Notes under the pieces: generated by a model
What the model saw: only the letters and a program-made list of their open reading frames with translations
Databases searched by the model: none
What the model was told of the DNA's origin: nothing
Origin: Hymenobacter oligotrophus
GTDB lineage: Bacteria > Bacteroidota > Bacteroidia > Cytophagales > Hymenobacteraceae
NCBI RefSeq assembly: GCF_003574965.1
Contig: NZ_CP032317.1
Coordinates: forward strand, 1,736,001-1,800,000
Reading direction: 5' to 3'
Length of the DNA: 64,000 nt
Shown: piece by piece, positions 1 to 64,000 of the stretch
Layout of the letters: each line of letters opens with the position of its first letter
How positions within the stretch are numbered: the stretch's first letter is position 1
Program-made: the position numbers and the translations under genes

Positions 1-48
1 CAAGTAATTCAGTCAATTCCTCTGCGAAGGGCAAGCAGCCCACCTTGG

Positions 49-678
49 CTATACCCGTATGGGCGGCAACGACCAACCTTTTTTGGCAGCCAGCAGCCGA
101 AAAACGGTAATCACGCCCACCGACACGAGGAAATTAATCGTCGGATCGAAGCCCAAAAACAGCAGCAGCACGTACAGCACCGCTCCGGTTAGGCAAGGCG
201 TAGCGTACAGCTGCCGCTCAAACACCAGCGGCACCTCGTTGGCTAGCGTATCGCGGATGACGCCGCCAAACAGCGCCGACACAATGCCGAGCAGCACTGC
301 CGCCCACGCGTTTACGCCCGCGCTCAGGGCCTTTTGCAGCCCCAGAATGGTAAATATGCCAATGCCCAAAGTATCGAACACCAGCAGCGGGCGCTGCAAC
401 ACGCCCAACCACCAGCGCCGGCAAACCACGGCAATTAGTACGCTCGCGGTTATTACCACCAGGTAGTTGGCGTCGGTAATCCAAGCCACCGGATGGGTTC
501 GAATGATGACATCGCGCAGGGTGCCGCCGCCCACTGCCGTCACAAACGCGAAGATGAACAGCGTGAGCACGTCGTGGTCTTTCTTCTTGTGCAAGGCGGC
601 CAGGGTGCCCGATATGGCAAACACGCCGGTCCCGATTAAATCCGTCAGGTAGATTACACTCATACACAAACTCGTCAA
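49..678 (-). CDS. Trimeric intracellular cation channel (TRIC/UPF0126) family protein
   Basis: Predicted inner-membrane protein of 209 residues, the usual length for bacterial UPF0126/TRIC proteins, which form trimeric K+-permeable channels. The family is an internal duplication. Both halves carry the glycine-rich signature here: GGGTLRD at residues 50-56 and FGGVIRD at 137-143, each after a hydrophobic helix. About seven membrane segments can be drawn. A second Met at residue 6 (MSVIYL, codon at 663) may be the real start, because the first five residues add nothing to the first helix. The gene stands alone; a tRNA on the same strand lies upstream. Family assignment is firm; transported ion and physiological role are not shown by the sequence. 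Confidence 0.88.
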   Translation of the reverse strand: MTSLCMSVIYLTDLIGTGVFAISGTLAALHKKKDHDVLTLFIFAFVTAVGGGTLRDVIIRTHPVAWITDANYLVVITASVLIAVVCRRWWLGVLQRPLLVFDTLGIGIFTILGLQKALSAGVNAWAAVLLGIVSALFGGVIRDTLANEVPLVFERQLYATPCLTGAVLYVLLLFLGFDPTINFLVSVGVITVFRLLAAKKGWSLPPIRV

Positions 679-1016
679 GCGCCAAAGGTCGGGCCCCAGT
701 TACCGAAGGTGCCCGTTAAAAAGCAAATTGTTGGCAGTGCGTACGCCGCCCGAACGGGTTGCGCCCGTGCGCTTGCGGCCCCGCTTAGGCCGAAGCTTTG
801 CGGGCGAGGGCGTGCCGGCAACCGCGCTCCTCCTAGGTGCCGCCAGCCAAAGCGGTGCCGGGGAGCTGGCCCACTGCGTAGTTGGCGTAGTGTGCGCGAT
901 AGGTTCGTCCTTTGCTCGTTGGGTGGGCTTGGCGGCTGGTTGCTGCAGCTAACGACGGGCAAAGCTATTGGCATTAAACAAAAAACCCTGCTTACTGGTC
1001 GTAAACAGGGTTTTAG
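679..1016. other. Intergenic gap without a supported gene
   Basis: GC-rich spacer of about 340 bp between the TRIC gene and the tRNA. Overlapping reading frames of 74-120 codons exist on both strands, but none has homologous-looking content or a believable start. It holds one CCTAGG site (832) and, at its right end, the tRNA terminator. Confidence 0.5.
976..1014 (-). terminator. Rho-independent terminator of the tRNA(CAU) gene
   Basis: The stem pairs AAAACCCTG (982-990) with CAGGGTTTT (1006-1014) around a 15-nt loop. On the minus strand it is followed by a T-rich run, as expected for a terminator of the tRNA transcript. Confidence 0.75.
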
Positions 1017-1090
1017 TGGGCCCAGCTGGAATCGAACCAGCGACCTACTGATTATGAGTCAGTTGCTCTAACCGATTGAGCTATAGGCCC
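1017..1090 (-). tRNA. tRNA with anticodon CAU (elongator Met or Ile2)
   Basis: A 74-nt cloverleaf on the minus strand. The acceptor stem pairs GGGCCTA with TGGGCCC, with discriminator A and no encoded CCA. The anticodon stem is CTGA/TCAG around loop CTCATAA, giving anticodon CAU. The T arm is GCTGG-TTCGATT-CCAGC. Because the acceptor stem is fully paired at position 1-72, it is not an initiator tRNA. Elongator Met cannot be told from the lysidine-modified Ile2 tRNA by eye; the identity depends on TilS determinants. Confidence 0.93.
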
Positions 1091-1179
1091 GGCTGAAACC
1101 TCAGTACTGAAAAGGCAGTTGGTTGGTTTCGGCGGCGCAATCTACCAATTTCGCGGGCTCATTACCAAATCTTGCGCTT

Positions 1180-1848
1180 ATGTCTGCTCCTGCGCGGCGG
1201 CTGCCCAACCTGCTTTTCGACTTCGGCGGCGTTATCATCAACGTCGATTACAACCGCACGCTGGAGGCCATGCGCGCCCTAAGCCGCGCGGGCTCCACCA
1301 TCGAGTTTACGCAGGCCTCGCAATCGGCTTTGTTCGACGAGCTGGAGACGGGCCGCCTCACGCCTGCCGAGTTCCGCACGGGCCTGCGCCACCACTACGA
1401 CCTGCACCACGCCACCGACGCCCAGCTCGACGAAGCCTGGAACGCCATGGTGCTCGATTTGCCGCTGGAGCGCATCGAGTACATTCGGGAACTGCGCCGC
1501 GAGGGCTACCAAACCGCGCTGCTCTCCAACACCAACAGCATCCACATCGACATGATTCTGGAGATGCTGCGGCGCCAGTACGGGTTGCAAAACGGCATTG
1601 CCGATGTGCTCGACCGCGTGTTCTACTCGCAGGAAGTGGGCCTACGCAAGCCGGGTAAGGAGGTGTTCGGGCACGTGCTGCGCGAGCTGAACTGGCGCCC
1701 CGAGGAAACTCTTTTCGTGGAGGATAGTATCCAACACATCCGGACGGCCGAAGCGCTGGGCATTCGCACGTTGTTTTTGCAGCCGCCGCTTACCCTCACC
1801 CAAGCCCTACCCGCTGCGCTCCGTGCCTTTTCCGTCCCTTCCACCTAG
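1180..1848 (+). CDS. HAD-superfamily hydrolase, YihX-like sugar-phosphate phosphatase
   Basis: A 222-residue cytosolic HAD-IA hydrolase. Motif I is LLFDFGGVI (nucleophile Asp14), motif II LLSNTNSIH, motif III the Lys of RKPGKEVF and motif IV FVEDSIQHI. The order and wording resemble E. coli YihX, an alpha-D-glucose-1-phosphate phosphatase, including the DFGG form that lacks the usual second Asp. ATG 1180 (MSAPARRLPNLLFDF) was chosen over an upstream ATG at 1123 because it places motif I near the N-terminus as in relatives. Its 3' end overlaps the next gene by 26 bp, so the two are probably co-transcribed. Substrate is inferred only. Confidence 0.85.
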   Translation: MSAPARRLPNLLFDFGGVIINVDYNRTLEAMRALSRAGSTIEFTQASQSALFDELETGRLTPAEFRTGLRHHYDLHHATDAQLDEAWNAMVLDLPLERIEYIRELRREGYQTALLSNTNSIHIDMILEMLRRQYGLQNGIADVLDRVFYSQEVGLRKPGKEVFGHVLRELNWRPEETLFVEDSIQHIRTAEALGIRTLFLQPPLTLTQALPAALRAFSVPST

Positions 1849-3037
1849 CCCCCACGGCAGCGACCCGGCCACGCCGCCCGTTGGCCGCGCGCCCCACGCC
1901 CCGCTGCGCTGGCGGTGGCGGCGCTACGAGCGCCCCGAGCCCCCGCTCTGGCGCGTGGTGCTTGTGCACCTAGGGCTGTTTCTGATTACCCTGTACACCA
2001 CCACGGTGGCCGGCGCCGAGCAGGTTACGGCTAAGTCGTTGTGGTCGGGCTGGTGGCCGTCGGTAGCGGAGCTCAAGCGTGGCTTGGCTTACTCGATTCC
2101 GTTTTTGGCTATTCTGACGGTGCACGAGTTCGGGCACTATTTCACGGCGCGTTACAACCGCATCCGTACCTCGTTGCCGTATTACATCCCCATTCTTAAC
2201 GGCCTGCTCGACATCGGCACGTTTGGAGCGGTTATTCAGATTCGGGACAAGATTTTCTCGCGGCGCGAGTTTTTCGATGTGGGCATTGCCGGGCCGCTGG
2301 CCGGGCTGGTGGTAGCCGTGGGCGTGCTGGTGTACGGCCTCACGCATTTGCCGCCGCTGGAGTACCTGTTTCAGGTGCACCCCGAGTACCGTTTTTACGG
2401 CGCCGACTACGCCCGCCACGTCTACAACGCCGAGTCGTTTGGCGTGAACCCGCCGCTGCTCTACCACGGCCTGGCCCAACTGCTGGCCGACCCCGCACGC
2501 CTCCCCCACCTCAACGAGCTGATGCACTACCCGTACCTACTGGCGGGCGTGCTGGGGCTGTTTTTTACGGCGCTGAATTTGTTGCCCATCGGGCAGCTCG
2601 ATGGCGGCCACATTTTGTACGGCTTGCTGGGTTTTCGGCGCGGCAATCAATTGTCGGCGGTGCTGTTTCTGTGCTTTATCTTCTACGCCGGCCTCGGGCT
2701 GTTTTCATTTAACGCTTCGCGCGAAACCTGGCTCTACGGCGTGCCGGTTTACCTGCTGTATCTGTTTTTTGTGCTGCGGCGGGTGTTGCCCACGCCCCGC
2801 CGCGTATGGATGCTGGTGGCGGGGGTGCTATTGGCGCAACTAGCCGTAACGGTAGCTTTTCCGGGCATCGAAGGCAACCCCGGCTGGCTGTTGTTTGGCT
2901 TGCTGCTGGGCCGGGTTACGAGCATTTACCACCCACCCGCCACCGACGAACGCCCCCTGTCGCCGGGCCGGCAGGTGTTGGGCTGGCTGATGCTGGCGGT
3001 ATTTGTGCTGTGCTTTTCGCCTTCGCCCTTCCGCTAA
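1823..3037 (+). CDS. Site-2 protease family (M50) intramembrane metalloprotease
   Basis: A 404-residue polytopic membrane protein. The zinc motif HEFGH lies at residues 101-105 at the end of a hydrophobic helix, and the third ligand motif LDGGH follows at about 258-262 inside LLPIGQLDGGHILYG. This is the plain cytoplasm-facing S2P layout without a PDZ domain, unlike RseP. About eight membrane helices follow a Pro/Arg-rich N-terminal tail. S2P proteins cleave membrane-embedded anti-sigma factors or signal-peptide remnants; no substrate gene is adjacent. It starts inside the 3' end of the HAD gene, suggesting translational coupling. Confidence 0.9.
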   Translation: MPFPSLPPSPHGSDPATPPVGRAPHAPLRWRWRRYERPEPPLWRVVLVHLGLFLITLYTTTVAGAEQVTAKSLWSGWWPSVAELKRGLAYSIPFLAILTVHEFGHYFTARYNRIRTSLPYYIPILNGLLDIGTFGAVIQIRDKIFSRREFFDVGIAGPLAGLVVAVGVLVYGLTHLPPLEYLFQVHPEYRFYGADYARHVYNAESFGVNPPLLYHGLAQLLADPARLPHLNELMHYPYLLAGVLGLFFTALNLLPIGQLDGGHILYGLLGFRRGNQLSAVLFLCFIFYAGLGLFSFNASRETWLYGVPVYLLYLFFVLRRVLPTPRRVWMLVAGVLLAQLAVTVAFPGIEGNPGWLLFGLLLGRVTSIYHPPATDERPLSPGRQVLGWLMLAVFVLCFSPSPFR

Positions 3038-3083
3038 GCCCGGCTGTTGGCAACACCTAGGCGGCCGGTGCGTACCTAGGGCC

Positions 3084-3437
3084 ATGGCAACCACCACCGC
3101 TCCCCCCGACCGCACCACTCCCGAGTACCGCTGGGCTTTGGCCGAGCGCATTGCCGGCCACATGCTCGAGGCTGGCCTGAGCCACCGCGACGTAAGCGAC
3201 GCCACCACCCCCGAAGACTTCGTGCAGATGGGTACCCTGCCCAAGGCCGATGCCGCGTACGTGCGCAGCCTGGAAATTGTGTCCGAAGCCGAAGCTCGCG
3301 AGTTGTTTGTGCGCCACGCCCGCGGCAAAGCCGCCAAAACCGACCCCGAGTGCTGCGCCACGTTCAACTTCTTCCGGCAGCTGGTGTGGGTAAACCTCTA
3401 CAGCCGCCCCGACGAAGAAGACGGCCTACCGGCTTAA
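3084..3437 (+). CDS. Hypothetical protein (117 aa)
   Basis: A 117-residue soluble protein with no signal peptide and no membrane segment. The N-terminus is Thr/Pro-rich, and the middle is Ala/Glu-rich and probably helical (WALAERIAGHMLEAGLSH). A CC pair and the aromatic stretch FNFFRQLVWVNLY lie near the C-terminus. It follows the S2P gene by 46 bp in the same direction, with two CCTAGG sites in that spacer. I do not recognise the family. The codon pattern is like that of its neighbours, which supports it as a real gene. Confidence 0.65.
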   Translation: MATTTAPPDRTTPEYRWALAERIAGHMLEAGLSHRDVSDATTPEDFVQMGTLPKADAAYVRSLEIVSEAEARELFVRHARGKAAKTDPECCATFNFFRQLVWVNLYSRPDEEDGLPA

Positions 3438-3476
3438 CTACCTGCGTCGTAAGTACCGAAGCTCGGCCGTGGGCTG

Positions 3477-3484
3477 TATCTTTG
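3477..3484 (+). promoter_or_regulatory. Bacteroidota -7 box (TATCTTTG)
   Basis: TATCTTTG matches TAnnTTTG, 26 bp upstream of the GTG start at 3510. No clear TTG -33 element is at the usual distance. Confidence 0.5.
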
Positions 3485-3509
3485 CGCTTGCTTTTAACGG
3501 CTCTTTTCT

Positions 3510-4100
3510 GTGTTCGAACAGCGTGCCTTTTTCACTTACCGTTCGCTTAAGCTCGAGCCCGAGGGCCTGCGCTTTACCGAGCGCCAGCTCAACGCCTACA
3601 ACGAGCTGACCATAGCTTACGAAGACCTGCTGCCGCTGGGCACGGCCCGCTACCGGCGCGTGCCGGTGCGCCTCACGCTGCTCTGCCTCTTTTTGGCTTC
3701 GGCTTGCGTACGGGCTGTTGCTGATTACCAGGAATATGGCATCTGGACTGTGCTTGTGTTCTTCGCGCTGTTCGGGTTGGCACTTGCCTACACCGTTAAA
3801 AAGTGCCACTGGCACTTCGTCATCACCACTGGCAGCGGCAACCTGCGCTTTCTCGACCTAGGGGCTTCGGGCCGGCAGCTGCCGGCAGTGCTGGCCCAAC
3901 TGGAGGCCTACACCGTTGCCCACCTGCGCCGCAAGTACCTCCGCGTAAACGCCCTGGAGCCAACGGAGGCGCAGCTAGAGCGCCTCACGTGGCTGCGCGA
4001 CCACAACGTCATCAAGCAAGCCGAGTACGAGCAGTACAAGCAAAAACTGCTGGGCCAAGGCAGCCAGCTTATCGGCCCGGTTGGCTTCAGCCTGAACTAA
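3510..4100 (+). CDS. Membrane protein with C-terminal SHOCT-like segment
   Basis: A 196-residue protein read from GTG 3510. An N-terminal soluble part with a PH-like pattern (residues 1-50) is followed by two membrane helices (about 52-70 and 77-93). A second soluble part ends in LERLTWLRDHNVIKQAEYEQYKQKLL (only key part: short helix, turn, then an EYEQYK-K-L helix), the signature pattern of SHOCT domains. SHOCT domains are short helical pairs at protein ends thought to mediate oligomerisation. The function of the whole protein is unknown. It has its own promoter-like -7 box at 3477. Confidence 0.7.
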   Translation: MFEQRAFFTYRSLKLEPEGLRFTERQLNAYNELTIAYEDLLPLGTARYRRVPVRLTLLCLFLASACVRAVADYQEYGIWTVLVFFALFGLALAYTVKKCHWHFVITTGSGNLRFLDLGASGRQLPAVLAQLEAYTVAHLRRKYLRVNALEPTEAQLERLTWLRDHNVIKQAEYEQYKQKLLGQGSQLIGPVGFSLN

Positions 4101-4118
4101 GAGCGTGGCTTCTTGCGC

Positions 4119-4475
4119 GTCATGCTGAGCGAAGTCGAACCAAAGGTCGGCGTAGCCAAGCGTCTCGCGTGCTGACGTTGAATGGCGTTTGTCATCCTGA
4201 GGCGCCAGCCGAAGGACCCTCTCACGACTGAACGACCCAGGGTCGTTGTTATGTCGAGCAGAGCGAGACATCTGGGAGGCTGACGCCGAACGGGATTGTC
4301 ATCCTGAGCCCGGATAGCATCCGCTCCCTTCTCCTGTTGGGGAAATGCGCATCGAGCATTTCTTCGGGGGCCGTGCCCCGTAGGAGTCCTGTGAGGCCCC
4401 AACGTGATAAGGTCCTTCGCTTGGGCTCAAGATGACAGAGTGATCCGGCCAGATGTCTCGCTTTGCTCGACATTA
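4119..4475. repeat. Cluster of REP-like palindromic repeats
   Basis: The 440-bp gap between the SHOCT protein and pgk is filled by REP-type units. They are GTCATGCTGAGCGAAGTCGA (4119), GTCATCCTGAG (4192 and 4299), ATGTCGAGCAGAGCGAGACA (about 4250) and, in reverse orientation, CCTTCGCTTGGGCTC (about 4411) and TGTCTCGCTTTGCTCGACAT (about 4453). The outer TGTCGAGCA and inner CCTGAGCCC units face each other, so the block can fold as nested inverted repeats. The first unit is interrupted at 4140-4159 by a 20-nt module that recurs elsewhere in the window. No gene is supported here. Confidence 0.8.
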
Positions 4476-4488
4476 CAGGCTTAAACGC

Positions 4489-4523
4489 AAAAGGACCCGC
4501 AGCGTGTGCTGCGGGTCCTTTTT
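4489..4523 (-). terminator. Terminator of pgk
   Basis: Perfect stem AAAAGGACCCGCAGC (4489-4503) / GCTGCGGGTCCTTTT (4508-4522) with a 4-nt loop, flanked by A and T runs so it could work in both directions. It lies 22 bp past the pgk stop. Confidence 0.85.
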
Positions 4524-4544
4524 GCTTCGGCTGTTTAGGTGTTG

Positions 4545-5738
4545 CTAACCTAGGGCTGCAACGCCGGGCAAGGTTTTGCCCTCCATGTACTCAAGCAGCG
4601 CACCGCCACCCGTCGAGATGTACGTTACGCGGTCGGCAAAGCCCAGCTGGTTTACGGCAGCGGCCGAGTCGCCGCCGCCAATCAGCGAGTAGGCGCCGTT
4701 GGCCGTGGCTTCGGCAATGGCGCGGGCCACGTACTCGGTACCGAGCGAGAAATTGCTCATCTCGAACACGCCCATGGGGCCGTTCCACAGAATGGTTTTG
4801 GAGTTGCGAATGATGGCTGCAAACTCCTCGCGCGCCGTGGGACCAATGTCGAGGCCCATCCAGGTGGGCGGAATGTGCGTGTTGGCCGCTACATCCACGT
4901 TGGCGTCGTTGGCGAATTTGTCGGCGATGATGCTGTCGGCGGGCAGTACCAGGTTCACGCCTTTTTCTTTGGCTTTTTGGATCAGGCTCAGGGCCAAGTC
5001 CATCTTGTCGCCTTCGAGCAAGGAGGAGCCGATGTCGCCGCCTTGCGCTTTGGCAAAGGTGTAGGCCATGCCGCCGCCAATTAGCAGGTTATCAACCTTA
5101 TCGAGCAGTTGCTCAATGATTTCGATCTTGTCCGAAATTTTGGCGCCGCCCATAATGGCCGTGAAAGGCCGCTCGGCGTTGTTGAGCACGCGGTTGGCGT
5201 TTTCCACTTCGCTGTGCAGCAAGTAGCCGCCCACGCGGGCCTGCGGGAAGGATTCGGCCACTACCGCCGTGGAGGCGTGGCGGCGGTGCGCGGTGCCAAA
5301 GGCGTCGTTCACGTACACATCGCCGAGGCTGGCCAGGCGCTGGGCAAATTGCGCGTCGCCTTTTTCCTCTTCGGGATAGAAACGCAGGTTTTCGAGCAGC
5401 AGAATTTCGCCGGGCTGCAGCGTACGGGCTTGCTCAACGGCCTCGGCCTCAATGGCATCGGGGGCAAACTTCACGGGTACGCCGTACTCCGTGCTGAGGC
5501 GGTTTACGAGGTGGCGCAGCGAGTACTTTTCCTCGGGGCCGCCTTTGGGGCGCCCTAGGTGCGACATCAGAATAACCGAGCCGCCATCGGCCAGGATCTT
5601 GCGGATGGTACGCGTTGCGGCCCGAATGCGCGTGTCGTCGGTAATGCGGTAATCTTTGTCGAGGGGCACGTTGAAATCGACGCGCACCAAAGCTCTTTTG
5701 CCGGCGAAGTTGTACTGATCGATGGTTTGCATAGGCAA
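4545..5738 (-). CDS. pgk: Phosphoglycerate kinase
   Basis: Cytosolic glycolytic enzyme that interconverts 1,3-bisphosphoglycerate + ADP and 3-phosphoglycerate + ATP. The 397-residue length is normal. Hallmarks are the N-terminal [16 protein letters not shown], the hinge region [21 protein letters not shown], and the nucleotide-binding C-domain GPMGVFE and GGGDSAAA. Met1 and Met3 are both possible starts ([11 protein letters not shown]); Met3 matches the usual N-terminus better. The gene is monocistronic, with its own terminator downstream and a 319-bp divergent spacer upstream. Confidence 0.98.
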
Positions 5739-6057
5739 CCGATTAGGTGGGTAAACGCCGCCTTATACGCGGCGCCGCGTAGTTCGGTGTTTTTCGGCAG
5801 TGATGCAAAAAGCGCTATGTAAGAATATGCACCCCTAGGTGCCCAATGGACCTGCGGCCGAAGGGACCACGGGCCTTGGTTGCTGGCGCGGAGTTTAGCG
5901 CGTAGCACGCAACTCGTGCCCGTAAAGCCACGCCCGCAAGTTCAATAAGTTATCAATACCGTACCATCAGGAATATTAGCAGCTTCTATATTTGCCTCGC
6001 TTAATAATTACCAACTGCCGTTCAGCAAATTATTCTGCACGGCCCTTTTCAGCTTAT
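5739..6057. other. Divergent intergenic region pgk / outer-membrane gene
   Basis: A 319-bp spacer between divergent genes, so it should hold both promoters. One CCTAGG site lies at 5834. The right end is AT-richer. It carries TATATTTG at 5987-5994, a good -7 box about 64 bp upstream of ATG 6058. No gene is visible. Confidence 0.55.
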
Positions 6058-6684
6058 ATGAAACGATTTTATCTGCTAGCAGCCGCGGCGCTGCTGCTCG
6101 CCCCGGCGGCCTCTGCCCAACAAGTTCGGTACGGCTTAAAACTCGGAGCTACGTACTCCAAATACACCTACCACAGCAACCCCCAGCCCAACGAGCGGCT
6201 GCTGGCTGCTGGCGGCGGCCTAATGGCGCGTTACGACTTGGCCCCCAACCACCCGCTGAGTCTGCAGGCTGAGTTGCTGTATTTGCGCAAAGGAAGCAGC
6301 AATGAGCGCCTGCATTACTACGAGGTGCCGGTGCTGACCCGCCTCAACTTGGCCGCGTTTAACCTGCCCACCTTGTTGCGAGGCCACCTCAATCTCAACA
6401 GGTTCGCGGTGGAGGTGGGCCCGCAGCTGAGCTCGGTATTCACCCCGGCGCACCGCCACCTTACCCGCAGTGCCGACGCCCGCACCAGCTTCGACCGAAG
6501 CCAGTACGCCGCCTTTCAAGTAGGCTATGCCGCTGGCCTCAGCTACGAGGTACCCGAGGGCTGGAGCCTAACGATACGCCACACCCACGACATTACCGGC
6601 GTGATGCGCGGCAACGGCGTAAAGGGCAAGCGCAACGCTGTTTTTCATGCCCAGGTGGGCTACATCTTCGGCGGCAAGCAGTAA
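6058..6684 (+). CDS. Outer-membrane beta-barrel protein (PorT/OMP_b-brl family)
   Basis: A 208-residue secreted protein. A Sec signal peptide (MKRFYLLAAAALLLAPAASA, then QQ) is followed by alternating polar/hydrophobic strands beginning VRYGLKLGATYSKY. This is the standard opening of small Bacteroidota outer-membrane barrels annotated as porin-family or PorT-like. The end, HAQVGYIFGGKQ, has an aromatic-containing final strand. ATG 6058 was chosen because an upstream in-frame start (5992) would bury the signal peptide. Likely a monomeric 8-stranded barrel; ligand unknown. Confidence 0.82.
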   Translation: MKRFYLLAAAALLLAPAASAQQVRYGLKLGATYSKYTYHSNPQPNERLLAAGGGLMARYDLAPNHPLSLQAELLYLRKGSSNERLHYYEVPVLTRLNLAAFNLPTLLRGHLNLNRFAVEVGPQLSSVFTPAHRHLTRSADARTSFDRSQYAAFQVGYAAGLSYEVPEGWSLTIRHTHDITGVMRGNGVKGKRNAVFHAQVGYIFGGKQ

Positions 6685-6713
6685 CGTTTCTGTCTACTTT
6701 GATGTTTGGCGCC

Positions 6714-6749
6714 GAGCGGCCTGCAGATAGCTGCGGGCCGCTCTTTTTT
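6714..6749 (+). terminator. Terminator after the beta-barrel gene
   Basis: Stem GAGCGGCC (6714-6721) / GGCCGCTC (6736-6743) with an inner TGCAG/CTGC pairing, followed by TTTTTT. Confidence 0.8.
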
Positions 6750-6753
6750 CGCC

Positions 6754-6761
6754 TAACTTTG
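6754..6761 (+). promoter_or_regulatory. -7 box TAACTTTG directly before ddl
   Basis: TAACTTTG fits TAnnTTTG and ends only 7 bp before ATG 6769. Initiation 5-8 bp downstream would give an almost leaderless ddl mRNA. It begins just after the upstream terminator. Confidence 0.6.
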
Positions 6762-6768
6762 CAGCAGC

Positions 6769-9540
6769 ATGAGAATTGGCATTTTCTTCGGTGGCCCGTC
6801 GCGTGAGCGGGAAATTTCCTTCGCTGGCGGCCGCACGGTTTACGATAACCTCGATAAGTCGCTGTTCCAGGCCGTGCCGGTCTTCGTGGACAGCCACGGC
6901 AACTTCATTCTGCTCGATTGGCAGTACCTTTATAAAGGTACCATCCGCGACTTCTACCCGCCCGTGTCGGCCCTGCCGCCCTCGGACCTGAAGCTGCAGG
7001 TATACCTCGAGAGCCTAGGTGCACTGAGCCCCGACGAGCAAGACCGCATTATTGCGGAGGTAGGCCGCCGCCTGCGCCCCGACGAGCTGGCCGAGCTAAT
7101 GGACTTTGCCTTTCTGGCCCTGCACGGCCCCAGCGGCGAAGACGGCGCCATTCAGGGCTTGCTCGAGTGGTACGGCATTCCGTACTCGGGCTCGGGCATA
7201 TTGCCTTCCGCGTTCGGCATCGATAAGATTGCGCAGAAAACCCTGATCCACGCCCTAGGTCTGCCTTCGCCGGCCTTCCGCGTGCTCACGGCCGAGGAGT
7301 TCGACGCTGCCGACCCCGCCGCCCTGCTGGCTTACTTAGAGCGTGAGCTGGGCTTGCCGCTGGTAATGAAAGCGCCACGCCAAGGCTCGAGCATTGGTGT
7401 AAGCATTGTGCGCGATGCCGATGTGGCCAAGTTTACTGCCGCTGTGGAGCGCAGCCTGTTCCGCCGCACCGTAACCCGCGAGGAATGGCAGCGCCTAGGT
7501 GCGCAGGACCGCATTGCCTGGGCACAGCACCTCATTGATATCCGCGAAGGCATTGGCCTGCCCGTGGTAATTGATGAGTCGCCAGTTGCCGGTTTCCAGT
7601 TGTCAGTAAACGGCCAGCCGAACGACCTGACAACTGGCAACTCGCAACTCGCACCTGGCTTCATTTACCATCCCGAAGAACTGCTGCGCGCCCTTGATGA
7701 GCGCCTGAAACTGCAAGACTCGGTGCGCCTCACCAACGTGCAAGGCGAGCAGCAAGTGCTGGTAGAAGCCTTTGTGCAGGGCCGTGAGTTTTCGTGCATT
7801 GTGGTAGAAGACGTGGATGGCACGCCGCTGGCCCTACCCCCCACCGAAATCGTAAAGGGCACGGAAGTATTCGACTACCGCTCGAAGTACCTGCCCGGCA
7901 TGGCCCGCAAGATCACGCCCATCGAGTTGCCCGAGGCCGACATCCAGCGCATCCGCGAGCAGTGCGAACAGCTGTTCCGCACGTTCGGCTTCCAGGTGTA
8001 TGCCCGCCTCGACGGTTTCATTACCGAAAGCGGCGACATCTTTCTGAACGACCCGAACACCACCTCGGGCATGCTGCCGGCATCGTTCTTCTTCCACCAG
8101 GCAGCGGAAATCGGGCTGAACCCCTCGCAGTTCCTTACTTACATTATCCGCACTTCGCTGGCCGCACGCCGCCGCGGTGGCCTGCAGCCCGTAAAGCTGG
8201 GCCGCAAGCTGCACGCCCTCGACCAAGCCGTAGCCAGCCGCCAGCACGAGCAAAAGCCCCGCACCAAAGTGGCCGTGATTATGGGCGGCTACTCGTCGGA
8301 GCGCCACATTTCGGTGGAAAGCGGCCGTAACATTTACGAGAAGCTGTCGTCGTCGGCGAAGTACGAGCCGGTGCCGGTGTTCCTCACGGGCTCGTCGGCT
8401 GATTACCAGCTCTACGTGCTGCCCATCAACGTAATGTTGAAGGACAACGCCGACGACATTCGCGACAAGGTGCGCCACTACGAGGCGGGCCACGGCCAGC
8501 ACCCCATTTTGGAGCGCATTCGTCAGGAGGCTTCCAAAATCACGCACACCTACGCCGCGCAGTCGGTGGCGGTGCCCGAAAAGCTGACGTTTGAGCAACT
8601 GGCCGAGCGCGTTGACGAGGTATTCATTGCCCTGCACGGCCGCCCCGGCGAAGACGGTGCCCTGCAGCAGCAGCTCGAGCGCGTGGGCTTGTCCTACAAC
8701 GGCTCGGGCGTGGAGTCGAGCAGCATCACCATCAACAAGTTCGAAACCAACCGCCGCCTGCGCGAAGCCGGCTTGCGGGTGGCCGAACACCGCCTGGCCG
8801 CGCGCCTGGAGTGGGAAGCCAACCCCGAAGCGTTCTACCGCTCGCTTGAGGAGCAGTTTGCCTACCCCTTCATCGCCAAGCCTTCGGATGACGGTTGCTC
8901 GTCGGCGGTGAAGAAAATTAAGAACCGCGCCGAGCTCGAAGCATTTGCCCGCCTGATCTTCCGCGACCAGGAAGACCTGCACGAAGACGCTGCCCGCACC
9001 CTCAACCTAGGGTTCAAGGAGGAGTTTCCGCGCAAGGAAGTGTTCCTGGTTGAAACGCTCATCTCGCGCGACGGCGCTAAGCACTTCCTTGAAATTACGG
9101 GTGGGTTGCTCACGCACCGCCGCCCCGATGGTGGCCGCGACATCGAGGTGTTTGAAGCCTCAGAAGCACTGGCAACCGGCGAAGTACTGAGCTTGGAGGA
9201 GAAATTCCTGGCCGGCGAAGGACAGAACATTACCCCGGCCCGTTACGCGGCCGACGCCGCCGAGCGTCAGCGCGTATCGGAGGAGGTGAAGAAGGAGCTG
9301 CGCCGCGTGGCCGAGGTACTGAACATCGAGGGTTATGCTCGCATCGATGCTTTTGTGCGGGTGCGCGAGAACGGCGAGGTGGAGGTGCTCATCATCGAGG
9401 TGAACTCGCTGCCGGGTATGACGCCGGCCACTTGCATCTTCCACCAAACGGCGCTGGCCGGCTACACGCCCTACGATTTCATCGACCGCATTTTGGAGTA
9501 CGGCAAGGGTAGAAGTGAGAACTCAGAGGTGAGAAGTTAG
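6769..9540 (+). CDS. ddl: Tandem (double-length) D-alanine--D-alanine ligase
   Basis: A 923-residue fusion of two complete Ddl/ATP-grasp units, about three times the usual 300-370 aa per unit once linkers are included. Half 1 (1-490) has FFGGPSREREIS, LHGPSGEDGAIQG and the metal-site region FLNDPNTTSGML. Half 2 (from about 497) has IMGGYSSERHIS, LHGRPGEDGALQQ, the RID Arg-Asp pair and EVNSLPGMT. Half 2 keeps the classical E-V-N metal ligands; half 1 has D-P-N. Ddl makes D-Ala-D-Ala for peptidoglycan in the cytosol. Residues about 268-296 are encoded by an inverted-repeat element, and the C-terminal SENSEVRS comes from another repeat. A PASTA gene follows by 91 bp. Confidence 0.85.
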   Translation: MRIGIFFGGPSREREISFAGGRTVYDNLDKSLFQAVPVFVDSHGNFILLDWQYLYKGTIRDFYPPVSALPPSDLKLQVYLESLGALSPDEQDRIIAEVGRRLRPDELAELMDFAFLALHGPSGEDGAIQGLLEWYGIPYSGSGILPSAFGIDKIAQKTLIHALGLPSPAFRVLTAEEFDAADPAALLAYLERELGLPLVMKAPRQGSSIGVSIVRDADVAKFTAAVERSLFRRTVTREEWQRLGAQDRIAWAQHLIDIREGIGLPVVIDESPVAGFQLSVNGQPNDLTTGNSQLAPGFIYHPEELLRALDERLKLQDSVRLTNVQGEQQVLVEAFVQGREFSCIVVEDVDGTPLALPPTEIVKGTEVFDYRSKYLPGMARKITPIELPEADIQRIREQCEQLFRTFGFQVYARLDGFITESGDIFLNDPNTTSGMLPASFFFHQAAEIGLNPSQFLTYIIRTSLAARRRGGLQPVKLGRKLHALDQAVASRQHEQKPRTKVAVIMGGYSSERHISVESGRNIYEKLSSSAKYEPVPVFLTGSSADYQLYVLPINVMLKDNADDIRDKVRHYEAGHGQHPILERIRQEASKITHTYAAQSVAVPEKLTFEQLAERVDEVFIALHGRPGEDGALQQQLERVGLSYNGSGVESSSITINKFETNRRLREAGLRVAEHRLAARLEWEANPEAFYRSLEEQFAYPFIAKPSDDGCSSAVKKIKNRAELEAFARLIFRDQEDLHEDAARTLNLGFKEEFPRKEVFLVETLISRDGAKHFLEITGGLLTHRRPDGGRDIEVFEASEALATGEVLSLEEKFLAGEGQNITPARYAADAAERQRVSEEVKKELRRVAEVLNIEGYARIDAFVRVRENGEVEVLIIEVNSLPGMTPATCIFHQTALAGYTPYDFIDRILEYGKGRSENSEVRS
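7575..7655. repeat. Heptad-periodic inverted repeat inserted in frame in ddl
   Basis: Inside the ligase reading frame, CCAGTTGTCAG (7596-7606) faces CTGACAACTGG (7627-7637) across 20 bp. The flanks continue as degenerate 7-nt units (CAGTTGC, CGGTTTC, CAGTTGT, then GACAACT, GGCAACT, CGCAACT). The block encodes about 28 residues rich in Ser, Gln, Asn and Gly, with no counterpart in the second half of the protein. Confidence 0.7.
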
Positions 9541-9626
9541 ACTTCGAGTTTGGCAGTCTTGCCTGCTCGTCTGCTTACTTCATTGCTTCGAAAGCCTCAT
9601 TTCTCACTTCTAATTTCTCACCTCTA
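9511..9626. repeat. Heptad-periodic inverted repeat between ddl and the PASTA gene
   Basis: Left arm 9511-9540 (AGAAGTGAGAACTCAGAGGT and on) and right arm 9598-9626 (TTTCTCACTTCTAATTTCTC and on) are complementary with few mismatches and have a 7/14-nt internal period. The left arm supplies the last eight ddl codons and the stop; the right arm ends 6 bp before the next ATG. Confidence 0.75.
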
Positions 9627-9631
9627 CATAG

Positions 9632-10417
9632 ATGGCTTTTCTTAAATCCGATACCTGGTTCGACCTGCTGAAGCACCTGCTGGTGATTACGGGCGTATCG
9701 CTGCTGCTGCTGTTCCTGTTCTTCTTTGTGTACCTGCCCCTCACCACCAACCACGGCGAGACGATTGCGGTACCCAAGATTACCGGCATGCAGCTAACCG
9801 ACCTGGACGGCTACCTCGACGACCGCGACCTGGCGTACTTCGTCGACGACAGCACGTACCGGCCCGACATCCGGCCCGGCACCGTGCTCACGCAGGACCC
9901 CAGGCCGGGCGAAAAGGTGAAAGAGGGTCGGAAGATCTACATTCAGGTAGCCATGAAAAACCCGCCCGTCATCAAAATGCCTAAGCTGACGGAGGGTTCG
10001 CAGAAAAACGCCCAGATGATTTTGAGCAGCTACGGCCTGGCCGTGGGTACGCTCACCTTCGTGCCTGATTTGCGCCAAAACGCCGTGCTGAAGCAAATGG
10101 TGAACGGTAAGGAAATTGCCCCGGGCGCCCCCATTGCCAAAGGCACCCGCGTCGACCTAGTAGTGGGCGACGGCCTGGGCAACCAGGAGTTTGCGGTGCC
10201 CAACGTGGTTGGCATGCCCGCCGACGAAGCCGCCACGCTGCTGGCCGGCCAGGGCCTGGTGCCCGGCGAAACCTTCTACCAAGAACCCGAAGAAGGCCAG
10301 CAAGAAGGCACCGTGGTAAAACAACGTCCCGAGGCGACGCCGAACGCCACCATCCGCTCGGGCCAGCTTGTTGATTTGTGGGTAGCAGGCAAAGAGCCCA
10401 TCAAAGCCGTGCAATAA
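9632..10417 (+). CDS. PASTA-domain membrane protein
   Basis: A 261-residue single-pass membrane protein. A short cytosolic N-terminus is followed by a hydrophobic helix at about 15-37. Three extracytoplasmic PASTA repeats come next: about 42-108 (VPKITGMQLTDLDGYL), 110-178 (MPKLTEGSQKNAQMIL) and 185-255 (VPNVVGMPADEAATLL). PASTA domains bind or sense peptidoglycan stem peptides or act as spacers in cell-wall proteins. There is no kinase or transpeptidase domain, so it is a stand-alone PASTA protein. Its place right after ddl suggests a cell-wall role; the specific partner is unknown. Confidence 0.9.
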   Translation: MAFLKSDTWFDLLKHLLVITGVSLLLLFLFFFVYLPLTTNHGETIAVPKITGMQLTDLDGYLDDRDLAYFVDDSTYRPDIRPGTVLTQDPRPGEKVKEGRKIYIQVAMKNPPVIKMPKLTEGSQKNAQMILSSYGLAVGTLTFVPDLRQNAVLKQMVNGKEIAPGAPIAKGTRVDLVVGDGLGNQEFAVPNVVGMPADEAATLLAGQGLVPGETFYQEPEEGQQEGTVVKQRPEATPNATIRSGQLVDLWVAGKEPIKAVQ

Positions 10418-10434
10418 CCACCTAGGGTTGTATG

Positions 10435-10466
10435 AAAAGCCACCTGGCCTGCCGGGTGGCTTTTTT
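10435..10466 (+). terminator. Terminator after the PASTA gene
   Basis: Stem AAAAGCCACC (10435-10444) / GGTGGCTTTT (10455-10464) with a T run. CCTAGG sites lie on either side (10421, 10478). Confidence 0.82.
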
Positions 10467-10493
10467 GTTGCTGGGCACCTAGGGCAGTGTAAC

Positions 10494-10607
10494 GCGGAAA
10501 TCCGTTCCGCGACGCGCCTGGGGCGCGTGTCCGGAACCGCGCAGCAACGTATACGCGCCCCAGGCGCGTCGCGGAACCGAAGGTCGGCGCAGCCAACGGA
10601 TTTCCGC
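10494..10607. repeat. Palindromic repeat carrying the 20-nt module
   Basis: The left arm 10494-10528 pairs perfectly with a right arm that is split in two: 10553-10577 and 10598-10607. The intervening 10578-10597 is a 20-nt block, CGAAGGTCGGCGCAGCCAAC. Removing it restores a perfect 35-bp stem. AAC occurs at the end of both the preceding arm (10575-10577) and the block (10595-10597). Confidence 0.9.
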
Positions 10608-10674
10608 GCTATCCGGCCGGGCAGCATAATCTTTTCCGCCGCTGGCACGTTTGCGGTGCGTAACTTACCCGCTC

Positions 10675-12576
10675 ATGACTTATCGGCTACGTTTACCATT
10701 TGTCGTTTTTGCGGTGCTGCTGGCGTTTGGCATGCGCCCGGCCGCCGTACTGGCACAGCAAGCCGGCGTGCTGCCGCTGCCGGCCGATCCGGGCCGGGCT
10801 GCCCGGCAGCAAGCTCCTAGTGCGCGGCGCGGCAACGTGTTGCTTACGCTACCCTTTTTCGAAGACTTTGCCGGCCAGCGCGAAGGCGCGCCCAACCCCG
10901 ACCGTTGGGAGCCCAAAGGCGGCGTGCTGGTGAACGAGCGTTTCTCGCAGGCTCCACCCTCGCGGGGCATTGCCACCTTCGATGGGCTCAATGCCCAAGG
11001 CAAGGCATATGGCACTACATCGTCGTTCAGCTTCACCGATACGCTCACCTCGCACCCCATCGACCTAAGCGCGGTGCGCCCCGCCGACCGCACCTACCTG
11101 AGCTTTTTTTGGCAGGCCGGCAGCATCGTGGGGGCGCCTTCGGCCCAATCGGGCACGCGGCCGGTGTTCTTGCAGCTCGAGTTTCTCGACAACAACGAAA
11201 ACTGGGTGGTGGTGTGGCGCAAGCCCAGCCAGGGCGTGCGCACCGATTTTATCCAGCGCTTTATTGCCGTAAACGAAGCGCGTTTTCTGCACGCCAACTT
11301 TCGGTTTCGATTCCGGAGTTCGGGCAACCAATTTGGTACCCGCGACACCTGGAACCTCGACTACTTGGTGCTCGACCGCAACCGCGACACCACCAACGTA
11401 TCGTACGCCGATGTGGTGCTGAGCCGGCCGTTGTCGTCGTTGCTTGAGCGTTACACCGCCATGCCGGTGTGGCAGTACAACGCGGCCACTAACCCCGCCC
11501 AAGAGCTCAACGACAGCACCTTTACCACCTTCAACAACCTCGATGCCGGCGCGGTACCGCCCACCCCGTTTTCCTGGACGGGCACGGTGCGCCTGCTGCC
11601 CGCGGGCGCGCCAAGCCAGTTCCTGACGGGCGGCACCTCCCTAGGTCCGGGCACGCGGCAGTTTTACATTGGGGGCCCGGTGGGCACCAACCCCGTGCCC
11701 GCCACCTCCGACCCCAAGCGCCTCGAGCACAGCATCTACCTTTCGCTGCTGAACAGCCCCGCGAATCCGCGCACCGCCCCCAACGATACGGTGCGCCGCA
11801 TTACCGAGCTCAGCAACTATTTTGCCTACGACGACGGCTCGGCCGAGGGCACCACCCTGCTGCGCCAGAGCGAAGCCCGGGCTACCTCGCGCGCCATGCG
11901 TTTTGCCCTTAACCGGCCCGACCAGGTGCGCAGCGTACGCTTTTACTTTGCCGGCGCCACGGCGGCCCCGGGCACGGCCGTGCCCACCAGCGTAACCCTC
12001 ACGTTTGCGGTGTGGGAGGCCACCGGGCCCAACGGCCTGCCTGCCGAGCAGCCCAAGGTCACCAAGTCGGTAACGCTCCGCACCGATGCCGCACAGGGCA
12101 GTACGCAGGAGGTAACGTTCGACCAGCCGGTGCCGGTGAGCGGCAACTTTTACGTTGGCTACATTCAGCCGGCCACCAACCTGTTCATCCAGTTCGGCGC
12201 CGACCTGAACAGCCACCAGCCGCGCAACGCCTTCTACGACAACGAGACCGGCGTGTGGGTCGTGTTCTCGAACCGCGACGTGGTGCCCATGCTACGCCCC
12301 GTGATGACGGGCACCGTAACGAGCACGCGCCCGCCCAAAACCGCCGCCAGTCTTCTGGTGTACCCCAACCCCAGCCACGGCGCGGTGCAGGTGGACGGCC
12401 GCTACACGCGCGCCGCGCTGGTTGATGCCCTAGGTCGGGAGGTGTGGCAGCAGCCCGCCACCGAGGCCGGCCAAGCGCAGCTCAACCTGCGGGCCGTAAG
12501 CCCCGGCGTATACCTGCTGCGCCTTACCTTGCCCGATGGCAGCCTGAGCACCCACCGCGTGGTGCTGCAGCCGTAA
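10675..12576 (+). CDS. Secreted protein with T9SS type A sorting domain
   Basis: A 633-residue exported protein. The signal peptide (MTYRLRLPFVVFAVLLAFGM, cleavage near VLAQQ) is followed by a long beta-rich region without a recognised catalytic motif. The last about 75 residues are a C-terminal sorting domain: LLVYPNPSHGAVQV, then ALVDALGREVW and ending YLLRLTLPDGSLSTHRVVLQ. Such domains direct cargo through the type IX machinery to the cell surface or medium. ATG 10675 was chosen over an upstream GTG because it starts the signal peptide. The DNW and FFWQAG motifs suggest a jelly-roll fold, but this is a guess. Confidence 0.88.
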   Translation: MTYRLRLPFVVFAVLLAFGMRPAAVLAQQAGVLPLPADPGRAARQQAPSARRGNVLLTLPFFEDFAGQREGAPNPDRWEPKGGVLVNERFSQAPPSRGIATFDGLNAQGKAYGTTSSFSFTDTLTSHPIDLSAVRPADRTYLSFFWQAGSIVGAPSAQSGTRPVFLQLEFLDNNENWVVVWRKPSQGVRTDFIQRFIAVNEARFLHANFRFRFRSSGNQFGTRDTWNLDYLVLDRNRDTTNVSYADVVLSRPLSSLLERYTAMPVWQYNAATNPAQELNDSTFTTFNNLDAGAVPPTPFSWTGTVRLLPAGAPSQFLTGGTSLGPGTRQFYIGGPVGTNPVPATSDPKRLEHSIYLSLLNSPANPRTAPNDTVRRITELSNYFAYDDGSAEGTTLLRQSEARATSRAMRFALNRPDQVRSVRFYFAGATAAPGTAVPTSVTLTFAVWEATGPNGLPAEQPKVTKSVTLRTDAAQGSTQEVTFDQPVPVSGNFYVGYIQPATNLFIQFGADLNSHQPRNAFYDNETGVWVVFSNRDVVPMLRPVMTGTVTSTRPPKTAASLLVYPNPSHGAVQVDGRYTRAALVDALGREVWQQPATEAGQAQLNLRAVSPGVYLLRLTLPDGSLSTHRVVLQP

Positions 12577-12661
12577 GGCGCTGCTTCGCCGGATATTTTC
12601 TTTTTTTAGCGGCGCGGCTCCGCCTAGGTGCTGCCCAACCTTCCACCCCACTTTACCGCAC

Positions 12662-12961
12662 ATGAACGACATCACCCCCACCGAACTCAAAGAGCGTCAG
12701 CAGCAAAACCAGGCTCCCGTCATCATCGACGTGCGCGAGCCGTGGGAGCACGAAGAAACCCGCATCAGCGGCAGCCAAAACATTCCGCTGGGCGAGCTGC
12801 CTGCCAAGCTGGAGGAGCTCGAAGGCCTGAAAAACCAGGAAGTAGTGGTGCACTGCAAAGGCGGCGGCCGCTCGGCCACGGCCAAAGCCCTGATGCAGCA
12901 GCACGGTTTCCAGAACGTGCGCAACCTGCTGGGCGGCATCACGGCCTACAACGCGCAGTAA
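12662..12961 (+). CDS. Rhodanese-like sulfurtransferase domain protein
   Basis: A single 99-residue rhodanese domain, cytosolic. The opening PVIIDVREPWEHEE and the loop VVHCKGGGRSATA place the active-site Cys at residue 62, in a six-residue loop of the sulfur-transferase type. The last part, NLLGGITAYN, is the usual ending. Such single-domain proteins carry persulfide sulfur for thiosulfate or tRNA/cofactor chemistry; the partner is not evident from neighbours. Confidence 0.93.
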   Translation: MNDITPTELKERQQQNQAPVIIDVREPWEHEETRISGSQNIPLGELPAKLEELEGLKNQEVVVHCKGGGRSATAKALMQQHGFQNVRNLLGGITAYNAQ

Positions 12962-12975
12962 ACCGACCTAGGCGT

Positions 12976-13064
12976 AATGTAGCGTGGGCCTCAGCCCGCA
13001 CGTGCCAGAGCCATACAGCAAAGTGTACGTTCTGGCACGCGCGGGCTGAGGCCCACGCTACATT
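12976..13064. repeat. Long perfect hairpin between convergent rhodanese and recQ
   Basis: A 24-bp perfect stem (12976-12999 with 13041-13064, arm starting AATGTAGCGTGGGCCTCAGC) encloses a second 8-bp stem, CGTGCCAG/CTGGCACG (13001-13008/13032-13039). A short T run follows at 13063. It ends 7 bp before the recQ stop, so it probably terminates both convergent genes. The TGTAGCGYGG arm recurs in the repeat island at 15.1 kb. Confidence 0.88.
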
Positions 13065-13070
13065 TTTACT

Positions 13071-14999
13071 TTAGGCAGTAGCTATCAATTGCCCCGCATC
13101 GGTGTAGCGCAGCACGCCGGTATCCACTAGGTCGCGGAGCAGCGCGGTTAGGGCATCGGCCTGGTTGGGCTGAAAACCGGCCAGCAACTCGCGGGGCGTG
13201 CGTGGGGCGGTGCGCAGCTGCGCCAGCACTTGCTCGCGCAAATCGGTGGCCACCACGGCCTTTTGCTGGCGGCGCTTCTCCGCCAGGCAATGGTCGCAGA
13301 TGCGGCAAGGCTTGCTGTCCAGCTCGCCGAAATACTCCAGCAACAGTTGCTGGCGGCAGCGCATGCCGTTGGTGTACTGGATAACGGCTTCGGTTTTCTG
13401 CAGGTCCCGCTCGCGTGCGGTTTCCAGGGCCTTGGCGTCGAGCGGTAGTTTCGATGCATCGTGGCGCGGAGTGGTAAACAGCGCCTGCGGGTCCTCGTGC
13501 CGCGGTTGGTACTGCACGATGCCCGCTTTGTGCAGGTACTCCAGGGTTTTGCGCACATCGGAGGTGCTCCAGCGCAACTGCTGTGAGAGGGCGCCCTCCG
13601 AAACGTTCTGGAACGAGCTGAACACTTCGCCCCCGTACAGTCGCAGAATGGCTTTGATCAGCTGATCGTGCCGTTCGTTGGCTACCTGAAAGCGGTACAA
13701 ATCGCGCACATCGAGGGGGATGTGTACCTTGGCCGGGCTGAACACGGCTTCGTTCAGCTGCACCAGTCCGGCTTTTTCGAGCACGCGCATGGCATTGTGC
13801 GCGTCGATGGGCTTGAGGCGGTAGGTGCTGGCAAACTGCTGCAAATCAAAGTCGAAGGCGACCAGCTCGCCGCCGCCCACGGCCGTGCCGGAATAGTTGG
13901 CCAAGGCCTGGTACACGCGCCGCACCACATCAATGGGCGGATGACCTAGGGCCACGCGGCGGCGCATCTCGTGCGCGTCGTTGGGGGCCCACAGCAGCAC
14001 GGCAAAAGCGTAGAGCTCGTCGCGGCCCGCCCGCCCGGCCTCCTGGTAGTACGCCTCCAGCGAATCGGGCGCGTCGAGGTGCACCACGCAGCGCACATCG
14101 GGCTTATCAATGCCCATCCCGAAAGCGTTGGTTGCCACCACAATCCGGGTTTTGTCGTTGGTCCAGTCCTGCTGCACGCGCGTGCGCTGATCGGCTGCCA
14201 AGCCGGCGTGGTAGGCCGCGGCGCTTAGCCCGTTTTGCTGCAGCCACGCGGCCGCTTGTTCGGTTTGCTTGCGCGTGCGGGCGTACACCACGGCCGTTTT
14301 GCCCGGTCCTACACCCTTCAGTACTTGCAGCAGGCGCTGCAATTTGTCTTCGGTGTGGAGCACCGAGTACGAAAGGTTGGGCCGCTGAAAGCTGCGTTGG
14401 AAGATTTGCCCCGTTGGGCCGAAGTTGAGTTTTTGCCCGATGTCGCGGCGCACTTCCTCGGTGGCTGTGGCCGTAAGGGCCAGCACCGGCACGCCCGGCA
14501 GCAGCTCGCGCAAGGCACTGATTTGCAGGTACGGCGGTCGAAAATCGTAGCCCCATTGCGAGAGGCAGTGCGCCTCGTCGACGGCAATCAGCTGCACCTT
14601 CATCTTGCCCACCCGCGCCCGGAACATCTCGGTGAGCAACCGTTCGGGCGATACGTACAGGAACTTAACCGGCCCGTACACGCAGTTGTCGAGCGTCTGG
14701 TCGATGTCGCGGTGGCTCATGCCGGCATACACCGCCTCGGCCTTGATGCCGCGCTTGCGCAGGTTCTCTACTTGGTCCTTCATCAGCGCGATGAGCGGCG
14801 AAATGACCAGGCAAAGCCCATCGTGGGCCAGCGTAGGCACCTGAAAGCAAACGCTCTTGCCGCCGCCAGTGGGCAGCAAGGCCAGCGTATCGTGGCCAGC
14901 CAACACCGAGCGGATAATTTCCTCCTGCCCGGGCCGGAACGCCTTGTGGCCCCAGTGTTGGCGCAGTACGGAAAGGATGTCGTCGGTGGGTGCGGGCAC
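13071..14999 (-). CDS. recQ: ATP-dependent DNA helicase RecQ
   Basis: A 642-residue SF2 helicase, 3'-5' polarity in the family, acting in recombination and fork repair. Walker A is LLPTGGGKSV and the DEAH box is VDEAHCLSQWGYDFRP, which includes the RecQ aromatic-rich loop. Helicase motif VI is AGRAGRD. The RecQ-Ct zinc site is CRQQLLLEYFGE through CRICDHC, followed by a winged helix. The C-terminal segment after about 560 is short, and no clear HRDC domain can be made out. It is read from the ATG before PAPTDDILSVL. Monocistronic; its upstream gap is a repeat island. Confidence 0.97.
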   Translation of the reverse strand: MPAPTDDILSVLRQHWGHKAFRPGQEEIIRSVLAGHDTLALLPTGGGKSVCFQVPTLAHDGLCLVISPLIALMKDQVENLRKRGIKAEAVYAGMSHRDIDQTLDNCVYGPVKFLYVSPERLLTEMFRARVGKMKVQLIAVDEAHCLSQWGYDFRPPYLQISALRELLPGVPVLALTATATEEVRRDIGQKLNFGPTGQIFQRSFQRPNLSYSVLHTEDKLQRLLQVLKGVGPGKTAVVYARTRKQTEQAAAWLQQNGLSAAAYHAGLAADQRTRVQQDWTNDKTRIVVATNAFGMGIDKPDVRCVVHLDAPDSLEAYYQEAGRAGRDELYAFAVLLWAPNDAHEMRRRVALGHPPIDVVRRVYQALANYSGTAVGGGELVAFDFDLQQFASTYRLKPIDAHNAMRVLEKAGLVQLNEAVFSPAKVHIPLDVRDLYRFQVANERHDQLIKAILRLYGGEVFSSFQNVSEGALSQQLRWSTSDVRKTLEYLHKAGIVQYQPRHEDPQALFTTPRHDASKLPLDAKALETARERDLQKTEAVIQYTNGMRCRQQLLLEYFGELDSKPCRICDHCLAEKRRQQKAVVATDLREQVLAQLRTAPRTPRELLAGFQPNQADALTALLRDLVDTGVLRYTDAGQLIATA

Positions 15000-15530
15000 G
15001 GCAAATGCTTTTGTCGGACGACGAAGTTACGCACGAAACGCAAGCCCCTAGACCGCTCACCTCGGCTGTCATTGCGAGCCAAGCGAAGCAATCGGTCCTG
15101 GGCTGGGCACCACTGTTCACCTAGCAGCAACCGAAATGTAGCGCGGACTCTGCAAGTCCACGTCCCCATACAGTAACTTCTGACCTAGGGCGTCCGGTGT
15201 AGCCCGCGTTTTCTAGAACGGCTGGCGTCAGGGCAGTTCCGCGCGCAACTACTCGTCCACGCCAACGCGGGCTGAACCGAAGGTAGGCGTAGCCAAGACC
15301 GCGCTACACCGCACAACGATTGATTTTACCGTCCGAGGACGCGAATTTGCCGAGTTTGCGCTACAGCCCTAGGTGCATTTCGCTTAGTGCTGCGTGAAGG
15401 GTTGTGCCCAGCCCAGGACCGATTGCTTCGCTTGGCTCGCAGTGACACCGGGCGAAACGGCTGCTTACCCGCACAAACAAAAAAGCCCGGCTCCTGCTGG
15501 AGCCGGGCTTTCGTATGGGTGCGCTGCTGG
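15000..15530. repeat. Repeat island upstream of recQ
   Basis: A 531-bp gap with no gene. Outer arms 15067-15109 and 15405-15447 form a 43-nt inverted repeat with one mismatch (TGTCATTGCGAGCCAAGCGA and on). Inside it are two TGTAGC palindromes (15137-15146 with about 15298-15308, and 15196-15210 with 15264-15273 plus 15306-15310). The right side of the inner palindrome is interrupted by the 20-nt module CCGAAGGTAGGCGTAGCCAA (15277-15296). Two CCTAGG sites lie at 15184 and 15368. Confidence 0.85.
15476..15511 (-). terminator. Terminator of the 15.5 kb minus-strand gene
   Basis: Stem AAAGCCCGGCTCC (15482-15494) / GGAGCCGGGCTTT (15499-15511), 4-nt loop, T run on the minus strand, 20 bp past the stop. 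Confidence 0.88.
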
Positions 15531-16307
15531 TTAAGCAGCGGCTTGGCCGTTCTCACGGTCGTCAATGGTCTTCTTCAGGTTAGCAATGGCCTGCGTGGCA
15601 CGCTCCTGATCGAGCTTGTTGATGTTGAGGAGCATTTTGGTTTTCTCCTGACGTGTGATGACCGGATGGTTCAGCAAGCGGATGATTTCCTCCTTCTGCT
15701 GCGCCGTGGCGTAAGCCGATGCGTTGGCAGCGGGTGCTACCGGCTCGGTTGCCGGGGCAGCTTGCTCAGCCTTCACGGCTTTCATCGGGGTGGCTTCGGC
15801 GTTGCGTGCTTCGGCGGGTGTGTTGCCGCCGTACTCCATCTCCTCAGCGGGGGTGGGCTCGTAGCCAGCAGCGCGGATAATCCAAGCCAGAATGTTGCGG
15901 TAGGCCTTGCCAATGGCACGCGTTTGCGCCATCGAAGCAATAGCAAACTCCTGGTAGAATTTCTTGCCTTGCTCCTTGTTCGAGCAGATGGCAAAGCCCG
16001 CGCCCACGGTGTGCTCCGAGCGCATGTCGAAGAGCGTTACCTTGGCCTGGTATTTAATCTCGGTGTCGGTGCTCATGTTAATCACGTGGTCGACGATGGG
16101 CACAATGCCCAAGCGCGAGCCGGCGTACTGCCAGCCTTCCACGTTCACGAACTCTTTACCTTGCACCGAAGTGGTGAGCTTATTCTCCTTGATGAAGTTA
16201 GCCAAGTCCTTGGCCAACGACAGCGTCTCGTCGGAGCGCGAGATGTCATAGCTTTCCGCTTTCATTTTACGAACCGGTGCTTTGGTGTCTTTTTGTGCCT
16301 CAGTCAT
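15531..16307 (-). CDS. Hypothetical protein, possibly single-strand annealing or DNA-binding
   Basis: A 258-residue cytosolic protein, no signal or membrane segment. Residues 1-160 form a compact domain ending in SMAQTRAIGKAYRN, then LAWIIRAAGYEPTPAEEM. The QTRAIGKA-RN phrase resembles the conserved helix of phage and host single-strand annealing proteins (ERF/Rad52-like groups). Residues 160-200 are an Ala/Pro/Glu linker; 200-258 form a helical tail with EEIIRLLNHPVI, reminiscent of small C-terminal DNA-binding modules. It has its own terminator and no phage neighbours. The functional suggestion is weak. Confidence 0.55.
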   Translation of the reverse strand: MTEAQKDTKAPVRKMKAESYDISRSDETLSLAKDLANFIKENKLTTSVQGKEFVNVEGWQYAGSRLGIVPIVDHVINMSTDTEIKYQAKVTLFDMRSEHTVGAGFAICSNKEQGKKFYQEFAIASMAQTRAIGKAYRNILAWIIRAAGYEPTPAEEMEYGGNTPAEARNAEATPMKAVKAEQAAPATEPVAPAANASAYATAQQKEEIIRLLNHPVITRQEKTKMLLNINKLDQERATQAIANLKKTIDDRENGQAAA

Positions 16308-16655
16308 GGCTTTCTTGATTTCCCTGTAGTACGTCCTGTGTTACGGATGGATAACAGGACACCTAGGCAATTAGTGCATTTTACGCGTTGATTTTTAGTA
16401 TTTTTTCTTGTTGTAAATCAGGCACTTACAAACAATATTCAAAAACATGATAGCTAAAGCTTTTAGTCAGGCCGCTGCACCTCCGCGGTGCGTTTTAGAG
16501 GGCTGCTGATACCGGCTTTTTGCTCACGCTTTCAACGTATTGAAAGCAAAGAGGTTGAGCACAGCCTGACTACACCCTAGGTAACTAGGCACGAAAAAAC
16601 GCGCCACAGGGGCGCGTTTCCATATGGTGTGCAAGGGCGGCCACAGGGCCAGTGC
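16308..16655. other. Structured intergenic region upstream of the 15.5 kb gene
   Basis: A 348-bp gap. It holds nested inverted repeats at 16465-16571: AGTCAGGC/GCCTGACT outermost, TGCTCA/TGAGCA, and CTTTCAA/TTGAAAG (16529-16535/16540-16546) innermost, plus a side stem GCACC/GGTGC near 16477. This could be a structured leader on the minus strand or a small RNA. CCTAGG sites lie at 16362 and 16576. The lolD-like terminator is at its right end. Confidence 0.4.
16594..16620 (-). terminator. Terminator of the LolD-like gene
   Basis: Stem AAACGCGCC (16597-16605) / GGCGCGTTT (16611-16619) with an A run on the plus side, i.e. a T run after the hairpin on the minus strand. Confidence 0.85.
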
Positions 16656-17309
16656 TTACTCCAGAATGTAGCCGTCGCGCATGGTGATTTTGCGGTCGGC
16701 CATTTCGGCAAGTTGGTCGTTGTGGGTTACGATTACGAACGTTTGGCCGAGCTCTTTGCGCAGCAAAAAGAATATCTGGTGCAACTCCTGCGCGTTCTGC
16801 GAATCGAGGTTGCCGGAAGGCTCGTCGGCAAAAATGATTTCGGGCGAGTTGATGAGTGCCCGGGCTACGGCCACGCGCTGCTGCTCACCGCCCGACATTT
16901 CCGAGGGCTTGTGGTCGGCGCGGCGCTCTAGGTTGAGCATGCCCAGCAGCTCGCGGGCCCGCACGCGGGTTTCTTGCTCGTGGCGCCCGGCCAGGTACGC
17001 GGGCAAGCACACGTTTTCGAGCGCCGTAAACTCGGGCAACAGGTTATGAAACTGAAACACAAAGCCGATGTGTCGGTTGCGAAACTTCGCCAGCTCGGAG
17101 CGTTTAAGCGTGCTCACGGATTCGCCGTCGAATAGCACTTCGCCGGTATCGGGTGTGTCGAGGGTACCTAGGATGTGCAAGAGCGTGCTCTTGCCGGCTC
17201 CCGAAGAGCCCACGATGGATACGATTTCCGACTTTTCAATGGTCAGATCGATGCCCTTGAGCACTTCCAGCGAACCGTAGCGTTTGCGGATGTTGACGGC
17301 CTGCAGCAA
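16656..17309 (-). CDS. LolD-like ABC transporter ATP-binding protein
   Basis: A 217-residue ATPase of the MacB/LolD class. Walker A is GSSGAGKST, signature [15 protein letters not shown], Walker [13 protein letters not shown] and H-loop VTHN. The class powers lipoprotein release (LolCDE), MacB-type efflux or FtsEX-like mechanotransmission. No permease gene is adjacent, as is common for lolD in Bacteroidota where lolCE sits elsewhere. The lipoprotein role is inferred from subfamily resemblance only. Confidence 0.88.
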
Positions 17310-17634
17310 ACCGACTGGGTGTTAGGAGGAGAAGAAGCAAGTAGCGACAAAGCTACGCAGAAAGGCCCGATGCCAACCGGTTGACAACCGGCCTTGGCTG
17401 CGTACCCGCCGGCTTATACGGCAACTCGGCCGTAGTGGCTTGGTGCGGGACGCCAAAGTACGCACGTGCCCACTGCCAAAGCCCGGGGGCCGGCCAAGCC
17501 TAGGTAATTGCTAGCCAAGGGGCAGCGCCACAAAGTGGGTGCAACTGCGCCCCTACTATGTGCTACTTCGCGCTACATTGCCTACTTTCGCGGGCACATT
17601 TCCGGAACCCGAAAACCCACCTCAAGTCCGAAGT
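17310..17634. other. Divergent intergenic region LolD-like / sucC
   Basis: A 325-bp spacer that must hold promoters for both genes. TACTTTCG at 17583-17590, one base from TAnnTTTG, lies 45 bp before the sucC ATG. One CCTAGG site at 17509. No gene is visible. Confidence 0.5.
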
Positions 17635-18843
17635 ATGAACATTCACGAATATCAGGGCAAGGACATTCTTAAGCGCTACGGCGTGCGCGTGCAGGAAGGC
17701 ATCGTGGCCGAAACTGCCGAGCAGGCCGTAGAGGCCGCCAAAAAGCTGACCGAGCAAACCGGCACGGGCTGGCACGTAATCAAAGCCCAAATCCACGCCG
17801 GTGGCCGTGGCAAAGGGGGCGGCGTTAAGCTCGCCAAGAACCTTGACCAGGTACGTGAACTCTCGGAGCAAATCATCGGCATGCAGCTGGTAACCAAGCA
17901 AACCGGCGCCGAAGGCCGCAAGGTGCACAAAGTACTGGTAGCCCAAGACGTATACTACCCCGGCGAGTCGGAAACGAAGGAGTACTATATGTCGGTACTG
18001 CTCGACCGCACTTCGGGCAAGAACGTTATCATCTACACCACCGAGGGTGGCATGGACATCGAGGAGGTAGCCGAAGCGCACCCCGAGAAAATCCACAAAG
18101 AGTACATCGACCCGCGCGTAGGGCTGCAGGGCTTCCAGGCCCGCAAGATTGCGTTCAACCTAGGCGTTGAGGGCGAAGCTTACAAAGAGATGGTGAAGTT
18201 CGTATCGGCCCTCTACAAGGCCTACGACGACACCGACTCGGCCATGTTCGAAATCAACCCCGTGTTGAAAACTTCGGACAACAAAATCCTGGCCGTTGAC
18301 GCCAAAGTAACCCTCGACGACAACGCCCTGTACCGCCACAAGGATTTCGCTGCGCTGCGCGACACCAACGAGGAAGATCCGCTGGAAGTAGAGGCTTCGG
18401 AGTCGAACCTGAACTACGTGAAGCTCGACGGCAACGTAGGCTGCATGGTAAACGGCGCTGGCCTGGCCATGGCTACCATGGACATCATTAAGCTGAGCGG
18501 CGGCGAGCCGGCTAACTTCCTCGACGTAGGGGGTGGAGCCAACGCCCAAACCGTTGAAGCTGGCTTCCGCATCATCCTGAAAGACCCGAATGTGAAGGCC
18601 ATCCTCATCAACATCTTCGGTGGTATCGTACGCTGCGACCGGGTTGCCAACGGTGTGGTGGAAGCTTACAAGAACATCGGCGACATCCGCGTGCCGATCA
18701 TCGTACGCCTGCAGGGCACCAACGCCGAAGAAGGCGCCCGCATCATCGACGAATCGGGCCTGAAAGTGTACTCGGCTGTATTGCTGAAGGACGCCGCCCA
18801 GAAAGTAAAAGAAGTACTGGCCGCGCAGGAGCAAACGGCCTAA
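17635..18843 (+). CDS. sucC: Succinyl-CoA synthetase (ADP-forming) beta subunit
   Basis: A 402-residue TCA-cycle subunit that, with SucD, converts succinyl-CoA to succinate with ATP or GTP formation. The start [17 protein letters not shown] is diagnostic. An ATP-grasp domain ([16 protein letters not shown]) is followed by the C-terminal CoA-ligase half with [19 protein letters not shown] and [13 protein letters not shown] 17635 is clear; an upstream in-frame start adds 32 unrelated residues. sucD is not next to it; the next gene is a transglutaminase. Confidence 0.97.
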
Positions 18844-18858
18844 CGCCGCGCAGCACCC

Positions 18859-18919
18859 CGGCCCCAACGCAAACGGGCTACCCTACTGGCAGTGGGGTAG
18901 CCCGTTTGCGTTGGGGCCG
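18859..18919. repeat. Perfect 25-bp stem-loop after sucC
   Basis: CGGCCCCAACGCAAACGGGC plus five more bases (18859-18883) pairs without mismatch to 18895-18919; loop 11 nt. No T run follows on either strand, so it is not a standard intrinsic terminator, although it sits 15 bp past the sucC stop where it could protect the mRNA 3' end. Confidence 0.85.
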
Positions 18920-19019
18920 CCCGCGACGGCACCAAGCCCGCGCAGCCCTAGGTCTTTGTAAATCAACCCAACCCCAAGGGCTGGGTTTGCGTTTCGGGGC
19001 CCGTACCCGAACTGGAATT

Positions 19020-19913
19020 ATGCCTCGAATTGCTACGCTGCTGTTTTTGTTTGCTTGCCTGGGCGCCACGCCCACCATCCGGGCCCAACCGGCCGCGCCC
19101 AAATTGGAATTGGCGCTGCCCTACTCTACCGAGCCAGCTGCGGCTGGTGCTACGTTCCAGTTCAGCTCGCCCAACTCTGCTTACCTGCAAACCCTACGCG
19201 AGCGGTACGGCCTGGAGGCCGTGGTAGCCAATCAGCCCACTGCGCTGGGCAAGGCGCAGGCCTTGTGCGCCTGGGTGCACAACCGCCTCACGCACGACGG
19301 CCGCAGCGCGTGCAGCAAAGCCGATCCGCTGGGCATATTGGAAGAAGTAACGCGCGGCAAAGCTGTGCAATGCGTGGAGTTTGGGCGGGTGCTGGCCGGC
19401 GCCCTCACGGCCGTGGGCCTACCGGCACGCCCGCTGTACCTCAAAGCCAAAAACGCCGACACCCGCGCTGCCGCTGGTGGGCATGTGCTTACCGAAGTTT
19501 GGCTGCCCGATTACCAGAAGTGGGTGGTGGTAGACGGGCAGTGGGACGTTATTCCGACGCTGAACGGGGTGCCGCTGAATGCGGCGGAACTCAGCGGCGC
19601 GCTGGCCTCCGGAGCAGCGGGCCTCGACGGCCTTACCTCCAGCAACGCCAAAATTCGGTTTTACTACCGCTGGCTGCGCCCCTACCTGTATTACCTCGAC
19701 GCCCCGCTCGACAACCGGTATGAGCAGCCAACAGCGGCTGCGGCCCACCTCATGCTTGTGCCGCTCGGCGCCGAAAACCTCACCACGTTTCAGCGCACCA
19801 CCCGTTTGCGCGGCATGCGCTACACCAGCTCACTGGCCGATTTTTACCCGCCGCTCACGGCGGCTGCGCCGCCCCAGCCTGCCGCTACCACTTGGCCGCA
19901 CCTGCCTCATTAA
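19020..19913 (+). CDS. Transglutaminase-like domain protein, exported
   Basis: A 297-residue protein with an N-terminal signal peptide (MPRIATLLFLFACLGATPTI, cleavage near RAQP). The transglutaminase-like core has the Cys in AVQCVEFGRVLAGAL, the His in GGHVLTEVWLPDYQKW and the Asp in VVVDGQWDV, giving a complete C-H-D triad. A C-terminal region of unknown fold follows. Bacterial members may be proteases or cross-linking enzymes acting outside the membrane; the substrate is unknown. ATG 19020 starts the signal peptide. Confidence 0.85.
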   Translation: MPRIATLLFLFACLGATPTIRAQPAAPKLELALPYSTEPAAAGATFQFSSPNSAYLQTLRERYGLEAVVANQPTALGKAQALCAWVHNRLTHDGRSACSKADPLGILEEVTRGKAVQCVEFGRVLAGALTAVGLPARPLYLKAKNADTRAAAGGHVLTEVWLPDYQKWVVVDGQWDVIPTLNGVPLNAAELSGALASGAAGLDGLTSSNAKIRFYYRWLRPYLYYLDAPLDNRYEQPTAAAAHLMLVPLGAENLTTFQRTTRLRGMRYTSSLADFYPPLTAAAPPQPAATTWPHLPH

Positions 19914-19918
19914 ATACG

Positions 19919-19954
19919 CCGAAAGCCCCGCCGGCGGTCCGGCGGGGCTTTCGG
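19919..19954. terminator. Bidirectional terminator between transglutaminase and ohr
   Basis: Perfect 15-bp stem (CCGAAAGCCCCGCCG / CGGCGGGGCTTTCGG) with a 6-nt loop, centred between two convergent genes. Confidence 0.8.
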
Positions 19955-19970
19955 TAAGCATGCGCTAAAT

Positions 19971-20456
19971 CTATTGGCCTTGCTGCGCTACGCCAATATT
20001 TTCTTCGGCCTTCACCGGAATGGCCTGGCCCTTCACGCGCAGCTCTACTTCCATGTTGCCGCGGGTGCCCACCGAGTACGGGCAAATTTGGTGAGCTTGG
20101 CGTACCATCTCAACAGTTTTGTTGTCGTCGAATTTCTTCAGGTCTACATCCAGAATGGCGCTTAGGCCGTACGCCTCGCCCTCCTGAAAAAGCGACACCG
20201 AGCAATTTACCGACGTATCGGGGTCGAGCCGGTCGCCGGCGCGTTGGGCAATTACCAGCAGCGCCTGCTGAAAGCACGATGCGTAGCCCGCGGCAAACAG
20301 CTCCTCGGGGTTGGTGGCGCCGCGCTTGCCGCCGAGGCCCTCCGGCACCGACATATCCAAGTCGATTACGCCGGTGGTGGAACGCACGTGGCCGCTGCGG
20401 CCGCCCACGGCTTGGGCTTCAGCGGTATACAGGGTTTTCTTTTCGGATGTAGCCAT
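19971..20456 (-). CDS. ohr: Organic hydroperoxide resistance protein (Ohr, OsmC family)
   Basis: A 161-residue cytosolic thiol peroxidase that reduces organic hydroperoxides. The two redox Cys are present: GYASCFQQALL (peroxidatic) and HQICPYSVGTRG (resolving). LYTAEAQAVGGRSGHVRS and the GTNPEELFAAG-type segment (GATNPEELFAAGYASC) are typical of Ohr rather than OsmC. The C-terminus is about 15 residues longer than usual (VKAEENIGVAQQGQ). No OhrR regulator lies next to it. Confidence 0.93.
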   Translation of the reverse strand: MATSEKKTLYTAEAQAVGGRSGHVRSTTGVIDLDMSVPEGLGGKRGATNPEELFAAGYASCFQQALLVIAQRAGDRLDPDTSVNCSVSLFQEGEAYGLSAILDVDLKKFDDNKTVEMVRQAHQICPYSVGTRGNMEVELRVKGQAIPVKAEENIGVAQQGQ

Positions 20457-20552
20457 ACAACTAAGCTTTAGGTTTCGGGTTGTGCGTAAGGCTTAACTGC
20501 CGAAACCGGCCGAAGGTTGCGCCTGCATTTTCGCGGAAAATGCCAACCCGAT

Positions 20553-20582
20553 TTGCCCGCGCCGCATTTTTGCCTACTTTTG
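20553..20582 (+). promoter_or_regulatory. Bacteroidota promoter of tRNA-Arg
   Basis: TTG (20553-20555), 19 bp, then TACTTTTG (20575-20582) gives an ideal -33/-7 pair. The tRNA begins 20 bp downstream. Confidence 0.8.
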
Positions 20583-20601
20583 CCGCCCACAGCTGCTATT
20601 T

Positions 20602-20673
20602 GGTCGCGTAGTACAACGGATAGTATAGGAGTCTCCGAAGCTCTTGATCCAGGTTCGATTCCTGGCGCGACCA
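20602..20673 (+). tRNA. tRNA-Arg (anticodon CCG)
   Basis: A 72-nt cloverleaf: acceptor GGTCGCG/CGCGACC, anticodon stem GGAGT/GCTCT with loop CTCCGAA (anticodon CCG, reads CGG), T arm CCAGG-TTCGATT-CCTGG, discriminator A, no encoded CCA. The D stem GTAC/GTAT contains a G-U pair. Confidence 0.93.
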
Positions 20674-20683
20674 CAACCGCTTA

Positions 20684-20716
20684 AACCCTCTTGGCCAACC
20701 GCCAGGAGGGTTTTGT
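20684..20716 (+). terminator. Terminator of tRNA-Arg
   Basis: AACCCTCTTGGC pairs with GCCAGGAGGGTT (one G-U), followed by TTTGTTTTTT. Confidence 0.8.
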
Positions 20717-21082
20717 TTTTTGCGCACCGCGGCAGGCCCACCAACCTCGAAGCCAGATTTACGAAATTATTAGCTGTGCCCAGGACGCCGTGCCGGGCCC
20801 TTGGTTTAGTTGCGCTCAGTCATACCTAGGGTATATGCAGTGGCCGCCGCCTGTTTGCAGCAGACTACAAAGCAAAGCGCGGTTGCCACCGTCGAAGCAA
20901 GCATGGCTCCGGCAGGGCTGAGTGCAGGCAGCAAATAATTAATCTGCCTTAACGCGACGCCACCCGCGAAAAACACCCGGCGCACTTTGGATTGGTAAAC
21001 CATGCGGTAGCAATCCGGTTGAATATGAACGCCGTAGGTCCGGCATCAACCAATTCATCAACCACACCAAACCCCAAGCACC
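20717..21082. other. Intergenic gap before the fasciclin gene
   Basis: A 366-bp spacer with one CCTAGG (20825). No convincing gene, repeat or -7 box is visible; short frames on both strands lack credible content. Confidence 0.45.
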
Positions 21083-21742
21083 ATGTTCAAGCACAGCATT
21101 GCCGCCCTTGCCCTTGTCGTAGCTATCGGATCGGGCGTCGGCACCTCGGCGCTGGCCCAAACGAAAACCAAGGCCAAGGAAGACAAGATGAAAACGAAGG
21201 GGAAATCTTCGATGAACGGCACCACCACCGGCGGTAGCATGTCGAAAAGCTCCCCGATGGCTACTTCCTCGGCTGCGGGCGGCGTGATGGTGGGCGGTGC
21301 CATGATGACGCCGGACAAGGATATTGTGGCCAACGCCCTCAATTCTTCGGAGCACACCACGCTCGTAACGGCTGTTAAGGCCGCTGGATTGGTATCCACG
21401 CTGCAAGGCACAGGTCCTTTCACGGTGTTTGCACCCACCAACGCGGCCTTCGATAAGCTGCCCGCGGGCACTGTGCAAACGCTCGTAGAGCCGGCCAACA
21501 AGCAGCAGTTAACGAGCATTCTTACCTACCACGTGGTGCCCGGCCGCTACCTGGCCACCGATTTGAAAGACGGACAGCAGCTAACCACCGTGGCGGGCGA
21601 AACCCTGACCGTGATGAAAAAAGGCAACTCGGTGATGCTGCGCGATGCCAAAGGCGGCATGGCTACGGTGTCTATCCCCAATGTGGTGTCGAGCAATGGC
21701 GTAACCCACGTGGTTGACACCGTGCTCATGCCCACGCGCTAG
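21083..21742 (+). CDS. Secreted fasciclin-domain protein
   Basis: A 219-residue exported protein. The signal peptide ends near SALAQ. A Lys/Thr/Ser/Met-rich low-complexity segment (about 26-75) follows. Then comes one FAS1 domain (about 78-217) with the motifs TVFAPTNAAFDKLP, LTYHVVPGRY and the ending GVTHVVDTVLMP. FAS1 domains mediate adhesion or bind carbohydrates. The charged Lys-Met linker (EDKMKTKGKSSM) resembles the tail of the protein encoded just downstream, suggesting a shared surface setting or common ancestry of the linker. Confidence 0.92.
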   Translation: MFKHSIAALALVVAIGSGVGTSALAQTKTKAKEDKMKTKGKSSMNGTTTGGSMSKSSPMATSSAAGGVMVGGAMMTPDKDIVANALNSSEHTTLVTAVKAAGLVSTLQGTGPFTVFAPTNAAFDKLPAGTVQTLVEPANKQQLTSILTYHVVPGRYLATDLKDGQQLTTVAGETLTVMKKGNSVMLRDAKGGMATVSIPNVVSSNGVTHVVDTVLMPTR

Positions 21743-21759
21743 GCGTACGCGCTTGACGA

Positions 21760-21795
21760 AAAAAACCGCCCGCGCCGCGCGGGCGGTTTTTTTAT
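21760..21795 (+). terminator. Terminator after the fasciclin gene
   Basis: AAACCGCCCGCGC / GCGCGGGCGGTTT stem with a T7 run. Confidence 0.88.
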
Positions 21796-21914
21796 GCCTA
21801 GTACCCTAGGTGGTCGGCGGCCGCGCACCAACAGGGAGCGGGCAATCTAGACCCTGCTTGCATTTTACCCGTATAAGGGCTGAGTTTTCCCAACCACTCC
21901 CATCCTGACCAACC

Positions 21915-22634
21915 ATGCTTAAGAAAACAATCTCCCTGCTGTCGCTGGCACTTGCCATGTGCGCCGTAACCACCGTGGCCGAAGCGCAAACCACGAAAAC
22001 CAAGTCGGACGAAGAAAAAACCAAGACCACAACGCCCGACGGCACCGTGACCAAGGTGAAAAACGACGACAACGGCAATACCAAGCTGAAAGGCAAGACC
22101 GAAGCCGGCGACAAAATGAAGTCGAAGGTGAAACCCATGAAAGACGGCTCGATGGATGCCACCGGCACCTCCACGGGCTCTTCGGGCTCCTCTACGGGCG
22201 GTTCGATGATCAATTCGTCGTCGGGCTCGATGAGCGGCTCGAGCACAGGCAGCATGAGCACCGGCACTAGCACCGGCACCACCACCGATACGAACTCGTC
22301 GGGCACGATGGGCACCGGTACGAGCACCGGAACCAGCACAGGTACTATGTCGGGCTCGGGCACGGGTACCATGAGCACTGGCTCGGGTACGGGCACCAGC
22401 ACCGGTACCATGAGCACCGGCTCGGGCACGATGAGCGGCAGCGGTACCTCTACTACCGGCACCAGCAGCGGCTCGATGTCGGGCACCGGCACCACTACCA
22501 CCGACACGAACACCTCGACTACCACTACTACTACCGGCGCTGACGACATGCGCGTAGGCCGCCGCATGAAGCCCGGCAAAGAAGAAAAAATGAAGGCCAA
22601 GAAAGACAAGATGAAAATGAAGTCGGAGATGTAA
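21915..22634 (+). CDS. Secreted Ser/Thr/Gly-rich low-complexity protein
   Basis: A 239-residue exported protein. Signal peptide (MLKKTISLLSLALAMCAVTT, cleavage near AEAQ); charged Lys/Asp/Thr segment (26-80); a STG-rich region (about 82-208) built from variants of GTSTG, STGSGT and SGSMSGS; then an alkaline tail (RVGRRMKPGKEEKMKAKKDK and on). No Cys after the signal and no folded domain is visible; probably extended and possibly glycosylated at Ser/Thr. Long open frames on the opposite strand are by-products of the repetitive composition. Its signal peptide and Lys-Met motif link it to the preceding fasciclin gene. Confidence 0.78.
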   Translation: MLKKTISLLSLALAMCAVTTVAEAQTTKTKSDEEKTKTTTPDGTVTKVKNDDNGNTKLKGKTEAGDKMKSKVKPMKDGSMDATGTSTGSSGSSTGGSMINSSSGSMSGSSTGSMSTGTSTGTTTDTNSSGTMGTGTSTGTSTGTMSGSGTGTMSTGSGTGTSTGTMSTGSGTMSGSGTSTTGTSSGSMSGTGTTTTDTNTSTTTTTTGADDMRVGRRMKPGKEEKMKAKKDKMKMKSEM

Positions 22635-22654
22635 TTCCGGTTCATTTAAGCTGA

Positions 22655-22695
22655 AAAGCGGCTCCGGGTGCGTTGCACCCGGAGCCGCTTTTTTT
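22655..22695 (+). terminator. Terminator after the STG-rich gene
   Basis: AAGCGGCTCCGGGTGC / GCACCCGGAGCCGCTT stem followed by a run of T. Confidence 0.9.
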
Positions 22696-22760
22696 TGCGG
22701 CCGGCCGTGCCAGGCGCAGCCCCCGGTAGGCGCCACGGGCAGCGGCACCTAGGGCCGCTG

Positions 22761-23036
22761 CTAGGCCAGCAGCTGCTGGTACTTGTCGTGGTTTTTCTGC
22801 ACAAATTTGGCCATGTACGGGCACGAGGTGCGCACGCGCAGCTTTTCGCTGGCGGCCCAGTCGAGGGCTTGTTCGGCCAGGCGCTCGGCCACGCCCTTGC
22901 CGCGCAGCTCTTCGTCGACGTAGGTGTGTGCGAAATCGACAACGCCGGCTTCCGGCCGGCTGTACGAAAGCTCGCCTTCGTAGCCGTGCGAGGTGGCGTA
23001 AAACGTCTGGTCTTCGGGTTGGTGTTCGATGTGCAT
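22761..23036 (-). CDS. Small GNAT-family N-acetyltransferase (YjdJ-like)
   Basis: A 91-residue single-domain protein of the short GCN5-related group (Gtn/YjdJ, about 90 aa). The acetyl-CoA loop is the ELRGKGVAERLAEQAL segment, and the end CPYMAKFVQKNHDKYQ is characteristic of the family, including the CPY motif. It lacks the N-terminal strands of full GNATs. The substrate is unknown for the family. Read on the opposite strand to its neighbours. Confidence 0.88.
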   Translation of the reverse strand: MHIEHQPEDQTFYATSHGYEGELSYSRPEAGVVDFAHTYVDEELRGKGVAERLAEQALDWAASEKLRVRTSCPYMAKFVQKNHDKYQQLLA

Positions 23037-23179
23037 GGGTTGGCGGGCTAGGGAGTTGAAAGGTGCAGTAACTGGGCAGGCGGCGCGTTGGCGCTGCCCT
23101 CGTCGACCACAACCGCCTGTGTTACGTATAACGGGGCAGCCGTTGCCACCTGCCCGGCTTTGTTTTTTTCCATCCTCCT

Positions 23180-23362
23180 ATGCCTCAAGTAGCTACCCCC
23201 AAAACCGAAACGCCGCAGCCGCTCAGCAACCGCGTGGGCCCGGCGCCGGCCGCGAAGCCGGTTCCGGCTTCGCCCACAGCCCAGCCCGTAGCGCCGGCCC
23301 CGCGCATGCGCTATTGGGAGCAGATTGACCCTGCCAGCCACAGCCTCTACCCCGTCGACTAA
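23180..23362 (+). CDS. Small Pro/Ala-rich hypothetical protein (60 aa)
   Basis: A 60-residue protein, Pro/Ala/Thr-rich and probably disordered, with a more ordered end MRYWEQIDPASHSLYPVD. It precedes two other short hydrophilic genes in the same direction (27 bp to the next). No recognised family. Support comes from codon pattern and consistent spacing; confidence is moderate because of its size. Confidence 0.5.
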   Translation: MPQVATPKTETPQPLSNRVGPAPAAKPVPASPTAQPVAPAPRMRYWEQIDPASHSLYPVD

Positions 23363-23389
23363 CCCTTCCCGCCTCTCCCCACCCCCGCT

Positions 23390-23656
23390 ATGCATTCCCA
23401 GTACCCCATCCAGCCCGCCGACGACGCAGCCGACAAACTGCGCAAAACCGTGTCGGCCGAAGAAAACCAGCGCGATACCAGCACCAAGGCGCCCAGCCTG
23501 CTCGACCGCGAAACATACGGGCAGATTCTCGATCAGCCCGCCCCCGACGAAGACACCTCCGACTTTGCCTCGGGCCTGAACCAACCGGCCTCGCAGCACC
23601 TCGGCAACGAGGAGCGCGTGCCGGGCGAAGAAAACCCCAACACCCGCGCCGAATAG
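23390..23656 (+). CDS. Small disordered protein with RETYGQI motif (88 aa)
   Basis: An 88-residue acidic hydrophilic protein without Cys, signal or membrane segment. Its centre, SLLDRETYGQILDQPAPDE, matches AMLNRETHGQIMSRSTPD in the next gene but one spacer away, while the flanks are unrelated. The two are probably paralogues with one conserved short motif in disordered chains. Function unknown; a terminator follows it. Confidence 0.65.
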   Translation: MHSQYPIQPADDAADKLRKTVSAEENQRDTSTKAPSLLDRETYGQILDQPAPDEDTSDFASGLNQPASQHLGNEERVPGEENPNTRAE

Positions 23657-23671
23657 CCCCGGCGCCTGCAC

Positions 23672-23711
23672 CCATTGCAGCCCCGGCCCTCAATGGCCGG
23701 GGCTTTTTTAT
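23672..23711 (+). terminator. Terminator between the two RETxGQI genes
   Basis: AGCCCCGGCC / GGCCGGGGCT stem with TTTTTTA. Confidence 0.85.
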
Positions 23712-23770
23712 CGACCTAGGGCCCGCGGGCTACGTACACCCAGGCAGTACCCTACTTACCATCCGCAACC

Positions 23771-24067
23771 ATGGCATCGAAATCACAGCACCCCCAGTAC
23801 AACGAACCCGACGACCACCAGGCTCGCGAGGAGCGCCAGGAGCAACAACAGCGCGACGCACAGGACCGCCCCACCCCCGCCCAGGAAAACAATAATACCG
23901 AGGGCAGCACCACGGCCATGCTGAACCGCGAAACCCACGGCCAGATTATGTCGCGCAGCACGCCCGACCGCATTTATTCCGACGGCAGCGACGACACCGA
24001 AACCCCGCGCCCGCCCACATTCACCGACGACACTACTGGGTTCGACCCCACCAACCGCACCCGCTAA
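23771..24067 (+). CDS. Small disordered protein with RETHGQI motif (98 aa)
   Basis: A 98-residue very hydrophilic protein: Gln/Glu/Arg-rich N-terminal half (EERQEQQQRDAQDR), the motif MLNRETHGQIMS at about 55-66, and an acidic Thr/Pro tail. Shares the central motif with the gene at 23390. No signal or membrane segment. It looks like a stress-type or hydrophilin-like protein, but this is inference from composition only. Confidence 0.65.
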   Translation: MASKSQHPQYNEPDDHQAREERQEQQQRDAQDRPTPAQENNNTEGSTTAMLNRETHGQIMSRSTPDRIYSDGSDDTETPRPPTFTDDTTGFDPTNRTR

Positions 24068-24069
24068 GC

Positions 24070-24113
24070 CCGCCACGGCCCGCCGCACCTCGCAGCGGGC
24101 CGTGTTGTTTTGG
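24070..24113 (+). terminator. Terminator after the third small gene
   Basis: CGGCCCGC / GCGGGCCG stem followed by TGTTGTTTT. Confidence 0.65.
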
Positions 24114-24202
24114 GCTGCTTAACCTGTGGCACCTAGGGCTTAGTGTCGACAAGCCGGAGCGAGGCTTAAATAGTCAATTATAAATATTTATCCGACAAAC
24201 GG

Positions 24203-24241
24203 TTGGAGTTACAATTATCTATGACGTATGTTTGCGTCATA
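24203..24241 (+). promoter_or_regulatory. arsR promoter with operator bracketing the -7 box
   Basis: TATGACG (24220-24226) and CGTCATA (24235-24241) form an inverted repeat. The 8 bp between them, TATGTTTG (24227-24234), are exactly a TAnnTTTG -7 box. A TTG lies 21 bp upstream (24203-24205). A dimeric repressor bound to the repeat would cover the promoter; the ArsR gene starts 12 bp downstream. Confidence 0.75.
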
Positions 24242-24253
24242 CTTCATGAATAT

Positions 24254-24598
24254 ATGACCTACGCCAAGCTTTCCGAGTTCACCGAGGCCCAGCAGCAGCT
24301 GGCGCGGGTAGCCAAGGCCCTAAGTCACCCGGCCCGCGTGGCCATCATCGAGCTGCTGGCCGCCAAAAAAACTTGCATTTCCGGCGACATAGCGGCCGAG
24401 CTGCCGCTTTCGCGTACCACCGTTTCGCAGCACCTGCAAGAGCTGAAAGCGGCTGGCTTGGTGCGCGGCGACATCGACGGGCTTACCGTGTGCTACTGCC
24501 TCGATACGGAGGTGCTCGGGCGCGTGCAGCAGCAATTCGGTGCTTTTCTGGAGCAGGCCGCTTGCTGCGGGCCCGCAGCACCCGGTTGCGCCTGCTAG
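24254..24598 (+). CDS. ArsR/SmtB-family metalloregulatory repressor
   Basis: A 114-residue winged-helix repressor. The recognition region is ELPLSRTTVSQHLQELKAAGLV, only its first 20 residues being core. The usual ArsR metal motif ELCVCD is here TCISGDI, keeping one Cys. Extra Cys lie in VCYCL and in the tail AACCGPAAPGCAC, which could form an alternative arsenite site as in other ArsR types with C-terminal thiolates. ATG 24254 was chosen because upstream starts (24221, 24203) lie inside the promoter and operator. First gene of an ars-like cluster; probably autoregulated. Confidence 0.88.
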   Translation: MTYAKLSEFTEAQQQLARVAKALSHPARVAIIELLAAKKTCISGDIAAELPLSRTTVSQHLQELKAAGLVRGDIDGLTVCYCLDTEVLGRVQQQFGAFLEQAACCGPAAPGCAC

Positions 24599-24649
24599 GT
24601 GCCGCCGCTTCCGCGTTTGTTCAGCAACCTTTTTCTGCCCTTCTGATCT

Positions 24650-25194
24650 ATGAAAACCGCTCTCTTCCCTCGCATGCACGTTTCGCTGTACGTGTCCAAC
24701 ATTGAGGCTACCGTGGCCTTCTACAACCGCTTTTTCGGCCAGCCAGCCAGCAAGCAAGCAAAACAAAGCCCGGCTACTCCAAATACGTGCTCGAGCGACC
24801 GTCGCTGATTATCTCCTTTGTGCAAAACCCGGCCCGCGTGCAAAGCCACTTTGGCCACCTGGGCTTTCAGGTTGAAACTCCCGAGCAGCTGCAGCAGCGC
24901 CTAGCCGTAGCCAGCGCCGCCGGGCTGGTGCAGCGCCAGGAAATGGGCACCAATTGCTGCTACGCCAAGCAGGATAAGTTTTGGGTAAACGACCCCGACG
25001 GCGTGGAATGGGAAGTGTACTACTTTCACGAAGACGCCGAGTTTAACGACCCGCACTACGACGACCTAGCGGCCAGCACCGGCCAGTGCTGCATCGCTTC
25101 GGCCCCGGCCGAAGCGCTAACCACCGCACCCATGGCCTTTACGCTGGTTGAGGCGGGCCCAACCCCACAGTGCTGCAGCACCGGCACCTGCTAA
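24650..25194 (+). pseudogene. Frameshifted ArsI/CadI-like vicinal oxygen chelate protein
   Basis: The first frame from ATG 24650 reads HVSLYVSNIEATVAFYNRFFG, the start of ArsI/CadI proteins, and stops soon after. The homologous sequence continues in another frame from about 24757 (KTKPGYSKYVLERPSLIISF, HFGHLGFQV, DPDGVEWEVYYF). The break falls in a slippage-prone stretch of CAGC and CAAG repeats (24741-24765). Removing 8 nt there would join the halves. ArsI is a non-haem iron C-As lyase that demethylates methylarsenite. The tail is Cys-rich (GQCCIAS, PQCCSTGTC). It may be a pseudogene, a phase-variable gene or a sequencing error. Confidence 0.75.
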
Positions 25195-25227
25195 CGCAGT
25201 TCGTGCTTTACCTCACAACCAAGCCCC

Positions 25228-25764
25228 ATGACCCTGCACCCCTTAACCGAGCAACACTGGCCCGCCGTGCAAGCCATTTATGCGGCGGGCGTAGGCACGG
25301 GCAATGCTACTTTTGAAACCCAGGTGCCTGCCTGGCCCACCTGGCACGCCAGCCACCTAGGGCACAGCCGGCTGGTGGCATGCAACGAGCAGCAGCAAGT
25401 AGTGGGCTGGGCAGCACTCAGCCCTGTTTCGGGGCGGTGCGTGTACGGCGGAGTGGCCGAGGTTAGCGTGTACGTTGCCGCCGAAGCTCGTGGCCAAGGC
25501 GTAGGCCTGCTGCTGCTGCGGGCCCTGGTGCAGGCATCGGAAAGCAACGGCATTTGGACGCTGCAGGCCGGCATTTTGCCAGAAAACACCGCCAGCCTCG
25601 CCCTTCATGCCAAAGCGGGTTTTCGGGTGGTGGGCTACCGCGAACGGCTGGGCCAGCTGCACGGCGTATGGCGCAACGTGGTGCTGCTCGAGCGGCGCAG
25701 CGCCGTGGTAGGCACCGCAGGCGCAGATGCCCCCGCTTCGGCCGCGGCACCCACCCGCATTTGA
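25228..25764 (+). CDS. GNAT acetyltransferase, phosphinothricin/arsinothricin type (ArsN1-like)
   Basis: A 178-residue GNAT enzyme. It resembles phosphinothricin N-acetyltransferases: IYAAGVGTGNATFET near the start, SVYVAAEARGQGVGLLLLRA as the acetyl-CoA loop, GIWTLQAGILPENTASLALH and FRVVGYRERLGQ-HG-WRNVVLLER near the end. In ars operons such enzymes (ArsN1) acetylate the arsenic antibiotic arsinothricin. The position 33 bp after the ArsI-like gene favours that reading, though phosphinothricin or another amino acid is possible. The last about 20 residues are Ala-rich and non-conserved. Confidence 0.82.
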   Translation: MTLHPLTEQHWPAVQAIYAAGVGTGNATFETQVPAWPTWHASHLGHSRLVACNEQQQVVGWAALSPVSGRCVYGGVAEVSVYVAAEARGQGVGLLLLRALVQASESNGIWTLQAGILPENTASLALHAKAGFRVVGYRERLGQLHGVWRNVVLLERRSAVVGTAGADAPASAAAPTRI

Positions 25765-25908
25765 TTGCCAAGGCCCAGCGCCCAACCGAGCGCAATTTTG
25801 GTGCATTCCGACGCGATTTTCCGACCGGCGTAATTACCCATTAACACACAGGTTGTAAACTGCAGCGCCAATGCGCCATTGTCAGGCGCCCGGCTAAAGC
25901 TCCCCGTT

Positions 25909-26718
25909 ATGCTCACTTTGCTTGTTCTGACCGATTTTTCGCCCGTTGCCGACCACGCCCTGCAATATGCCGCTGCCCTGGCCGCGCCAGCGGGCGCGCA
26001 CCTTGTGCTGCTGCACGTGCGCCCTTCGCTGCTGAGCCCGCGTGCTTTCACTGGCACCGCCGAGTACTCCGAAAGCCAAGCCCACGACCTGCTGCAGCAA
26101 CGCCTGCGCGCGTTGCCGGCGGGCGTGCGGGCTACCTGCGCCCTGGAGCGCGGCGACGTAGCCGCCGAGTTGGCCGAAGCAGCTCGGCGGCACAACGCTT
26201 CGGTGCTGGTGGTGGGCCGCCCCGACCTAAGCAACACCCCCGAAGAGCTGGAGCACACTACCTCGTTGGATGTACTGCGCCACGTGGCCTGCCCCCTGCT
26301 GGTGGTGCCGCACAACGCAGCCGGTGCGGTGCCGCCGCGCCAAGTGCTCCTTGCCCTCGACGACCAGCCCCTGCCCACCACGCACACTACCACCGAGTTG
26401 CAGCCCTTGCTGGGCAATGCGGCCCTTACCGTGCTGCACGTAAGCGAGGAAGAAGTTGCCAACGACCCCAGCCGCGTTTTTGCCAACGCCGAGCACGCGG
26501 GCCTGGTGGCCGGTTTTGCCAGCGCGCAGGCCAGCGGCATTAGCGGCACCAGTCCGGCGGCCGGCATTGCCGACGCCACCGCCATGCAGCAGCCCGACTT
26601 GCTGCTGCTGGTGGCCCGGCGCCACAGCTTCCTGGGCAACTTGTTTCACCAAAGCGTAACGGCCACGGTGGTGCGCGAGGCGCGCCTGCCCGTGCTGGTG
26701 CTGCCCGAAAAAGCCTAG
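25909..26718 (+). CDS. Universal stress protein with two Usp domains
   Basis: A 269-residue cytosolic protein with tandem UspA folds. Domain 1 (1-137) opens MLTLLVLTDFSPVADHALQYA and ends CPLLVVPH; domain 2 (about 145-269) opens VLLALDDQPLP and ends LPVLVLPE. The ATP-binding glycine motif (G-2x-G-9x-G-S/T) is not obvious in either domain, so it may not bind ATP. A related protein is encoded at 48054. ATG 25909 gives the usual N-terminus. Terminated by the hairpin at 26741. Confidence 0.87.
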   Translation: MLTLLVLTDFSPVADHALQYAAALAAPAGAHLVLLHVRPSLLSPRAFTGTAEYSESQAHDLLQQRLRALPAGVRATCALERGDVAAELAEAARRHNASVLVVGRPDLSNTPEELEHTTSLDVLRHVACPLLVVPHNAAGAVPPRQVLLALDDQPLPTTHTTTELQPLLGNAALTVLHVSEEEVANDPSRVFANAEHAGLVAGFASAQASGISGTSPAAGIADATAMQQPDLLLLVARRHSFLGNLFHQSVTATVVREARLPVLVLPEKA

Positions 26719-26740
26719 GTCCCGTCGGCTAGCTCATCCA

Positions 26741-26776
26741 TAACACCGGAGTACCTTTGCGGGTACTCCGGTTTTT
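26741..26776 (+). terminator. Terminator that overlaps the next promoter
   Basis: ACCGGAGTACC / GGTACTCCGGT hairpin with TTTTT, directly followed by the ATG of the next gene (26777). The -7 box TACCTTTG (26752-26759) lies in the left arm and loop of this hairpin. Confidence 0.82.
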
Positions 26777-27574
26777 ATGCGTCACCTCCGACTCCTGTTT
26801 TTGCTGGCTAGCCTGCTGCCCACGGCGGCGCAGGCACAAACGCCGCTGGCGCCCGCCGCGCCGCCCGATACCGTTCGCAAATACGAAAACCCCGGCGGCC
26901 TGTCGGCGGCCGACAAGAAGCCCTGGTACAAGGGCAAGCTGGTGCGCGCCACGGTGGTGCCAGCGGCCCTCATCGGCTACGGCGTGAGCACCATCAACGG
27001 GCGCGGCTTTTACAGCAGCTACGACGCCCGGCGCGACATTCAGCGGCACTTTCCCAACTTCCGCACCCGTGTCGATGATTTTCTGATCATCGCGCCTTAC
27101 CTAGAGCTAGCCGCCGTGGAGCTTTCGGGCGTAGAAACCCGCAACGACCGGCTGAACATGCTGCTGGTGGTGCTGAAATCGGAAGCCATTTTTGCCGCCA
27201 CCACTTTCACGCTTAAGCACACCACCAAGGTGCTGCGCCCCGATGGCAGCACGCGCAATTCGTTTCCGTCGGGCCACACGGCGCAGGCGTTTTTGGCGGC
27301 CAGCATTGTGCACACCGAGTTCCGCGACAAAAGCCAGTGGTACGGCGTGGGCGCCTACACCATTGCCACCAGCGTGGCAGCCTTGCGCATGCTCAACAAC
27401 CGCCACTGGCAATCCGATGTAGTGGCTGGTGCCGGCGTGGGCATTTTGTCGGCGCACCTGGGCTACCTCACCCACCGCAACCGCTGGGGCCGCAAGCCCT
27501 TGCCGGGCCGCTACAGCGTGGCCCCGCTGGCCTACCCCGGCGCGGCGGGCCTCACGGTGGTGTGGCGCCCCTAG
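26777..27574 (+). CDS. PAP2-family phosphatase, exported
   Basis: A 265-residue type 2 phosphatidic acid phosphatase-like protein with signal peptide (MRHLRLLFLLASLLPTAAQA). The three PAP2 motifs are present: KHTTKVLRP, then SFPSGHTAQA, then the ALRMLNNRHWQSD stretch with catalytic His and Asp. The family removes phosphate from lipid phosphates such as phosphatidate or undecaprenyl pyrophosphate. With a signal peptide and few membrane helices it is likely periplasmic or outer-membrane linked. Promoter is the -7 box at 26752; the mRNA leader would be about 10 nt. Confidence 0.9.
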   Translation: MRHLRLLFLLASLLPTAAQAQTPLAPAAPPDTVRKYENPGGLSAADKKPWYKGKLVRATVVPAALIGYGVSTINGRGFYSSYDARRDIQRHFPNFRTRVDDFLIIAPYLELAAVELSGVETRNDRLNMLLVVLKSEAIFAATTFTLKHTTKVLRPDGSTRNSFPSGHTAQAFLAASIVHTEFRDKSQWYGVGAYTIATSVAALRMLNNRHWQSDVVAGAGVGILSAHLGYLTHRNRWGRKPLPGRYSVAPLAYPGAAGLTVVWRP

Positions 27575-27604
27575 GTGCGCCGTCGTCTTTCTCGTTTCGG
27601 CACC

Positions 27605-27658
27605 CGCAACGCCGCCCGCGCCCCGGCCTTTGGCTGCCGAAGCGCGGGCGGCGTTGCG
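27605..27658. terminator. 16-bp stem-loop after the PAP2 gene
   Basis: CGCAACGCCGCCCGCG (27605-27620) pairs perfectly with 27643-27658 across a 22-nt loop; only TT follows, so termination strength is uncertain. Confidence 0.6.
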
Positions 27659-27783
27659 TTTACGGCCGGCTGCCTGGGTGGCGCATGCCCGGCGCTACCT
27701 AGGCAGCCGGCCGCGCGGCGCGGGCCGCAACCCCGGGTTGGGCCAAGCCGTTAGTCCTGCTATTGGCCAATTGCGCATTGCTC

Positions 27784-28938
27784 ATGGATGCTACCGATTC
27801 GCGCCGCCGGTTTTTGCGCCAAGCTGGGCTGGGTGCTGCCGTGGCAGCGCTGGCCGCGCCGGGCGCGGCTGCGGCCATGCTCGCACAACCCCTCACCGCC
27901 GCTATGCAAAACTCCGACAAGAAGAAACTCGGCTGGGCCATTGTGGGCCTGGGCAAATTTGCCACCGAGGAAATCATGCCCAACTTCAAGGATTGCCAAC
28001 ACTCGCGCCTGGTAGCGCTGGTAAGCGGCTCGCCCGACAAGGCCCAGAAGCTGGCGCAGCAGTACGGCCTTCAGGAGAAAAACATCTACAGCTACCAGAA
28101 CTTCGACAGCATCAAGGACAACCCCGAGGTGGATGTGGTCTACATCATCTTGCCCAACAGCCTGCACGCCGAGTACACCATTCGGGCGGCGCAGGCGGGC
28201 AAGCACGTGCTCTGCGAAAAGCCCATGGCCACCTCCGTGCACGATTGCCAGAAGATGATTGACGCCTGCCAGAAAGCGGGCAAGCAGCTGATGATTGCCT
28301 ACCGCTGCCAGTACGAGCCCTTCAACCTGAACGCCATCGAGCGCATCCGGAAAGGCGAGCTGGGCAAGCTCCGCTTTATTACCTCCGACCACGGCCGCCG
28401 CGTGAAGCCCACCGAGGACAAGGCCGATACTTGGCGCGTGCAAAAGAAACTGGCGGGCGGCGGCTCGCTGATGGATATCGGCATTTACTCGCTGAACGCG
28501 GCGCGTTATTTCGCCGGCGAGGAGCCCGTGGAGGTTACCGCCCAAATTGCCTCCGACCCCAACGACCCTAGGTTTAAGGAAGTGGAAGACAACGTGGCTT
28601 TTACGCTGCGTTTCCCGAGCGGGGTGCTGGCCGCCTGCACCTCGTCGTACAGCTACGAAACGGTGAAGCGCGGCCGCGTTTTTGGCGACAAAGGCTGGCT
28701 CGACCTCGACCCGCTTTCCGACTATGATAAGCACACCATGAAAATTGGCAAGCCCGACGGCAAAGAGGAGCCGCAGCTGAAAGAGGGCAACCAGTTTGCC
28801 GCCGAAATCGACCACCTTTCGGAGTGCATTCTGCAAAACAAAACGCCCCGCACGCCCGGCGAGGAGGGCCTGCGCGACGTGCGCTACATCATGGCCATTT
28901 ACGAATCGGCGCGCAAGGGCAAGGCCATAAAGGTGTAG
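27784..28938 (+). CDS. Tat-exported Gfo/Idh/MocA-family oxidoreductase
   Basis: A 384-residue NAD(P)-dependent sugar oxidoreductase of the glucose-fructose oxidoreductase type. A twin-arginine signal lies at the N-terminus (SRRRFLRQAGLGAAVAAL). The Rossmann motif is WAIVGLGKFATEE and the dinucleotide/substrate motif CEKPMA. The catalytic region includes GGGSLMDIGIYSLNAARYF. GFOR-like enzymes keep NADP tightly bound and act in the periplasm, which fits the Tat signal. ATG 27784 is preferred to a TTG at 27763. The gene is flanked by hairpins and probably monocistronic. Confidence 0.9.
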   Translation: MDATDSRRRFLRQAGLGAAVAALAAPGAAAAMLAQPLTAAMQNSDKKKLGWAIVGLGKFATEEIMPNFKDCQHSRLVALVSGSPDKAQKLAQQYGLQEKNIYSYQNFDSIKDNPEVDVVYIILPNSLHAEYTIRAAQAGKHVLCEKPMATSVHDCQKMIDACQKAGKQLMIAYRCQYEPFNLNAIERIRKGELGKLRFITSDHGRRVKPTEDKADTWRVQKKLAGGGSLMDIGIYSLNAARYFAGEEPVEVTAQIASDPNDPRFKEVEDNVAFTLRFPSGVLAACTSSYSYETVKRGRVFGDKGWLDLDPLSDYDKHTMKIGKPDGKEEPQLKEGNQFAAEIDHLSECILQNKTPRTPGEEGLRDVRYIMAIYESARKGKAIKV

Positions 28939-28956
28939 CCCGGGGCGGTGCCGGCC

Positions 28957-29286
28957 CTAGGTGCCGGGGTTGGGCGAGGTGCGCGGCAGCCGGGGCAAAT
29001 GCGCCCACGGGTACAGCGCCCCGTTGAGGGCGGTGAGCACCAGGCGCCACTGCGGCAAGGGCTTGGCTGTTTCGGCCACGGCCATTTCGAGCAGCTCGCG
29101 GCTGGCGCGCACCTGCCGCTGCCACGGCACGGCAATATCAACGGCGGCCAGGCGCTCGAGTTCGGGCAACGCTTCCTGGCTGAGGCGCAGCATCTCGCCG
29201 TGGTGCTCGGGCGTAAACTCATTGAGGCCTAGCAGCTGCTCGTGCAGGTGTTGCAATTGCCGCAGGGAAGGGTGAAGCCGCTCCAT
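28957..29286 (-). CDS. Hypothetical protein (109 aa)
   Basis: A 109-residue soluble, largely helical protein read from MERLHPSLRQLQHLHEQLLG. Regular Leu/His spacing suggests a helical bundle. An in-frame extension to 29481 would add 65 residues of Arg/Thr/Pro-rich sequence with no regular pattern, so the inner ATG is preferred. It is convergent with the oxidoreductase and divergent from the histidine kinase. Family not recognised. Confidence 0.6.
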   Translation of the reverse strand: MERLHPSLRQLQHLHEQLLGLNEFTPEHHGEMLRLSQEALPELERLAAVDIAVPWQRQVRASRELLEMAVAETAKPLPQWRLVLTALNGALYPWAHLPRLPRTSPNPGT

Positions 29287-29512
29287 TTTGGTGAATGTTC
29301 GGGCTTTGTACGCGGATTGCGGCGGCGTGGCTATTTGCGGCCGAACTTCCGCCCGGGAGGGCTTCGGGCGGGCTGTACCGGCCGCGCTACCGAGCTGCTT
29401 GGCGGGGGTTGCCAGCCGGCCCCGGGTGCTTCCGGTGCTTGCAGGCCGGCTCTCGGCTCTGATAGTATTACCTTCGGGCAATAGCCCGTGCGCTACGCTT
29501 TTTCAACCAGCT

Positions 29513-31843
29513 TTGCCAAACCACCCCAAATCCGCTTCGCAGCTGGCCCAAGCCGTGCTCCACGTGTCGTTTTCGCCGGGGGCACTGCTGCGGCCGGTGG
29601 GGCCCGATACGGCCGATTTCGTTGTAACGCACCTCAACCAAGCAGCGCAACAAGTGCTTCAACAGCCCGCCGAGCCCAACGTACTGCTCGGCGCGTGTTT
29701 TGCGGCCCTAGGTGGGCAGCGGCTGCTGGCGCACTGCCAGCAGGCCTACCGCACGGGCCAGCCCCTGCACATGATGCTGCCCGCCCTGCCCGATGGCACG
29801 GCCTGGCAACTGTCGTTGCAATGCCAGCACAACGAACTGGCCCTGGGCTTTGCCCCGGCGGCCGCGCCCGCTGCCCTAGGTGCCGCCGCCCCGGCCGAGC
29901 CCCGGCAGCTAAGCAGCAGCTTGGAGCGGTTGTTTCGGCACGCGCCCACGGCCATCTGCACCATGGCAGGCCCCGATTTTGTGTACGAAATGGTTAACGC
30001 CGCCTACGAGCGGCTGTTTCCGGGGCGCGCCTTGTTGGGCCGGCCCTTGCTGGAGGCTGTGCCCGAGGCGGCCGGGCACCCGGCCTATCTCTCGTTGCGG
30101 CAGGTGTACGAAACCGGGGTATCGCACGAGGCGCAGGGCGTGGTACTGGCCATGCAGCGCACCCCCGGCGGCCCCACCGAGTTAGGCTACTTCAACTACA
30201 TTCAGCAAGCCCGCTACGACGAGCACGGGCGCATCGACGGGGTGGTGGTGTTTACCTACGAGGTAACGGAGCAGGTGGCGGCCCAGCAGCAAATGCAGCA
30301 AATGCAGCACGAGTTGCTTACGCTCACCAACGCCATCGATCAGCTGGTGTGGACGGCCAAGCCGCACGGCGAGGTGGATTACTACAACGAGCAGTGGTAC
30401 CGCTACACCGGCAGCACTTGGGAGCAATGCCGCAACAACGGCTGGACATCCTGTTTCCACCCAAATGATTTGCCCCGCCTGCAGCAGCACTGGCAAACCG
30501 CGCTGGCGCAGGGCACGCCCTACGAGGTGGAGGCCCGCCTGCGCAGTGCCGAGGGCGAGTACCGCTGGTTTTTGGTGCGGGCTTTGCCCTCGCGCGATGC
30601 TGAGGGCAACATTACGCGCTGGTTTGGCACCGACACCGACATTCACGAGCAGAAACGCCTGCAACAGGTGCTGCTCGAAAGCGAGGAGTATTTCCGCTCC
30701 ATGGCCGACAGCCTGCCCTCGATGGTGTGGGTAACCGACCCCAACGGGCACTGCACTTACCTCAACAAGCAATGGTACAGCTACACCGGGCAGCAGCAAG
30801 CCGAGGCGCTGGGCATTGGCTGGCTGCAAGCCGTGCACCCCGACGACGCCCCCGCCGCCGAAAAAGCGTTTCTGGAAGCCAACGACTACCAGGTGCCGTT
30901 CCGGGTGGTGTACCGCCTGCGCCGCCACGACGGGCAATACCGCTGGGCCATTGATGCGGGCATGCCGCGCTACAGCGCCAGCGGCGAGTACGCCGGCATT
31001 GTGGGCACCGTTTTCGACATACACGAGCGACAGCTGGCTGAGCAGGCCTTGCAGCGCCTCACCCAGCAACTGCGCACCGCCCGCGACGAAGCCCGTGCCC
31101 TCAACAAGCAGCTGCAGGCCACCAACGAACGGTTGGTGCGCACCAACGTCGACCTCGACAACTTCATTTACAGTGCCTCGCACGATTTGCGCGTGCCCAT
31201 TACCAACATCGAGGGCCTGCTCGATTTGCTGGAGCACCAACTCCCGGCCGCTTCGCTGGGCAACCCCGAGCTGGGGCCGGTGCTGCGCATGATGCACGAA
31301 TCGGTGGAGCGGTTTAAGCGCACCATTGGCTACCTGAGCGAAGTAACCAAGTTGCAGAAAGAGTTCGATCAGCCGCCCGCGCAAGTGTTGCTGGCGGCCG
31401 TGTACGACGACGTGCGGCAGGATTTGCAGCCGCTGATTGCCGAAACCGGCGCCGTGCTCGAAGCCGACCTAGGCGGTTGCCCCAGCATTTCGTTTTCGCC
31501 GCGCAACCTGCGCTCGGTGGTGTACAACCTGCTCAGCAACGCGCTCAAGTACCGCCACCCCGGCCGGCAGCCCCTGGTGCACATCGGCTGTGCGCAACTG
31601 GCGCATTATACCGTGCTGCACGTGCGCGACAACGGCCTGGGCCTCGATGCCGATCAGCAGCAGCAGCTGTTCACCATGTTCCGCCGCTTGCACCACCACG
31701 TGGAGGGCTCGGGCGTGGGCCTTTACATGGTGAAGCGCAGCGTCGAAAACGCCGGCGGCAAAATCGAGGTCAGCAGCGAACCGGGCGTGGGCTCTACCTT
31801 CTCGGTGTACTTTCCGAGGCATACCAGCGCCACCCAACCGTAA
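29513..31843 (+). CDS. Multi-PAS sensor histidine kinase
   Basis: A cytosolic kinase of about 776 residues with no membrane helix. From the N-terminus: a degenerate PAS-like region, a PAS (FRHAPTAICTMAGPDFVYEM), two PAS_3 domains (LVWTAKPHGEVDYYNEQW and MVWVTDPNGHCTYLNKQW), a coiled coil, then HisKA with SASHDLRVPITNIEGL and HATPase_c with NLLSNALKYRHP, RDNGLGL and GSGVGLYMVKRSV. The start is uncertain: no ATG exists in frame before the first domain. TTG 29513 is chosen; TTG 29288 is the longest option. No response regulator is adjacent. Its 3' end overlaps the convergent receptor gene by 50 bp. Confidence 0.88.
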   Translation: MPNHPKSASQLAQAVLHVSFSPGALLRPVGPDTADFVVTHLNQAAQQVLQQPAEPNVLLGACFAALGGQRLLAHCQQAYRTGQPLHMMLPALPDGTAWQLSLQCQHNELALGFAPAAAPAALGAAAPAEPRQLSSSLERLFRHAPTAICTMAGPDFVYEMVNAAYERLFPGRALLGRPLLEAVPEAAGHPAYLSLRQVYETGVSHEAQGVVLAMQRTPGGPTELGYFNYIQQARYDEHGRIDGVVVFTYEVTEQVAAQQQMQQMQHELLTLTNAIDQLVWTAKPHGEVDYYNEQWYRYTGSTWEQCRNNGWTSCFHPNDLPRLQQHWQTALAQGTPYEVEARLRSAEGEYRWFLVRALPSRDAEGNITRWFGTDTDIHEQKRLQQVLLESEEYFRSMADSLPSMVWVTDPNGHCTYLNKQWYSYTGQQQAEALGIGWLQAVHPDDAPAAEKAFLEANDYQVPFRVVYRLRRHDGQYRWAIDAGMPRYSASGEYAGIVGTVFDIHERQLAEQALQRLTQQLRTARDEARALNKQLQATNERLVRTNVDLDNFIYSASHDLRVPITNIEGLLDLLEHQLPAASLGNPELGPVLRMMHESVERFKRTIGYLSEVTKLQKEFDQPPAQVLLAAVYDDVRQDLQPLIAETGAVLEADLGGCPSISFSPRNLRSVVYNLLSNALKYRHPGRQPLVHIGCAQLAHYTVLHVRDNGLGLDADQQQQLFTMFRRLHHHVEGSGVGLYMVKRSVENAGGKIEVSSEPGVGSTFSVYFPRHTSATQP

Positions 31844-33944
31844 GGCCGCCGTAGTAGTTGCGCCCGGGCGCCGGCTGAAAGTAGCGGTTGCCAAAGGCGT
31901 TCAGGTCGTTGCCAAGGCTGTAACGCCGGTTGGTGGCGTTTTCGAGGCCCGCGTACAGCTCCGTTTCGAGGCGCTGCAGCCAGGTGCGCCGCCAGCCCGC
32001 GCGGGCGGCAAAAACCCAGTACCCGGCCGCGTACTCCGTATTGGCATCGTTGAGCGGAAGGCGCGCCTGGTGGTTGGTGGTAGGGCTGATGTAGAAACCT
32101 AGGCGGTGGCTGAAATCGAGCCCAGCGGCCAAGGTGTGCGGCGCGGTGCCCGTGAGGCGGTTGCCGCTGAAATCGTTGCCGTTGCTCTCGTAATGCCCGA
32201 AGCGGTAATGATTGTAGGCGTAGCTGGCAAAGGCGCGCAAACTTAGGGGCAGCGCTGCAGCACCGGCAGCGGACCCAGCGGCCGGCGGCGCTTGCCACAG
32301 CCAGCCGCTTAGGGCTACCTCCAGGCCGCGTTGCCGCGTGGCGCCCGAGTTCGAAAACAGCTGCACGCCCTGCGCATCGGTGCGCGATACAATGCTTTGG
32401 CGCAGCCGGAAATCGTAAGCGGCCACATCGAAGCGGAGGCGGTTGCCGAGCAGTTGGCCGCGCGTACCCACCTCGTAGCTGGTGCCGCGCTCGGCCTGCA
32501 GCTCGCGGTTGAGCGAACCGTTGGAAGGCCGAATTTCCTCCTCGGTGGGCGGCGAGAAACCGCTGCTCACGCTGGCGTAGGCCGATACCTGCGGCGTCAG
32601 CTCCTTGAGCAGCGCCACCCTAGGCGACACCTCGGGCCGGAAGCTGCGCTCGAAGCGGTAGTTGTTGGGCTGCAAAGCCGCATCCGACACCCGGTAGATG
32701 CGGTAGCGCAGGCGGTTGTAGCTGGCGCCCACCGTGGCCAAAAACCCATGGGGCAGCTCCCAATCGGCCTGCCCAAACACAAAACCCGTAGCCGTCCGGA
32801 TTTCGTCGTCGTAGCGCAGCGGGCCGGGCGTGCCGCCCCGGTTTTGGTAGTTGCGCGCGTTTTCGAACGAGGTTTGCACCTCGCCGCCGGCCGCAAGGCG
32901 CAGCGGCAACCCGGCCAGCAAGGTGCGGTAGCCAAAGCTGGTGCGCCCGCCCCAGCCCACCTGCGTGTTGCGCTCGTAGTCAACCAAAAACGGCGTGCGA
33001 ATAACCGAGCCTATAGCGTAGATGGTGGTAGTGTTGGCGAAAGCGGCCGAAAAACGGTACTCGTGCGTGGCGCCTAGCAATGCCGTGCGCGAGCGGTAGC
33101 TGGCGCGTTGCTCCACGGTGCCGGGCCCGGCGGCATTGCGCGGCCGGGCTTGCCGCGGGTTCTGCTCGAACTGTGCCCGCGTGAGGCTGCCGGGTATCTG
33201 GTAGTCGAGGTCGGTGTAGAGGGCGCTGAGGCCAAGGGTTTGCTTTTCCGAAGCGGCTAGCTCGCCATCCAGCGTCAGCACGTCGCGGCGCTGGGCGCTG
33301 TTTTGGCGGTAGCCGTCGAGCTCCTGCCGGGTATACTGGGCGCGTAGGTTGCGGCCGTCAGTGCCGGTTTCGGCTACGGCCGAGTAGCGCCGCAAGCCAA
33401 ACGAGCCGGCCGCCACGCCCAGTTGCACGCGGGCCTCGCCGGGCACTGGCCGGCGGTTGCTTAGCAGCACCACGCCGCCCGTGCCGGCTCCGTAGGCGCT
33501 GCCGGCCGGGCCTTTTATCACCTCGATTCTACCCAGGGTGGCGGGGTCGAGCAGGTTGAGCGGCGTGCTGCCGCTGGCTTCGGTAAACGGGATGTCGTTG
33601 TAATACACCTTTACGTTGCGCACCCCAAACGGCGAGCGTAAAGTGCTGCCCCGCACGCTAATGCGGTAGCTGGCCGTGGCGCGCTCCTCCAGCCGCACGC
33701 CGGGCAGCGTGTTAACGGCCTGCGTTAGCGACACCTCGTTGAAGCGCCGAATCACCTGCTCATCTATTACGCCTACGGCCGCAGCGGTGCGCCGCAGCGG
33801 CAAGCGCTGCCCGTACCCGATTACCGTGGCTTCGGGCAGGGCTACGGAGCGGCGGGTGGTATCGCGGGCGGGGCTGTTTTGAGCCTGCGCACCTAGGGCA
33901 GCAGCACACAGCACAAGCAGCAGCGCAATTGGTAATGGGTGCAT
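31794..33944 (-). CDS. TonB-dependent outer-membrane receptor
   Basis: A 716-residue TonB-dependent transporter. Signal peptide at 1-21; plug domain with LPEATVIGYGQRLP, SVRGSTLRSPFGVRNVKVYY and EVIKGPAGSAYGAGTGGV; then a 22-strand barrel ending with NYYGGLTVGWRWY. No carboxypeptidase-like N-terminal domain, so not of SusC type; the form is closest to FecA/siderophore or metal receptors. The last strand is unusually not the very end (ASESTPRR follows). Substrate unknown. It overlaps the histidine-kinase gene tail to tail. Confidence 0.92.
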   Translation of the reverse strand: MHPLPIALLLVLCAAALGAQAQNSPARDTTRRSVALPEATVIGYGQRLPLRRTAAAVGVIDEQVIRRFNEVSLTQAVNTLPGVRLEERATASYRISVRGSTLRSPFGVRNVKVYYNDIPFTEASGSTPLNLLDPATLGRIEVIKGPAGSAYGAGTGGVVLLSNRRPVPGEARVQLGVAAGSFGLRRYSAVAETGTDGRNLRAQYTRQELDGYRQNSAQRRDVLTLDGELAASEKQTLGLSALYTDLDYQIPGSLTRAQFEQNPRQARPRNAAGPGTVEQRASYRSRTALLGATHEYRFSAAFANTTTIYAIGSVIRTPFLVDYERNTQVGWGGRTSFGYRTLLAGLPLRLAAGGEVQTSFENARNYQNRGGTPGPLRYDDEIRTATGFVFGQADWELPHGFLATVGASYNRLRYRIYRVSDAALQPNNYRFERSFRPEVSPRVALLKELTPQVSAYASVSSGFSPPTEEEIRPSNGSLNRELQAERGTSYEVGTRGQLLGNRLRFDVAAYDFRLRQSIVSRTDAQGVQLFSNSGATRQRGLEVALSGWLWQAPPAAGSAAGAAALPLSLRAFASYAYNHYRFGHYESNGNDFSGNRLTGTAPHTLAAGLDFSHRLGFYISPTTNHQARLPLNDANTEYAAGYWVFAARAGWRRTWLQRLETELYAGLENATNRRYSLGNDLNAFGNRYFQPAPGRNYYGGLTVGWRWYASESTPRR

Positions 33945-34798
33945 AGCAGCAACAAAGCAAACAGTTCCCGAACGTGAAAGCCCTTGCTATAGTTGGCCGA
34001 CGCTTGGCAGGCGCACGCCTATAACACCTCCCGAGGGCCTAGGCAGCTAATCATCAATTTTTTGCAACGGTGCGCCCGAATTGTCGGCACTTGCGCTTTG
34101 CGCGGTATAGCCAAACGCAGCAGCCCCTTTTCAGATTCGAAACAAGAAGTCGACCATCCGCAGCGCGGCACAAATGCATGACTGTTGGCGCCAAGTCAAT
34201 AGTTGAATTTAATTCAAAGGGATTTTACAGTGCGCCTGCGCCAACGGGCTGGCTGGTCTCGCAAGCTCTACTAATGATATTTATCATATATTTATTTGTT
34301 ATTTATTTATAGACTCACTTGCTATTTGGTTCCAATTAAGGTTACTTTAATCAACGCCCTTGCTGCTACTGCGCTTGGTATGCTTACTGCCCTGCCGCCG
34401 TTCTTGCCTAGCTTCCCTTCTCACCTCTGTTGGCTGATGATGTATGAGGCAACCTGTACACTTGCTGATGGCCTAACCTAAGCCCTAGGTCTCTCGCCCT
34501 TTTTGTTCGTTCAACGGCTGCACGCTTGCTAACGCGTGTGGCCTGGCAAGCTATTGCTTTTGCCAAATGGTGGTTTTGCATTGCGCCGCCTTCAATTTAT
34601 GCTCAGGAGTTGCCGCCTCCTTCGCAGTTAGCTAAAGCCGATTTGCCTGCTTAGCGCTTTGCCCTGGCTTGAGTAGCCAGCCCGAAGCCCCACCTCTCCA
34701 GCCCTGCCCTCTTGCATGCCCCGCTCAGCGTGGGCAGGCTGCTTTGCGCCCTTATCACATCCGCTTCACACCTACTCTCATCCACACACCTACGCACC
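33945..34798. other. AT-richer upstream region of the giant surface protein
   Basis: An 854-bp gap. The stretch 34190-34360 is clearly AT-rich for this genome (TTATCATATATTTATTTGTT and on). CCTAGG sites lie at 34038 and 34494. No gene with believable content is present. The region probably holds the promoter and regulatory sites of the repeat protein at 34799 and of the receptor gene; no full TTG/TAnnTTTG pair could be fixed. Confidence 0.5.
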
Positions 34799-37700
34799 AT
34801 GAAACAGCTTTTCAATTACACACGACCCAACATTTTGAGGTGTTGTGACACACGGACACCAAATCAGCGCCAGTTATTACCTAGGTTGTTGGTGCTGATC
34901 ATGTTCGTTATTGGGTACGGGTCGGCCTATGCCCAAAGCCTACCACCGGCAGATAGGTGCGTTTCAAAAGACCTGTTTGTAGAAAGTGCTACCCTGGCCA
35001 ATAGCAGCTGCATAGAGTGCGTGCCAGGCGAACCGTTATCCCGCAAGCTTACGCTGCGCATCAACAATACCACAGGGTCCGATCGAGCGGCATTCGCCTT
35101 CTGGGGTACGCTGGTAGTTACCTCGCCTGGTGGTCAGCCCGTCAGCACTTCGATTTCGGGGTGCCAAGGCACTACTGATCCCAATAATCCGGCTTTGCCA
35201 GCCAACACCGTCACACCTCTTCTCTTTCAAGATGTTACCATCAACTTCAAATGCGGCGATGCGGTAAAAATTACTAACCTGTACATAGCCTGGACCGACG
35301 CCTCCAACACAGGTAAAAACGATTGCCCGCTTGACCCGTCGAAGATTGCGCCTAAGTGCGCTACGGCAACCGAACTTCAGATTACTACGCCCCCGAGTAC
35401 ACCTGTAGTTACGCCGGTGCAACCTACTTGCACCGTGGCTACGGGCAGCGCCACCGTTGGCACTACCGCGGGCCTTACCTTCAGCCTAAACAATGGCCCT
35501 TTTACCGCATATCCAGCCGGTGGCTACACCAACCTAGCGCCTGGCGATTACACCCTAAAGGCCAAAAACGCCGACAATTGCGTTTCCTCGGCTGCTAACT
35601 TCACCATCAATCAGCAGCCCAGCACGCCGGCGCCGCCCACCGTTAATGTAACACAGCCTAGTTGCACCGTGGCAACGGGCACGGCGGCCGTTACTTCTAC
35701 CACATCAGGGTTGGAGTTTAGCCTCGACGGAATGGCTTATGCGCCTTACCCGAGCGGGGGCTATACGGGGTTGGCTGCAGGTCCGCACACCTTAACTGCG
35801 CGCAACGCGGCGGGGTGCGTTTCGCCTGTCGCCAACTTTACCATAAATGCCCAGCCCGCTACTCCGGGTGTGCCAACCGTGAGCCCCGTGCAGCCTACTT
35901 GCACTGTGGCCACCGGTAGCGCCACTGTCAGCTCAAGCACTGCTGGCCTCGAGTTCAGCCTCAACGGTGGCAACTTTGCGGCGTACCCCAGCGGCGGGTA
36001 CAGCAACCTGGCGCCGGGCTCCTACAGCTTGGTGGCCAAGAACGGGGCCGGCTGCACCTCCGCTGCGGCCAACTTCACCATCAATCCGCAACCGGCTACG
36101 CCTGCAGCCCCAACGGTAAACGTAACGCAGCCCACGTGTACCGTAGCCACGGGTAGTATTGCCGTAACCTCCAACACCAGCGGTTTGCAGTTCAGCTTGG
36201 ACGGAGCGGACTATGCTGCTTACCCCAGCGGTGGTTACACGGGGTTGGCTGCTGGCTCGCATAGCCTTACTGGTCGCAACTCCGATGGCTGTGTTTCGGC
36301 TGCGGCTAATTTTACGATTAACCAGCAGCCGGCCACACCCAGCGCGCCAACCGTAAGCAAAACGCAGCCCACCTGCACCGTGGCCACGGGCAGCGCAACC
36401 ATTACCTCCAGCACGGCAGGCCTGGAGTTCAGCTTGGATAGCGGACCGTTTGCTGCGTACCCCAGCGGCGGTTACACGGGCCTTGCGGCGGGGTCTCACT
36501 CGTTGGTGGCCAGGAACAGCGCGGGCTGTACTTCGGCGGCGGCTAATTTCACTATTAACCAACAACCCGCTACCCCAGCGCAACCCACTGTAAGCGTAAC
36601 GCAGCCTAACTGTACCATGGCCACCGGTAGCGCAACGGTTACCTCTAGCACCAGCGGCTTGCAGTTTAGCCTGGATGGTGAAGATTATGCGGCTTACCCG
36701 AATGGTGGTTACAGTGGATTGGCTCCGGGTAGCTACACCCTAACGGCTCGTAATGCAGCCGGCTGCGTTTCGGCAGTTGCCAACTTCACCATCAACCCGC
36801 AGCCGGCTACGCCTGCAGCCCCAACGGTAAATGCAACGCAGCCTACTTGCGAACAGGGCTCGGGCAGCATCGCCGTTACCTCGAGCACCGCGGGTTTGCA
36901 GTTCAGCCTCAACAACGGTGATTTTGCTAGCTACCCCAGTGGCGGATATACCAACCTGGCGCCCGGCAATTACACCTTAAGAGCCCGCAACGGTGCCGGC
37001 TGTATTTCGGAGGCAGCCGCTGTTACCATCAACCCGGCACCCAGCACCCCCGATGCCCCCGAGGTCAGCATCGTACAGCCTACCTGCACCACGGCTACGG
37101 GCAGCTTTACGGTAACTTCGAGCACCTCCGGCCTGCAGTTTAGCCTGAACAACGGTGAGTTTGCCAACTACCCGAGTGGCGGTTACGCCAACTTGGCACC
37201 CGGCACTTATAGTCTGCGCGCCCGCAACACAGCAGGTTGTATTTCGGCGGCGGCCACGGTTGTTATCAATCAGCAACCTGCTACTCCGGGTGCACCAACC
37301 GTAAGCGCGGTGCAACCCACCTGTGCCGTTGCCACGGGCAGTGCCACTATCACCTCCAATACCAGCGGCCTGCAGTTTAGCCTCAACGGTGGCTCCTTCG
37401 CCGCTTACCCAATGGGCGGTTACAGCAACCTAGCGCCGGGCTCCTACAGCTTGGTGGCCAAGAACGGGGCCGGCTGCACCTCCGCTGCGGCTAACTTTAC
37501 CATCAATCCGCAACCGGGCACTCCGGGCGCACCTACTGTCGAGGTGACGCAACCCACCTGCGCTGTTGGTACGGGTACCATTGCCGTTACTGCACCTGTG
37601 GGCCAAGGCTTCGAGTACAACCTCAACGGCGGCACTTGGCAGAGCAGCTCCACGTTCAGCAATGTTGCCCCCGGCACGTACCAAGTGCGCGTACGCAACG

Positions 37701-39202
37701 ACGACGGTTGCGTGTCGGCGGCGGCTACTGCTACCGTGAGTCCGCAGCCCGCGGCTCCGGCTGCGCCTAAGCTCAGCACCACGCAACCCAGCTGCACCGT
37801 GGCTACGGGTAGCATCACGGTTACCGAACCAACTGGCATGGGGCTGCAGTACAACCTGAACAACGGCACTTGGCAGAGCGGTACTACTTTCGGCAACCTG
37901 GCTCCGGGCACCTACCAGGTGCGCGTGAAAAACGCCGACAACTGCGTGTCGGGCCCAACGAGTGCTATCATCAACCAGCAGCCCAGCACGCCCGCGCCCC
38001 CAACGTACTCTGCTACGCAACCAACCTGTACCACCAGCACCGGTAGCATTACGGTAACGGCCCCTACCGGCACTGGCCTCGAGTACAACCTGAATGGTGG
38101 TACCTGGCAGAGCGGTACAATGTTTAGCAACCTAGCACCCGGCACTTACTTGCTACGGGTACGCAACGGCGCCAACTGTGTGTCGGCCGCCAGCAGCGTT
38201 ACCATCGACCCGGCTCCCAGCAGCCCCGGTGCCCCCACCGTGCGTAGCTCGGAGGTGTGCTCCGCTCCCGGCGGCACCGTGGCACTCTCGGGTTTTGTAA
38301 CGCCCACGGCAGGTGCCACCATCGTTTTCACTACGGCTGCCGGGGTGGCGCTTTCGCCGCAGCCCAGCACGCAAAGCATAGCCGCGGTTGGCGCGTTCAC
38401 GTTCTACGTGCGGCAACAAATTGGCAGTTGCATTAGCCCGGTTGTCAGCTTTACCATTACGGTTAAAACGTGCAACGAGGGCTGCACACTGGGCTACTGG
38501 AAAAACCACACCAACCGCTGGTGCTTGGCTTACAGCCCAAATACGAAATACGGCTCGGTGTTCGGTGATAAGCAGGCCGGCAGCGACGTGGTGGTGAACG
38601 GGAAAGTAGTAGACGATGGTATCCCGAAGGACATCGAGAACCTGACGCTGCTGCAGGCCCTGAACCTGGGCGGTGGCGGTGTGTACAACCTCGCTCGCCA
38701 ATCGGTGGCCGCGTTGCTGAACGCCTGCAGCGACGAGGTGACCTACGCCCTGACGACCAGCAGCGTAATCAGCAACGTGAACACCGCCTTTAAATCGGGT
38801 GGTGCGGCTCCGGGCAAAATGGCTACCACGCTCGATAACCTGAACAATGCAGGCTGCCCGCTGGGTGGTACGCCGGCTACTACCTCGGCTGCCCTAGGTG
38901 CGCAGGCCGCACCGAGCAGCGCAGCCCTGCGGGGCGGCGGTGAGCTGGAGCCTTCGGTATTCCCGAACCCGACCGGCGAAGATGCTACCATTACCTTCGC
39001 AGCAGCTAAATCGGGCCGGGCCGTGGTAGAGGTGTACAACGTGCTGGGTGCCAAAGTCGCTACCCTGTTCGACGCCCAAGTGCAGGCCGGCGAAGTGAAG
39101 GAAGTCATGTTCCGGGGAGCTTCGTTACCCACGGGTACGTACATCTATCGCATAAGCACCAACGGGCAGAGTAAAACCAACCGCATCAGCTTAGTGAAGT
39201 AA
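34799..39202 (+). CDS. Giant repetitive surface protein with T9SS sorting domain
   Basis: A 1467-residue exported protein. A long signal peptide (about 44 aa, ending YGSAYAQS) is followed by a Cys-rich N-terminal domain (about 45-198). Twelve tandem repeats of 78-79 residues follow (about 200-1145), each opening QPTCTVATGS and holding a second Cys near its end (NGAGCTSAA). Repeats 1-9 share YPSGGY-LAPGSYSL; repeats 10-12 are a variant with NGGTWQSGTTF. Next come a CTLGYWKNHTNRWC domain (about 1225-1375) and a C-terminal T9SS domain (PSVFPNPTGEDATITF). It resembles SprB-repeat adhesins in design. Likely surface-anchored; role in adhesion or gliding is inferred. Confidence 0.9.
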   Translation: MKQLFNYTRPNILRCCDTRTPNQRQLLPRLLVLIMFVIGYGSAYAQSLPPADRCVSKDLFVESATLANSSCIECVPGEPLSRKLTLRINNTTGSDRAAFAFWGTLVVTSPGGQPVSTSISGCQGTTDPNNPALPANTVTPLLFQDVTINFKCGDAVKITNLYIAWTDASNTGKNDCPLDPSKIAPKCATATELQITTPPSTPVVTPVQPTCTVATGSATVGTTAGLTFSLNNGPFTAYPAGGYTNLAPGDYTLKAKNADNCVSSAANFTINQQPSTPAPPTVNVTQPSCTVATGTAAVTSTTSGLEFSLDGMAYAPYPSGGYTGLAAGPHTLTARNAAGCVSPVANFTINAQPATPGVPTVSPVQPTCTVATGSATVSSSTAGLEFSLNGGNFAAYPSGGYSNLAPGSYSLVAKNGAGCTSAAANFTINPQPATPAAPTVNVTQPTCTVATGSIAVTSNTSGLQFSLDGADYAAYPSGGYTGLAAGSHSLTGRNSDGCVSAAANFTINQQPATPSAPTVSKTQPTCTVATGSATITSSTAGLEFSLDSGPFAAYPSGGYTGLAAGSHSLVARNSAGCTSAAANFTINQQPATPAQPTVSVTQPNCTMATGSATVTSSTSGLQFSLDGEDYAAYPNGGYSGLAPGSYTLTARNAAGCVSAVANFTINPQPATPAAPTVNATQPTCEQGSGSIAVTSSTAGLQFSLNNGDFASYPSGGYTNLAPGNYTLRARNGAGCISEAAAVTINPAPSTPDAPEVSIVQPTCTTATGSFTVTSSTSGLQFSLNNGEFANYPSGGYANLAPGTYSLRARNTAGCISAAATVVINQQPATPGAPTVSAVQPTCAVATGSATITSNTSGLQFSLNGGSFAAYPMGGYSNLAPGSYSLVAKNGAGCTSAAANFTINPQPGTPGAPTVEVTQPTCAVGTGTIAVTAPVGQGFEYNLNGGTWQSSSTFSNVAPGTYQVRVRNDDGCVSAAATATVSPQPAAPAAPKLSTTQPSCTVATGSITVTEPTGMGLQYNLNNGTWQSGTTFGNLAPGTYQVRVKNADNCVSGPTSAIINQQPSTPAPPTYSATQPTCTTSTGSITVTAPTGTGLEYNLNGGTWQSGTMFSNLAPGTYLLRVRNGANCVSAASSVTIDPAPSSPGAPTVRSSEVCSAPGGTVALSGFVTPTAGATIVFTTAAGVALSPQPSTQSIAAVGAFTFYVRQQIGSCISPVVSFTITVKTCNEGCTLGYWKNHTNRWCLAYSPNTKYGSVFGDKQAGSDVVVNGKVVDDGIPKDIENLTLLQALNLGGGGVYNLARQSVAALLNACSDEVTYALTTSSVISNVNTAFKSGGAAPGKMATTLDNLNNAGCPLGGTPATTSAALGAQAAPSSAALRGGGELEPSVFPNPTGEDATITFAAAKSGRAVVEVYNVLGAKVATLFDAQVQAGEVKEVMFRGASLPTGTYIYRISTNGQSKTNRISLVK
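35395..38230 (+). repeat. Twelve coding tandem repeats of about 235 bp
   Basis: The repeats diverge in DNA, but units 3 and 9 share near-identical stretches (about 35999-36095 and 37422-37515), which points to recent gene conversion or duplication inside the array. The array contains no CCTAGG. Confidence 0.85.
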
Positions 39203-39223
39203 GTTTTGCTGGGTGCCTGCTGT

Positions 39224-39254
39224 AAAAGGCCCGCCTACCTAGGCGGGCCTTTTT
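39224..39254 (+). terminator. Terminator of the surface-protein gene, CCTAGG in loop
   Basis: 13-bp stem AAAAGGCCCGCCT / AGGCGGGCCTTTT, loop ACCT, then T. The loop and first stem bases form CCTAGG (39238-39243). Confidence 0.9.
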
Positions 39255-39432
39255 CGTGCTTTGGCGACAACCGCAACTAAAAATCGTCAAAGCCAACATG
39301 ATAGTAGGTTGTCGCTGCTACGCGCAACCAGTATGACCAATTTACTAGATGGGCTTTTCGAACCGATTAGGAAAGGTCTCACGTTTGTCGCTATTTCAAA
39401 ATTCATTCGATTTATATCCTACATCACGCTTT

Positions 39433-40122
39433 ATGCTTTTGCCCAATTACCAGCGCTACCGCCTGGCTGTCGTTGCACAGTGGGTTGTGGTTGTAGCCAC
39501 GGTCGCCGCGCTTGTTTCTTCCGGCCTGCAGTACCGCCTCCTGCAGCATGCCTTGGCAGGCATAGAAATACTACCAGCAGCGGCCGACGCCAATGATGAT
39601 CGGCAGCAGTTGGTTGGCGGTTTGCAGCTCGTACTTACCCTGTTGGCATTTATTGGCTTTATCTCGTGGTTTGCCAGGGCCTACGACAACCTGCGCCGTA
39701 TTCCTGGGGCGCCCGAGCCAGCGTATAGCCCGGGCTGGGCGGTGGGCGCTTGGCTGGTACCCATCCTGAACCTGTGGCGGCCCCTGCACATGCTCAAGGA
39801 AGTGTGGTACCGTACGCAGCGGTATGCGCTCCACCACGGCCAGGGGGCTCCCGCGCAAGATCACAGCTTGCTAACAGGCTGGTGGATTCTGCGCATTGTG
39901 CTTTTTGTATTTGGCCGCTTGGTGAGCCGCGCCGGGGGCTCCGACCCTACCGTGGAGCAACTGCTCGACGCCACCACCACGCTGCTAATGCTCGATGTCC
40001 TGAATCTTGCCTACGCCGTGCTCACCATCGTTCTGCTACAACGTTTCCGAAATTTTGAAGATGGGTTGGCCGCCCGCTACGCACCCGACAATGTGCCAGC
40101 CACCCCGGTGTCGGTAGGCTAA
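39433..40122 (+). CDS. DUF4328-family membrane protein
   Basis: A 229-residue integral membrane protein with about six helices. The family core SPGWAVGAWLVPILNLWRPL is present (residues about 105-124), followed by EVWYRTQRY. Function unknown for the family. ATG 39433 (MLLPNYQRYRLAVVAQWVVV) is preferred over 39349 because it starts right before the first helix. Confidence 0.8.
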   Translation: MLLPNYQRYRLAVVAQWVVVVATVAALVSSGLQYRLLQHALAGIEILPAAADANDDRQQLVGGLQLVLTLLAFIGFISWFARAYDNLRRIPGAPEPAYSPGWAVGAWLVPILNLWRPLHMLKEVWYRTQRYALHHGQGAPAQDHSLLTGWWILRIVLFVFGRLVSRAGGSDPTVEQLLDATTTLLMLDVLNLAYAVLTIVLLQRFRNFEDGLAARYAPDNVPATPVSVG

Positions 40123-40274
40123 TCCGAACCCGTACACGCCGCCGGCGCTACCCGGGCGCCGTTGGCGGTTGGTTGCGGCTTAAGCCCCGCCGCCACCGGC
40201 CCTAGGTGGTTTGAGCGCCGCCAGGCCCGCCACCCGCGCGCATTTGCTACTTTGCCGGCTGGCTCGCCGTCTGC

Positions 40275-41636
40275 ATGAAAAAACTCGCCCGCAAACTCAC
40301 GTTTCAGGTACTTACTGCCATTGCCCTGGGGGTGCTGTTGGGCGCGTTTTTCCCGGGCGTGGGGGCCGCCCTCAAGCCCGTGGGCGAAACGTTTATCCGG
40401 CTTATCAAAATGCTCATCGGGCCCATCATCTTCCTCACGGTGGTGCTGGGCATCGGCAGCATGGGCAGCCTGAAAAAGGTGGGCCGGGTGGGCGGCAAAG
40501 CGCTGCTGTACTTCGAGCTGATTACCACGTTTGCCCTGTTGCTGGGCGTGGCCGCCGCCAACCTGGTGCACCCCGGCGCCGGCATCGACACCTCGGCGGC
40601 TACCGGCAAAGCCGCCGAAACCCAGAAGTACGCCGCGCAAGCCGCCGGCATGGATTGGGTGGCCTTTTTCACGCACATTGTGCCCGAGAGCATGGTGGGC
40701 GCTTTTGCCGAGGGCGACGTGCTGCAGGTGTTGCTGGTGGCGGTGTTGTTCGGCTTGGCCCTTACGCGCATGCCCGAGGCGGTAGCCCAGCCGCTTATTG
40801 CCACCTTCGATCGGCTGAGCCACGTGCTGTTTGGGGTGCTGGGCATGGTCATGAAGCTGGCGCCCCTAGGTGCTTTCGGCGGCATGGCCTACACCATTGG
40901 CAGGTACGGCCTGCACACCCTGCTGCCGCTGGCCAAGCTGATGGCCTCGGTGTACCTGACGATGGCCTTGTTCATTTTTGGGGTGCTTGGGCTGGTGGCG
41001 CGCTATTACCGTTTCAGCCTGTGGCGGTTGCTGGGCTTTATTAAGGAAGAGCTGCTGATTGTGCTCGGCACGTCGTCGTCCGAATCGGCCTTGCCGCGGC
41101 TGATTGACAAGCTAACGGCCTACGGCTGTTCGCGCTCGGTAGCCGGCCTCGTGATACCCACGGGCTACTCCTTCAACCTCGATGGCACCACCATTTACCT
41201 GTCCATGGCCAGCATCTTTCTGGCGCAGGCCTTCCACATTCCGCTTAGCCTAGGGCAGCAGCTTACCATTATTGGCATTCTGATGGTGACGAGCAAGGGC
41301 GCGGCGGGCGTTACGGGCTCGGGCTTTGTGGTGCTGGCCTCTACCCTGGCGGCCACCAAAACCATTCCCGTCGAGGGCATGGCGCTGCTGCTCGGCGTCG
41401 ATCGGTTTATGTCGGAGGCGCGGGCCATTACCAACATCATCGGCAATGCGGTGGCGGCGGTGGTGGTAGCCAAAAGCGAAAACGAGTTCGACGAAGCCCG
41501 CAACCGTTGGGCCCTGGCCGGCCACGTACCGCCCGAAAGCGACGTAGCCGCCGACCGCCCCGAGCACGCAGTAGCGGTGCAGGAATCGGCAACCTCGCTG
41601 CCTGAGAACGAGCAAGCCGCAAAGCCCAGAAGCTAG
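40275..41636 (+). CDS. Dicarboxylate/amino acid:cation symporter (DAACS family)
   Basis: A 453-residue inner-membrane transporter of the GltP/DctA family. The signature hairpin and cation-site motifs are visible: LGTSSSESALPRL (Ser-rich HP1), PTGYSFNLDGTTIY, TSKGAAGVTGSGF (HP2) and DRFMSEARAITNIIGN. It imports glutamate/aspartate or C4-dicarboxylates with Na+ or H+. The SSSE and RAITN motifs fit dicarboxylates as well as amino acids, so substrate is open. The C-terminal 40 residues are hydrophilic and non-conserved. Confidence 0.93.
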   Translation: MKKLARKLTFQVLTAIALGVLLGAFFPGVGAALKPVGETFIRLIKMLIGPIIFLTVVLGIGSMGSLKKVGRVGGKALLYFELITTFALLLGVAAANLVHPGAGIDTSAATGKAAETQKYAAQAAGMDWVAFFTHIVPESMVGAFAEGDVLQVLLVAVLFGLALTRMPEAVAQPLIATFDRLSHVLFGVLGMVMKLAPLGAFGGMAYTIGRYGLHTLLPLAKLMASVYLTMALFIFGVLGLVARYYRFSLWRLLGFIKEELLIVLGTSSSESALPRLIDKLTAYGCSRSVAGLVIPTGYSFNLDGTTIYLSMASIFLAQAFHIPLSLGQQLTIIGILMVTSKGAAGVTGSGFVVLASTLAATKTIPVEGMALLLGVDRFMSEARAITNIIGNAVAAVVVAKSENEFDEARNRWALAGHVPPESDVAADRPEHAVAVQESATSLPENEQAAKPRS

Positions 41637-42048
41637 AACCAGTTCCCCTCCTCAGCTGAGGAGGGGTGCCCGCAGGGCGGGGTGGTTGATAATCGTTGAA
41701 TTGACACCACGTAGGGCAACAAAAACGTCATGCCGAGCTTGTCGAGGCATCTCGCGTGTTTAGCCTGATAGTAGATTCCATCCCACGTCAGCACGCGAGA
41801 TGCCTCGACAAGCTCGACATGACGTTCTTTTATTAGACGCGCTGATGGCTTGAGGTTAGTATCTGACGCGAGGTCAACCACCCCAGCCGCAACTGCGTTG
41901 CGGCGTCCCCTCCTCATCTGAGGAGGGGAGCTTTTTCGGGCTTCGCCTTTTATCCCCGGCCACGCGGCTTGCGTACACAGCAAAAAACTGCACTTTCGGA
42001 AGCAAAAACCGCCCGCGCGTTGTTGTTTGCCTATATCCAATTGACTAC
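41637..42048. repeat. Composite palindromic repeat after the symporter gene
   Basis: A 412-bp gap. Outer arms CCCCTCCTCAGCTGAGGAGG (from 41645) and CCCCTCCTCATCTGAGGAGG (from 41907) each are palindromic. Between them, a 32-nt arm 41727-41758 (GTCATGCCGAGCTTGTCGAG and on) faces 41792-41823 with one mismatch. The inner pair is the uninterrupted form of the REP unit at 4119. No gene is visible. Confidence 0.85.
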
Positions 42049-42609
42049 ATGCCCGCCTTACCCCCCGACTTACGCAAAGCCCTGCTCAACCTGCCGCAAA
42101 AGGAAAAGGACCAACTGCTGGTGCGCTTGGTGTGCCAGGACAAGGTGCTAACCGAACAGCTGCAGTTCCGCCTGCTCGAGGGGCCCGAAGCCCTGGAGGA
42201 CCGGCGCGAGCGGCTGCGCGAGCGGCTCGACGACCCGGTGCGCGGCTACCACCAAACGCCCAACGATTTGCTGCTGATTTTGCGCCAGCTGCAAAACCAA
42301 ATCAGCTACCACGCCAAGATTACCGGCGACACGTTTGGCGAAGCCGAACTGACGGTGCGCTTGCTCAACAACGTGTTTCGGCACCAGCCCGCTTCGGTGG
42401 CTCGCCTCAACGGCCCCACGCAGCCCTTGCTCAACCACGTAGTGCGCCGCACCGATACCGTACTGCGCCAAGCCGAGAAGCTTGAAACCGACTACCACAT
42501 CGAACTGGCCGACGCCGTGAACGAGCTGCTTACCAACATTTGGAGCACCGCCGCCGCCCCGCTCGCCCGCGACCTGGGCTTGCCCAAGCAGTGGGGCGTA
42601 TTTCACTAG
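42049..42609 (+). CDS. Conserved-looking hypothetical protein (186 aa)
   Basis: A 186-residue soluble helical protein, rich in Leu, Arg and Glu (RRERLRERLDDPVRGYHQ), with no signal or membrane segment. The start MPALPPDLRKALLNLPQKEKDQLLVRLV suggests an N-terminal helical hairpin (only its first part is quoted: LPPDLRKALLNLPQKEKD). No family recognised. It has its own terminator with CCTAGG in the loop. Confidence 0.7.
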   Translation: MPALPPDLRKALLNLPQKEKDQLLVRLVCQDKVLTEQLQFRLLEGPEALEDRRERLRERLDDPVRGYHQTPNDLLLILRQLQNQISYHAKITGDTFGEAELTVRLLNNVFRHQPASVARLNGPTQPLLNHVVRRTDTVLRQAEKLETDYHIELADAVNELLTNIWSTAAAPLARDLGLPKQWGVFH

Positions 42610-42636
42610 CAACTGCGCGGCCACTGCTTGCGCACG

Positions 42637-42670
42637 GCCCCGGTGCCCTAGGTGGTAGCCGGGGCTTTTT
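42637..42670 (+). terminator. Terminator with CCTAGG in loop
   Basis: GCCCCGG (42637-42643) / CCGGGGC (42659-42665) around a 15-nt loop that contains CCTAGG (42647-42652), then TTTTTT. Probably also ends the convergent TonB-domain gene. Confidence 0.82.
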
Positions 42671-43110
42671 TATTCAAGGGCCCGAAACACAATGGGCAAG
42701 GTATAGGCCACGCGCACGGGTTGCCCCGCTACGCTGCCGGGCGTCCACCAGGGCATGATGCGCACGAGGCGCAGGGCTTCGGCGTCGAGGTCGGCAGCGA
42801 GGCCTTTTACCACTTGCGGCTCGAGCAGGTGCCCGCGCTCATCTACCACAAACTGCACGTACACCTTGCCCGACTGGCCTTTGCGCAGCGCTTCTTCGGG
42901 GTAGTGCAGTTTGGCTTTCAGGAAAGATCGGAGTGCCTCCGAGCCGCCCGGGAAAGTGGGCATCACATCGGGGGCGTGGTACACGGCAGCGGCGGCGGCG
43001 GCAGCGGTTTCGGTGGCTGTGTCGCTTACCAGGGTGCTTTGCTGGGCTGTGGCTGGCAGAGCGGCGAGCAACGTGGCCGCCAGCAGCAGTGGGCTGAATA
43101 GGTGTGGCAT
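42670..43110 (-). CDS. TonB C-terminal domain protein (energy transducer-like)
   Basis: A 146-residue exported protein. Signal peptide (ends PATAQQ), Ala-rich linker, then a TonB_C domain: FPGGSEALRSFLKAKLHYPE, YVQFVVDERGHLLEPQVVKG, ALRLVRIMPWWTPG and VRVAYTLPIVF. It lacks the N-terminal membrane anchor and Pro-rich arm of real TonB, so it is a periplasmic TonB_C domain, a form common in Bacteroidota. It may interact with receptor TonB boxes or have another role. Confidence 0.88.
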   Translation of the reverse strand: MPHLFSPLLLAATLLAALPATAQQSTLVSDTATETAAAAAAAVYHAPDVMPTFPGGSEALRSFLKAKLHYPEEALRKGQSGKVYVQFVVDERGHLLEPQVVKGLAADLDAEALRLVRIMPWWTPGSVAGQPVRVAYTLPIVFRALE

Positions 43111-43308
43111 GAGGTGGGCTAACGTCTTCGGCTTGAAGGCGCTGCAAACCTATTGGGCCGCTGCAGCTACCCGATGAAGGCTGAATTATGCTTGTGTTGC
43201 CGTTGTGTTGAGTGCGGTAGCAGCATCTTTTCGGAGCCCAGATCAGTAAAAAGCTTTGAGCCGCCCTAGGTGGCCGCCATCTACCCCTCCGATTCTCTCT
43301 TCCAAGCC

Positions 43309-43611
43309 ATGAGCTACACGCCTAACCCCGACCACATGCGGGCGCCTAACCACCTCAGCGAAAACGAACTGCGGCAGGCGCTCGACGAGCTGGACACCAA
43401 GATTAAAACCCTGCACGCCCGCGCCAACGCCACCACCGCCAACTCGCCGCACCACTACCACGAGCACATTGCCGCGCTGGAAGTAAAGCGCAGCAAACTG
43501 GCCGAGCAGCTCGGCACTTCGGGCCACGATGCCGGGCAGCAAGGCAGCGTCTGGACGGAAATCAAGCGCGGCATCGACACGCTGCGCGACGACATCAGCA
43601 AGCTGATTTAA
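43309..43611 (+). CDS. Small helical hypothetical protein (100 aa)
   Basis: A 100-residue soluble protein. Two helices with heptad-like spacing (ENELRQALDELDTKIKTLHA and EHIAALEVKRSKLAEQLG) suggest a short coiled coil. ATG 43309 is chosen over 43270. The next gene begins 12 bp after its stop, so the two are likely co-transcribed. Family not recognised. Confidence 0.65.
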   Translation: MSYTPNPDHMRAPNHLSENELRQALDELDTKIKTLHARANATTANSPHHYHEHIAALEVKRSKLAEQLGTSGHDAGQQGSVWTEIKRGIDTLRDDISKLI

Positions 43612-43623
43612 CTGCCCCAACCG

Positions 43624-43950
43624 ATGCGCAACCGACTGATTGGGGTGGTGATGGCAGCAGCCCTGCTGTATGCCTGCACCGCGCAAGAGAGCTACAAAAA
43701 CGCCGTAGCCTGCACCGAAATTGAAGTGGGCATGACCCAGGAACAAGTGCGCCAACTGATGGGCGAGCCTACCGGCAACGACCCCGCCACCGACGGCGGC
43801 AACACGTGGTCGTACCTGTTTGGCAGTGCCACCGATACCCAGCCCATCAAAATTATTTTCGGGGCCGATGGCCGCGTAACCAGCAAGCAGTGCGCCCCCG
43901 AAGCCCAAGGCGACAAACGCCCCGATAGCGGCGACTACGGCAAGGAGTAA
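43624..43950 (+). CDS. Lipoprotein with SmpA/OmlA (BamE-like) fold
   Basis: A 108-residue lipoprotein. The lipobox LLYAC places the lipidated Cys at residue 18. The motif VGMTQEQVRQLMGEPTG is the hallmark of SmpA/OmlA-like (BamE) domains, followed by WSYLFG and IIFGADGRVTSKQC. In proteobacteria BamE helps assemble outer-membrane proteins; here it is a small stand-alone member whose role is not established. Confidence 0.8.
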   Translation: MRNRLIGVVMAAALLYACTAQESYKNAVACTEIEVGMTQEQVRQLMGEPTGNDPATDGGNTWSYLFGSATDTQPIKIIFGADGRVTSKQCAPEAQGDKRPDSGDYGKE

Positions 43951-43969
43951 CTTCTGCCCTTAGCATACC

Positions 43970-44000
43970 GAAAGCGGCCCCCGACCTAGGGGCCGCTTTC
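43970..44000 (+). terminator. Terminator with CCTAGG in loop
   Basis: GAAAGCGGCCCC (43970-43981) / GGGGCCGCTTTC (43989-44000), loop CGACCTA, CCTAGG at 43985-43990. Confidence 0.82.
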
Positions 44001-44188
44001 TTGCTTTGCGGGTCGGCCGTAAACTGCCCCTCGGCGCCCCCACTGCGCCCGCAATACGGCTTGCCACTCGACCCGCATTTTTTACCACTCGGCCGGGCCG
44101 CTTACCGCTCGCCTAGGTTTTGCTTCCGCCCGGGGCCACGAGGTGCCACCTTTGGATCATCAACCACGCCACAAACCGCCTGATGACC

Positions 44189-45172
44189 ATGAAACGCTTC
44201 GCTACCGCCCTCCGCCCCCTCTGCGCCGCCCTGCTGCTGAGCACCGCTGCCCTGGCCCCCGCTGCAGCTCTGGCCCACCAACCAACTGCTGACGCCGCAC
44301 GCACCACCGATAACCCCACCGCGCACCCCAACTTTACGGTGCGCGTGGTGGGCAAGGGCCAGCCCGTGCTGCTGATTCCGGGCCTTACTTGCCCCGGCGC
44401 CGTGTGGGACGAAACCGTGGCCCGCTACCAGCAGCAGTACCAGTGCCACATTGTGTCGCTGGCGGGGTTTGGCGGCGCAGCGGCTCCGGCTAGCACTGAT
44501 AACTTGCTGCTGAATGTGCGCGACCAACTGCTGGCCTACATCAAAACCCAGAAGCTGCAACGCCCCGCCATCATTGGCCACAGCCTGGGTGGTTTTGTGG
44601 CCCTCTGGATGAGCGCTACCCAACCCGAAGCCATTGGCCCGCTGGTAATTGTTGATTCGCTGCCGTTTATGTCGGCCATCCAAAACCCCAACCTCACGGC
44701 CGAAATGGCCAAGCCCATGGCCGAGGGCATGCGCCAGCAAATGCGCCGCGGCCCCATGCCGGCTGCGCAGCAGCGCCAAATGGTGGCCAGCATGATTACC
44801 GACACCGCCCGCCAAACGGTGGCCGCCCGCTGGGGCCGCCTCTCCGACCCCGGCACCGTGGCCCAGGCCATGTACGACATGGCCACCACCGACCTGCGCC
44901 CCGATGTGGCCCGCATTCAGCAGCCGGTGCTGGTGCTCGGCGCCTGGGCCGCCTACAAGCAGTTTGGCTCGACGAAGGAAAGCACCCGCGCCATTTTTGA
45001 GCAGCAGTACGCCAAGCTGCCCCAGCGCCGCATCGAAATGTCGGAGGCCGGGCGCCACTTCCTGATGTGGGACGACCAGCAGTGGTTTTTTGCCCAAACC
45101 GACGCGTTTTTGCAGCAGCACGCTCCTGCCAAAACCAAAGCAAAAGCTGGGGCCCGCGCAAAAAACAGCTAA
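44189..45172 (+). CDS. Exported alpha/beta hydrolase
   Basis: A 327-residue serine hydrolase fold protein with signal peptide (cleavage near ALAHQ). Strand VLLIPGLTCPGAVWD carries the oxyanion region; the nucleophile elbow is GHSLGGF (Ser). Asp probably in VLVLGAWAAYKQF region is not clear; the terminal His is in EAGRHFLMWDDQ. A Met-rich lid (EMAKPMAEGMRQQMRRG) lies in the middle. Starts at 44183 (MTM) and 44189 (MKR) are nearly equivalent. Esterase or lactonase activity is likely but substrate unknown. Confidence 0.85.
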   Translation: MKRFATALRPLCAALLLSTAALAPAAALAHQPTADAARTTDNPTAHPNFTVRVVGKGQPVLLIPGLTCPGAVWDETVARYQQQYQCHIVSLAGFGGAAAPASTDNLLLNVRDQLLAYIKTQKLQRPAIIGHSLGGFVALWMSATQPEAIGPLVIVDSLPFMSAIQNPNLTAEMAKPMAEGMRQQMRRGPMPAAQQRQMVASMITDTARQTVAARWGRLSDPGTVAQAMYDMATTDLRPDVARIQQPVLVLGAWAAYKQFGSTKESTRAIFEQQYAKLPQRRIEMSEAGRHFLMWDDQQWFFAQTDAFLQQHAPAKTKAKAGARAKNS

Positions 45173-45248
45173 GTTTCGGGCCAACACCCGCGTGGTGTTG
45201 GCCTACTTTATCTTATCTGCGCTTCCACAACCGTTTTTATACCCCACC

Positions 45249-45839
45249 ATGATTCGCCAAGAAGACTTCGCCGCCCTGCACCTGGAGCTGTCGGTAAAGG
45301 CCAAAAACGGCCTCGATTTTATTGCCGCCGCCACGCTGCTTTGGGCCGGCATTGCGGTGCTGTGGGCCCTGCCGGGCTCGGCCGCGCAGCACAGCCTCTA
45401 CACGTTTATGGCCAGTGGGCTGATGCTGCCCTCGGCGCGCTTGCTCTCGGGCGTGTTCGGCACCACCTGGACACTCAAGCACAACCCGCTGCAGCCGCTG
45501 GGGCTGTGGCTCAACTTCGCGCAGCTGTTCTACTTCCCCTTTTTGGTGTTCATGTACCTGCGCCACCCCGAGTACTTTATCATGGCGTACGGCATCATCA
45601 CGGGGGCGCACTTTTTTCCGTACGCCTGGTTTTATCGCACACCCGCATTTGTAGTGGCGGCCGGCGTAGTGGCGGCGGGCAGCCTGGCCCTAGGTATGTA
45701 CCTGGCCCCAACGCAGCAGTACCTTATTCCGGCTTTCATCAGCGGCTCGCTGGTACTGCTGGGCGTGTGGCTGTGGGTTGATTACCGGGCCAAAGCGCGG
45801 CTTACGGCCGCGCAGCCAGCCGCGGTGGCCGTGGCTTAG
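45249..45839 (+). CDS. Integral membrane protein, possibly DUF7010 family
   Basis: A 196-residue membrane protein with about five to six helices. The start MIRQEDFAALHLELSVKAKN followed by hydrophobic helices matches my memory of the DUF7010 family (moderate certainty). No catalytic motif. ATG 45249 is preferred since upstream in-frame sequence is Pro/Lys-rich and lies between genes. Confidence 0.7.
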   Translation: MIRQEDFAALHLELSVKAKNGLDFIAAATLLWAGIAVLWALPGSAAQHSLYTFMASGLMLPSARLLSGVFGTTWTLKHNPLQPLGLWLNFAQLFYFPFLVFMYLRHPEYFIMAYGIITGAHFFPYAWFYRTPAFVVAAGVVAAGSLALGMYLAPTQQYLIPAFISGSLVLLGVWLWVDYRAKARLTAAQPAAVAVA

Positions 45840-45883
45840 CCAGTGCGCTGCAAATTGCTCATCGCCTAGCCCCGCCCCATCCC

Positions 45884-47011
45884 ATGAACCCCTCCCCCGC
45901 TACGGTGCCGCCCCCAAGCCGCCTGTATTGGCGCCTGCAGCTAATTGGCTGGGCCCTGTACGGCCTGTTCGGGGTGCTGGGCTACACCATGTTCACCCAA
46001 AAGTTTGCGGCGCACATTGCAGCTATTCAGCTGGCGGTGGTAGCCACCATGCTGGGGTTGTCGCACGGGCTGCGCTACATTATCAGGCGCTACCAGTGGG
46101 TGCAGCTGCCGCTGCTGGGGGTGCTGTGGCGCCTGCTGCTTGCCAACGCCGCGTTGTCGGTGCTAAGCCAGGTGGTCATCTGGAGCATTACGCTGCTGAT
46201 AATTGTGCCGCTAATGCAACCCGGGGGCAAGGCCCAGAGCGCGGGCGAGTTTTTTGGGTACGCGCTCAACGTCAACTTCGTGCTGTGGCTGTGGTCGGTG
46301 GTGTACTTTGGGCTGCACTACCTGCGCAGCTACCGCCAGGCCGAAGTGGATAAGTGGAAGCTGGCCGCCGCCGTGCGCGAAGCCGAAATGCAAACCCTGA
46401 AAGCGCAAATCAACCCGCATTTCCTCTTCAACGGACTCAACAACATCCGCTCGCTCATCGGCGAAGACCCCGAGCAGGCCCGCCACATGCTCTCGCACCT
46501 TTCGGAGCTGTTGCGCTACGCCATTCAGCTGAACCGCACCGAGCAGGTGCCCTTGGGCAAGGAGCTGGCCGTGGTGCAGGATTACCTGCAGCTCGAGTCG
46601 TTGCAGCTCGAGGAGCGCCTGCGCTACACCATTGATGTGCCCGCCGACTGCCTTGGGGTACAGGTGCCGCCCATGCTGGTGCAGGTGCTCGTCGAAAACG
46701 CGATTAAGCACGGGCTGGCGCAGTTGCCCACCGGGGGCGAGCTGCGGGTGCAGGCCCGCTGCACGGGCGGCGAGCTGCTGCTGAGCGTGGAAAACACCGG
46801 CCAGCTGCACAGCGGCCCGGCCAAGGCCGATGGCACCGGAACCGGCCTGCGCAACGCCCGCGAGCGGCTGCGCCTGCTCTTCGGACCTAGGGCCGAGCTG
46901 CGCCTCGAGCAGGCCACCCCCGATACCGTGGCTGCCCGCCTGCGCCTGCCGATGATCAATGAACAATTAGCAATGAGCAATGAACAGTTATCAATGAGCA
47001 GTTACCAGTGA
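45884..47011 (+). CDS. LytS/YehU-type sensor histidine kinase
   Basis: A 375-residue membrane kinase. Four N-terminal helices (about 18-150) are followed by the His_kinase domain with INPHFLFNGLNNIRSLI (phosphate-accepting His at about 177) and an HATPase domain with VENAIKHGL and GTGLRNARERL. This class pairs with LytTR regulators, and one starts 153 bp downstream. The final about 20 residues (INEQLAMSNEQLSMSSYQ) are encoded by a heptad-periodic repeat and are not part of the fold. Confidence 0.93.
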   Translation: MNPSPATVPPPSRLYWRLQLIGWALYGLFGVLGYTMFTQKFAAHIAAIQLAVVATMLGLSHGLRYIIRRYQWVQLPLLGVLWRLLLANAALSVLSQVVIWSITLLIIVPLMQPGGKAQSAGEFFGYALNVNFVLWLWSVVYFGLHYLRSYRQAEVDKWKLAAAVREAEMQTLKAQINPHFLFNGLNNIRSLIGEDPEQARHMLSHLSELLRYAIQLNRTEQVPLGKELAVVQDYLQLESLQLEERLRYTIDVPADCLGVQVPPMLVQVLVENAIKHGLAQLPTGGELRVQARCTGGELLLSVENTGQLHSGPAKADGTGTGLRNARERLRLLFGPRAELRLEQATPDTVAARLRLPMINEQLAMSNEQLSMSSYQ

Positions 47012-47163
47012 ACCAGTAACCATTGCCGCCGGGCCGCGGGCTGGCCCTAGGTACCGCCGCCGCGTTTAGGCCCCGGCAACGCTTTGCCAGCTGCACCCCG
47101 CATTTCCCTTATCATTGCCCATCAGCAATTGATCATTACTAATTGCTCATTGATCATTACCAA
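46951..47163. repeat. Heptad-periodic inverted repeat between kinase and regulator
   Basis: Left arm 46951-47021 is a chain of 7-nt units (GATCAAT, GAACAAT, TAGCAAT, GAGCAAT, GAACAGT and so on). Right arm 47111-47163 has the complementary units (ATCATTA, CTAATTG, CTCATTG, ATCATTA). The left arm encodes the kinase tail and stop; the right arm ends at the regulator start codon. A CCTAGG lies in the loop (47046). Confidence 0.85.
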
Positions 47164-47910
47164 ATGAACATCTTGCTCGTCGACGACTCGCGCCTGGCCC
47201 GGCAGGAGCTGCGCCGCCTATTGCAGCGCCACCCCGATGCGGCAGTGGTGGGCGAAGCCGCCAACGCCGACGAAGCCGCTGCCCGCATTGCCGAGCTGCA
47301 ACCCGATGTGCTGCTGCTCGACATTCATATGCCTGGCCGCACAGGCTTTGAGCTGCTGGCCGACCTCGACGGGGCGGCTCCGCACGTCATCTTCACCACC
47401 GCCTTCGACCAGTACGCTGTGCAGGCCTTCGAGGTAAATGCCCTCGACTACCTGCTGAAGCCCGTCGACGAGCAGCGCCTAGGTGCTGCGCTGGCCAAAG
47501 CACGCGCGGCCCTGAGCGCAGAACCCGCCGCCGCCGACGAGCCCACTGCCGCCGCTGCGCCCGCCCGCGAGCTGCTGCGCGAAACCGACCAGGTGTTTGT
47601 GAAAGACGGCGAGCGGTGCTGGTTTGTGCGCCTGGCCGATGTGCGCCTGCTGGAGGTGGCCGAAAATTACACGCGCCTTCACTTTCACGACGAGCACCCG
47701 CTGATTTCGCGCACTTTGCACCAGCTCGAGAGCCGCCTCGACCCCGCCGTGTTTTTTCGCGTCAACCGCCAGCAAATCATCAACCTGAAGCATATCGAGC
47801 GCATCGAGCCGTGGTTTAGCAGCACGCTCAAAATTCAGTTGCGCGGCGGGCCCGAGGTGGAGGTGTCGCGGCAGCAGTCCATTCGCTTCCGCGAGGCCCT
47901 TAGCTTGTGA
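47164..47910 (+). CDS. LytTR-family response regulator
   Basis: A 248-residue two-component regulator. Receiver domain: acidic pair DD at 7-8, phospho-acceptor Asp53 in LLLDIHMPG, Thr in FTTAF and Lys in YLLKPVD. A Pro/Ala linker (about 118-140) leads to a LytTR DNA-binding domain (EVAENYTRLHFHDEHPLISR, FFRVNRQQIINLKHI). It partners with the kinase just upstream. ATG 47164 is chosen; an upstream ATG (47143) lies in the repeat. Confidence 0.95.
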   Translation: MNILLVDDSRLARQELRRLLQRHPDAAVVGEAANADEAAARIAELQPDVLLLDIHMPGRTGFELLADLDGAAPHVIFTTAFDQYAVQAFEVNALDYLLKPVDEQRLGAALAKARAALSAEPAAADEPTAAAAPARELLRETDQVFVKDGERCWFVRLADVRLLEVAENYTRLHFHDEHPLISRTLHQLESRLDPAVFFRVNRQQIINLKHIERIEPWFSSTLKIQLRGGPEVEVSRQQSIRFREALSL

Positions 47911-48053
47911 TAGTACTGCCAACCTCGCTAAGTATCATTGATTAATCATTTATATTCATGATTTAATTTAAAATTAAGAACATAAACCGCCCCCTGGTGT
48001 ATATTTATACTACTTGTAAGTATTCTTCAAAATCAGCTGATTGATAGAAGGCT
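47911..48053 (+). promoter_or_regulatory. AT-rich upstream region of the second Usp-like gene
   Basis: A 143-bp spacer much richer in A+T than its surroundings (47930-48040), consistent with a promoter region. No complete TTG/TAnnTTTG pair is certain. Confidence 0.4.
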
Positions 48054-48959
48054 ATGTTTGTTTTCACTGTTTTGGCTGATTTTTCCGGGGTTGGTGCCAA
48101 TGCCCTGGAATACATCGCCTTGCTAGCCCGTCAGCTTACCCTTCGGCAAATGAGCGTGCGGTTGCGCGTGCTCTCGGTTGCCGCCGACCTAGGCACCGCC
48201 GACGGCCTGTACGCCCAGCCCGCACTGCCGCCGCTGCCGCTGCTCGAGCAACGCCTTGCTGCGCTCGAACGCTTGCGCGAAACCTCGGTAACCTACACGC
48301 ACGAGTTGCTGCAGCGGCCCGTGGCCGAGTGCCTGCCCGAAATGCTTCCGGCCTCGGTGCCAACTGTGCTTGTGTGCGGCCGCGCCAACCTGCCTGTCGC
48401 CGCCAACGCGCACACCGCGCTGCAGCTGATTCGGCTGGTGATGCAACCCTTGCTGCTGGTGCCCCAGCAGTACCACGAGCACGCGGTTCCGCTGCGCATC
48501 GTGTTCGATACTGACCGTAAGCCGGCGCGCCTGCCCAAATCGGTGGCTATTGTGCCCGAGTTTCTGCTGCAGTTTCAGCCCAACCGCGTGCTGTACCTAG
48601 GGCAAGGCCGCGTTGGCGCCCGGCGGCTGCTTACGCGCGTTATTCCGGAGGCCGTGGCCATCCACATTCATACCAGCGAGCAAGCGCCCGAGCCCGACGA
48701 CATCCTGGCCAACGTACACGCCACGCAGCTGCTCAACGGCCTTTCGCACACCATCCAAACAAACCAGCACGTCAGCATCGAGCAGGGCATTATCGAAACG
48801 GCCTTGGCCCACGCCGCCGACCTGCTGATGTTTGTGGCGCGGCAGCAGTCGTTGCCCGGTGCTTTGTTTTACAATAGCCCCACGGCTGGCCTTATGCAGC
48901 GCACGCCCATTCCGGCGTTGGTAATCCCCGAGGCGGCTCCGGTGCCGTGGCCCGCCTAA
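48054..48959 (+). CDS. Universal stress protein-like protein
   Basis: A 301-residue protein of two Usp-like halves. The start FVFTVLADFSGVGANALEYI and the end TPIPALVIPEAAP match the layout of the double Usp at 25909 (LLVLTDFSPVADHALQYA and LPVLVLPE), and both have an LL-FVARRHS/ LLMFVARQQS segment before the last strand. Sequence is more divergent than usual, and no ATP-binding glycine motif is visible. Likely a stress-linked regulator without ATP binding. Confidence 0.75.
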   Translation: MFVFTVLADFSGVGANALEYIALLARQLTLRQMSVRLRVLSVAADLGTADGLYAQPALPPLPLLEQRLAALERLRETSVTYTHELLQRPVAECLPEMLPASVPTVLVCGRANLPVAANAHTALQLIRLVMQPLLLVPQQYHEHAVPLRIVFDTDRKPARLPKSVAIVPEFLLQFQPNRVLYLGQGRVGARRLLTRVIPEAVAIHIHTSEQAPEPDDILANVHATQLLNGLSHTIQTNQHVSIEQGIIETALAHAADLLMFVARQQSLPGALFYNSPTAGLMQRTPIPALVIPEAAPVPWPA

Positions 48960-49056
48960 GCTGCACGTTTAGTATCATAGGCTTTAGCAACGCCCGGCGG
49001 CTCTGTCCCGGACGTTTTGCTTGCGGGCCTGCGGCGCGTGCATCCTTTTGGCGCTA

Positions 49057-49074
49057 AAGCAAGTACACTTGCTT
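49057..49074. promoter_or_regulatory. Palindromic operator candidate
   Basis: AAGCAAGT-AC-ACTTGCTT, perfect 8-bp arms with a 2-bp centre, 44 bp upstream of the lipoprotein ATG (49119). Confidence 0.4.
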
Positions 49075-49118
49075 AGCTTCCCGGCCGCGGCCGGCTACCA
49101 CCTAAAATCCGCGCCCTC

Positions 49119-49403
49119 ATGAACATCTCGACTCCATTGCTCGCGCTGGGCCTGCTTGTACTCGGCAGCGCCTGCACCCAAGATAAAGTATTGCAACAGC
49201 CTAAAAGCTACGGCAACGTAAACAACAAACCCCAACGCCGCGCCAACGACAAGTCGTCGTTCCGAAAGCAGCCACGCACCGTCGGCTTCGGCGTTGATGT
49301 GAACGCGCGCAACCCCTACAAATTTCGCACGGTGAAATCGCCGAAAGCTTACCGCTACACCAAACCCGTAACGGCCAAGCCCGAGCGCAGCGCCGCACAG
49401 TAA
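49119..49403 (+). CDS. Small basic lipoprotein (94 aa)
   Basis: A 94-residue lipoprotein. The lipobox LVLGSAC puts the lipidated Cys at residue 19. The mature chain is rich in Lys, Arg, Asn and Tyr (KSPKAYRYTKPVTAKPER) and lacks hydrophobic segments, so it is probably an extended, positively charged surface or periplasmic peptide. No family recognised. A strong terminator follows. Confidence 0.75.
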   Translation: MNISTPLLALGLLVLGSACTQDKVLQQPKSYGNVNNKPQRRANDKSSFRKQPRTVGFGVDVNARNPYKFRTVKSPKAYRYTKPVTAKPERSAAQ

Positions 49404-49427
49404 CAGCATCAGAGCCACCAACCAATG

Positions 49428-49466
49428 CAAACCGCCCCGGCGCCGCAAGGCACCGGGGCGGTTTGC
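49428..49466. terminator. Terminator between convergent lipoprotein and paaN
   Basis: GCAAACCGCCCCGG / CCGGGGCGGTTTGC stem; near-perfect, bidirectional position. Confidence 0.82.
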
Positions 49467-49468
49467 AT

Positions 49469-49503
49469 TAATTAATAATTGTTAATTATTAATTATCAAT
49501 TAG
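49469..49503. repeat. AT-rich heptad repeat at the paaN stop
   Basis: Units TAATTAA, TAATTGT, TAATTAT, TAATTAT, CAATTAG; the last supplies the paaN stop codon on the minus strand. Self-complementary, so it can fold without a second arm. Confidence 0.65.
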
Positions 49504-51176
49504 CCAACCGCTGGCTCGCGGAAGCCTACCCAAGTAAAGCGCTTCAGCACAAACTCGGGGTTGGTGAAGGAGGCATTGCCCGCAGGGTTACCGCCGGTTA
49601 CGTGAAAGTCGGAGAATGCCGCGTTCTGGTTGACGTAGATGCCACCCGTGAGGTTGAAGCTTACAGCGGTGCCGGCCAGGCTCATCTGGTCCATGATGTC
49701 CTCTTTCAGCTCGGCGTCGGTGGTGTAGGCCGCGCAGCTGATGGCGCCGTGCTCCCGGGCTAGCTCGGCAGCAAGGCGCACGCTCTCGTGCGAGTCTTTG
49801 GTTTTGATGGCCAGCATGATGGGGCCAAACAGCTCCTGGCTGAAGTGCTCCTTCTGGGTGGCATCAACCTCGTACAAAGCCGGCGAGCAGGTGCGGGCAT
49901 TCTGGAACATGGGGTTCTCCACTTTGCCGTGCGCCAGCACGTTGCGGTGGCCGCGTTGCGCCATTTGCTCCACCCGCTCGTGCGTGGCCGGGTTCTGGAT
50001 GGCACCCAGCACGTGCGGCGCGGCCTTGGGGTTGGTGGCCAGCCCTTGCACGGCGCCGGCCAGCTTTTGCACTACTTCATCAAAGGGCACCAACGTACCG
50101 GCTACCTTCACACCCTGCTCCGGGATGAAGAAGTTCTGCGGGGCAGTGCACATCTGGCCCGAGTACAGGCTTACCGAGAAAGCCAGGTTCTGGGCTACTT
50201 TATCGAGGTCGTCGCACGAGTCGAGGATAACCGAGTTCACGCCGGTTTTCTCGGTGAAGACGATTTTGCCCTGGCTTTGCAGGCTCTCGATGTAGTTGCC
50301 AAACTCGGTACCGCCGGTGTAGTCGATCAGCTTCACGGCGGGGTTCTCGGCCAACTCTTTCGTGATGAGGCGGTCGTCGGCATCAACGGCCAGCTGGCAA
50401 ATGGCGGCGGGCAGGCCAGCGGCCACCAGCACTTTTTGCACCTCGGCCACCACAATGGCAATCGGCAGCACGGCCTTGGGGTGCGGCTTGATGATAACCG
50501 GGTTGCCGGTTACCAGCGAGGCGTACATGCCGGGCACCGTGTTCCAGGTGGGGAAGGTGGAGCAGCCAATTACCAGGGCCACGCCTTTGGGCACGGGGCG
50601 CCAGCTTTTGTTTAGGCTGATGGTGTACTTGCCCATGGGCTTGTCCCAGCGGGTTTCTTCGGGGAAGCGCGTTTGCTCCTCGTAGCCGGCAGCCACGGCC
50701 TCCAGGGCGCGGTCGGCGGCGTGCGGCCCCGAGGCCTGGAACGACATCATAAAGGCCTGCCCCGTGGTGTGCATGGTGGCGTAGCCGATTTCGAAAAAGC
50801 GCTGCTTCATGCCTTCCAGGCTCTCGATGAGCAGGGCGGCGCGGTCGGCGGGCTTCAGCTTGCGCCACGCATCAAACGACTGCTGGGCGTTGCGCACCAG
50901 TGTTTCGGGCGCGTAGTAGGGGTATTTGATACCTAGGGCCGCCTGCTCGTAGGGCGAGTCTTCTTGGCCGGCCCAGCCCTCAGGCTGGCCTTGCTGCAGC
51001 TCGGCAAACTGCTGGCCCCGGCGACCTAGGAAAGCCTCGCGGCCTTGGGCATCGGCTTCGGCGCCGTACACCTCGGGCGAGGGGTTTTCGGGGTAGTGGG
51101 CGAAAAACGTGCGGCCGTGCAGGGCTTGCACAGCTTGCTCCAGGGTAGCCTGGTGCTTTTGGGTTGTAGCGGTCAT
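49500..51176 (-). CDS. paaN: PaaN-type aldehyde dehydrogenase (phenylacetate degradation)
   Basis: A 558-residue aldehyde dehydrogenase of the PaaN group, longer than a plain ALDH because of an N-terminal extension (ALHGRTFFAHYPENPSPEVY). The NAD-binding region includes GCSTFPTWNTVPGMYASLV, the catalytic Cys is in SGQMCTAPQN and a conserved Glu in VFTEKTGVN. PaaN acts in the phenylacetyl-CoA pathway on the ring-opened semialdehyde. No other paa genes are in the window, so the pathway is either elsewhere or absent. Confidence 0.88.
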   Translation of the reverse strand: MTATTQKHQATLEQAVQALHGRTFFAHYPENPSPEVYGAEADAQGREAFLGRRGQQFAELQQGQPEGWAGQEDSPYEQAALGIKYPYYAPETLVRNAQQSFDAWRKLKPADRAALLIESLEGMKQRFFEIGYATMHTTGQAFMMSFQASGPHAADRALEAVAAGYEEQTRFPEETRWDKPMGKYTISLNKSWRPVPKGVALVIGCSTFPTWNTVPGMYASLVTGNPVIIKPHPKAVLPIAIVVAEVQKVLVAAGLPAAICQLAVDADDRLITKELAENPAVKLIDYTGGTEFGNYIESLQSQGKIVFTEKTGVNSVILDSCDDLDKVAQNLAFSVSLYSGQMCTAPQNFFIPEQGVKVAGTLVPFDEVVQKLAGAVQGLATNPKAAPHVLGAIQNPATHERVEQMAQRGHRNVLAHGKVENPMFQNARTCSPALYEVDATQKEHFSQELFGPIMLAIKTKDSHESVRLAAELAREHGAISCAAYTTDAELKEDIMDQMSLAGTAVSFNLTGGIYVNQNAAFSDFHVTGGNPAGNASFTNPEFVLKRFTWVGFREPAVG

Positions 51177-51292
51177 AATCGGGTATTGAGGGAATGCTAA
51201 GCAACGTCGAGCGAAAAAGCTCGGCCATGTGTCGCGGCGGGGCTAAATTTACGTAGTAAAGGCACACCTGCCCCATCACATCATTTGCATCA

Positions 51293-54115
51293 ATGAAACA
51301 GCTTTTACGCCTGCTGTTTTTTGCCTATAGCTGCTGGCTGCTTCCGTTGGCGGGCGCAGCGCAATTGGCCCCGCTTGCCGCTGACGAGGCCCCGCCTACC
51401 TTGCCGGGCACGGCGGTGTTTAAGCTGCGCGAGGGAGTGGCCCTTACCTACGTTGAGCGCGCCTTGGGGCAACTAGCGGCCAAGCGCGTGGTGCAAAAGT
51501 TTCCGAGGGCGGTGCCGCCCTCGGCCGATTTGCCGGGCAGCGTGGAGCTGCGCACCATTTACCAGTTCAGCTACCCCACCGAGCTGCCGTTTGCCAAGGT
51601 GCGCCAAACGCTGCTGAGCACCGGCGCCGTGGAGTACGTAGAGCCGCTGTACCAGCGTGCTCCGCTTTACCAGCCCAACGACCCGCTGGCCGACTCCACC
51701 AAAACCGATGGCCAGTACCACCTCAAGCTTATCAAGGCTTATGCGGCCTGGAACCTGAGCAAGGGCGACACTTCGGTGGTGATTGGCATTACCGATAGCG
51801 GCGTGCTGTTCAACCACCAGGATTTGCGCGGGCAGGCCAAGCTGAACTACGCCGACCCCATCAACGGCCTCGACGACGACCGCGACGGGTACATCGACAA
51901 CTTTCGGGGCTGGGATACCGGCGACAACGACAACAACCCCACGGCCTCGGTGCCGCGCAGCGGCTTATTCAGCCACGGCACGCTGGTAACCGGCACCGCC
52001 GCCGCCGCCGCCGACAACGGCAAGGGCGTGGCGGGCGTGGGGTTCAAGTGCCGTTTCATGCACATCAAAATTTACCCGCAAACGCCCGAAGGCGCTTTTG
52101 GCGGCTACGAGGGCATTGTGTACGCCGCCGACCACGGCTGCAAAGTCATTAATATGTCGTGGGGCGGGGTGGGCGGCCGCTCGCAGTACGAGCAGGATGT
52201 GTGCACGTACGCGGCCGTAAACCGCGATGCCGTGCTGGTGGCCGCCGCCGGCAACACCAACGCCGAGCTGGACTTTTACCCCGCCTCCTACGACCACGTG
52301 CTGTCGGTGGCGGGCCTCTCGGAAACCGATCAGCAAACCATTACCTACAGCTACCGCGTGGGCCTGAGCGCCCCGGGCAACCAAATCCTCACCACCCTCT
52401 ACGACGCCGAAGATACCTACGCGGCGGTAGGTGGCTCGTCGTTTGCGGCGCCGCTGGTGGCCGGCACGGCGGGGCTGGTGCGCAGCAGGTACCCGCAGCT
52501 GTCGGCGGCGCAGGTGGTGGCCGTGCTGCGCCGCTCCGCCGACGACATCTACGGCATTCCTAGAAACGCGCCGCTGGTGGGCCGGTTGGGCTCGGGCCGC
52601 CTGAACGCGCACCGCGCCCTGGCCCTAGGCACCAACCAAACGGCCGTGCGTGTGCTGGGCCGCAGCCTCAGCAAGCCGCGCCTGCTGGCCGGCGACACCG
52701 CCCGCTTGGCGCTTACCATCCAAAACCTGCTGCAGCCGGTGCAGGGCCTCACGCTCAGCATCAGCTCGCTCTCGCCGCACCTCAGCGTTAGCAGCGGGGG
52801 CACGGCAACCCTAGGTGCGTTGGGCACCAATGCCACGGCCACCGTGCCGGTGCGCTTGAGCATTGCGGCCAACACGCCCGCCAGCACCCGCGCGGTGCTG
52901 CGTTGCCGCTTTACGGCGCCCAATGGCTTTGTGGCCGATGAGTACGTGACCCTTGAGCTGAACCCCGACTACGTGGTGCTGACGGCCAACAACCTGCACC
53001 TTACCCTTACCAGCCGCGGCAACCTGGGCTACGACAGCGGCAACGCCGAAGTGGGCGCCAGCATCACCTACCGCAACTCACCGGTGCTGCTAAGCGAAGG
53101 CGGCCTGCTGGTGGCCACGGGCCCCGCCAAAGTAGCCGACCGCCTGCGCGGGGTACCGAGCAGCCGCGTCGAGCAGGACTTTTTCAGCCAACAGGCCATA
53201 ACCATGCAAACGGCTACGGCCGCCATGCAGCGCGCCTCCGGGGCCTTTCAGGATTCGTTGCCCGGCCAGAGCAACGGCCGCACCCTAGGGGTGCGCGTGC
53301 GCCAGCGCGCCACGGCCTGGGCCGGCCCCGCCCCCGCCGACCGGGATTACGTCATTGTGGAGTACACCTTGCGCAACCTGTCGCCCGATACCTGGCAAAC
53401 CCTGCACGCCGGCTTGTTTTTGGATTGGGACTTGCCCGCCGAAGCCGGCCGCAACCTGGCCGCCTACGACTCGGCCCGCGCCCTCGGCTACGTGCACGAT
53501 GCGCTTAACCCTAGGTTGTTTGCGGGCGTGCGGCTGCTAGGGCCGGCGGCGCCTATCACGGCCTTGCACTACGCCATCGACCACGCCGCGCCCACCACCG
53601 CTGCCATAAGCCTGCGCGACGGGTTTTCGTCGGCCGAAAAATTTCTGACGCTTAGCTCGGGGCGCAAGCAGCGCACCGCCGGCGCCCCCAACGGCTCCGA
53701 TGTGTCGCACGTGGTGGGCGCCGCCCTAGGCCGCCTGGCCCCCAACGACTCCGTAACGGTGGCCTTTGCCGTGCTGGCTGCTCCCACCCTGGCCGAGCTG
53801 CAAGCCGCTGCCGATGCCGCCCAGCTGCGCTACGCCCAAGTATTGCCTACGCGGCCCACGGCGTCCCAGCAGGCAAGCTGGGCGGTATTTCCGAACCCAA
53901 GCCAGGGGCGCCTGCAGGTGCAACTGCCCGGCAACGCGGCGGCTGGTTCGGTGCTGATCTTGCGCAACAACCTAGGGCAGCCGGTGCGCACGTGGCGCGT
54001 AACCCAAGCCACTACCGAGTTGCAAGTGCAGGCCTTGCCCGCGGGCGTGTACCTGCTGCAGTGGCAATTGGCCGGCGGCGGGGTGCTTACGCGGCGTGTG
54101 GTGCTGCAGCCGTAG
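51293..54115 (+). CDS. Subtilisin-like (S8) protease with T9SS sorting domain
   Basis: A 940-residue secreted serine protease. Signal peptide to about 22; propeptide-like region; S8 domain with Asp in GITDSGVLFNH, His in LFSHGTLVTGTA and Ser in GGSSFAAPLVAGTAG; a beta-rich region (about 450-840); and a C-terminal T9SS domain (WAVFPNPSQGRLQVQL, VYLLQWQLAGGGVLTRRVVL). All catalytic residues are present, so it should be an active extracellular protease. Divergent from paaN. Confidence 0.94.
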   Translation: MKQLLRLLFFAYSCWLLPLAGAAQLAPLAADEAPPTLPGTAVFKLREGVALTYVERALGQLAAKRVVQKFPRAVPPSADLPGSVELRTIYQFSYPTELPFAKVRQTLLSTGAVEYVEPLYQRAPLYQPNDPLADSTKTDGQYHLKLIKAYAAWNLSKGDTSVVIGITDSGVLFNHQDLRGQAKLNYADPINGLDDDRDGYIDNFRGWDTGDNDNNPTASVPRSGLFSHGTLVTGTAAAAADNGKGVAGVGFKCRFMHIKIYPQTPEGAFGGYEGIVYAADHGCKVINMSWGGVGGRSQYEQDVCTYAAVNRDAVLVAAAGNTNAELDFYPASYDHVLSVAGLSETDQQTITYSYRVGLSAPGNQILTTLYDAEDTYAAVGGSSFAAPLVAGTAGLVRSRYPQLSAAQVVAVLRRSADDIYGIPRNAPLVGRLGSGRLNAHRALALGTNQTAVRVLGRSLSKPRLLAGDTARLALTIQNLLQPVQGLTLSISSLSPHLSVSSGGTATLGALGTNATATVPVRLSIAANTPASTRAVLRCRFTAPNGFVADEYVTLELNPDYVVLTANNLHLTLTSRGNLGYDSGNAEVGASITYRNSPVLLSEGGLLVATGPAKVADRLRGVPSSRVEQDFFSQQAITMQTATAAMQRASGAFQDSLPGQSNGRTLGVRVRQRATAWAGPAPADRDYVIVEYTLRNLSPDTWQTLHAGLFLDWDLPAEAGRNLAAYDSARALGYVHDALNPRLFAGVRLLGPAAPITALHYAIDHAAPTTAAISLRDGFSSAEKFLTLSSGRKQRTAGAPNGSDVSHVVGAALGRLAPNDSVTVAFAVLAAPTLAELQAAADAAQLRYAQVLPTRPTASQQASWAVFPNPSQGRLQVQLPGNAAAGSVLILRNNLGQPVRTWRVTQATTELQVQALPAGVYLLQWQLAGGGVLTRRVVLQP

Positions 54116-54121
54116 CATCGG

Positions 54122-55450
54122 CTACGCCTTGGCGGCGGCGTCGCCGATGCGCCACAGCTGCTCCCAGTTGGTGGTAAACTGCGGCGACACGTACTCACAG
54201 CGCCCCTGCCACGAGAGCGGCTTGGTACCGGCGGCGGCGTAGCGCACTTTGGCCCGCCCGAAACGCTTGTTCAAGGCATCGAGCGCCTCCATCAGCTGCT
54301 TGCTTTTCTGGCGCGCTTCGGGCGCTTCAAACAAGCCCAACTGCACGCGACCCTCGGGCTCTAGGCCGGCGCACACCACCCCGGCGCGGGTGTAGCTGGT
54401 GCCGGCCCGGCGCAGGCGCTGCAGGGCACCTAGGGCGTAATGCGTCAGCTGGCCCGTGTCGTTGGTGGCGCAGGGCAGCGCAACGGTGGTGCTGAAGGTA
54501 GACGGACCCGGCTTGGGCGAAAACCGATCGGTACCGAGCAGCACCGTGAGCAGGTGCGCGGCCAGCCCCTCGGCGCGGAGCTTTTCGGCGGCGCGGGCGG
54601 CAAACGTGGCTACGGCTTCGCGTAGGCGCTGCTCGTCGGCAATGGGCCTGGTGAACGAGCGCGTGCAGGCGGCACTCTGGCGCTGCGTGGCCCTAGGTCC
54701 GAGGGTGGCTTCGTCGTCGGGGAGGCGGGCCTCCAATTCCAGGCAAGGCTGGCCGTTCAACTCGTACCACAGCCGCTCGCCCACCACGCCGCCCAGGTAT
54801 TGGCGCACCCACGCGCGGGGCTTGGCGGCCAAGGCGGCGGCGGTGCAGATGTTTTGCTCGTGCAGCTTGCGGGCGTAGCGGTGGCCAATACCCCACACGT
54901 CCTCCACGGTGGTGCGCTCCAACGCTTCAAGCCGCTGCGCATCGGTGCCCAACACCCATACGCGTTCCTTTTCGGAGCGCTTGCGGGCCAAGCGGTTGGC
55001 CATTTTGGCCAGCACTTTGGTGGGCGCCACGCCTACGGCGGTAGGTATGCCTACGTACTGCTTTACGGTTTCCCGGATGCGGCCAGCGTACTGCTCCAGC
55101 CCCTCGGAGGCCCAGTAGCGCATGCCACCTAGGTTCAGAAAGGCCTCGTCGATGGAGTACACCTCCACCTCGGGTGCAAAGTCGCAGAGCACCCGCACCA
55201 CGCGCCGGCTCATGTCGCCGTACAGGGCGTAGTTCGAGGAGAAAACCTTTACGGCGTGCTCCTGCAAGGTGGGCTTCACCAGATGAAACGCGTCGCCCAT
55301 TTTCAGCCCCAGCGCCTTTGCTTCGTCGGAGCGGGCAATCAGGCAGCCGTCGTTGTTGCTGAGCACCACCACGGGCACGCCCTCGTAGCGCGGCTGAAAC
55401 ACCCGCTCGCACGATACATAAAAGTTGTTGCAGTCGACCAGGGCAAACAT
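54122..55450 (-). CDS. umuC: Translesion DNA polymerase V subunit UmuC
   Basis: A 442-residue Y-family polymerase. [42 protein letters not shown] (catalytic Asp-Glu) and [14 protein letters not shown] are typical UmuC motifs. The C-terminal third holds the DUF4113-type end ([27 protein letters not shown]). It copies damaged DNA with UmuD'. Open frame continues upstream to 55909 but overlaps umuD; the ATG at 55450 is 11 bp after the umuD stop, forming an operon. Confidence 0.95.
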
Positions 55451-55461
55451 AACGCGGCTGG

Positions 55462-55944
55462 CTAGGCGCGGCGGCGCTGGTTGGGTACCTGCCCGAGCAC
55501 GCGGCTGCGCTTTTCGCGAAAGGCGTGGATTACGTGCGTTACCACCCCAAACACAATCAGCTCGCTGCCCTCGTGCAAGCGAATAACAGGGTAGCGCGGG
55601 TTTTCGGGCTCCAGCCACGTTTGCGTGCCCTCGCGGCGCAGGCGCTTCACGGTATGTTCGCCATCGAGCACGGCCACCACAATGCAGCCATCGGCGGGCT
55701 CCAGGGCGCGGTCGACGGCGATGATGTCGTTGTGGCGAATGCCGGCCCCGTTCATCGAGTCGCCGGTTACGCGGGCCAGAAACGTGGAGGCCGGATGCGC
55801 AAACAACAGCTCGTGCAGGTTCAGCGGTGCGTCGAGGTGGTCGTCGGCCGGCGACGGAAAACCGGCCGGCACCACGCAGGCGAAGAGCGGCAGCGTGAAG
55901 CCGGCCCAATCGGTGCTAATAGAAAAAGGCGTAATGCGCGTCAT
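55462..55944 (-). CDS. umuD: UmuD-like S24 peptidase
   Basis: A 160-residue LexA-fold protein. The nucleophile Ser is in [10 protein letters not shown] and the general-base Lys in [10 protein letters not shown] likely self-cleavage site, Ala-Gly in [11 protein letters not shown], is at about residue 27. RecA filaments would trigger cleavage to UmuD', which joins UmuC. It is about 20 residues longer than E. coli UmuD at the C-terminus ([18 protein letters not shown]). Confidence 0.93.
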
Positions 55945-55998
55945 AGAACGAGCCGACCCCCACTTGTCCGTTGGTCGGCGCTGCTATTTACTAAATTT

Positions 55999-56019
55999 TT
56001 TAGCATATAGTTTTCTAAA
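55999..56019 (-). promoter_or_regulatory. Candidate operator upstream of umuDC
   Basis: TTTAG-N11-CTAAA in an AT-rich block 55 bp upstream of the umuD ATG, at a place where an SOS repressor could act. No consensus for this group is known to me. Confidence 0.35.
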
Positions 56020-56173
56020 CTTGTCGGATTAGTTCCCGCGGCACCCAATATTTTCTCTAGGCTGGCGTCCTTAACCTGGCTTTAATGCTATTCAAACAAC
56101 AATAGCACCCTTTTTTAGCCGAATTTTTCTACCTAATATTTTTAGTTTATGCTGAATATCCGTATTTTTGGAT

Positions 56174-56431
56174 ATGCGCAGAACGAAGAAGATACAGCTT
56201 CCTACTCCCCCTCCCGTGCAGCAATACGCCCGCTGCGTCGATGCCACCCGCCGGCCCCACGACCACATTGGCGACTGGCCCGAGCGCGGCGCGGTGTACT
56301 CGGTAGAGTACCGGCTGAATGCCCGCACCAAGGAGCCGCAGGTGCACGTGCTTGGCTTCTATGCCGAGCAGCCCTACGGCGCATTCGCTACCCGACGCTT
56401 CGAGCCTGTAGCGGAGGTGTGGCTGAATTAG
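56174..56431 (+). CDS. Small hypothetical protein (85 aa)
   Basis: An 85-residue basic soluble protein. An N-terminal Arg/Lys/Pro segment leads to a beta-rich part (AVYSVEYRLNARTKEPQVHV, FYAEQPYGAFATRRFEPVAE). No family recognised. ATG 56174 is used; a TTG at 56168 would add two residues. The start codon overlaps an inverted repeat ATATCC-N8-GGATAT (56156-56175), which may be an operator or an RNA hairpin controlling initiation. Confidence 0.6.
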   Translation: MRRTKKIQLPTPPPVQQYARCVDATRRPHDHIGDWPERGAVYSVEYRLNARTKEPQVHVLGFYAEQPYGAFATRRFEPVAEVWLN

Positions 56432-56454
56432 CCAACCCGTTTCTGTTCCATCGT

Positions 56455-56482
56455 CGGCCGCCTTTGTGCGGCCGTTTTTTTT
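56455..56482 (+). terminator. Terminator after the 85-aa gene
   Basis: CGGCCGC / GCGGCCG stem followed by TTTTTTTT. Confidence 0.88.
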
Positions 56483-56589
56483 GGCGGCGGCGGGCAGCGC
56501 CTTGCGACCTACCTAGGTGCTTTGGGCCCCTTCTGCGCGGGTTAACATTTTGCCCTAGGCAGCGGCACGGGCGCGCCAAGGGCGCGGCC

Positions 56590-56597
56590 TATCTTTG
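56590..56597 (+). promoter_or_regulatory. -7 box TATCTTTG
   Basis: Matches TAnnTTTG, 23 bp before ATG 56621. Confidence 0.55.
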
Positions 56598-56620
56598 CCT
56601 TTTCTGCCTTTCCCGTTCTC

Positions 56621-57040
56621 ATGAAAAACGCCACGCCCGAGCCGGTTTACGCCATACCGGCCTCGTACCGCCGCATGGAAAACCTGCACATCGTGTTCTG
56701 GCTGCTCAAGGACGTAAGCTGGTGCATGGTCTGGAAGCCCCTCGGCATCAGCATGATATTCCCGACGCTGGCCATTGCCGCGGTTATTGCCTGGCGCACC
56801 CGCCACCTGAAATCGGAGCTGGCCCACAACCTGGCCATTGTGCTCTGGATTTCGGCCAACTCGTACTGGATGATCAGCGAATTTTTTCACTTCGACGAGG
56901 TGCGCGTGGCCGGGCTAATTACGGGCAAGCACCTGGCGCTCATTCCCTTTGCGCTGGGGCTGCTGGTGCTGGCTTACCACTACTTATTTCAACAGCCGCG
57001 CGAAGCCACTACCCAACCCGAGCAAGCAGCTACGCCGTAG
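56621..57040 (+). CDS. Small membrane protein (139 aa)
   Basis: A 139-residue membrane protein with four helices. Aromatic/charged motif LHIVFWLLKDVSWCMVWKPL opens the first pair, and SANSYWMISEFFHFDE lies between helices 3 and 4. The hydrophilic tail is Gln/Thr/Pro-rich. It looks like a conserved Bacteroidota membrane protein, but I cannot name a family. Its promoter box lies at 56590. Confidence 0.7.
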   Translation: MKNATPEPVYAIPASYRRMENLHIVFWLLKDVSWCMVWKPLGISMIFPTLAIAAVIAWRTRHLKSELAHNLAIVLWISANSYWMISEFFHFDEVRVAGLITGKHLALIPFALGLLVLAYHYLFQQPREATTQPEQAATP

Positions 57041-57189
57041 GCCCGGCTCGCTGCTGCTCCCCGGCGGCTCCATGCTTTTCGGCTTTGCCTAACTACCTAG
57101 GGCCAGCAAATCAGCGAGTTGGCTTTCTAAACATCGGCGCACGCTTGGCGGCCTTTGGCGCTTTGGCAGGGCCGCGGTTCGTAGAAAAG

Positions 57190-58815
57190 CTACGGCAGCA
57201 CCCGCACGATACCAACCTCCCAGTAATCGTTGCCGAAAAGGGGTTCGTGGCGCCATTTATCGGTGTCCTGCATCTGGTTTTTGCGCATCAAATACCCAAA
57301 ATCCCTGCCCGGCTCCAGCGTGCTTTCGGCAAACACAAACTTGCCTACCCGCTTTACATCGTAGAGGCCATTTACCAGTTCATAGGATTTATCCTGCTGA
57401 AAACGGGCCGGTGGGTATTTCGAGAAAAACAACGTGTACACGTAAGGCAGCGGCATATGCGTGGTTACGAGCACTTGCCGCACGCCCGGCAGGCGCTCTG
57501 CTTCGTCGAACGCCTCTTTCAAACCCACGTTAAAATCCTCGCGAATTCGGCTGCTTGGGTACTCCGCAAAATAATCCCGAACCACCAATCCGCCTTCCAC
57601 AGCAAACCACAATACCACAACTGCGCGAATGGCGGTTTTGGGCACGTTATCATTTATATTTCTAATAATTAAATCAATAACCCAAACCGACAGCACCAAG
57701 CACGGCAAATAGAAATGATTAAACCGATTGATATTTAAATCAATCACAAAAAACAACGGCAACGACGCCACCGCCCACGCAAAAAACACCCACGCCACTA
57801 CGTCGCGCCGCGACTCCGCTACCGGCCATTTAGGCCGCAGCACGCGGTAGAGCATAACCGCCAGCGCAACCACAAAAAGCAGGATAGTAAAGCTAAACAG
57901 CGGCCTGAATCCCTGAATCATGTTATAGGATGAGCCGTCGTTGAACCCGGAATTAACGAAAGCCCAATTATGCCGCAGCATTTGCCATTCGTGCTGCTGG
58001 TTGGCTTCGTTTACCTGCTGGAGCCGGTTTACCTCGAGCAAAGGCGTAGAGAAGAACAGCTTATCCGTCCAAGCCAGGTTCTTGTGCAGGATAAAATTCT
58101 CCAGAATAACCAGCGCAAACGGCGCCGCCACCACGGCAAACAGGCCCACCGCAGCCAGCCAATACGGCCACCGAAGCGCAATGCGTTTGCGAAACGCCAG
58201 TAACAGCAGCAGTAGCAACCCCGGCAGCACCACAACGGTGGTGCCGTAGGCGTACAACGACAGGGCGAAGGGCACGAGGCACGCCGCAATCCACGCGGGC
58301 TTTTGGGTGTTTATGGCCTGAATTACCATTGCGCAACCCAGCAGCATAAAAAACGGCACCAAATTGCTCTCCAGCCCCCACCTCGACAGCATAAAATGCC
58401 ACGGAACCACCGCCACCACAAACACGGTCAGCAAAGAGGCATAACGACCTAGGGCGCGAACGGCCCCATACAACAGCGGCAGGGTAAGAATACCGAGTAT
58501 CAGCGGCAGAATACGAATGGAAAATATATTCAGGCCAAATACTTTAATAAAAGGGATAATTAAATAAGCCATTAACACATTTTGCCCACTGCCCCACGAG
58601 CGGAAGTATGCCGGCCATGCGTCGCCCCATTTATCCTTGCCGGTTTCAGACAACGCAAACGCCTCCACCGCGGTGCACGCCTCATCTTGGTTAAAGCCGG
58701 GTGGTATTTTCGGAAAATGCGCAATCCGAATCCAGACACCGATTCCGATAATAAATAGCAGTAGAAGCGTAACGCCTAGGTGCTGTTTTTTCTGCAAGCT
58801 TTTAATGGCAACCAT
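57190..58815 (-). CDS. Glycosyltransferase family 39-like membrane protein
   Basis: A 541-residue polytopic protein (about 11 helices) of the GT-C type. The first periplasmic loop holds PPGFNQDEACTAVEAF, with the acidic DE pair expected at the active site of ArnT/PMT-like enzymes. A C-terminal soluble region (from about 415) follows. These enzymes move sugars from polyprenyl-phosphate carriers to lipids or proteins. ATG 58815 (MVAIKSLQKKQH) is favoured; 58875 would add 20 residues. Acceptor unknown. Confidence 0.78.
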   Translation of the reverse strand: MVAIKSLQKKQHLGVTLLLLFIIGIGVWIRIAHFPKIPPGFNQDEACTAVEAFALSETGKDKWGDAWPAYFRSWGSGQNVLMAYLIIPFIKVFGLNIFSIRILPLILGILTLPLLYGAVRALGRYASLLTVFVVAVVPWHFMLSRWGLESNLVPFFMLLGCAMVIQAINTQKPAWIAACLVPFALSLYAYGTTVVVLPGLLLLLLLAFRKRIALRWPYWLAAVGLFAVVAAPFALVILENFILHKNLAWTDKLFFSTPLLEVNRLQQVNEANQQHEWQMLRHNWAFVNSGFNDGSSYNMIQGFRPLFSFTILLFVVALAVMLYRVLRPKWPVAESRRDVVAWVFFAWAVASLPLFFVIDLNINRFNHFYLPCLVLSVWVIDLIIRNINDNVPKTAIRAVVVLWFAVEGGLVVRDYFAEYPSSRIREDFNVGLKEAFDEAERLPGVRQVLVTTHMPLPYVYTLFFSKYPPARFQQDKSYELVNGLYDVKRVGKFVFAESTLEPGRDFGYLMRKNQMQDTDKWRHEPLFGNDYWEVGIVRVLP

Positions 58816-58966
58816 TATTGATACGTAGGCAAAGCCGGCCCTGATGGATAAACCCCAGGAATTACAATTGAGCAATTACGCGGAAGGGCTCATTCGAGCC
58901 CGCTAAACTAGGCCCGGAGCACCCTACCGACTAGGCCGCAAAACTACAGGTTGTTTTCCCAAACGC

Positions 58967-59030
58967 GGCCCCGCTGGCCCTAGGTGCCAGGGGGCCGAGC
59001 GGCCGCCCGGCACCTAGGGCCAGCGGGGCC
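58967..59030. repeat. Perfect 22-bp stem with CCTAGG in each arm
   Basis: 58967-58988 and 59009-59030 are exact complements; each contains CCTAGG (58979, 59013). Loop of 20 bp is GC-rich. Lies between divergent genes, without T run. Confidence 0.88.
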
Positions 59031-59076
59031 AACAAACGTCATGCACCGGATTGGGCAAAAACGCGTACTTGCCCGC

Positions 59077-59937
59077 ATGACCCGAATCCTGCTCACGGGG
59101 GCCACCGGCAACGTAGGCGCGGCCACGCTCCAACACTTGCTGCAAACCCCCAACGTGGCCGAGCGTCTGCTGGCCGCTGTGCGCCCCGGCACCGCCCCCG
59201 CCTTGCCCGCGGGCGTAGCCACCGTACCACTCGATTTCACCGACCCCACCACCTACCCGCCCGCGCTGCAAGGCATCGAGCGGCTGCTGCTGATTCGGCC
59301 GCCTGAGCTGAGCGACGTAAAGCGCTACCTGCGCCCGTTTATCGAGCGGGCGCAACTGAGCGGCGTGCGGCACGTGGTGTTTTTGTCGTTGCAGGGCGCG
59401 CAATACAACTGGTTTGCCCCACACCACAAGGTAGAGGCCGATTTGCGCCGCTCGGGCATGGGCTGGACGATGCTACGGCCCAGCTTTTTTATGCAGAACC
59501 TGAGCACCACGCATTGCTTCGACATCCGCGACAACCACCAGATTTTGCTGCCCGCCGGCAATGGCCGCACGTCGTTTGTTGATGTGCGCGACATCGGGGC
59601 CGTAGCGGCGCGCGTGCTGCTGCAGCCCGGCGAGCTGCCCAACGCGGCTTACGAGCTAACCGGCACCGAGGCGCTTACCTACACCGAAGTAGCCGCCGTG
59701 CTTTCGCAGGTGCTGGGCCAGCCCATCCGGTACCGCGCCGCAGGCATCGGCGAGTTTAGGCAGCACATGCTGGCCCACGGGCTCAAGCCCGCGTTCATCA
59801 ACGTCATGATCGGTATTTACTCGGTGGCGCGGCTGGGCCTGGCGGCCCGCACCACCGGCACCGCCGCCGATTTGCTGGGCCGCGCGCCCATCTCGTTCCG
59901 GCAGTTTGCCGAGGATTTTAAAAGCAGCTGGCAATAA
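59077..59937 (+). CDS. NmrA-like NAD(P)-binding protein
   Basis: A 286-residue atypical short-chain dehydrogenase fold. The dinucleotide motif is ILLTGATGNVGAATLQHLL; the following segments are LLLIRPPELSDV, VVFLSLQGAQYNWFAPHHKVE and LRPSFFMQNLS. The catalytic Tyr-x-x-x-Lys of true SDRs is replaced (HHKVE), as in NmrA sensors and NAD(P)H quinone-type relatives (YtfG/QOR2). ATG 59077 places the motif at the N-terminus. Function could be redox sensing or quinone reduction. Confidence 0.85.
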   Translation: MTRILLTGATGNVGAATLQHLLQTPNVAERLLAAVRPGTAPALPAGVATVPLDFTDPTTYPPALQGIERLLLIRPPELSDVKRYLRPFIERAQLSGVRHVVFLSLQGAQYNWFAPHHKVEADLRRSGMGWTMLRPSFFMQNLSTTHCFDIRDNHQILLPAGNGRTSFVDVRDIGAVAARVLLQPGELPNAAYELTGTEALTYTEVAAVLSQVLGQPIRYRAAGIGEFRQHMLAHGLKPAFINVMIGIYSVARLGLAARTTGTAADLLGRAPISFRQFAEDFKSSWQ

Positions 59938-59983
59938 CGCCCTAGGTGGCGCCGATAACATTAAACCACAAAGGGCCGATTTG

Positions 59984-60958
59984 CTACACGTACCACACAG
60001 CCTCGGGCGGCACTGCCACGTGCACCGCCGCACCCACGGCCAGCCCGTTGCCGGTGGTGCGGATAACAACCGATGCCCCGGCCAGCTCGGCCCGCAACTC
60101 GTAGTAGCTGCCGTAGTAGTTTACCTCCGTTACGGTGCCGGCCAGCCCCTGGCCCGGCGCTACCAGCCGCAGGTTTTCGGGGCGCAGCAGCAGGGCTTTG
60201 CGGTTGGGTCGCAGCCCTAGGTGCTTAGCCAGGGCTTTTTGCGCGGCACCGCGCAGCAGGTTATAGCCCCCAAACAAGCCGGCCACGTACTCGCTCGTGG
60301 GCTGTTGGTACACCTGCTGGGGCGTGCCGCGCTGCACAATGGCGCCGTGCTGCATTACCAGTATCTCGTCGGCCCACGAAAGGGTGTCCAGGGGGTCGTG
60401 CGAAATGAGGGTGCACGTGATGCCCAGCCGTTCGCTGATGTCGCGAATAACGGCTTTGAGCGTGGTTTTGTGGCCGATGTCGAGGTTGGAGAAGGGCTCA
60501 TCGAGCAGCAGCAACCTAGGAGCGCCCAGCAGCAGCTTGGCCAAGGCAATGCGCTGCCGCTCGCCGCCCGAAAGCTGGTTGGTTTTTCGCTTCAACAAAT
60601 GGCTGATCTGGCACACCTCGTACAGCGTTTCGGCCTCGCCGGCGGGCAGGGCGTTGGCGTACTGCAGCACCTGCTCCACACGCAAAAACTTGGGCAGCTC
60701 AAACTGCTGCGAGAGGTAGGCAATGCCTTTGTGCCCGGGAATCAATTTTTCGTGCGGGTCCTCCACGCGCTGCCCTTCAAACCACACCTCGCCCGACCCA
60801 GGCGACACCAGCCCGGCTATGGTTTGCAGCAGCGTGCTTTTGCCCGAGCCCGTTTCGCCGGCAATGGCCAGCTTCTGAAATCGCTGTTGGGTAAAGCTGA
60901 TGTCGCGCAGGCCGAAGTTGCCTTCTTCCTGAAAGTTGATGTGGGAGACTTGGAGCAT
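59984..60958 (-). CDS. ABC transporter ATP-binding protein with TOBE-like tail
   Basis: A 324-residue ATPase. Walker A GETGSGKST, signature LSGGERQRIALAKLLLG, Walker B LLLLDEPFSNLD, H-loop ISHDP. A C-terminal extension (about 235-324; LLLRPENLRLV, VTEVNYYGSYYELRAE) is TOBE-like, as in iron(III), polyamine, molybdate or sulfate importers. No permease or binding-protein gene lies nearby, so the transport partner is unknown. Confidence 0.85.
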   Translation of the reverse strand: MLQVSHINFQEEGNFGLRDISFTQQRFQKLAIAGETGSGKSTLLQTIAGLVSPGSGEVWFEGQRVEDPHEKLIPGHKGIAYLSQQFELPKFLRVEQVLQYANALPAGEAETLYEVCQISHLLKRKTNQLSGGERQRIALAKLLLGAPRLLLLDEPFSNLDIGHKTTLKAVIRDISERLGITCTLISHDPLDTLSWADEILVMQHGAIVQRGTPQQVYQQPTSEYVAGLFGGYNLLRGAAQKALAKHLGLRPNRKALLLRPENLRLVAPGQGLAGTVTEVNYYGSYYELRAELAGASVVIRTTGNGLAVGAAVHVAVPPEAVWYV

Positions 60959-60974
60959 GGTAAGCGAGATGAAT

Positions 60975-61039
60975 TTAGCCCGCAGAGGGCGCAGAAGTTT
61001 ACGCAGAAGCCGCAGAGCTCAGCGCCCTCTGCGGGCTAA
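60975..61039. repeat. CGCAGAG heptad inverted repeat
   Basis: 18-bp perfect arms TTAGCCCGCAGAGGGCGC (60975-60992) and its complement (61022-61039); the loop continues with GCAGAAG, CGCAGAA, CGCAGAG-type 7-nt units. Confidence 0.8.
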
Positions 61040-61056
61040 CACATTACGGGAAACAA

Positions 61057-61093
61057 AAACCGGCCGCTTCCCACCTAGGGAAGCGGCCGGTTT
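61057..61093 (-). terminator. Terminator of aconitase gene, CCTAGG in loop
   Basis: 16-bp perfect stem (61057-61072 / 61078-61093) with loop ACCTA; CCTAGG at 61074-61079. T run on the minus strand. Confidence 0.9.
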
Positions 61094-61121
61094 GCTAGGG
61101 AGCTAGCAGCTCAGCTTCTTA

Positions 61122-63410
61122 CTACAGCGCGCTGGCTTCCGTCGACTGCTGCAGACGGATCAGGTTCAGGGCCGAGCCGGCCTTAAACCACTCGATTTGG
61201 CCCTGGTTGTAGGTGTGGTTCACCGTGATGAGGTCCGTGTCGCCGTCGGTGTGGTGCAGGCGGATCTGCAGCGGCTTGCCGGGGGCAAACTCGGTCAGGC
61301 CGAGGATGTCGATGGTGTCGCCTTCCTCAATCAGGTCGTAGTCGGCCTTGTTGGCGAAGGTGAGGGCCAGCATGCCCTGCTTCTTCAGGTTGGTTTCGTG
61401 GATACGCGCGAACGACTTCACCAGGATAGCGCGCACGCCTAGGTGGCGGGGCTCCATGGCAGCGTGCTCGCGCGACGAACCTTCCCCGTAGTTCTCGTCG
61501 CCTACTACCACCGTGCCGATGCCCATCGACTTGTAGTTGCGGGCCACTTGCGGTACCGAGTTGTAGGTTTCGCCCTGGCTCACGAAGTCGCGCACCTTGT
61601 TGGCCTCGCTGTTGAAAGCGTTGATGGCCCCGATGAGCATGTTGTTCGAGATGTTGTCCAGGTGACCACGGTACTTCAGCCACGGGCCGGCCATCGAAAT
61701 GTGGTCGGTGGTGCACTTGCCTTGGGCCTTGATGAGCAGGCGCAGACCCATCAGGTCGGTGCCTTCCCAGGGCTTGAAGGGCTCGAGCAGCTCGAGGCGG
61801 TCGGAGTTCGGATCAACGATTACCTGCACGCCCATGCCGTTTTCGGCCGGAGCTTGGTAGCCCGCGTCTTCCACGGCGTAGCCTTGCGGCGGCATTTCGA
61901 GGCCGCGGGGCTCATCCAGCTTTACTTGCTCGCCGTTTTTGTTCAGGAGCGTATCAGTGAGCGGGTTGAAGGTCAGGTCGCCGGCAATAGCGAAAGCGGT
62001 TACGATTTCCGGCGAAGCCACGAACGCGTGGGTGTTCGGGTTGCCGTCGTTACGCTTGGCGAAGTTGCGGTTGAACGAAGTGATGATCGAGTTCTTGCGC
62101 TTGGGGTCGTCGGTGTGGCGGGCCCACTGGCCGATGCACGGACCGCAGGCGTTGGCCAGCACCACGCCGCCCATTTGGGCGAAGGTATCGAGCAGGCCGT
62201 CGCGCTGCACGGTGTAGCGTACCAGCTCCGAACCCGGCGTTACCGTGAACTCGGCGTTTACCGTCAGGCCTTTGGTTACGGCCTGCTCGGCGATGGAAGC
62301 CGCACGGGTGATGTCTTCGTACGACGAGTTGGTGCACGAACCAATCAGGCCTACCTCGAGACGAGCGGGCCAGTTGTGCTCCTTAACGGCCGCCGCAAAC
62401 TGCGAAATCGGCCAAGCTGCGTCGGGCGTAAAGGGGCCGTTTACGTGCGGCTCCAGCTCCGAGAGGTTAATCTCGATCAGCTGATCGTAGTACTGAGCCG
62501 GGTCGGCCAGCACTTCGTCGTCGGGGCGCAGGTGCTGCGCTACGCCGTTGGCCATGTCGGCAATTTCGGCGCGGCCGGTACCGCTCAGGTAGGTGGCCAT
62601 CGACTCGTCGTAGGCGAATACCGAGGTGGTAGCCCCGATTTCGGCGCCCATGTTGCAGATGGTAGCCTTACCCGTGCACGACATGTTCGAAGCGCCTTCG
62701 CCGAAGTATTCCACGATAGCGCCGGTGCCGCCTTTTACGGTCAGGATACCCGCTACTTTCAGGATAACGTCTTTGGGCGAAGCCCAGCCCGAAAGCTTGC
62801 CGGTCAGCTTCACGCCGATCAGCTTCGGAAACTTCAGCTCCCATGCCATGCCGGCCATTACGTCAACGGCATCGGCACCGCCTACGCCAATGGCAATCAT
62901 GCCGAGGCCGCCCGCGTTGGGGGTGTGCGAGTCGGTACCGATCATCATACCGCCGGGGAAGGCGTAGTTTTCGAGCACCACTTGGTGAATGATACCAGCA
63001 CCGGGCTTCCAGAAGCCAATGCCGTACTTGTTCGATACAGAAGCCAGGAAGTCGTACACTTCCTTGTTCTCGTCGTTGGCTACGGCCAGGTCTTCGGCGG
63101 CGCCGTCGCGGGCCTGAATAAGGTGGTCGCAGTGCACGGTGGAGGGCACAGCCGTTTTGTCGCGGCCGGCTTGCATGAACTGCAGCAGGGCCATCTGGGC
63201 GGTGGCGTCCTGCATGGCTACGCGGTCGGGCGCGAAGTCAACGTACGATACGCCACGCTCAAAGCCCTGCGTGGGTGTACCGGCATACAAGTGGGCGTAT
63301 AGGATTTTTTCGGCCAGCGTGAGGGGGCGGCCCACCACGCGGCGGGCAGCTTCTACTCGCTCGCCCAGACCGTTGTACACGGTCTTGATCATGTCCAGGT
63401 CAAACGCCAT
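61122..63410 (-). CDS. Aconitate hydratase (mitochondrial-type aconitase)
   Basis: A 762-residue TCA-cycle enzyme that isomerises citrate to isocitrate through a [4Fe-4S] cluster. The Cys ligands are in [13 protein letters not shown] and [14 protein letters not shown]. The start [20 protein letters not shown] and the length resemble mitochondrial/Bacteroidota aconitase rather than E. coli AcnA (890) or AcnB (865). Other motifs: [14 protein letters not shown] and [20 protein letters not shown]. It has its own terminator. Confidence 0.97.
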
Positions 63411-63592
63411 GGGATATCAGCGGGAAAAGGGTGACAAAACCAAGCCAGATTTGGCAAAGCGCAAATATAGGCCCCACCACCCGGCAGACAAACTTTATAT
63501 TCGCCCTCGGGTTGTACGCGGGTTTGGCTGCTACGTTGGGTAGCCAAGTGTACTTTTCAGGGGTTCAGTGGGCCCGTATCTTTTTCTAACAG

Positions 63593-64000
63593 ATGACTTT
63601 TCGTTTCGTTTCGGGCCGCCTGCTGTTGGGCAGCGCCGCCCTGCTGGCGTCGGTGCTGACGGCCTGCAACTCGGGTTCCGACAAAACTGCTGCTGATAGC
63701 GTGGAAAAAACCAGCGCGGCCTCGCCGCTGAAAACCGGCCCCTGGCGCGGCACTTTGAAAACCCAAGGGCAGGAAATTCCTTTCCTGTTTGAGGTGGCCG
63801 AAGAAGGTGGCAAACAGGTGGCTTACCTGATTAACAAAGGCATCAACGGCGAGGAGCGCCTGAAGCTGGATGAAATTAGCACCGCTGGCGACTCGACTTC
63901 TATTAAGCTGCACGTGTTTGATGCAGCCTTGGTGGTGCGCCCCGCAGGCGAAGGCAAACTAATTGGTACGTGGGTGAAGTACGACGCGCCCGAGCCGTAC
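63593..64000 (+). CDS. Lipoprotein, N-terminal part of a TlpA-like protein (truncated by window)
   Basis: At least 136 residues, open at the window edge. Signal with lipobox VLTAC (Cys near residue 25). The following region GPWRGTLKTQGQEIPFLFEV, with NGEERLKLDEI and LIGTWVKYD, resembles the N-terminal domain that precedes a thioredoxin domain in many Bacteroidota TlpA-family lipoproteins. The thioredoxin part, if present, is beyond 64000. A weak -7 box TATCTTTT lies at 63577. Confidence 0.7.
   Translation, partial: MTFRFVSGRLLLGSAALLASVLTACNSGSDKTAADSVEKTSAASPLKTGPWRGTLKTQGQEIPFLFEVAEEGGKQVAYLINKGINGEERLKLDEISTAGDSTSIKLHVFDAALVVRPAGEGKLIGTWVKYDAPEPY

Follow-up and report, generated by a model that had tools for sequence, protein, structure and literature searches.

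CCTAGG in Hymenobacter oligotrophus forms the center of an asymmetric motif spread over the chromosome, a putative self-tag with dialects among related species

The hexamer CCTAGG is present in excess throughout the genome of Hymenobacter oligotrophus. It lies at the core of a longer, asymmetric tag, 5'-ACCTAGG(G>C>A), that is distributed over the whole chromosome and represents one dialect of a family of CCTA-containing tags in Hymenobacter, in which different species use different words. We tentatively propose, with somewhat less than even confidence, that this is a putative dialect-forming chromosomal self-tag with a CCTA core, similar to DNA uptake sequences.

The initial annotation had estimated by eye about 85 copies of CCTAGG in the 64-kb stretch of DNA analyzed here (the window). 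The exact count is 85, at positions 832-61443, compared to a mean of 13.5 and a maximum of 22 in 100 dinucleotide shuffles. The whole genome (G000) contains 5,678 copies in 4.19 Mb (1,356 per Mb) vs 67 copies of the reversed control word GGATCC, and comparison with relatives, as had been suggested, yielded 123-249 copies of CCTAGG per genome in five congeners. Thus, the count is neither near chance genome-wide nor elevated in the window alone, the two outcomes named beforehand as speaking against the claim, and strong genome-wide over-representation, a feature of the HIP sequences of cyanobacteria, is present for CCTAGG.

The flanks of the hexamer in the window are predominantly ACCTAGGG/CCCTAGGT (53/85) or ACCTAGGC/GCCTAGGT (18/85), the symmetric forms ACCTAGGT (3) and CCCTAGGG (1) are scarce among the 85 sites, and the most common 10-mer is CACCTAGGGC, with 20 sites. 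Three copies had originally been assigned to ddl; the double-ddl ORF (6769-9540) contains four. The CCTAGG sites in the window are the following (coordinates, strand, sequence with flanks, remarks):

832..837, minus, ACCTAGGA
1969..1974, plus, ACCTAGGG, within gene; same in G005 and G007
3056..3061, plus, ACCTAGGC
3075..3080, plus, ACCTAGGG
3857..3862, plus, ACCTAGGG
4549..4554, plus, ACCTAGGG
5554..5559, minus, ACCTAGGG
5834..5839, minus, ACCTAGGG
7014..7019, minus, ACCTAGGC, double-ddl ORF
7254..7259, minus, ACCTAGGG, double-ddl ORF
7494..7499, minus, ACCTAGGC, double-ddl ORF
9006..9011, plus, ACCTAGGG, double-ddl ORF
10421..10426, plus, ACCTAGGG
10478..10483, plus, ACCTAGGG
11640..11645, minus, ACCTAGGG
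12429..12434, minus, ACCTAGGG
12623..12628, minus, ACCTAGGC
12967..12972, plus, ACCTAGGC
13945..13950, plus, ACCTAGGG, recQ-like ORF
15184..15189, plus, ACCTAGGG
15368..15373, minus, ACCTAGGG
16362..16367, plus, ACCTAGGC
16576..16581, minus, ACCTAGGG
17167..17172, plus, ACCTAGGA
17499..17504, minus, ACCTAGGC
18159..18164, plus, ACCTAGGC
18947..18952, minus, ACCTAGGG
20825..20830, plus, ACCTAGGG
21805..21810, minus, ACCTAGGG
22748..22753, plus, ACCTAGGG, hairpin loop
23715..23720, plus, ACCTAGGG
24132..24137, plus, ACCTAGGG
25356..25361, plus, ACCTAGGG
26714..26719, minus, ACCTAGGC
27570..27575, minus, ACCTAGGG
27698..27703, plus, ACCTAGGC
28567..28572, minus, ACCTAGGG, CCT-AGG frame; CCGCGC in G001 and G003
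28956..28961, minus, ACCTAGGG
29707..29712, minus, ACCTAGGG
29875..29880, minus, ACCTAGGG
31468..31473, plus, ACCTAGGC
32098..32103, plus, ACCTAGGC
32619..32624, no strand, non-consensus flanks; CCGCGG in four aligned outgroups
33892..33897, plus, ACCTAGGG
34038..34043, no strand, non-consensus flanks
34484..34489, minus, ACCTAGGG
34880..34885, no strand, ACCTAGGT, symmetric
38893..38898, minus, ACCTAGGG
39238..39243, plus, ACCTAGGC, within terminator-like hairpin
40201..40206, minus, ACCTAGGG
40865..40870, minus, ACCTAGGG; GCTGGG in five outgroups
41249..41254, no strand, non-consensus flanks
42647..42652, minus, ACCTAGGG, terminator-like hairpin loop
43265..43270, minus, ACCTAGGG
43985..43990, plus, ACCTAGGG, terminator-like hairpin loop
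44112..44117, minus, ACCTAGGC
45689..45694, minus, ACCTAGGG
46886..46891, plus, ACCTAGGG
47046..47051, minus, ACCTAGGG
47478..47483, minus, ACCTAGGC; CCTGGC in 5/5 outgroups
48188..48193, plus, ACCTAGGC
48596..48601, plus, ACCTAGGG
50932..50937, plus, ACCTAGGG
51025..51030, plus, ACCTAGGA
52624..52629, no strand, non-consensus flanks
52810..52815, minus, ACCTAGGG
53284..53289, no strand, CCCTAGGG, symmetric
53510..53515, minus, ACCTAGGG, CCT-AGG frame
53725..53730, no strand, non-consensus flanks
53971..53976, plus, ACCTAGGG
54429..54434, plus, ACCTAGGG, umuC-like ORF
54692..54697, minus, ACCTAGGG, umuC-like ORF
55128..55133, no strand, ACCTAGGT, symmetric, umuC-like ORF
56512..56517, no strand, ACCTAGGT, symmetric
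56554..56559, no strand, non-consensus flanks
57096..57101, plus, ACCTAGGG
58448..58453, plus, ACCTAGGG
58775..58780, minus, ACCTAGGC
58979..58984, minus, ACCTAGGG
59013..59018, plus, ACCTAGGG
59941..59946, minus, ACCTAGGG
60216..60221, minus, ACCTAGGG
60515..60520, plus, ACCTAGGA; GCGCGG in four outgroups, CCGTGG in one
61074..61079, plus, ACCTAGGG, loop of long terminator-like hairpin, -33.9 kcal/mol
61438..61443, minus, ACCTAGGC, aconitase gene; CCCAGG in 5/5 outgroups

The unit ACCTAGG followed by G, C or A, in this order of preference, accounts for 298 of 343 sites. If the flanks were independent, 99.5 copies of ACCTAGGG and 75.6 of ACCTAGGT would be expected, vs 186 and 12 observed, and G005 and G007 show the same asymmetry as G000. 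The word had been described as a palindrome, which holds for the core but not for the octamer, nor for the CCTACCC dialect discussed below. A palindromic unit is not an absolute requirement for HIP-like sequences, because the core here is palindromic and an asymmetric extension has been published for one alternate HIP. In Oscillatoria PCC 10802, as described in PMC4390886, only the ACCGGC/GCCGGT forms of rCCGGy extend, as cACCGGCa.

The 50 genes called in the window contain 49 coding copies, whereas synonymous-codon shuffling yields 4.7 +/- 2.0 (maximum 11 in 500 shuffles). The rare Leu codon CTA, noted early on in coding copies, occurs in most of them: 41 of the 49 read C-CTA-GG (Leu-Gly), 8 read CCT-AGG (Pro-Arg), and none is in the TAG-stop frame. 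CTA is used in 39 of 67 Leu-Gly pairs with a preceding C vs 2 of 74 other Leu-Gly pairs. CCTAGG is also in excess in non-coding DNA, where 31 of the 85 copies lie entirely within the 17.8% of the window not called as coding (5 more straddle a boundary), and in a few terminator-like hairpins.

Of the window sites that could be aligned, 48 of 66 are identical in G005 and 45 of 68 in G007, compared to 1/44, 1/27, 0/39, 0/16 and 0/20 in five outgroups; within its genus, the CCTAGG tag is limited to the three close species G000, G005 and G007. In the proposed check of synonymous conservation, CTA codons are conserved in 24/34 and 27/36 cases inside sites vs 7/61 and 15/63 outside, which shows that the tag is maintained at synonymous positions. 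Among 34 coding sites compared with an aligned outgroup, 12 differ at 3-4 of the 6 bases, 10 at two and 12 at one.

Tag specificity is all-or-none. Exact CCTAGG is enriched 39-fold, one-mismatch CCTAGG stands at 0.91-fold of the outgroups and one-mismatch ACCTAGGS at 1.38-fold, with the tolerated deviation mostly at the outer bases. The graded excess of near-miss copies that is a feature of the DNA uptake sequences DUS and USS is thus absent for CCTAGG, which counts against a graded drive, because such a drive should leave near-misses enriched.

Small contigs, among them several that match named plasmids, contain few copies of the tag: there are 2 in 51 kb in G000 vs 14.1 per 10 kb on the chromosome, and 7 in 100 kb in G005 vs 12.8 per 10 kb. 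A functionless, passive mutation bias toward CCTAGG appears very improbable, given that small contigs of the same cells are almost tag-free, that 12 of the 34 compared coding sites are 3-4 bases away from the outgroup sequence, that CTA is retained inside sites and lost outside, and that one-mismatch sequences are neither notably depleted nor enriched.

The tags are spaced slightly more evenly than at random, with 20 inter-tag gaps >1,600 bp vs 31.3 expected, 70 gaps <200 bp vs 85.5 expected and a CV of 0.91; these statistics come from 20 kb stretches, and such cutting alone removes long gaps. This evenness and the chromosomal location would suit a site for a nucleoid or condensin-type protein that is needed about every kilobase. 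We nevertheless consider such a role in chromosome organization unlikely: abundant nucleoid proteins usually have loose specificity, unlike the all-or-none tag; gain, loss and word change among congeners would be odd for a basic function; and five congeners lack the tag.

Other Hymenobacter words with the CCTA core are CCCTAGGG, ACCTAG(G/C)T and TGGCCTAG, together with CCTACCC, which is non-palindromic. Whole-genome counts were made for CCTAGG and CCTACCC, which reach up to 8,806 and 6,650 copies per genome, respectively. With analyst-chosen thresholds of at least 1,000 CCTAGG and at least 2,000 CCTACCC (both strands), 13 of the 128 genomes of genera g1 and g5 are high in CCTAGG and 14 others in CCTACCC, none of the 76 genomes of four other genera reaches either threshold, and none of the 204 genomes is high in both. 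Dialects around an invariant core among relatives, a DUS/USS feature, are therefore present; Neisserial DUS dialects have a common three-base core, as presented in PMC3630211.

ACCTAGGV uses both strands equally, with 148 copies on the G-rich and 151 on the other strand in G000, and 58/63 and 91/82 in the other two of three species; likewise, CTAGGCC shows no skew in G082, G172 and G164 (48 and 50 in all). An abundant asymmetric word on both strands, another DUS/USS feature, is thus present, with the CCTACCC dialect locally unbalanced: its strand counts, with gene orientation and replication strand taken together, are 163/282 in 16 pooled stretches and 39/91 in four stretches of G060. On the G-rich/other strand, CCTACCC counts are 66/52 and 52/55 in G135 and G083 and 49/81 in G060, an imprecise assignment because the GC skews are too small. 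This local imbalance, the asymmetric octamer and the variation of known Chi words between bacteria (Chi words are species-specific) could point to a Chi-like directional signal for recombination or segregation. Such a signal is quite improbable: the replication-linked orientation skew of Chi is not seen for ACCTAGGV in any of the three species, which makes a directional role of this word unlikely, nor for CTAGGCC, and CCTACCC in G135 and G083 does not consistently favor or avoid the G-rich strand.

In a HIP-like reading, which follows the proposal of Elhai for HIP1, a methyltransferase would modify the tag, repair guided by the methylation (or some other use of it) would maintain the tag, and dialects would reflect changes of target specificity. 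The density in G000 falls within the HIP range given in PMC4390886 (1,000-2,000 per Mb), where alternate HIPs are also described in strains with low HIP1, and the Oscillatoria word closely parallels ACCTAGGS. Sharp, enzyme-like recognition with deviation mainly at the outer bases is as stated for HIP1, and Elhai mentions strains with HIP1 and no recognized CGATCG enzyme. We still consider this explanation fairly unlikely, given that CCTACCC is non-palindromic and that none of the five methyltransferase families searched is represented in each of the three tag-carrying sister species, G000, G005 and G007: PF01555 was not found in G000, PF00145 in G000 and G007, PF02384 and PF07669 in G007, and PF02086 in any of the three. 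Hence, the matching methyltransferase envisaged by the initial annotation did not emerge from these families; it may have been lost recently.

MmeI-family single-chain restriction-modification enzymes have asymmetric targets, which are not known to be enriched in genomes. Such an enzyme in G000 and G005 speaks for methylation, but G007 lacks the gene at the syntenic position, and relatives are present in the tagless G001, G004 and G006. Moreover, although G000 and G005 share one tag, the fast-changing target recognition domains of their enzymes are 54% identical, compared to 98% for the methyltransferase domain.

Among the functions suggested at the outset, uptake-like self-recognition fits best, although the known pilus machinery was not found. 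PF00437 (pilus/secretion ATPase) did not exceed the cut-off in any of 30 genomes (15 motif-bearing, 15 not), with three weak matches in two of them, while all 14 controls matched, 13 over the cut-off. The machinery of the type IV pilus uptake typical of DUS/USS was thus not detected, and none of the papers listed in a literature search concerns competence in Hymenobacter. The usual type IV pilus is therefore an unlikely importer, so that the reader would act by another route or at an intracellular recombination step.

The tag looks like a putative species-specific self-tag. A protein with sharp, drifting specificity might bind the double-stranded tag DNA and read it as 'own chromosome', so that tagged DNA would gain an advantage in entering, or recombining into, the chromosome. 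Tags would then build up by biased exchange, as with DNA uptake sequences in Neisseriaceae and Pasteurellaceae, until old chromosomal DNA reached saturation, at a density of roughly one tag every 0.7-0.8 kb, with newer plasmids and islands remaining tag-poor. Selection via another chromosomal function would produce much of the same pattern. A transformable species of Bacteroidota prefers its own DNA, and restriction-modification is offered as a cause of this preference in the account of PMC7965970.

These hosts are environmental bacteria of the Hymenobacter group. Within this one group, close relatives either have or lack the tag and use no fewer than five words, a natural experiment in which motif-rich congeners can be compared with motif-poor ones. 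Such a comparison should identify the gene of the reader and would test spread by biased exchange against methylation-directed repair and chromosome structure. Tags may explain barriers to gene exchange and may aid transformation of these bacteria. There has been no consensus on the function of HIP1 ever since it was discovered, and the known DNA uptake sequences come from two families, both using type IV pili.

The Hymenobacter tag corresponds only in part to HIP1, and only in part to the classical uptake sequences. The parallel with HIP1 drawn initially holds in that the motif is real, iterated genome-wide at HIP1-like density and maintained, but it is the core alone that is palindromic. Cyanobacterial HIP1 and alternate HIPs (GCGATCGC, GGGATCCC, TCGATCGA, GGCGCC, rCCGGy, GCsGC) are likewise genome-wide at ~1-2 per kb, with a palindromic core, patchy among relatives, replaced by alternate words in genomes with little of the main one and, in Oscillatoria PCC 10802, asymmetrically extended; unlike HIPs, the tag has a Bacteroidota host, an asymmetric unit, a non-palindromic dialect and, within the five families searched, no methyltransferase shared by the three tested carriers. 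Chi (RecBCD/AddAB) is also a short asymmetric octamer, but ACCTAGGV lacks orientation skew, and the tag is denser than Chi of E. coli. The DUS of Neisseriaceae and USS of Pasteurellaceae share with the tag an asymmetric word that occurs thousands of times on both strands, dialects built on a short core that does not vary, and a non-coding excess, partly in terminator-like hairpins, with scarcity in mobile DNA; unlike these, the tag is shorter, with no near-miss gradient and no type IV pilus/secretion ATPase found. At only slightly less than an even chance, Hymenobacter harbors a third iterated-motif system beside HIP and DUS, in which a reader outside the type IV pilus and the five searched methyltransferase families would recognize all-or-none CCTA-core tags, with an entirely different word from one species to another (among them CCTAGG and CCTACCC), that mark the old chromosome as against plasmids and islands.

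CCTAGG occurs 85 times in the window, against 13.5 copies expected from dinucleotide shuffling, and 5,678 times in the complete genome of Hymenobacter oligotrophus (G000; 4.19 Mb, 4 contigs), that is, once per 738 bp, compared with 67 copies of the reversed word. The excess of this word reported in the initial annotation is thus correct, and larger than the sequence alone could show. The nearest named relatives of the window's aconitase come from Hymenobacter, which places the word in Bacteroidota and not in a cyanobacterium. Elsewhere on the G000 chromosome, nine 20 kb stretches contain 12.5-16.5 copies per 10 kb, and a tenth (L168), surrounding a type I methylase gene, contains 3.5. Genes of the window were called by codon periodicity against relatives, and their coding DNA (50 genes) holds 49 copies, compared with 4.7 after synonymous shuffling; in this shuffling and in the outgroup-hexamer comparison below, a hand-added ORF (54122-55909) replaced two short calls. 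This 595-aa ORF matches UmuC from residue 154, and its first ~150 residues may represent a fused UmuD-like part. Another ORF (6769-9540, 923 aa) matches D-alanine--D-alanine ligase over both halves (2-465 and 499-911) and appears to consist of two ddl copies fused in tandem. Several words are depleted in the window, including GATC (57 seen, 134 expected), GCGA (243 and 398) and TCGC (237 and 395). Terminators were rejected as the main role of CCTAGG: by our own reading of the folds, about 5 of 31 intergenic copies lie in clear strong hairpins.

We aligned the window to its syntenic counterparts in seven congeners. The nearest are the sister species G005 and G007 (88% and 86% identity), which also carry the word, followed by five motif-free outgroups (G001, G002, G003, G004 and G006, ~79%). 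The CCTAGG copies of the window are identical in 48 of 66 aligned cases in G005 and 45 of 68 in G007, against fractions of 0.52 and 0.46, respectively, for other hexamers of equal composition, whereas in the outgroups they are identical in 1/44, 1/27, 0/39, 0/16 and 0/20 cases, against ~0.34 for hexamers of like composition. The initial annotation had pointed to Leu-Gly pairs encoded with the rare codon CTA, and synonymous conservation bears this out: CTA is kept inside the sites (24/34 and 27/36) and mostly lost outside them (7/61 and 15/63 conserved), and it is used in 39 of 67 Leu-Gly pairs with a preceding C versus 2 of the 74 remaining pairs. At 34 coding sites, the majority outgroup hexamer is one base away from CCTAGG in 12, two in 10, three in 7 and four in 5. 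The amino acids that these sites overlap match the majority of the outgroups at 15 sites and differ at 19 (a raw count, without a baseline), so the gains of CCTAGG were not all silent.

The left and right flanks of CCTAGG in G000 depend on each other, and the unit is asymmetric. Among 343 sites, sites close to stretch ends being omitted, ACCTAGGG was seen 186 times (99.5 expected under independent flanks), ACCTAGGC 93 times (61.5) and ACCTAGGA 19 times (9.9), whereas ACCTAGGT was seen 12 times (75.6) and CCCTAGGG 3 times (32.8). ACCTAGG followed by a base other than T (ACCTAGGV) accounts for 298 of 343 sites in G000, 121 of 128 in G005 and 173 of 209 in G007; the bases beyond this octamer carry little information. 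Its orientations are balanced between the G-rich and the other strand (148/151, 58/63 and 91/82 in the three species), which argues, for this word, against a segregation signal or a Chi-like directional signal.

CCTAGG was then counted in 204 genomes of the family. At least 1,000 copies were found in 3 of the 8 genomes of the genus of G000 (g1), in 10 of 120 under a second genus label that includes Hymenobacter (g5), and in none of 76 in four other genera. The control word GGATCC, counted in the same 204 genomes, is nearly missing from many Hymenobacter genomes (0-9 copies) and reaches 100-300 in others; this near-absence suggests strong avoidance, perhaps by restriction.

Outside g1, samples of 20-80 kb per genome revealed species-specific words, or dialects, all of which contain CCTA. 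In these samples, G109 and G125 use CCCTAGGG; G070, G076 and G158 use ACCTAGGT plus ACCTAGCT; G082, G172 and G164 use TGGCCTAG, seen as CTAGGCC(A); and G140 has a mixture. The signal is weak in G086 and G162, and the G080 sample has just 4 sites. In 20 kb each of G060, G083 and G135, a non-palindromic word, (C/G)CCTACCC, is found 27-31 times (2.9-3.9 expected), with CCTACCC dispersed over both strands. Genome-wide, CCTACCC reaches 6,036-6,650 copies (both strands) in seven genomes (G060, G074, G083, G110, G112, G133 and G135) and 2,284-4,625 in seven more, compared with ~250-1,660 in the rest and 511 in G000. One genome, G124, has 4,498 copies, yet the excess is unclear in its 20 kb sample. 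No genome exceeds both of our chosen thresholds (1,000 CCTAGG and 2,000 CCTACCC); CCTACCC is somewhat raised alongside CCTAGG in G109, G125 and G140 (1,151-1,414), and G098 has 876 CCTAGG and 1,660 CCTACCC. A word of comparable strength was sought in 69-120 kb of each of the motif-free G001-G004 and G006, and none was found. The motif-poor baseline used in one of the dialect counts comprised 11 Hymenobacter stretches and 12 from G001, G003 and G004. L208 and L214, both very short, and plasmid L197 were omitted from three of the dialect counts; L189, L198, L199, L223, L224 and L236 from two, some being included in others; and L260 and L261 from the one using the motif-poor baseline.

Other words also stand out in these samples. 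CTAG is close to expectation (observed/expected 0.92-1.00) without a CCTAGG excess in G084 (L213), G169 (L221) and G171 (L222), and rare elsewhere (e.g., 0.25 in G001 and 0.29 in G003); these three genomes may be relaxed or have other dialects, and G084 and G169 show a mild excess of GCTAGCC. In neighbouring genera, AAATATT (64 in 20 kb; L238, G023), TCCGGAA (20; L237, G010) and CGCATGC (12; L240, G008) are frequent, and in G004 (L099 and L147-L150, 89 kb) AGTTGTC (29) and CTGACAA (24), well over expectation, may belong to a dispersed repeat.

CCTACCC shows a strand imbalance, with 163 forward and 282 reverse copies in 16 pooled stretches; in G060, the counts are 9/34 in one stretch and 39 versus 91 over L205 and L254-L256. 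Relative to the G-rich strand, its orientation is inconsistent (66/52 in G135, 52/55 in G083, 49/81 in G060 and 20/12 in G112), and gene direction may be the cause. This imbalance is one point in favor of a Chi-like signal, which, given the balanced strands of ACCTAGGV, we consider very improbable.

The tag is a chromosomal mark. Small contigs carry 2 CCTAGG in 51 kb (G000), 7 in 100 kb (G005) and 3 in 32.5 kb (two contigs of G007; the third member of its small-contig set, L092, has 25 copies in 20 kb and appears to be chromosomal). Over its first 20 kb, one small contig of G005 matches plasmid NZ_CP110137.1 (Hymenobacter sp. YIM 151858-1) at 100% identity. G158 and G060 each match a named plasmid at 100% over 20 kb: the GOD-10R plasmid has 0.5 CCTAGG per 10 kb versus 10.5 in the chromosomal sample of G158, and the H. 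aerilatus plasmid has 2.5 CCTACCC per 10 kb versus 12-21.5 in the chromosomal samples of G060.

Enrichment over the outgroups is all-or-none: 39-fold for exact CCTAGG, 0.91 with one mismatch and 0.95 with two; for ACCTAGGS (last base G or C), 103-fold, 1.38 and 1.02. The octamer varies chiefly in its outer bases. This pattern favors a sharply discriminating reader over slow graded accumulation. Three classes of explanation each fit in part: a site resembling a DNA uptake sequence (DUS), a methylation-type motif resembling the highly iterated palindrome (HIP), and a structural chromosome site. The structural class agrees with a spacing slightly more even than random, but would not lead one to expect absence from close relatives or such exact specificity.

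The HIP1 parallel drawn in the initial annotation holds in appearance, in tag density, palindromic core and sharp specificity, and one asymmetric alternate HIP has been published, for Oscillatoria (PMC4390886). The parallel is incomplete, however, as the CCTACCC dialect is non-palindromic and each of the five Pfam methyltransferase families searched in the 8 g1 genomes is missing from at least one of the three motif-bearing species. One enzyme of G000 looked promising because CCTA/TAGG is present in every dialect:

G000 contig C1, 2003398-2006958 (L169, 3398-6958), minus strand: MmeI-family single-chain restriction-modification enzyme, with a counterpart on G005 L269.

It was rejected as the sole determinant: it is missing at its place in G007, where it may have been lost recently, and between G000 and G005 the methyltransferase domain is 98% identical but the target recognition domain only 54%, an apparent target-domain swap. 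A HIP-like role is doubtful.

We place a DUS-like self-tag first, tentatively, because it would predict both the dialects and the chromosome/plasmid contrast without requiring every individual site to affect fitness. In Bacteroidota, PMC7965970 describes Riemerella columbina as transformable, as favoring its own DNA and as having no recognised DUS; a k-mer search gave A-rich words only, and restriction-modification is named as one possible cause of the preference. Among the literature matches listed, no title or abstract opening describes a Hymenobacter tag built on CCTAGG or CCTA; in Bakkali (PMC1939737), GCCTAGGC is an under-represented word of another genome. Unlike DUS systems, the tag lacks a near-miss gradient, and no type IV pilus ATPase passes the cut-off in any of 30 genomes, 15 of them motif-bearing. 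It nevertheless resembles them in its asymmetric unit, in dialects built around a fixed core, in occurring on both strands, in its confinement to the chromosome and in its non-coding excess. The most fitting description is a new form of iterated genome tag that splits into dialects and has a putative function.
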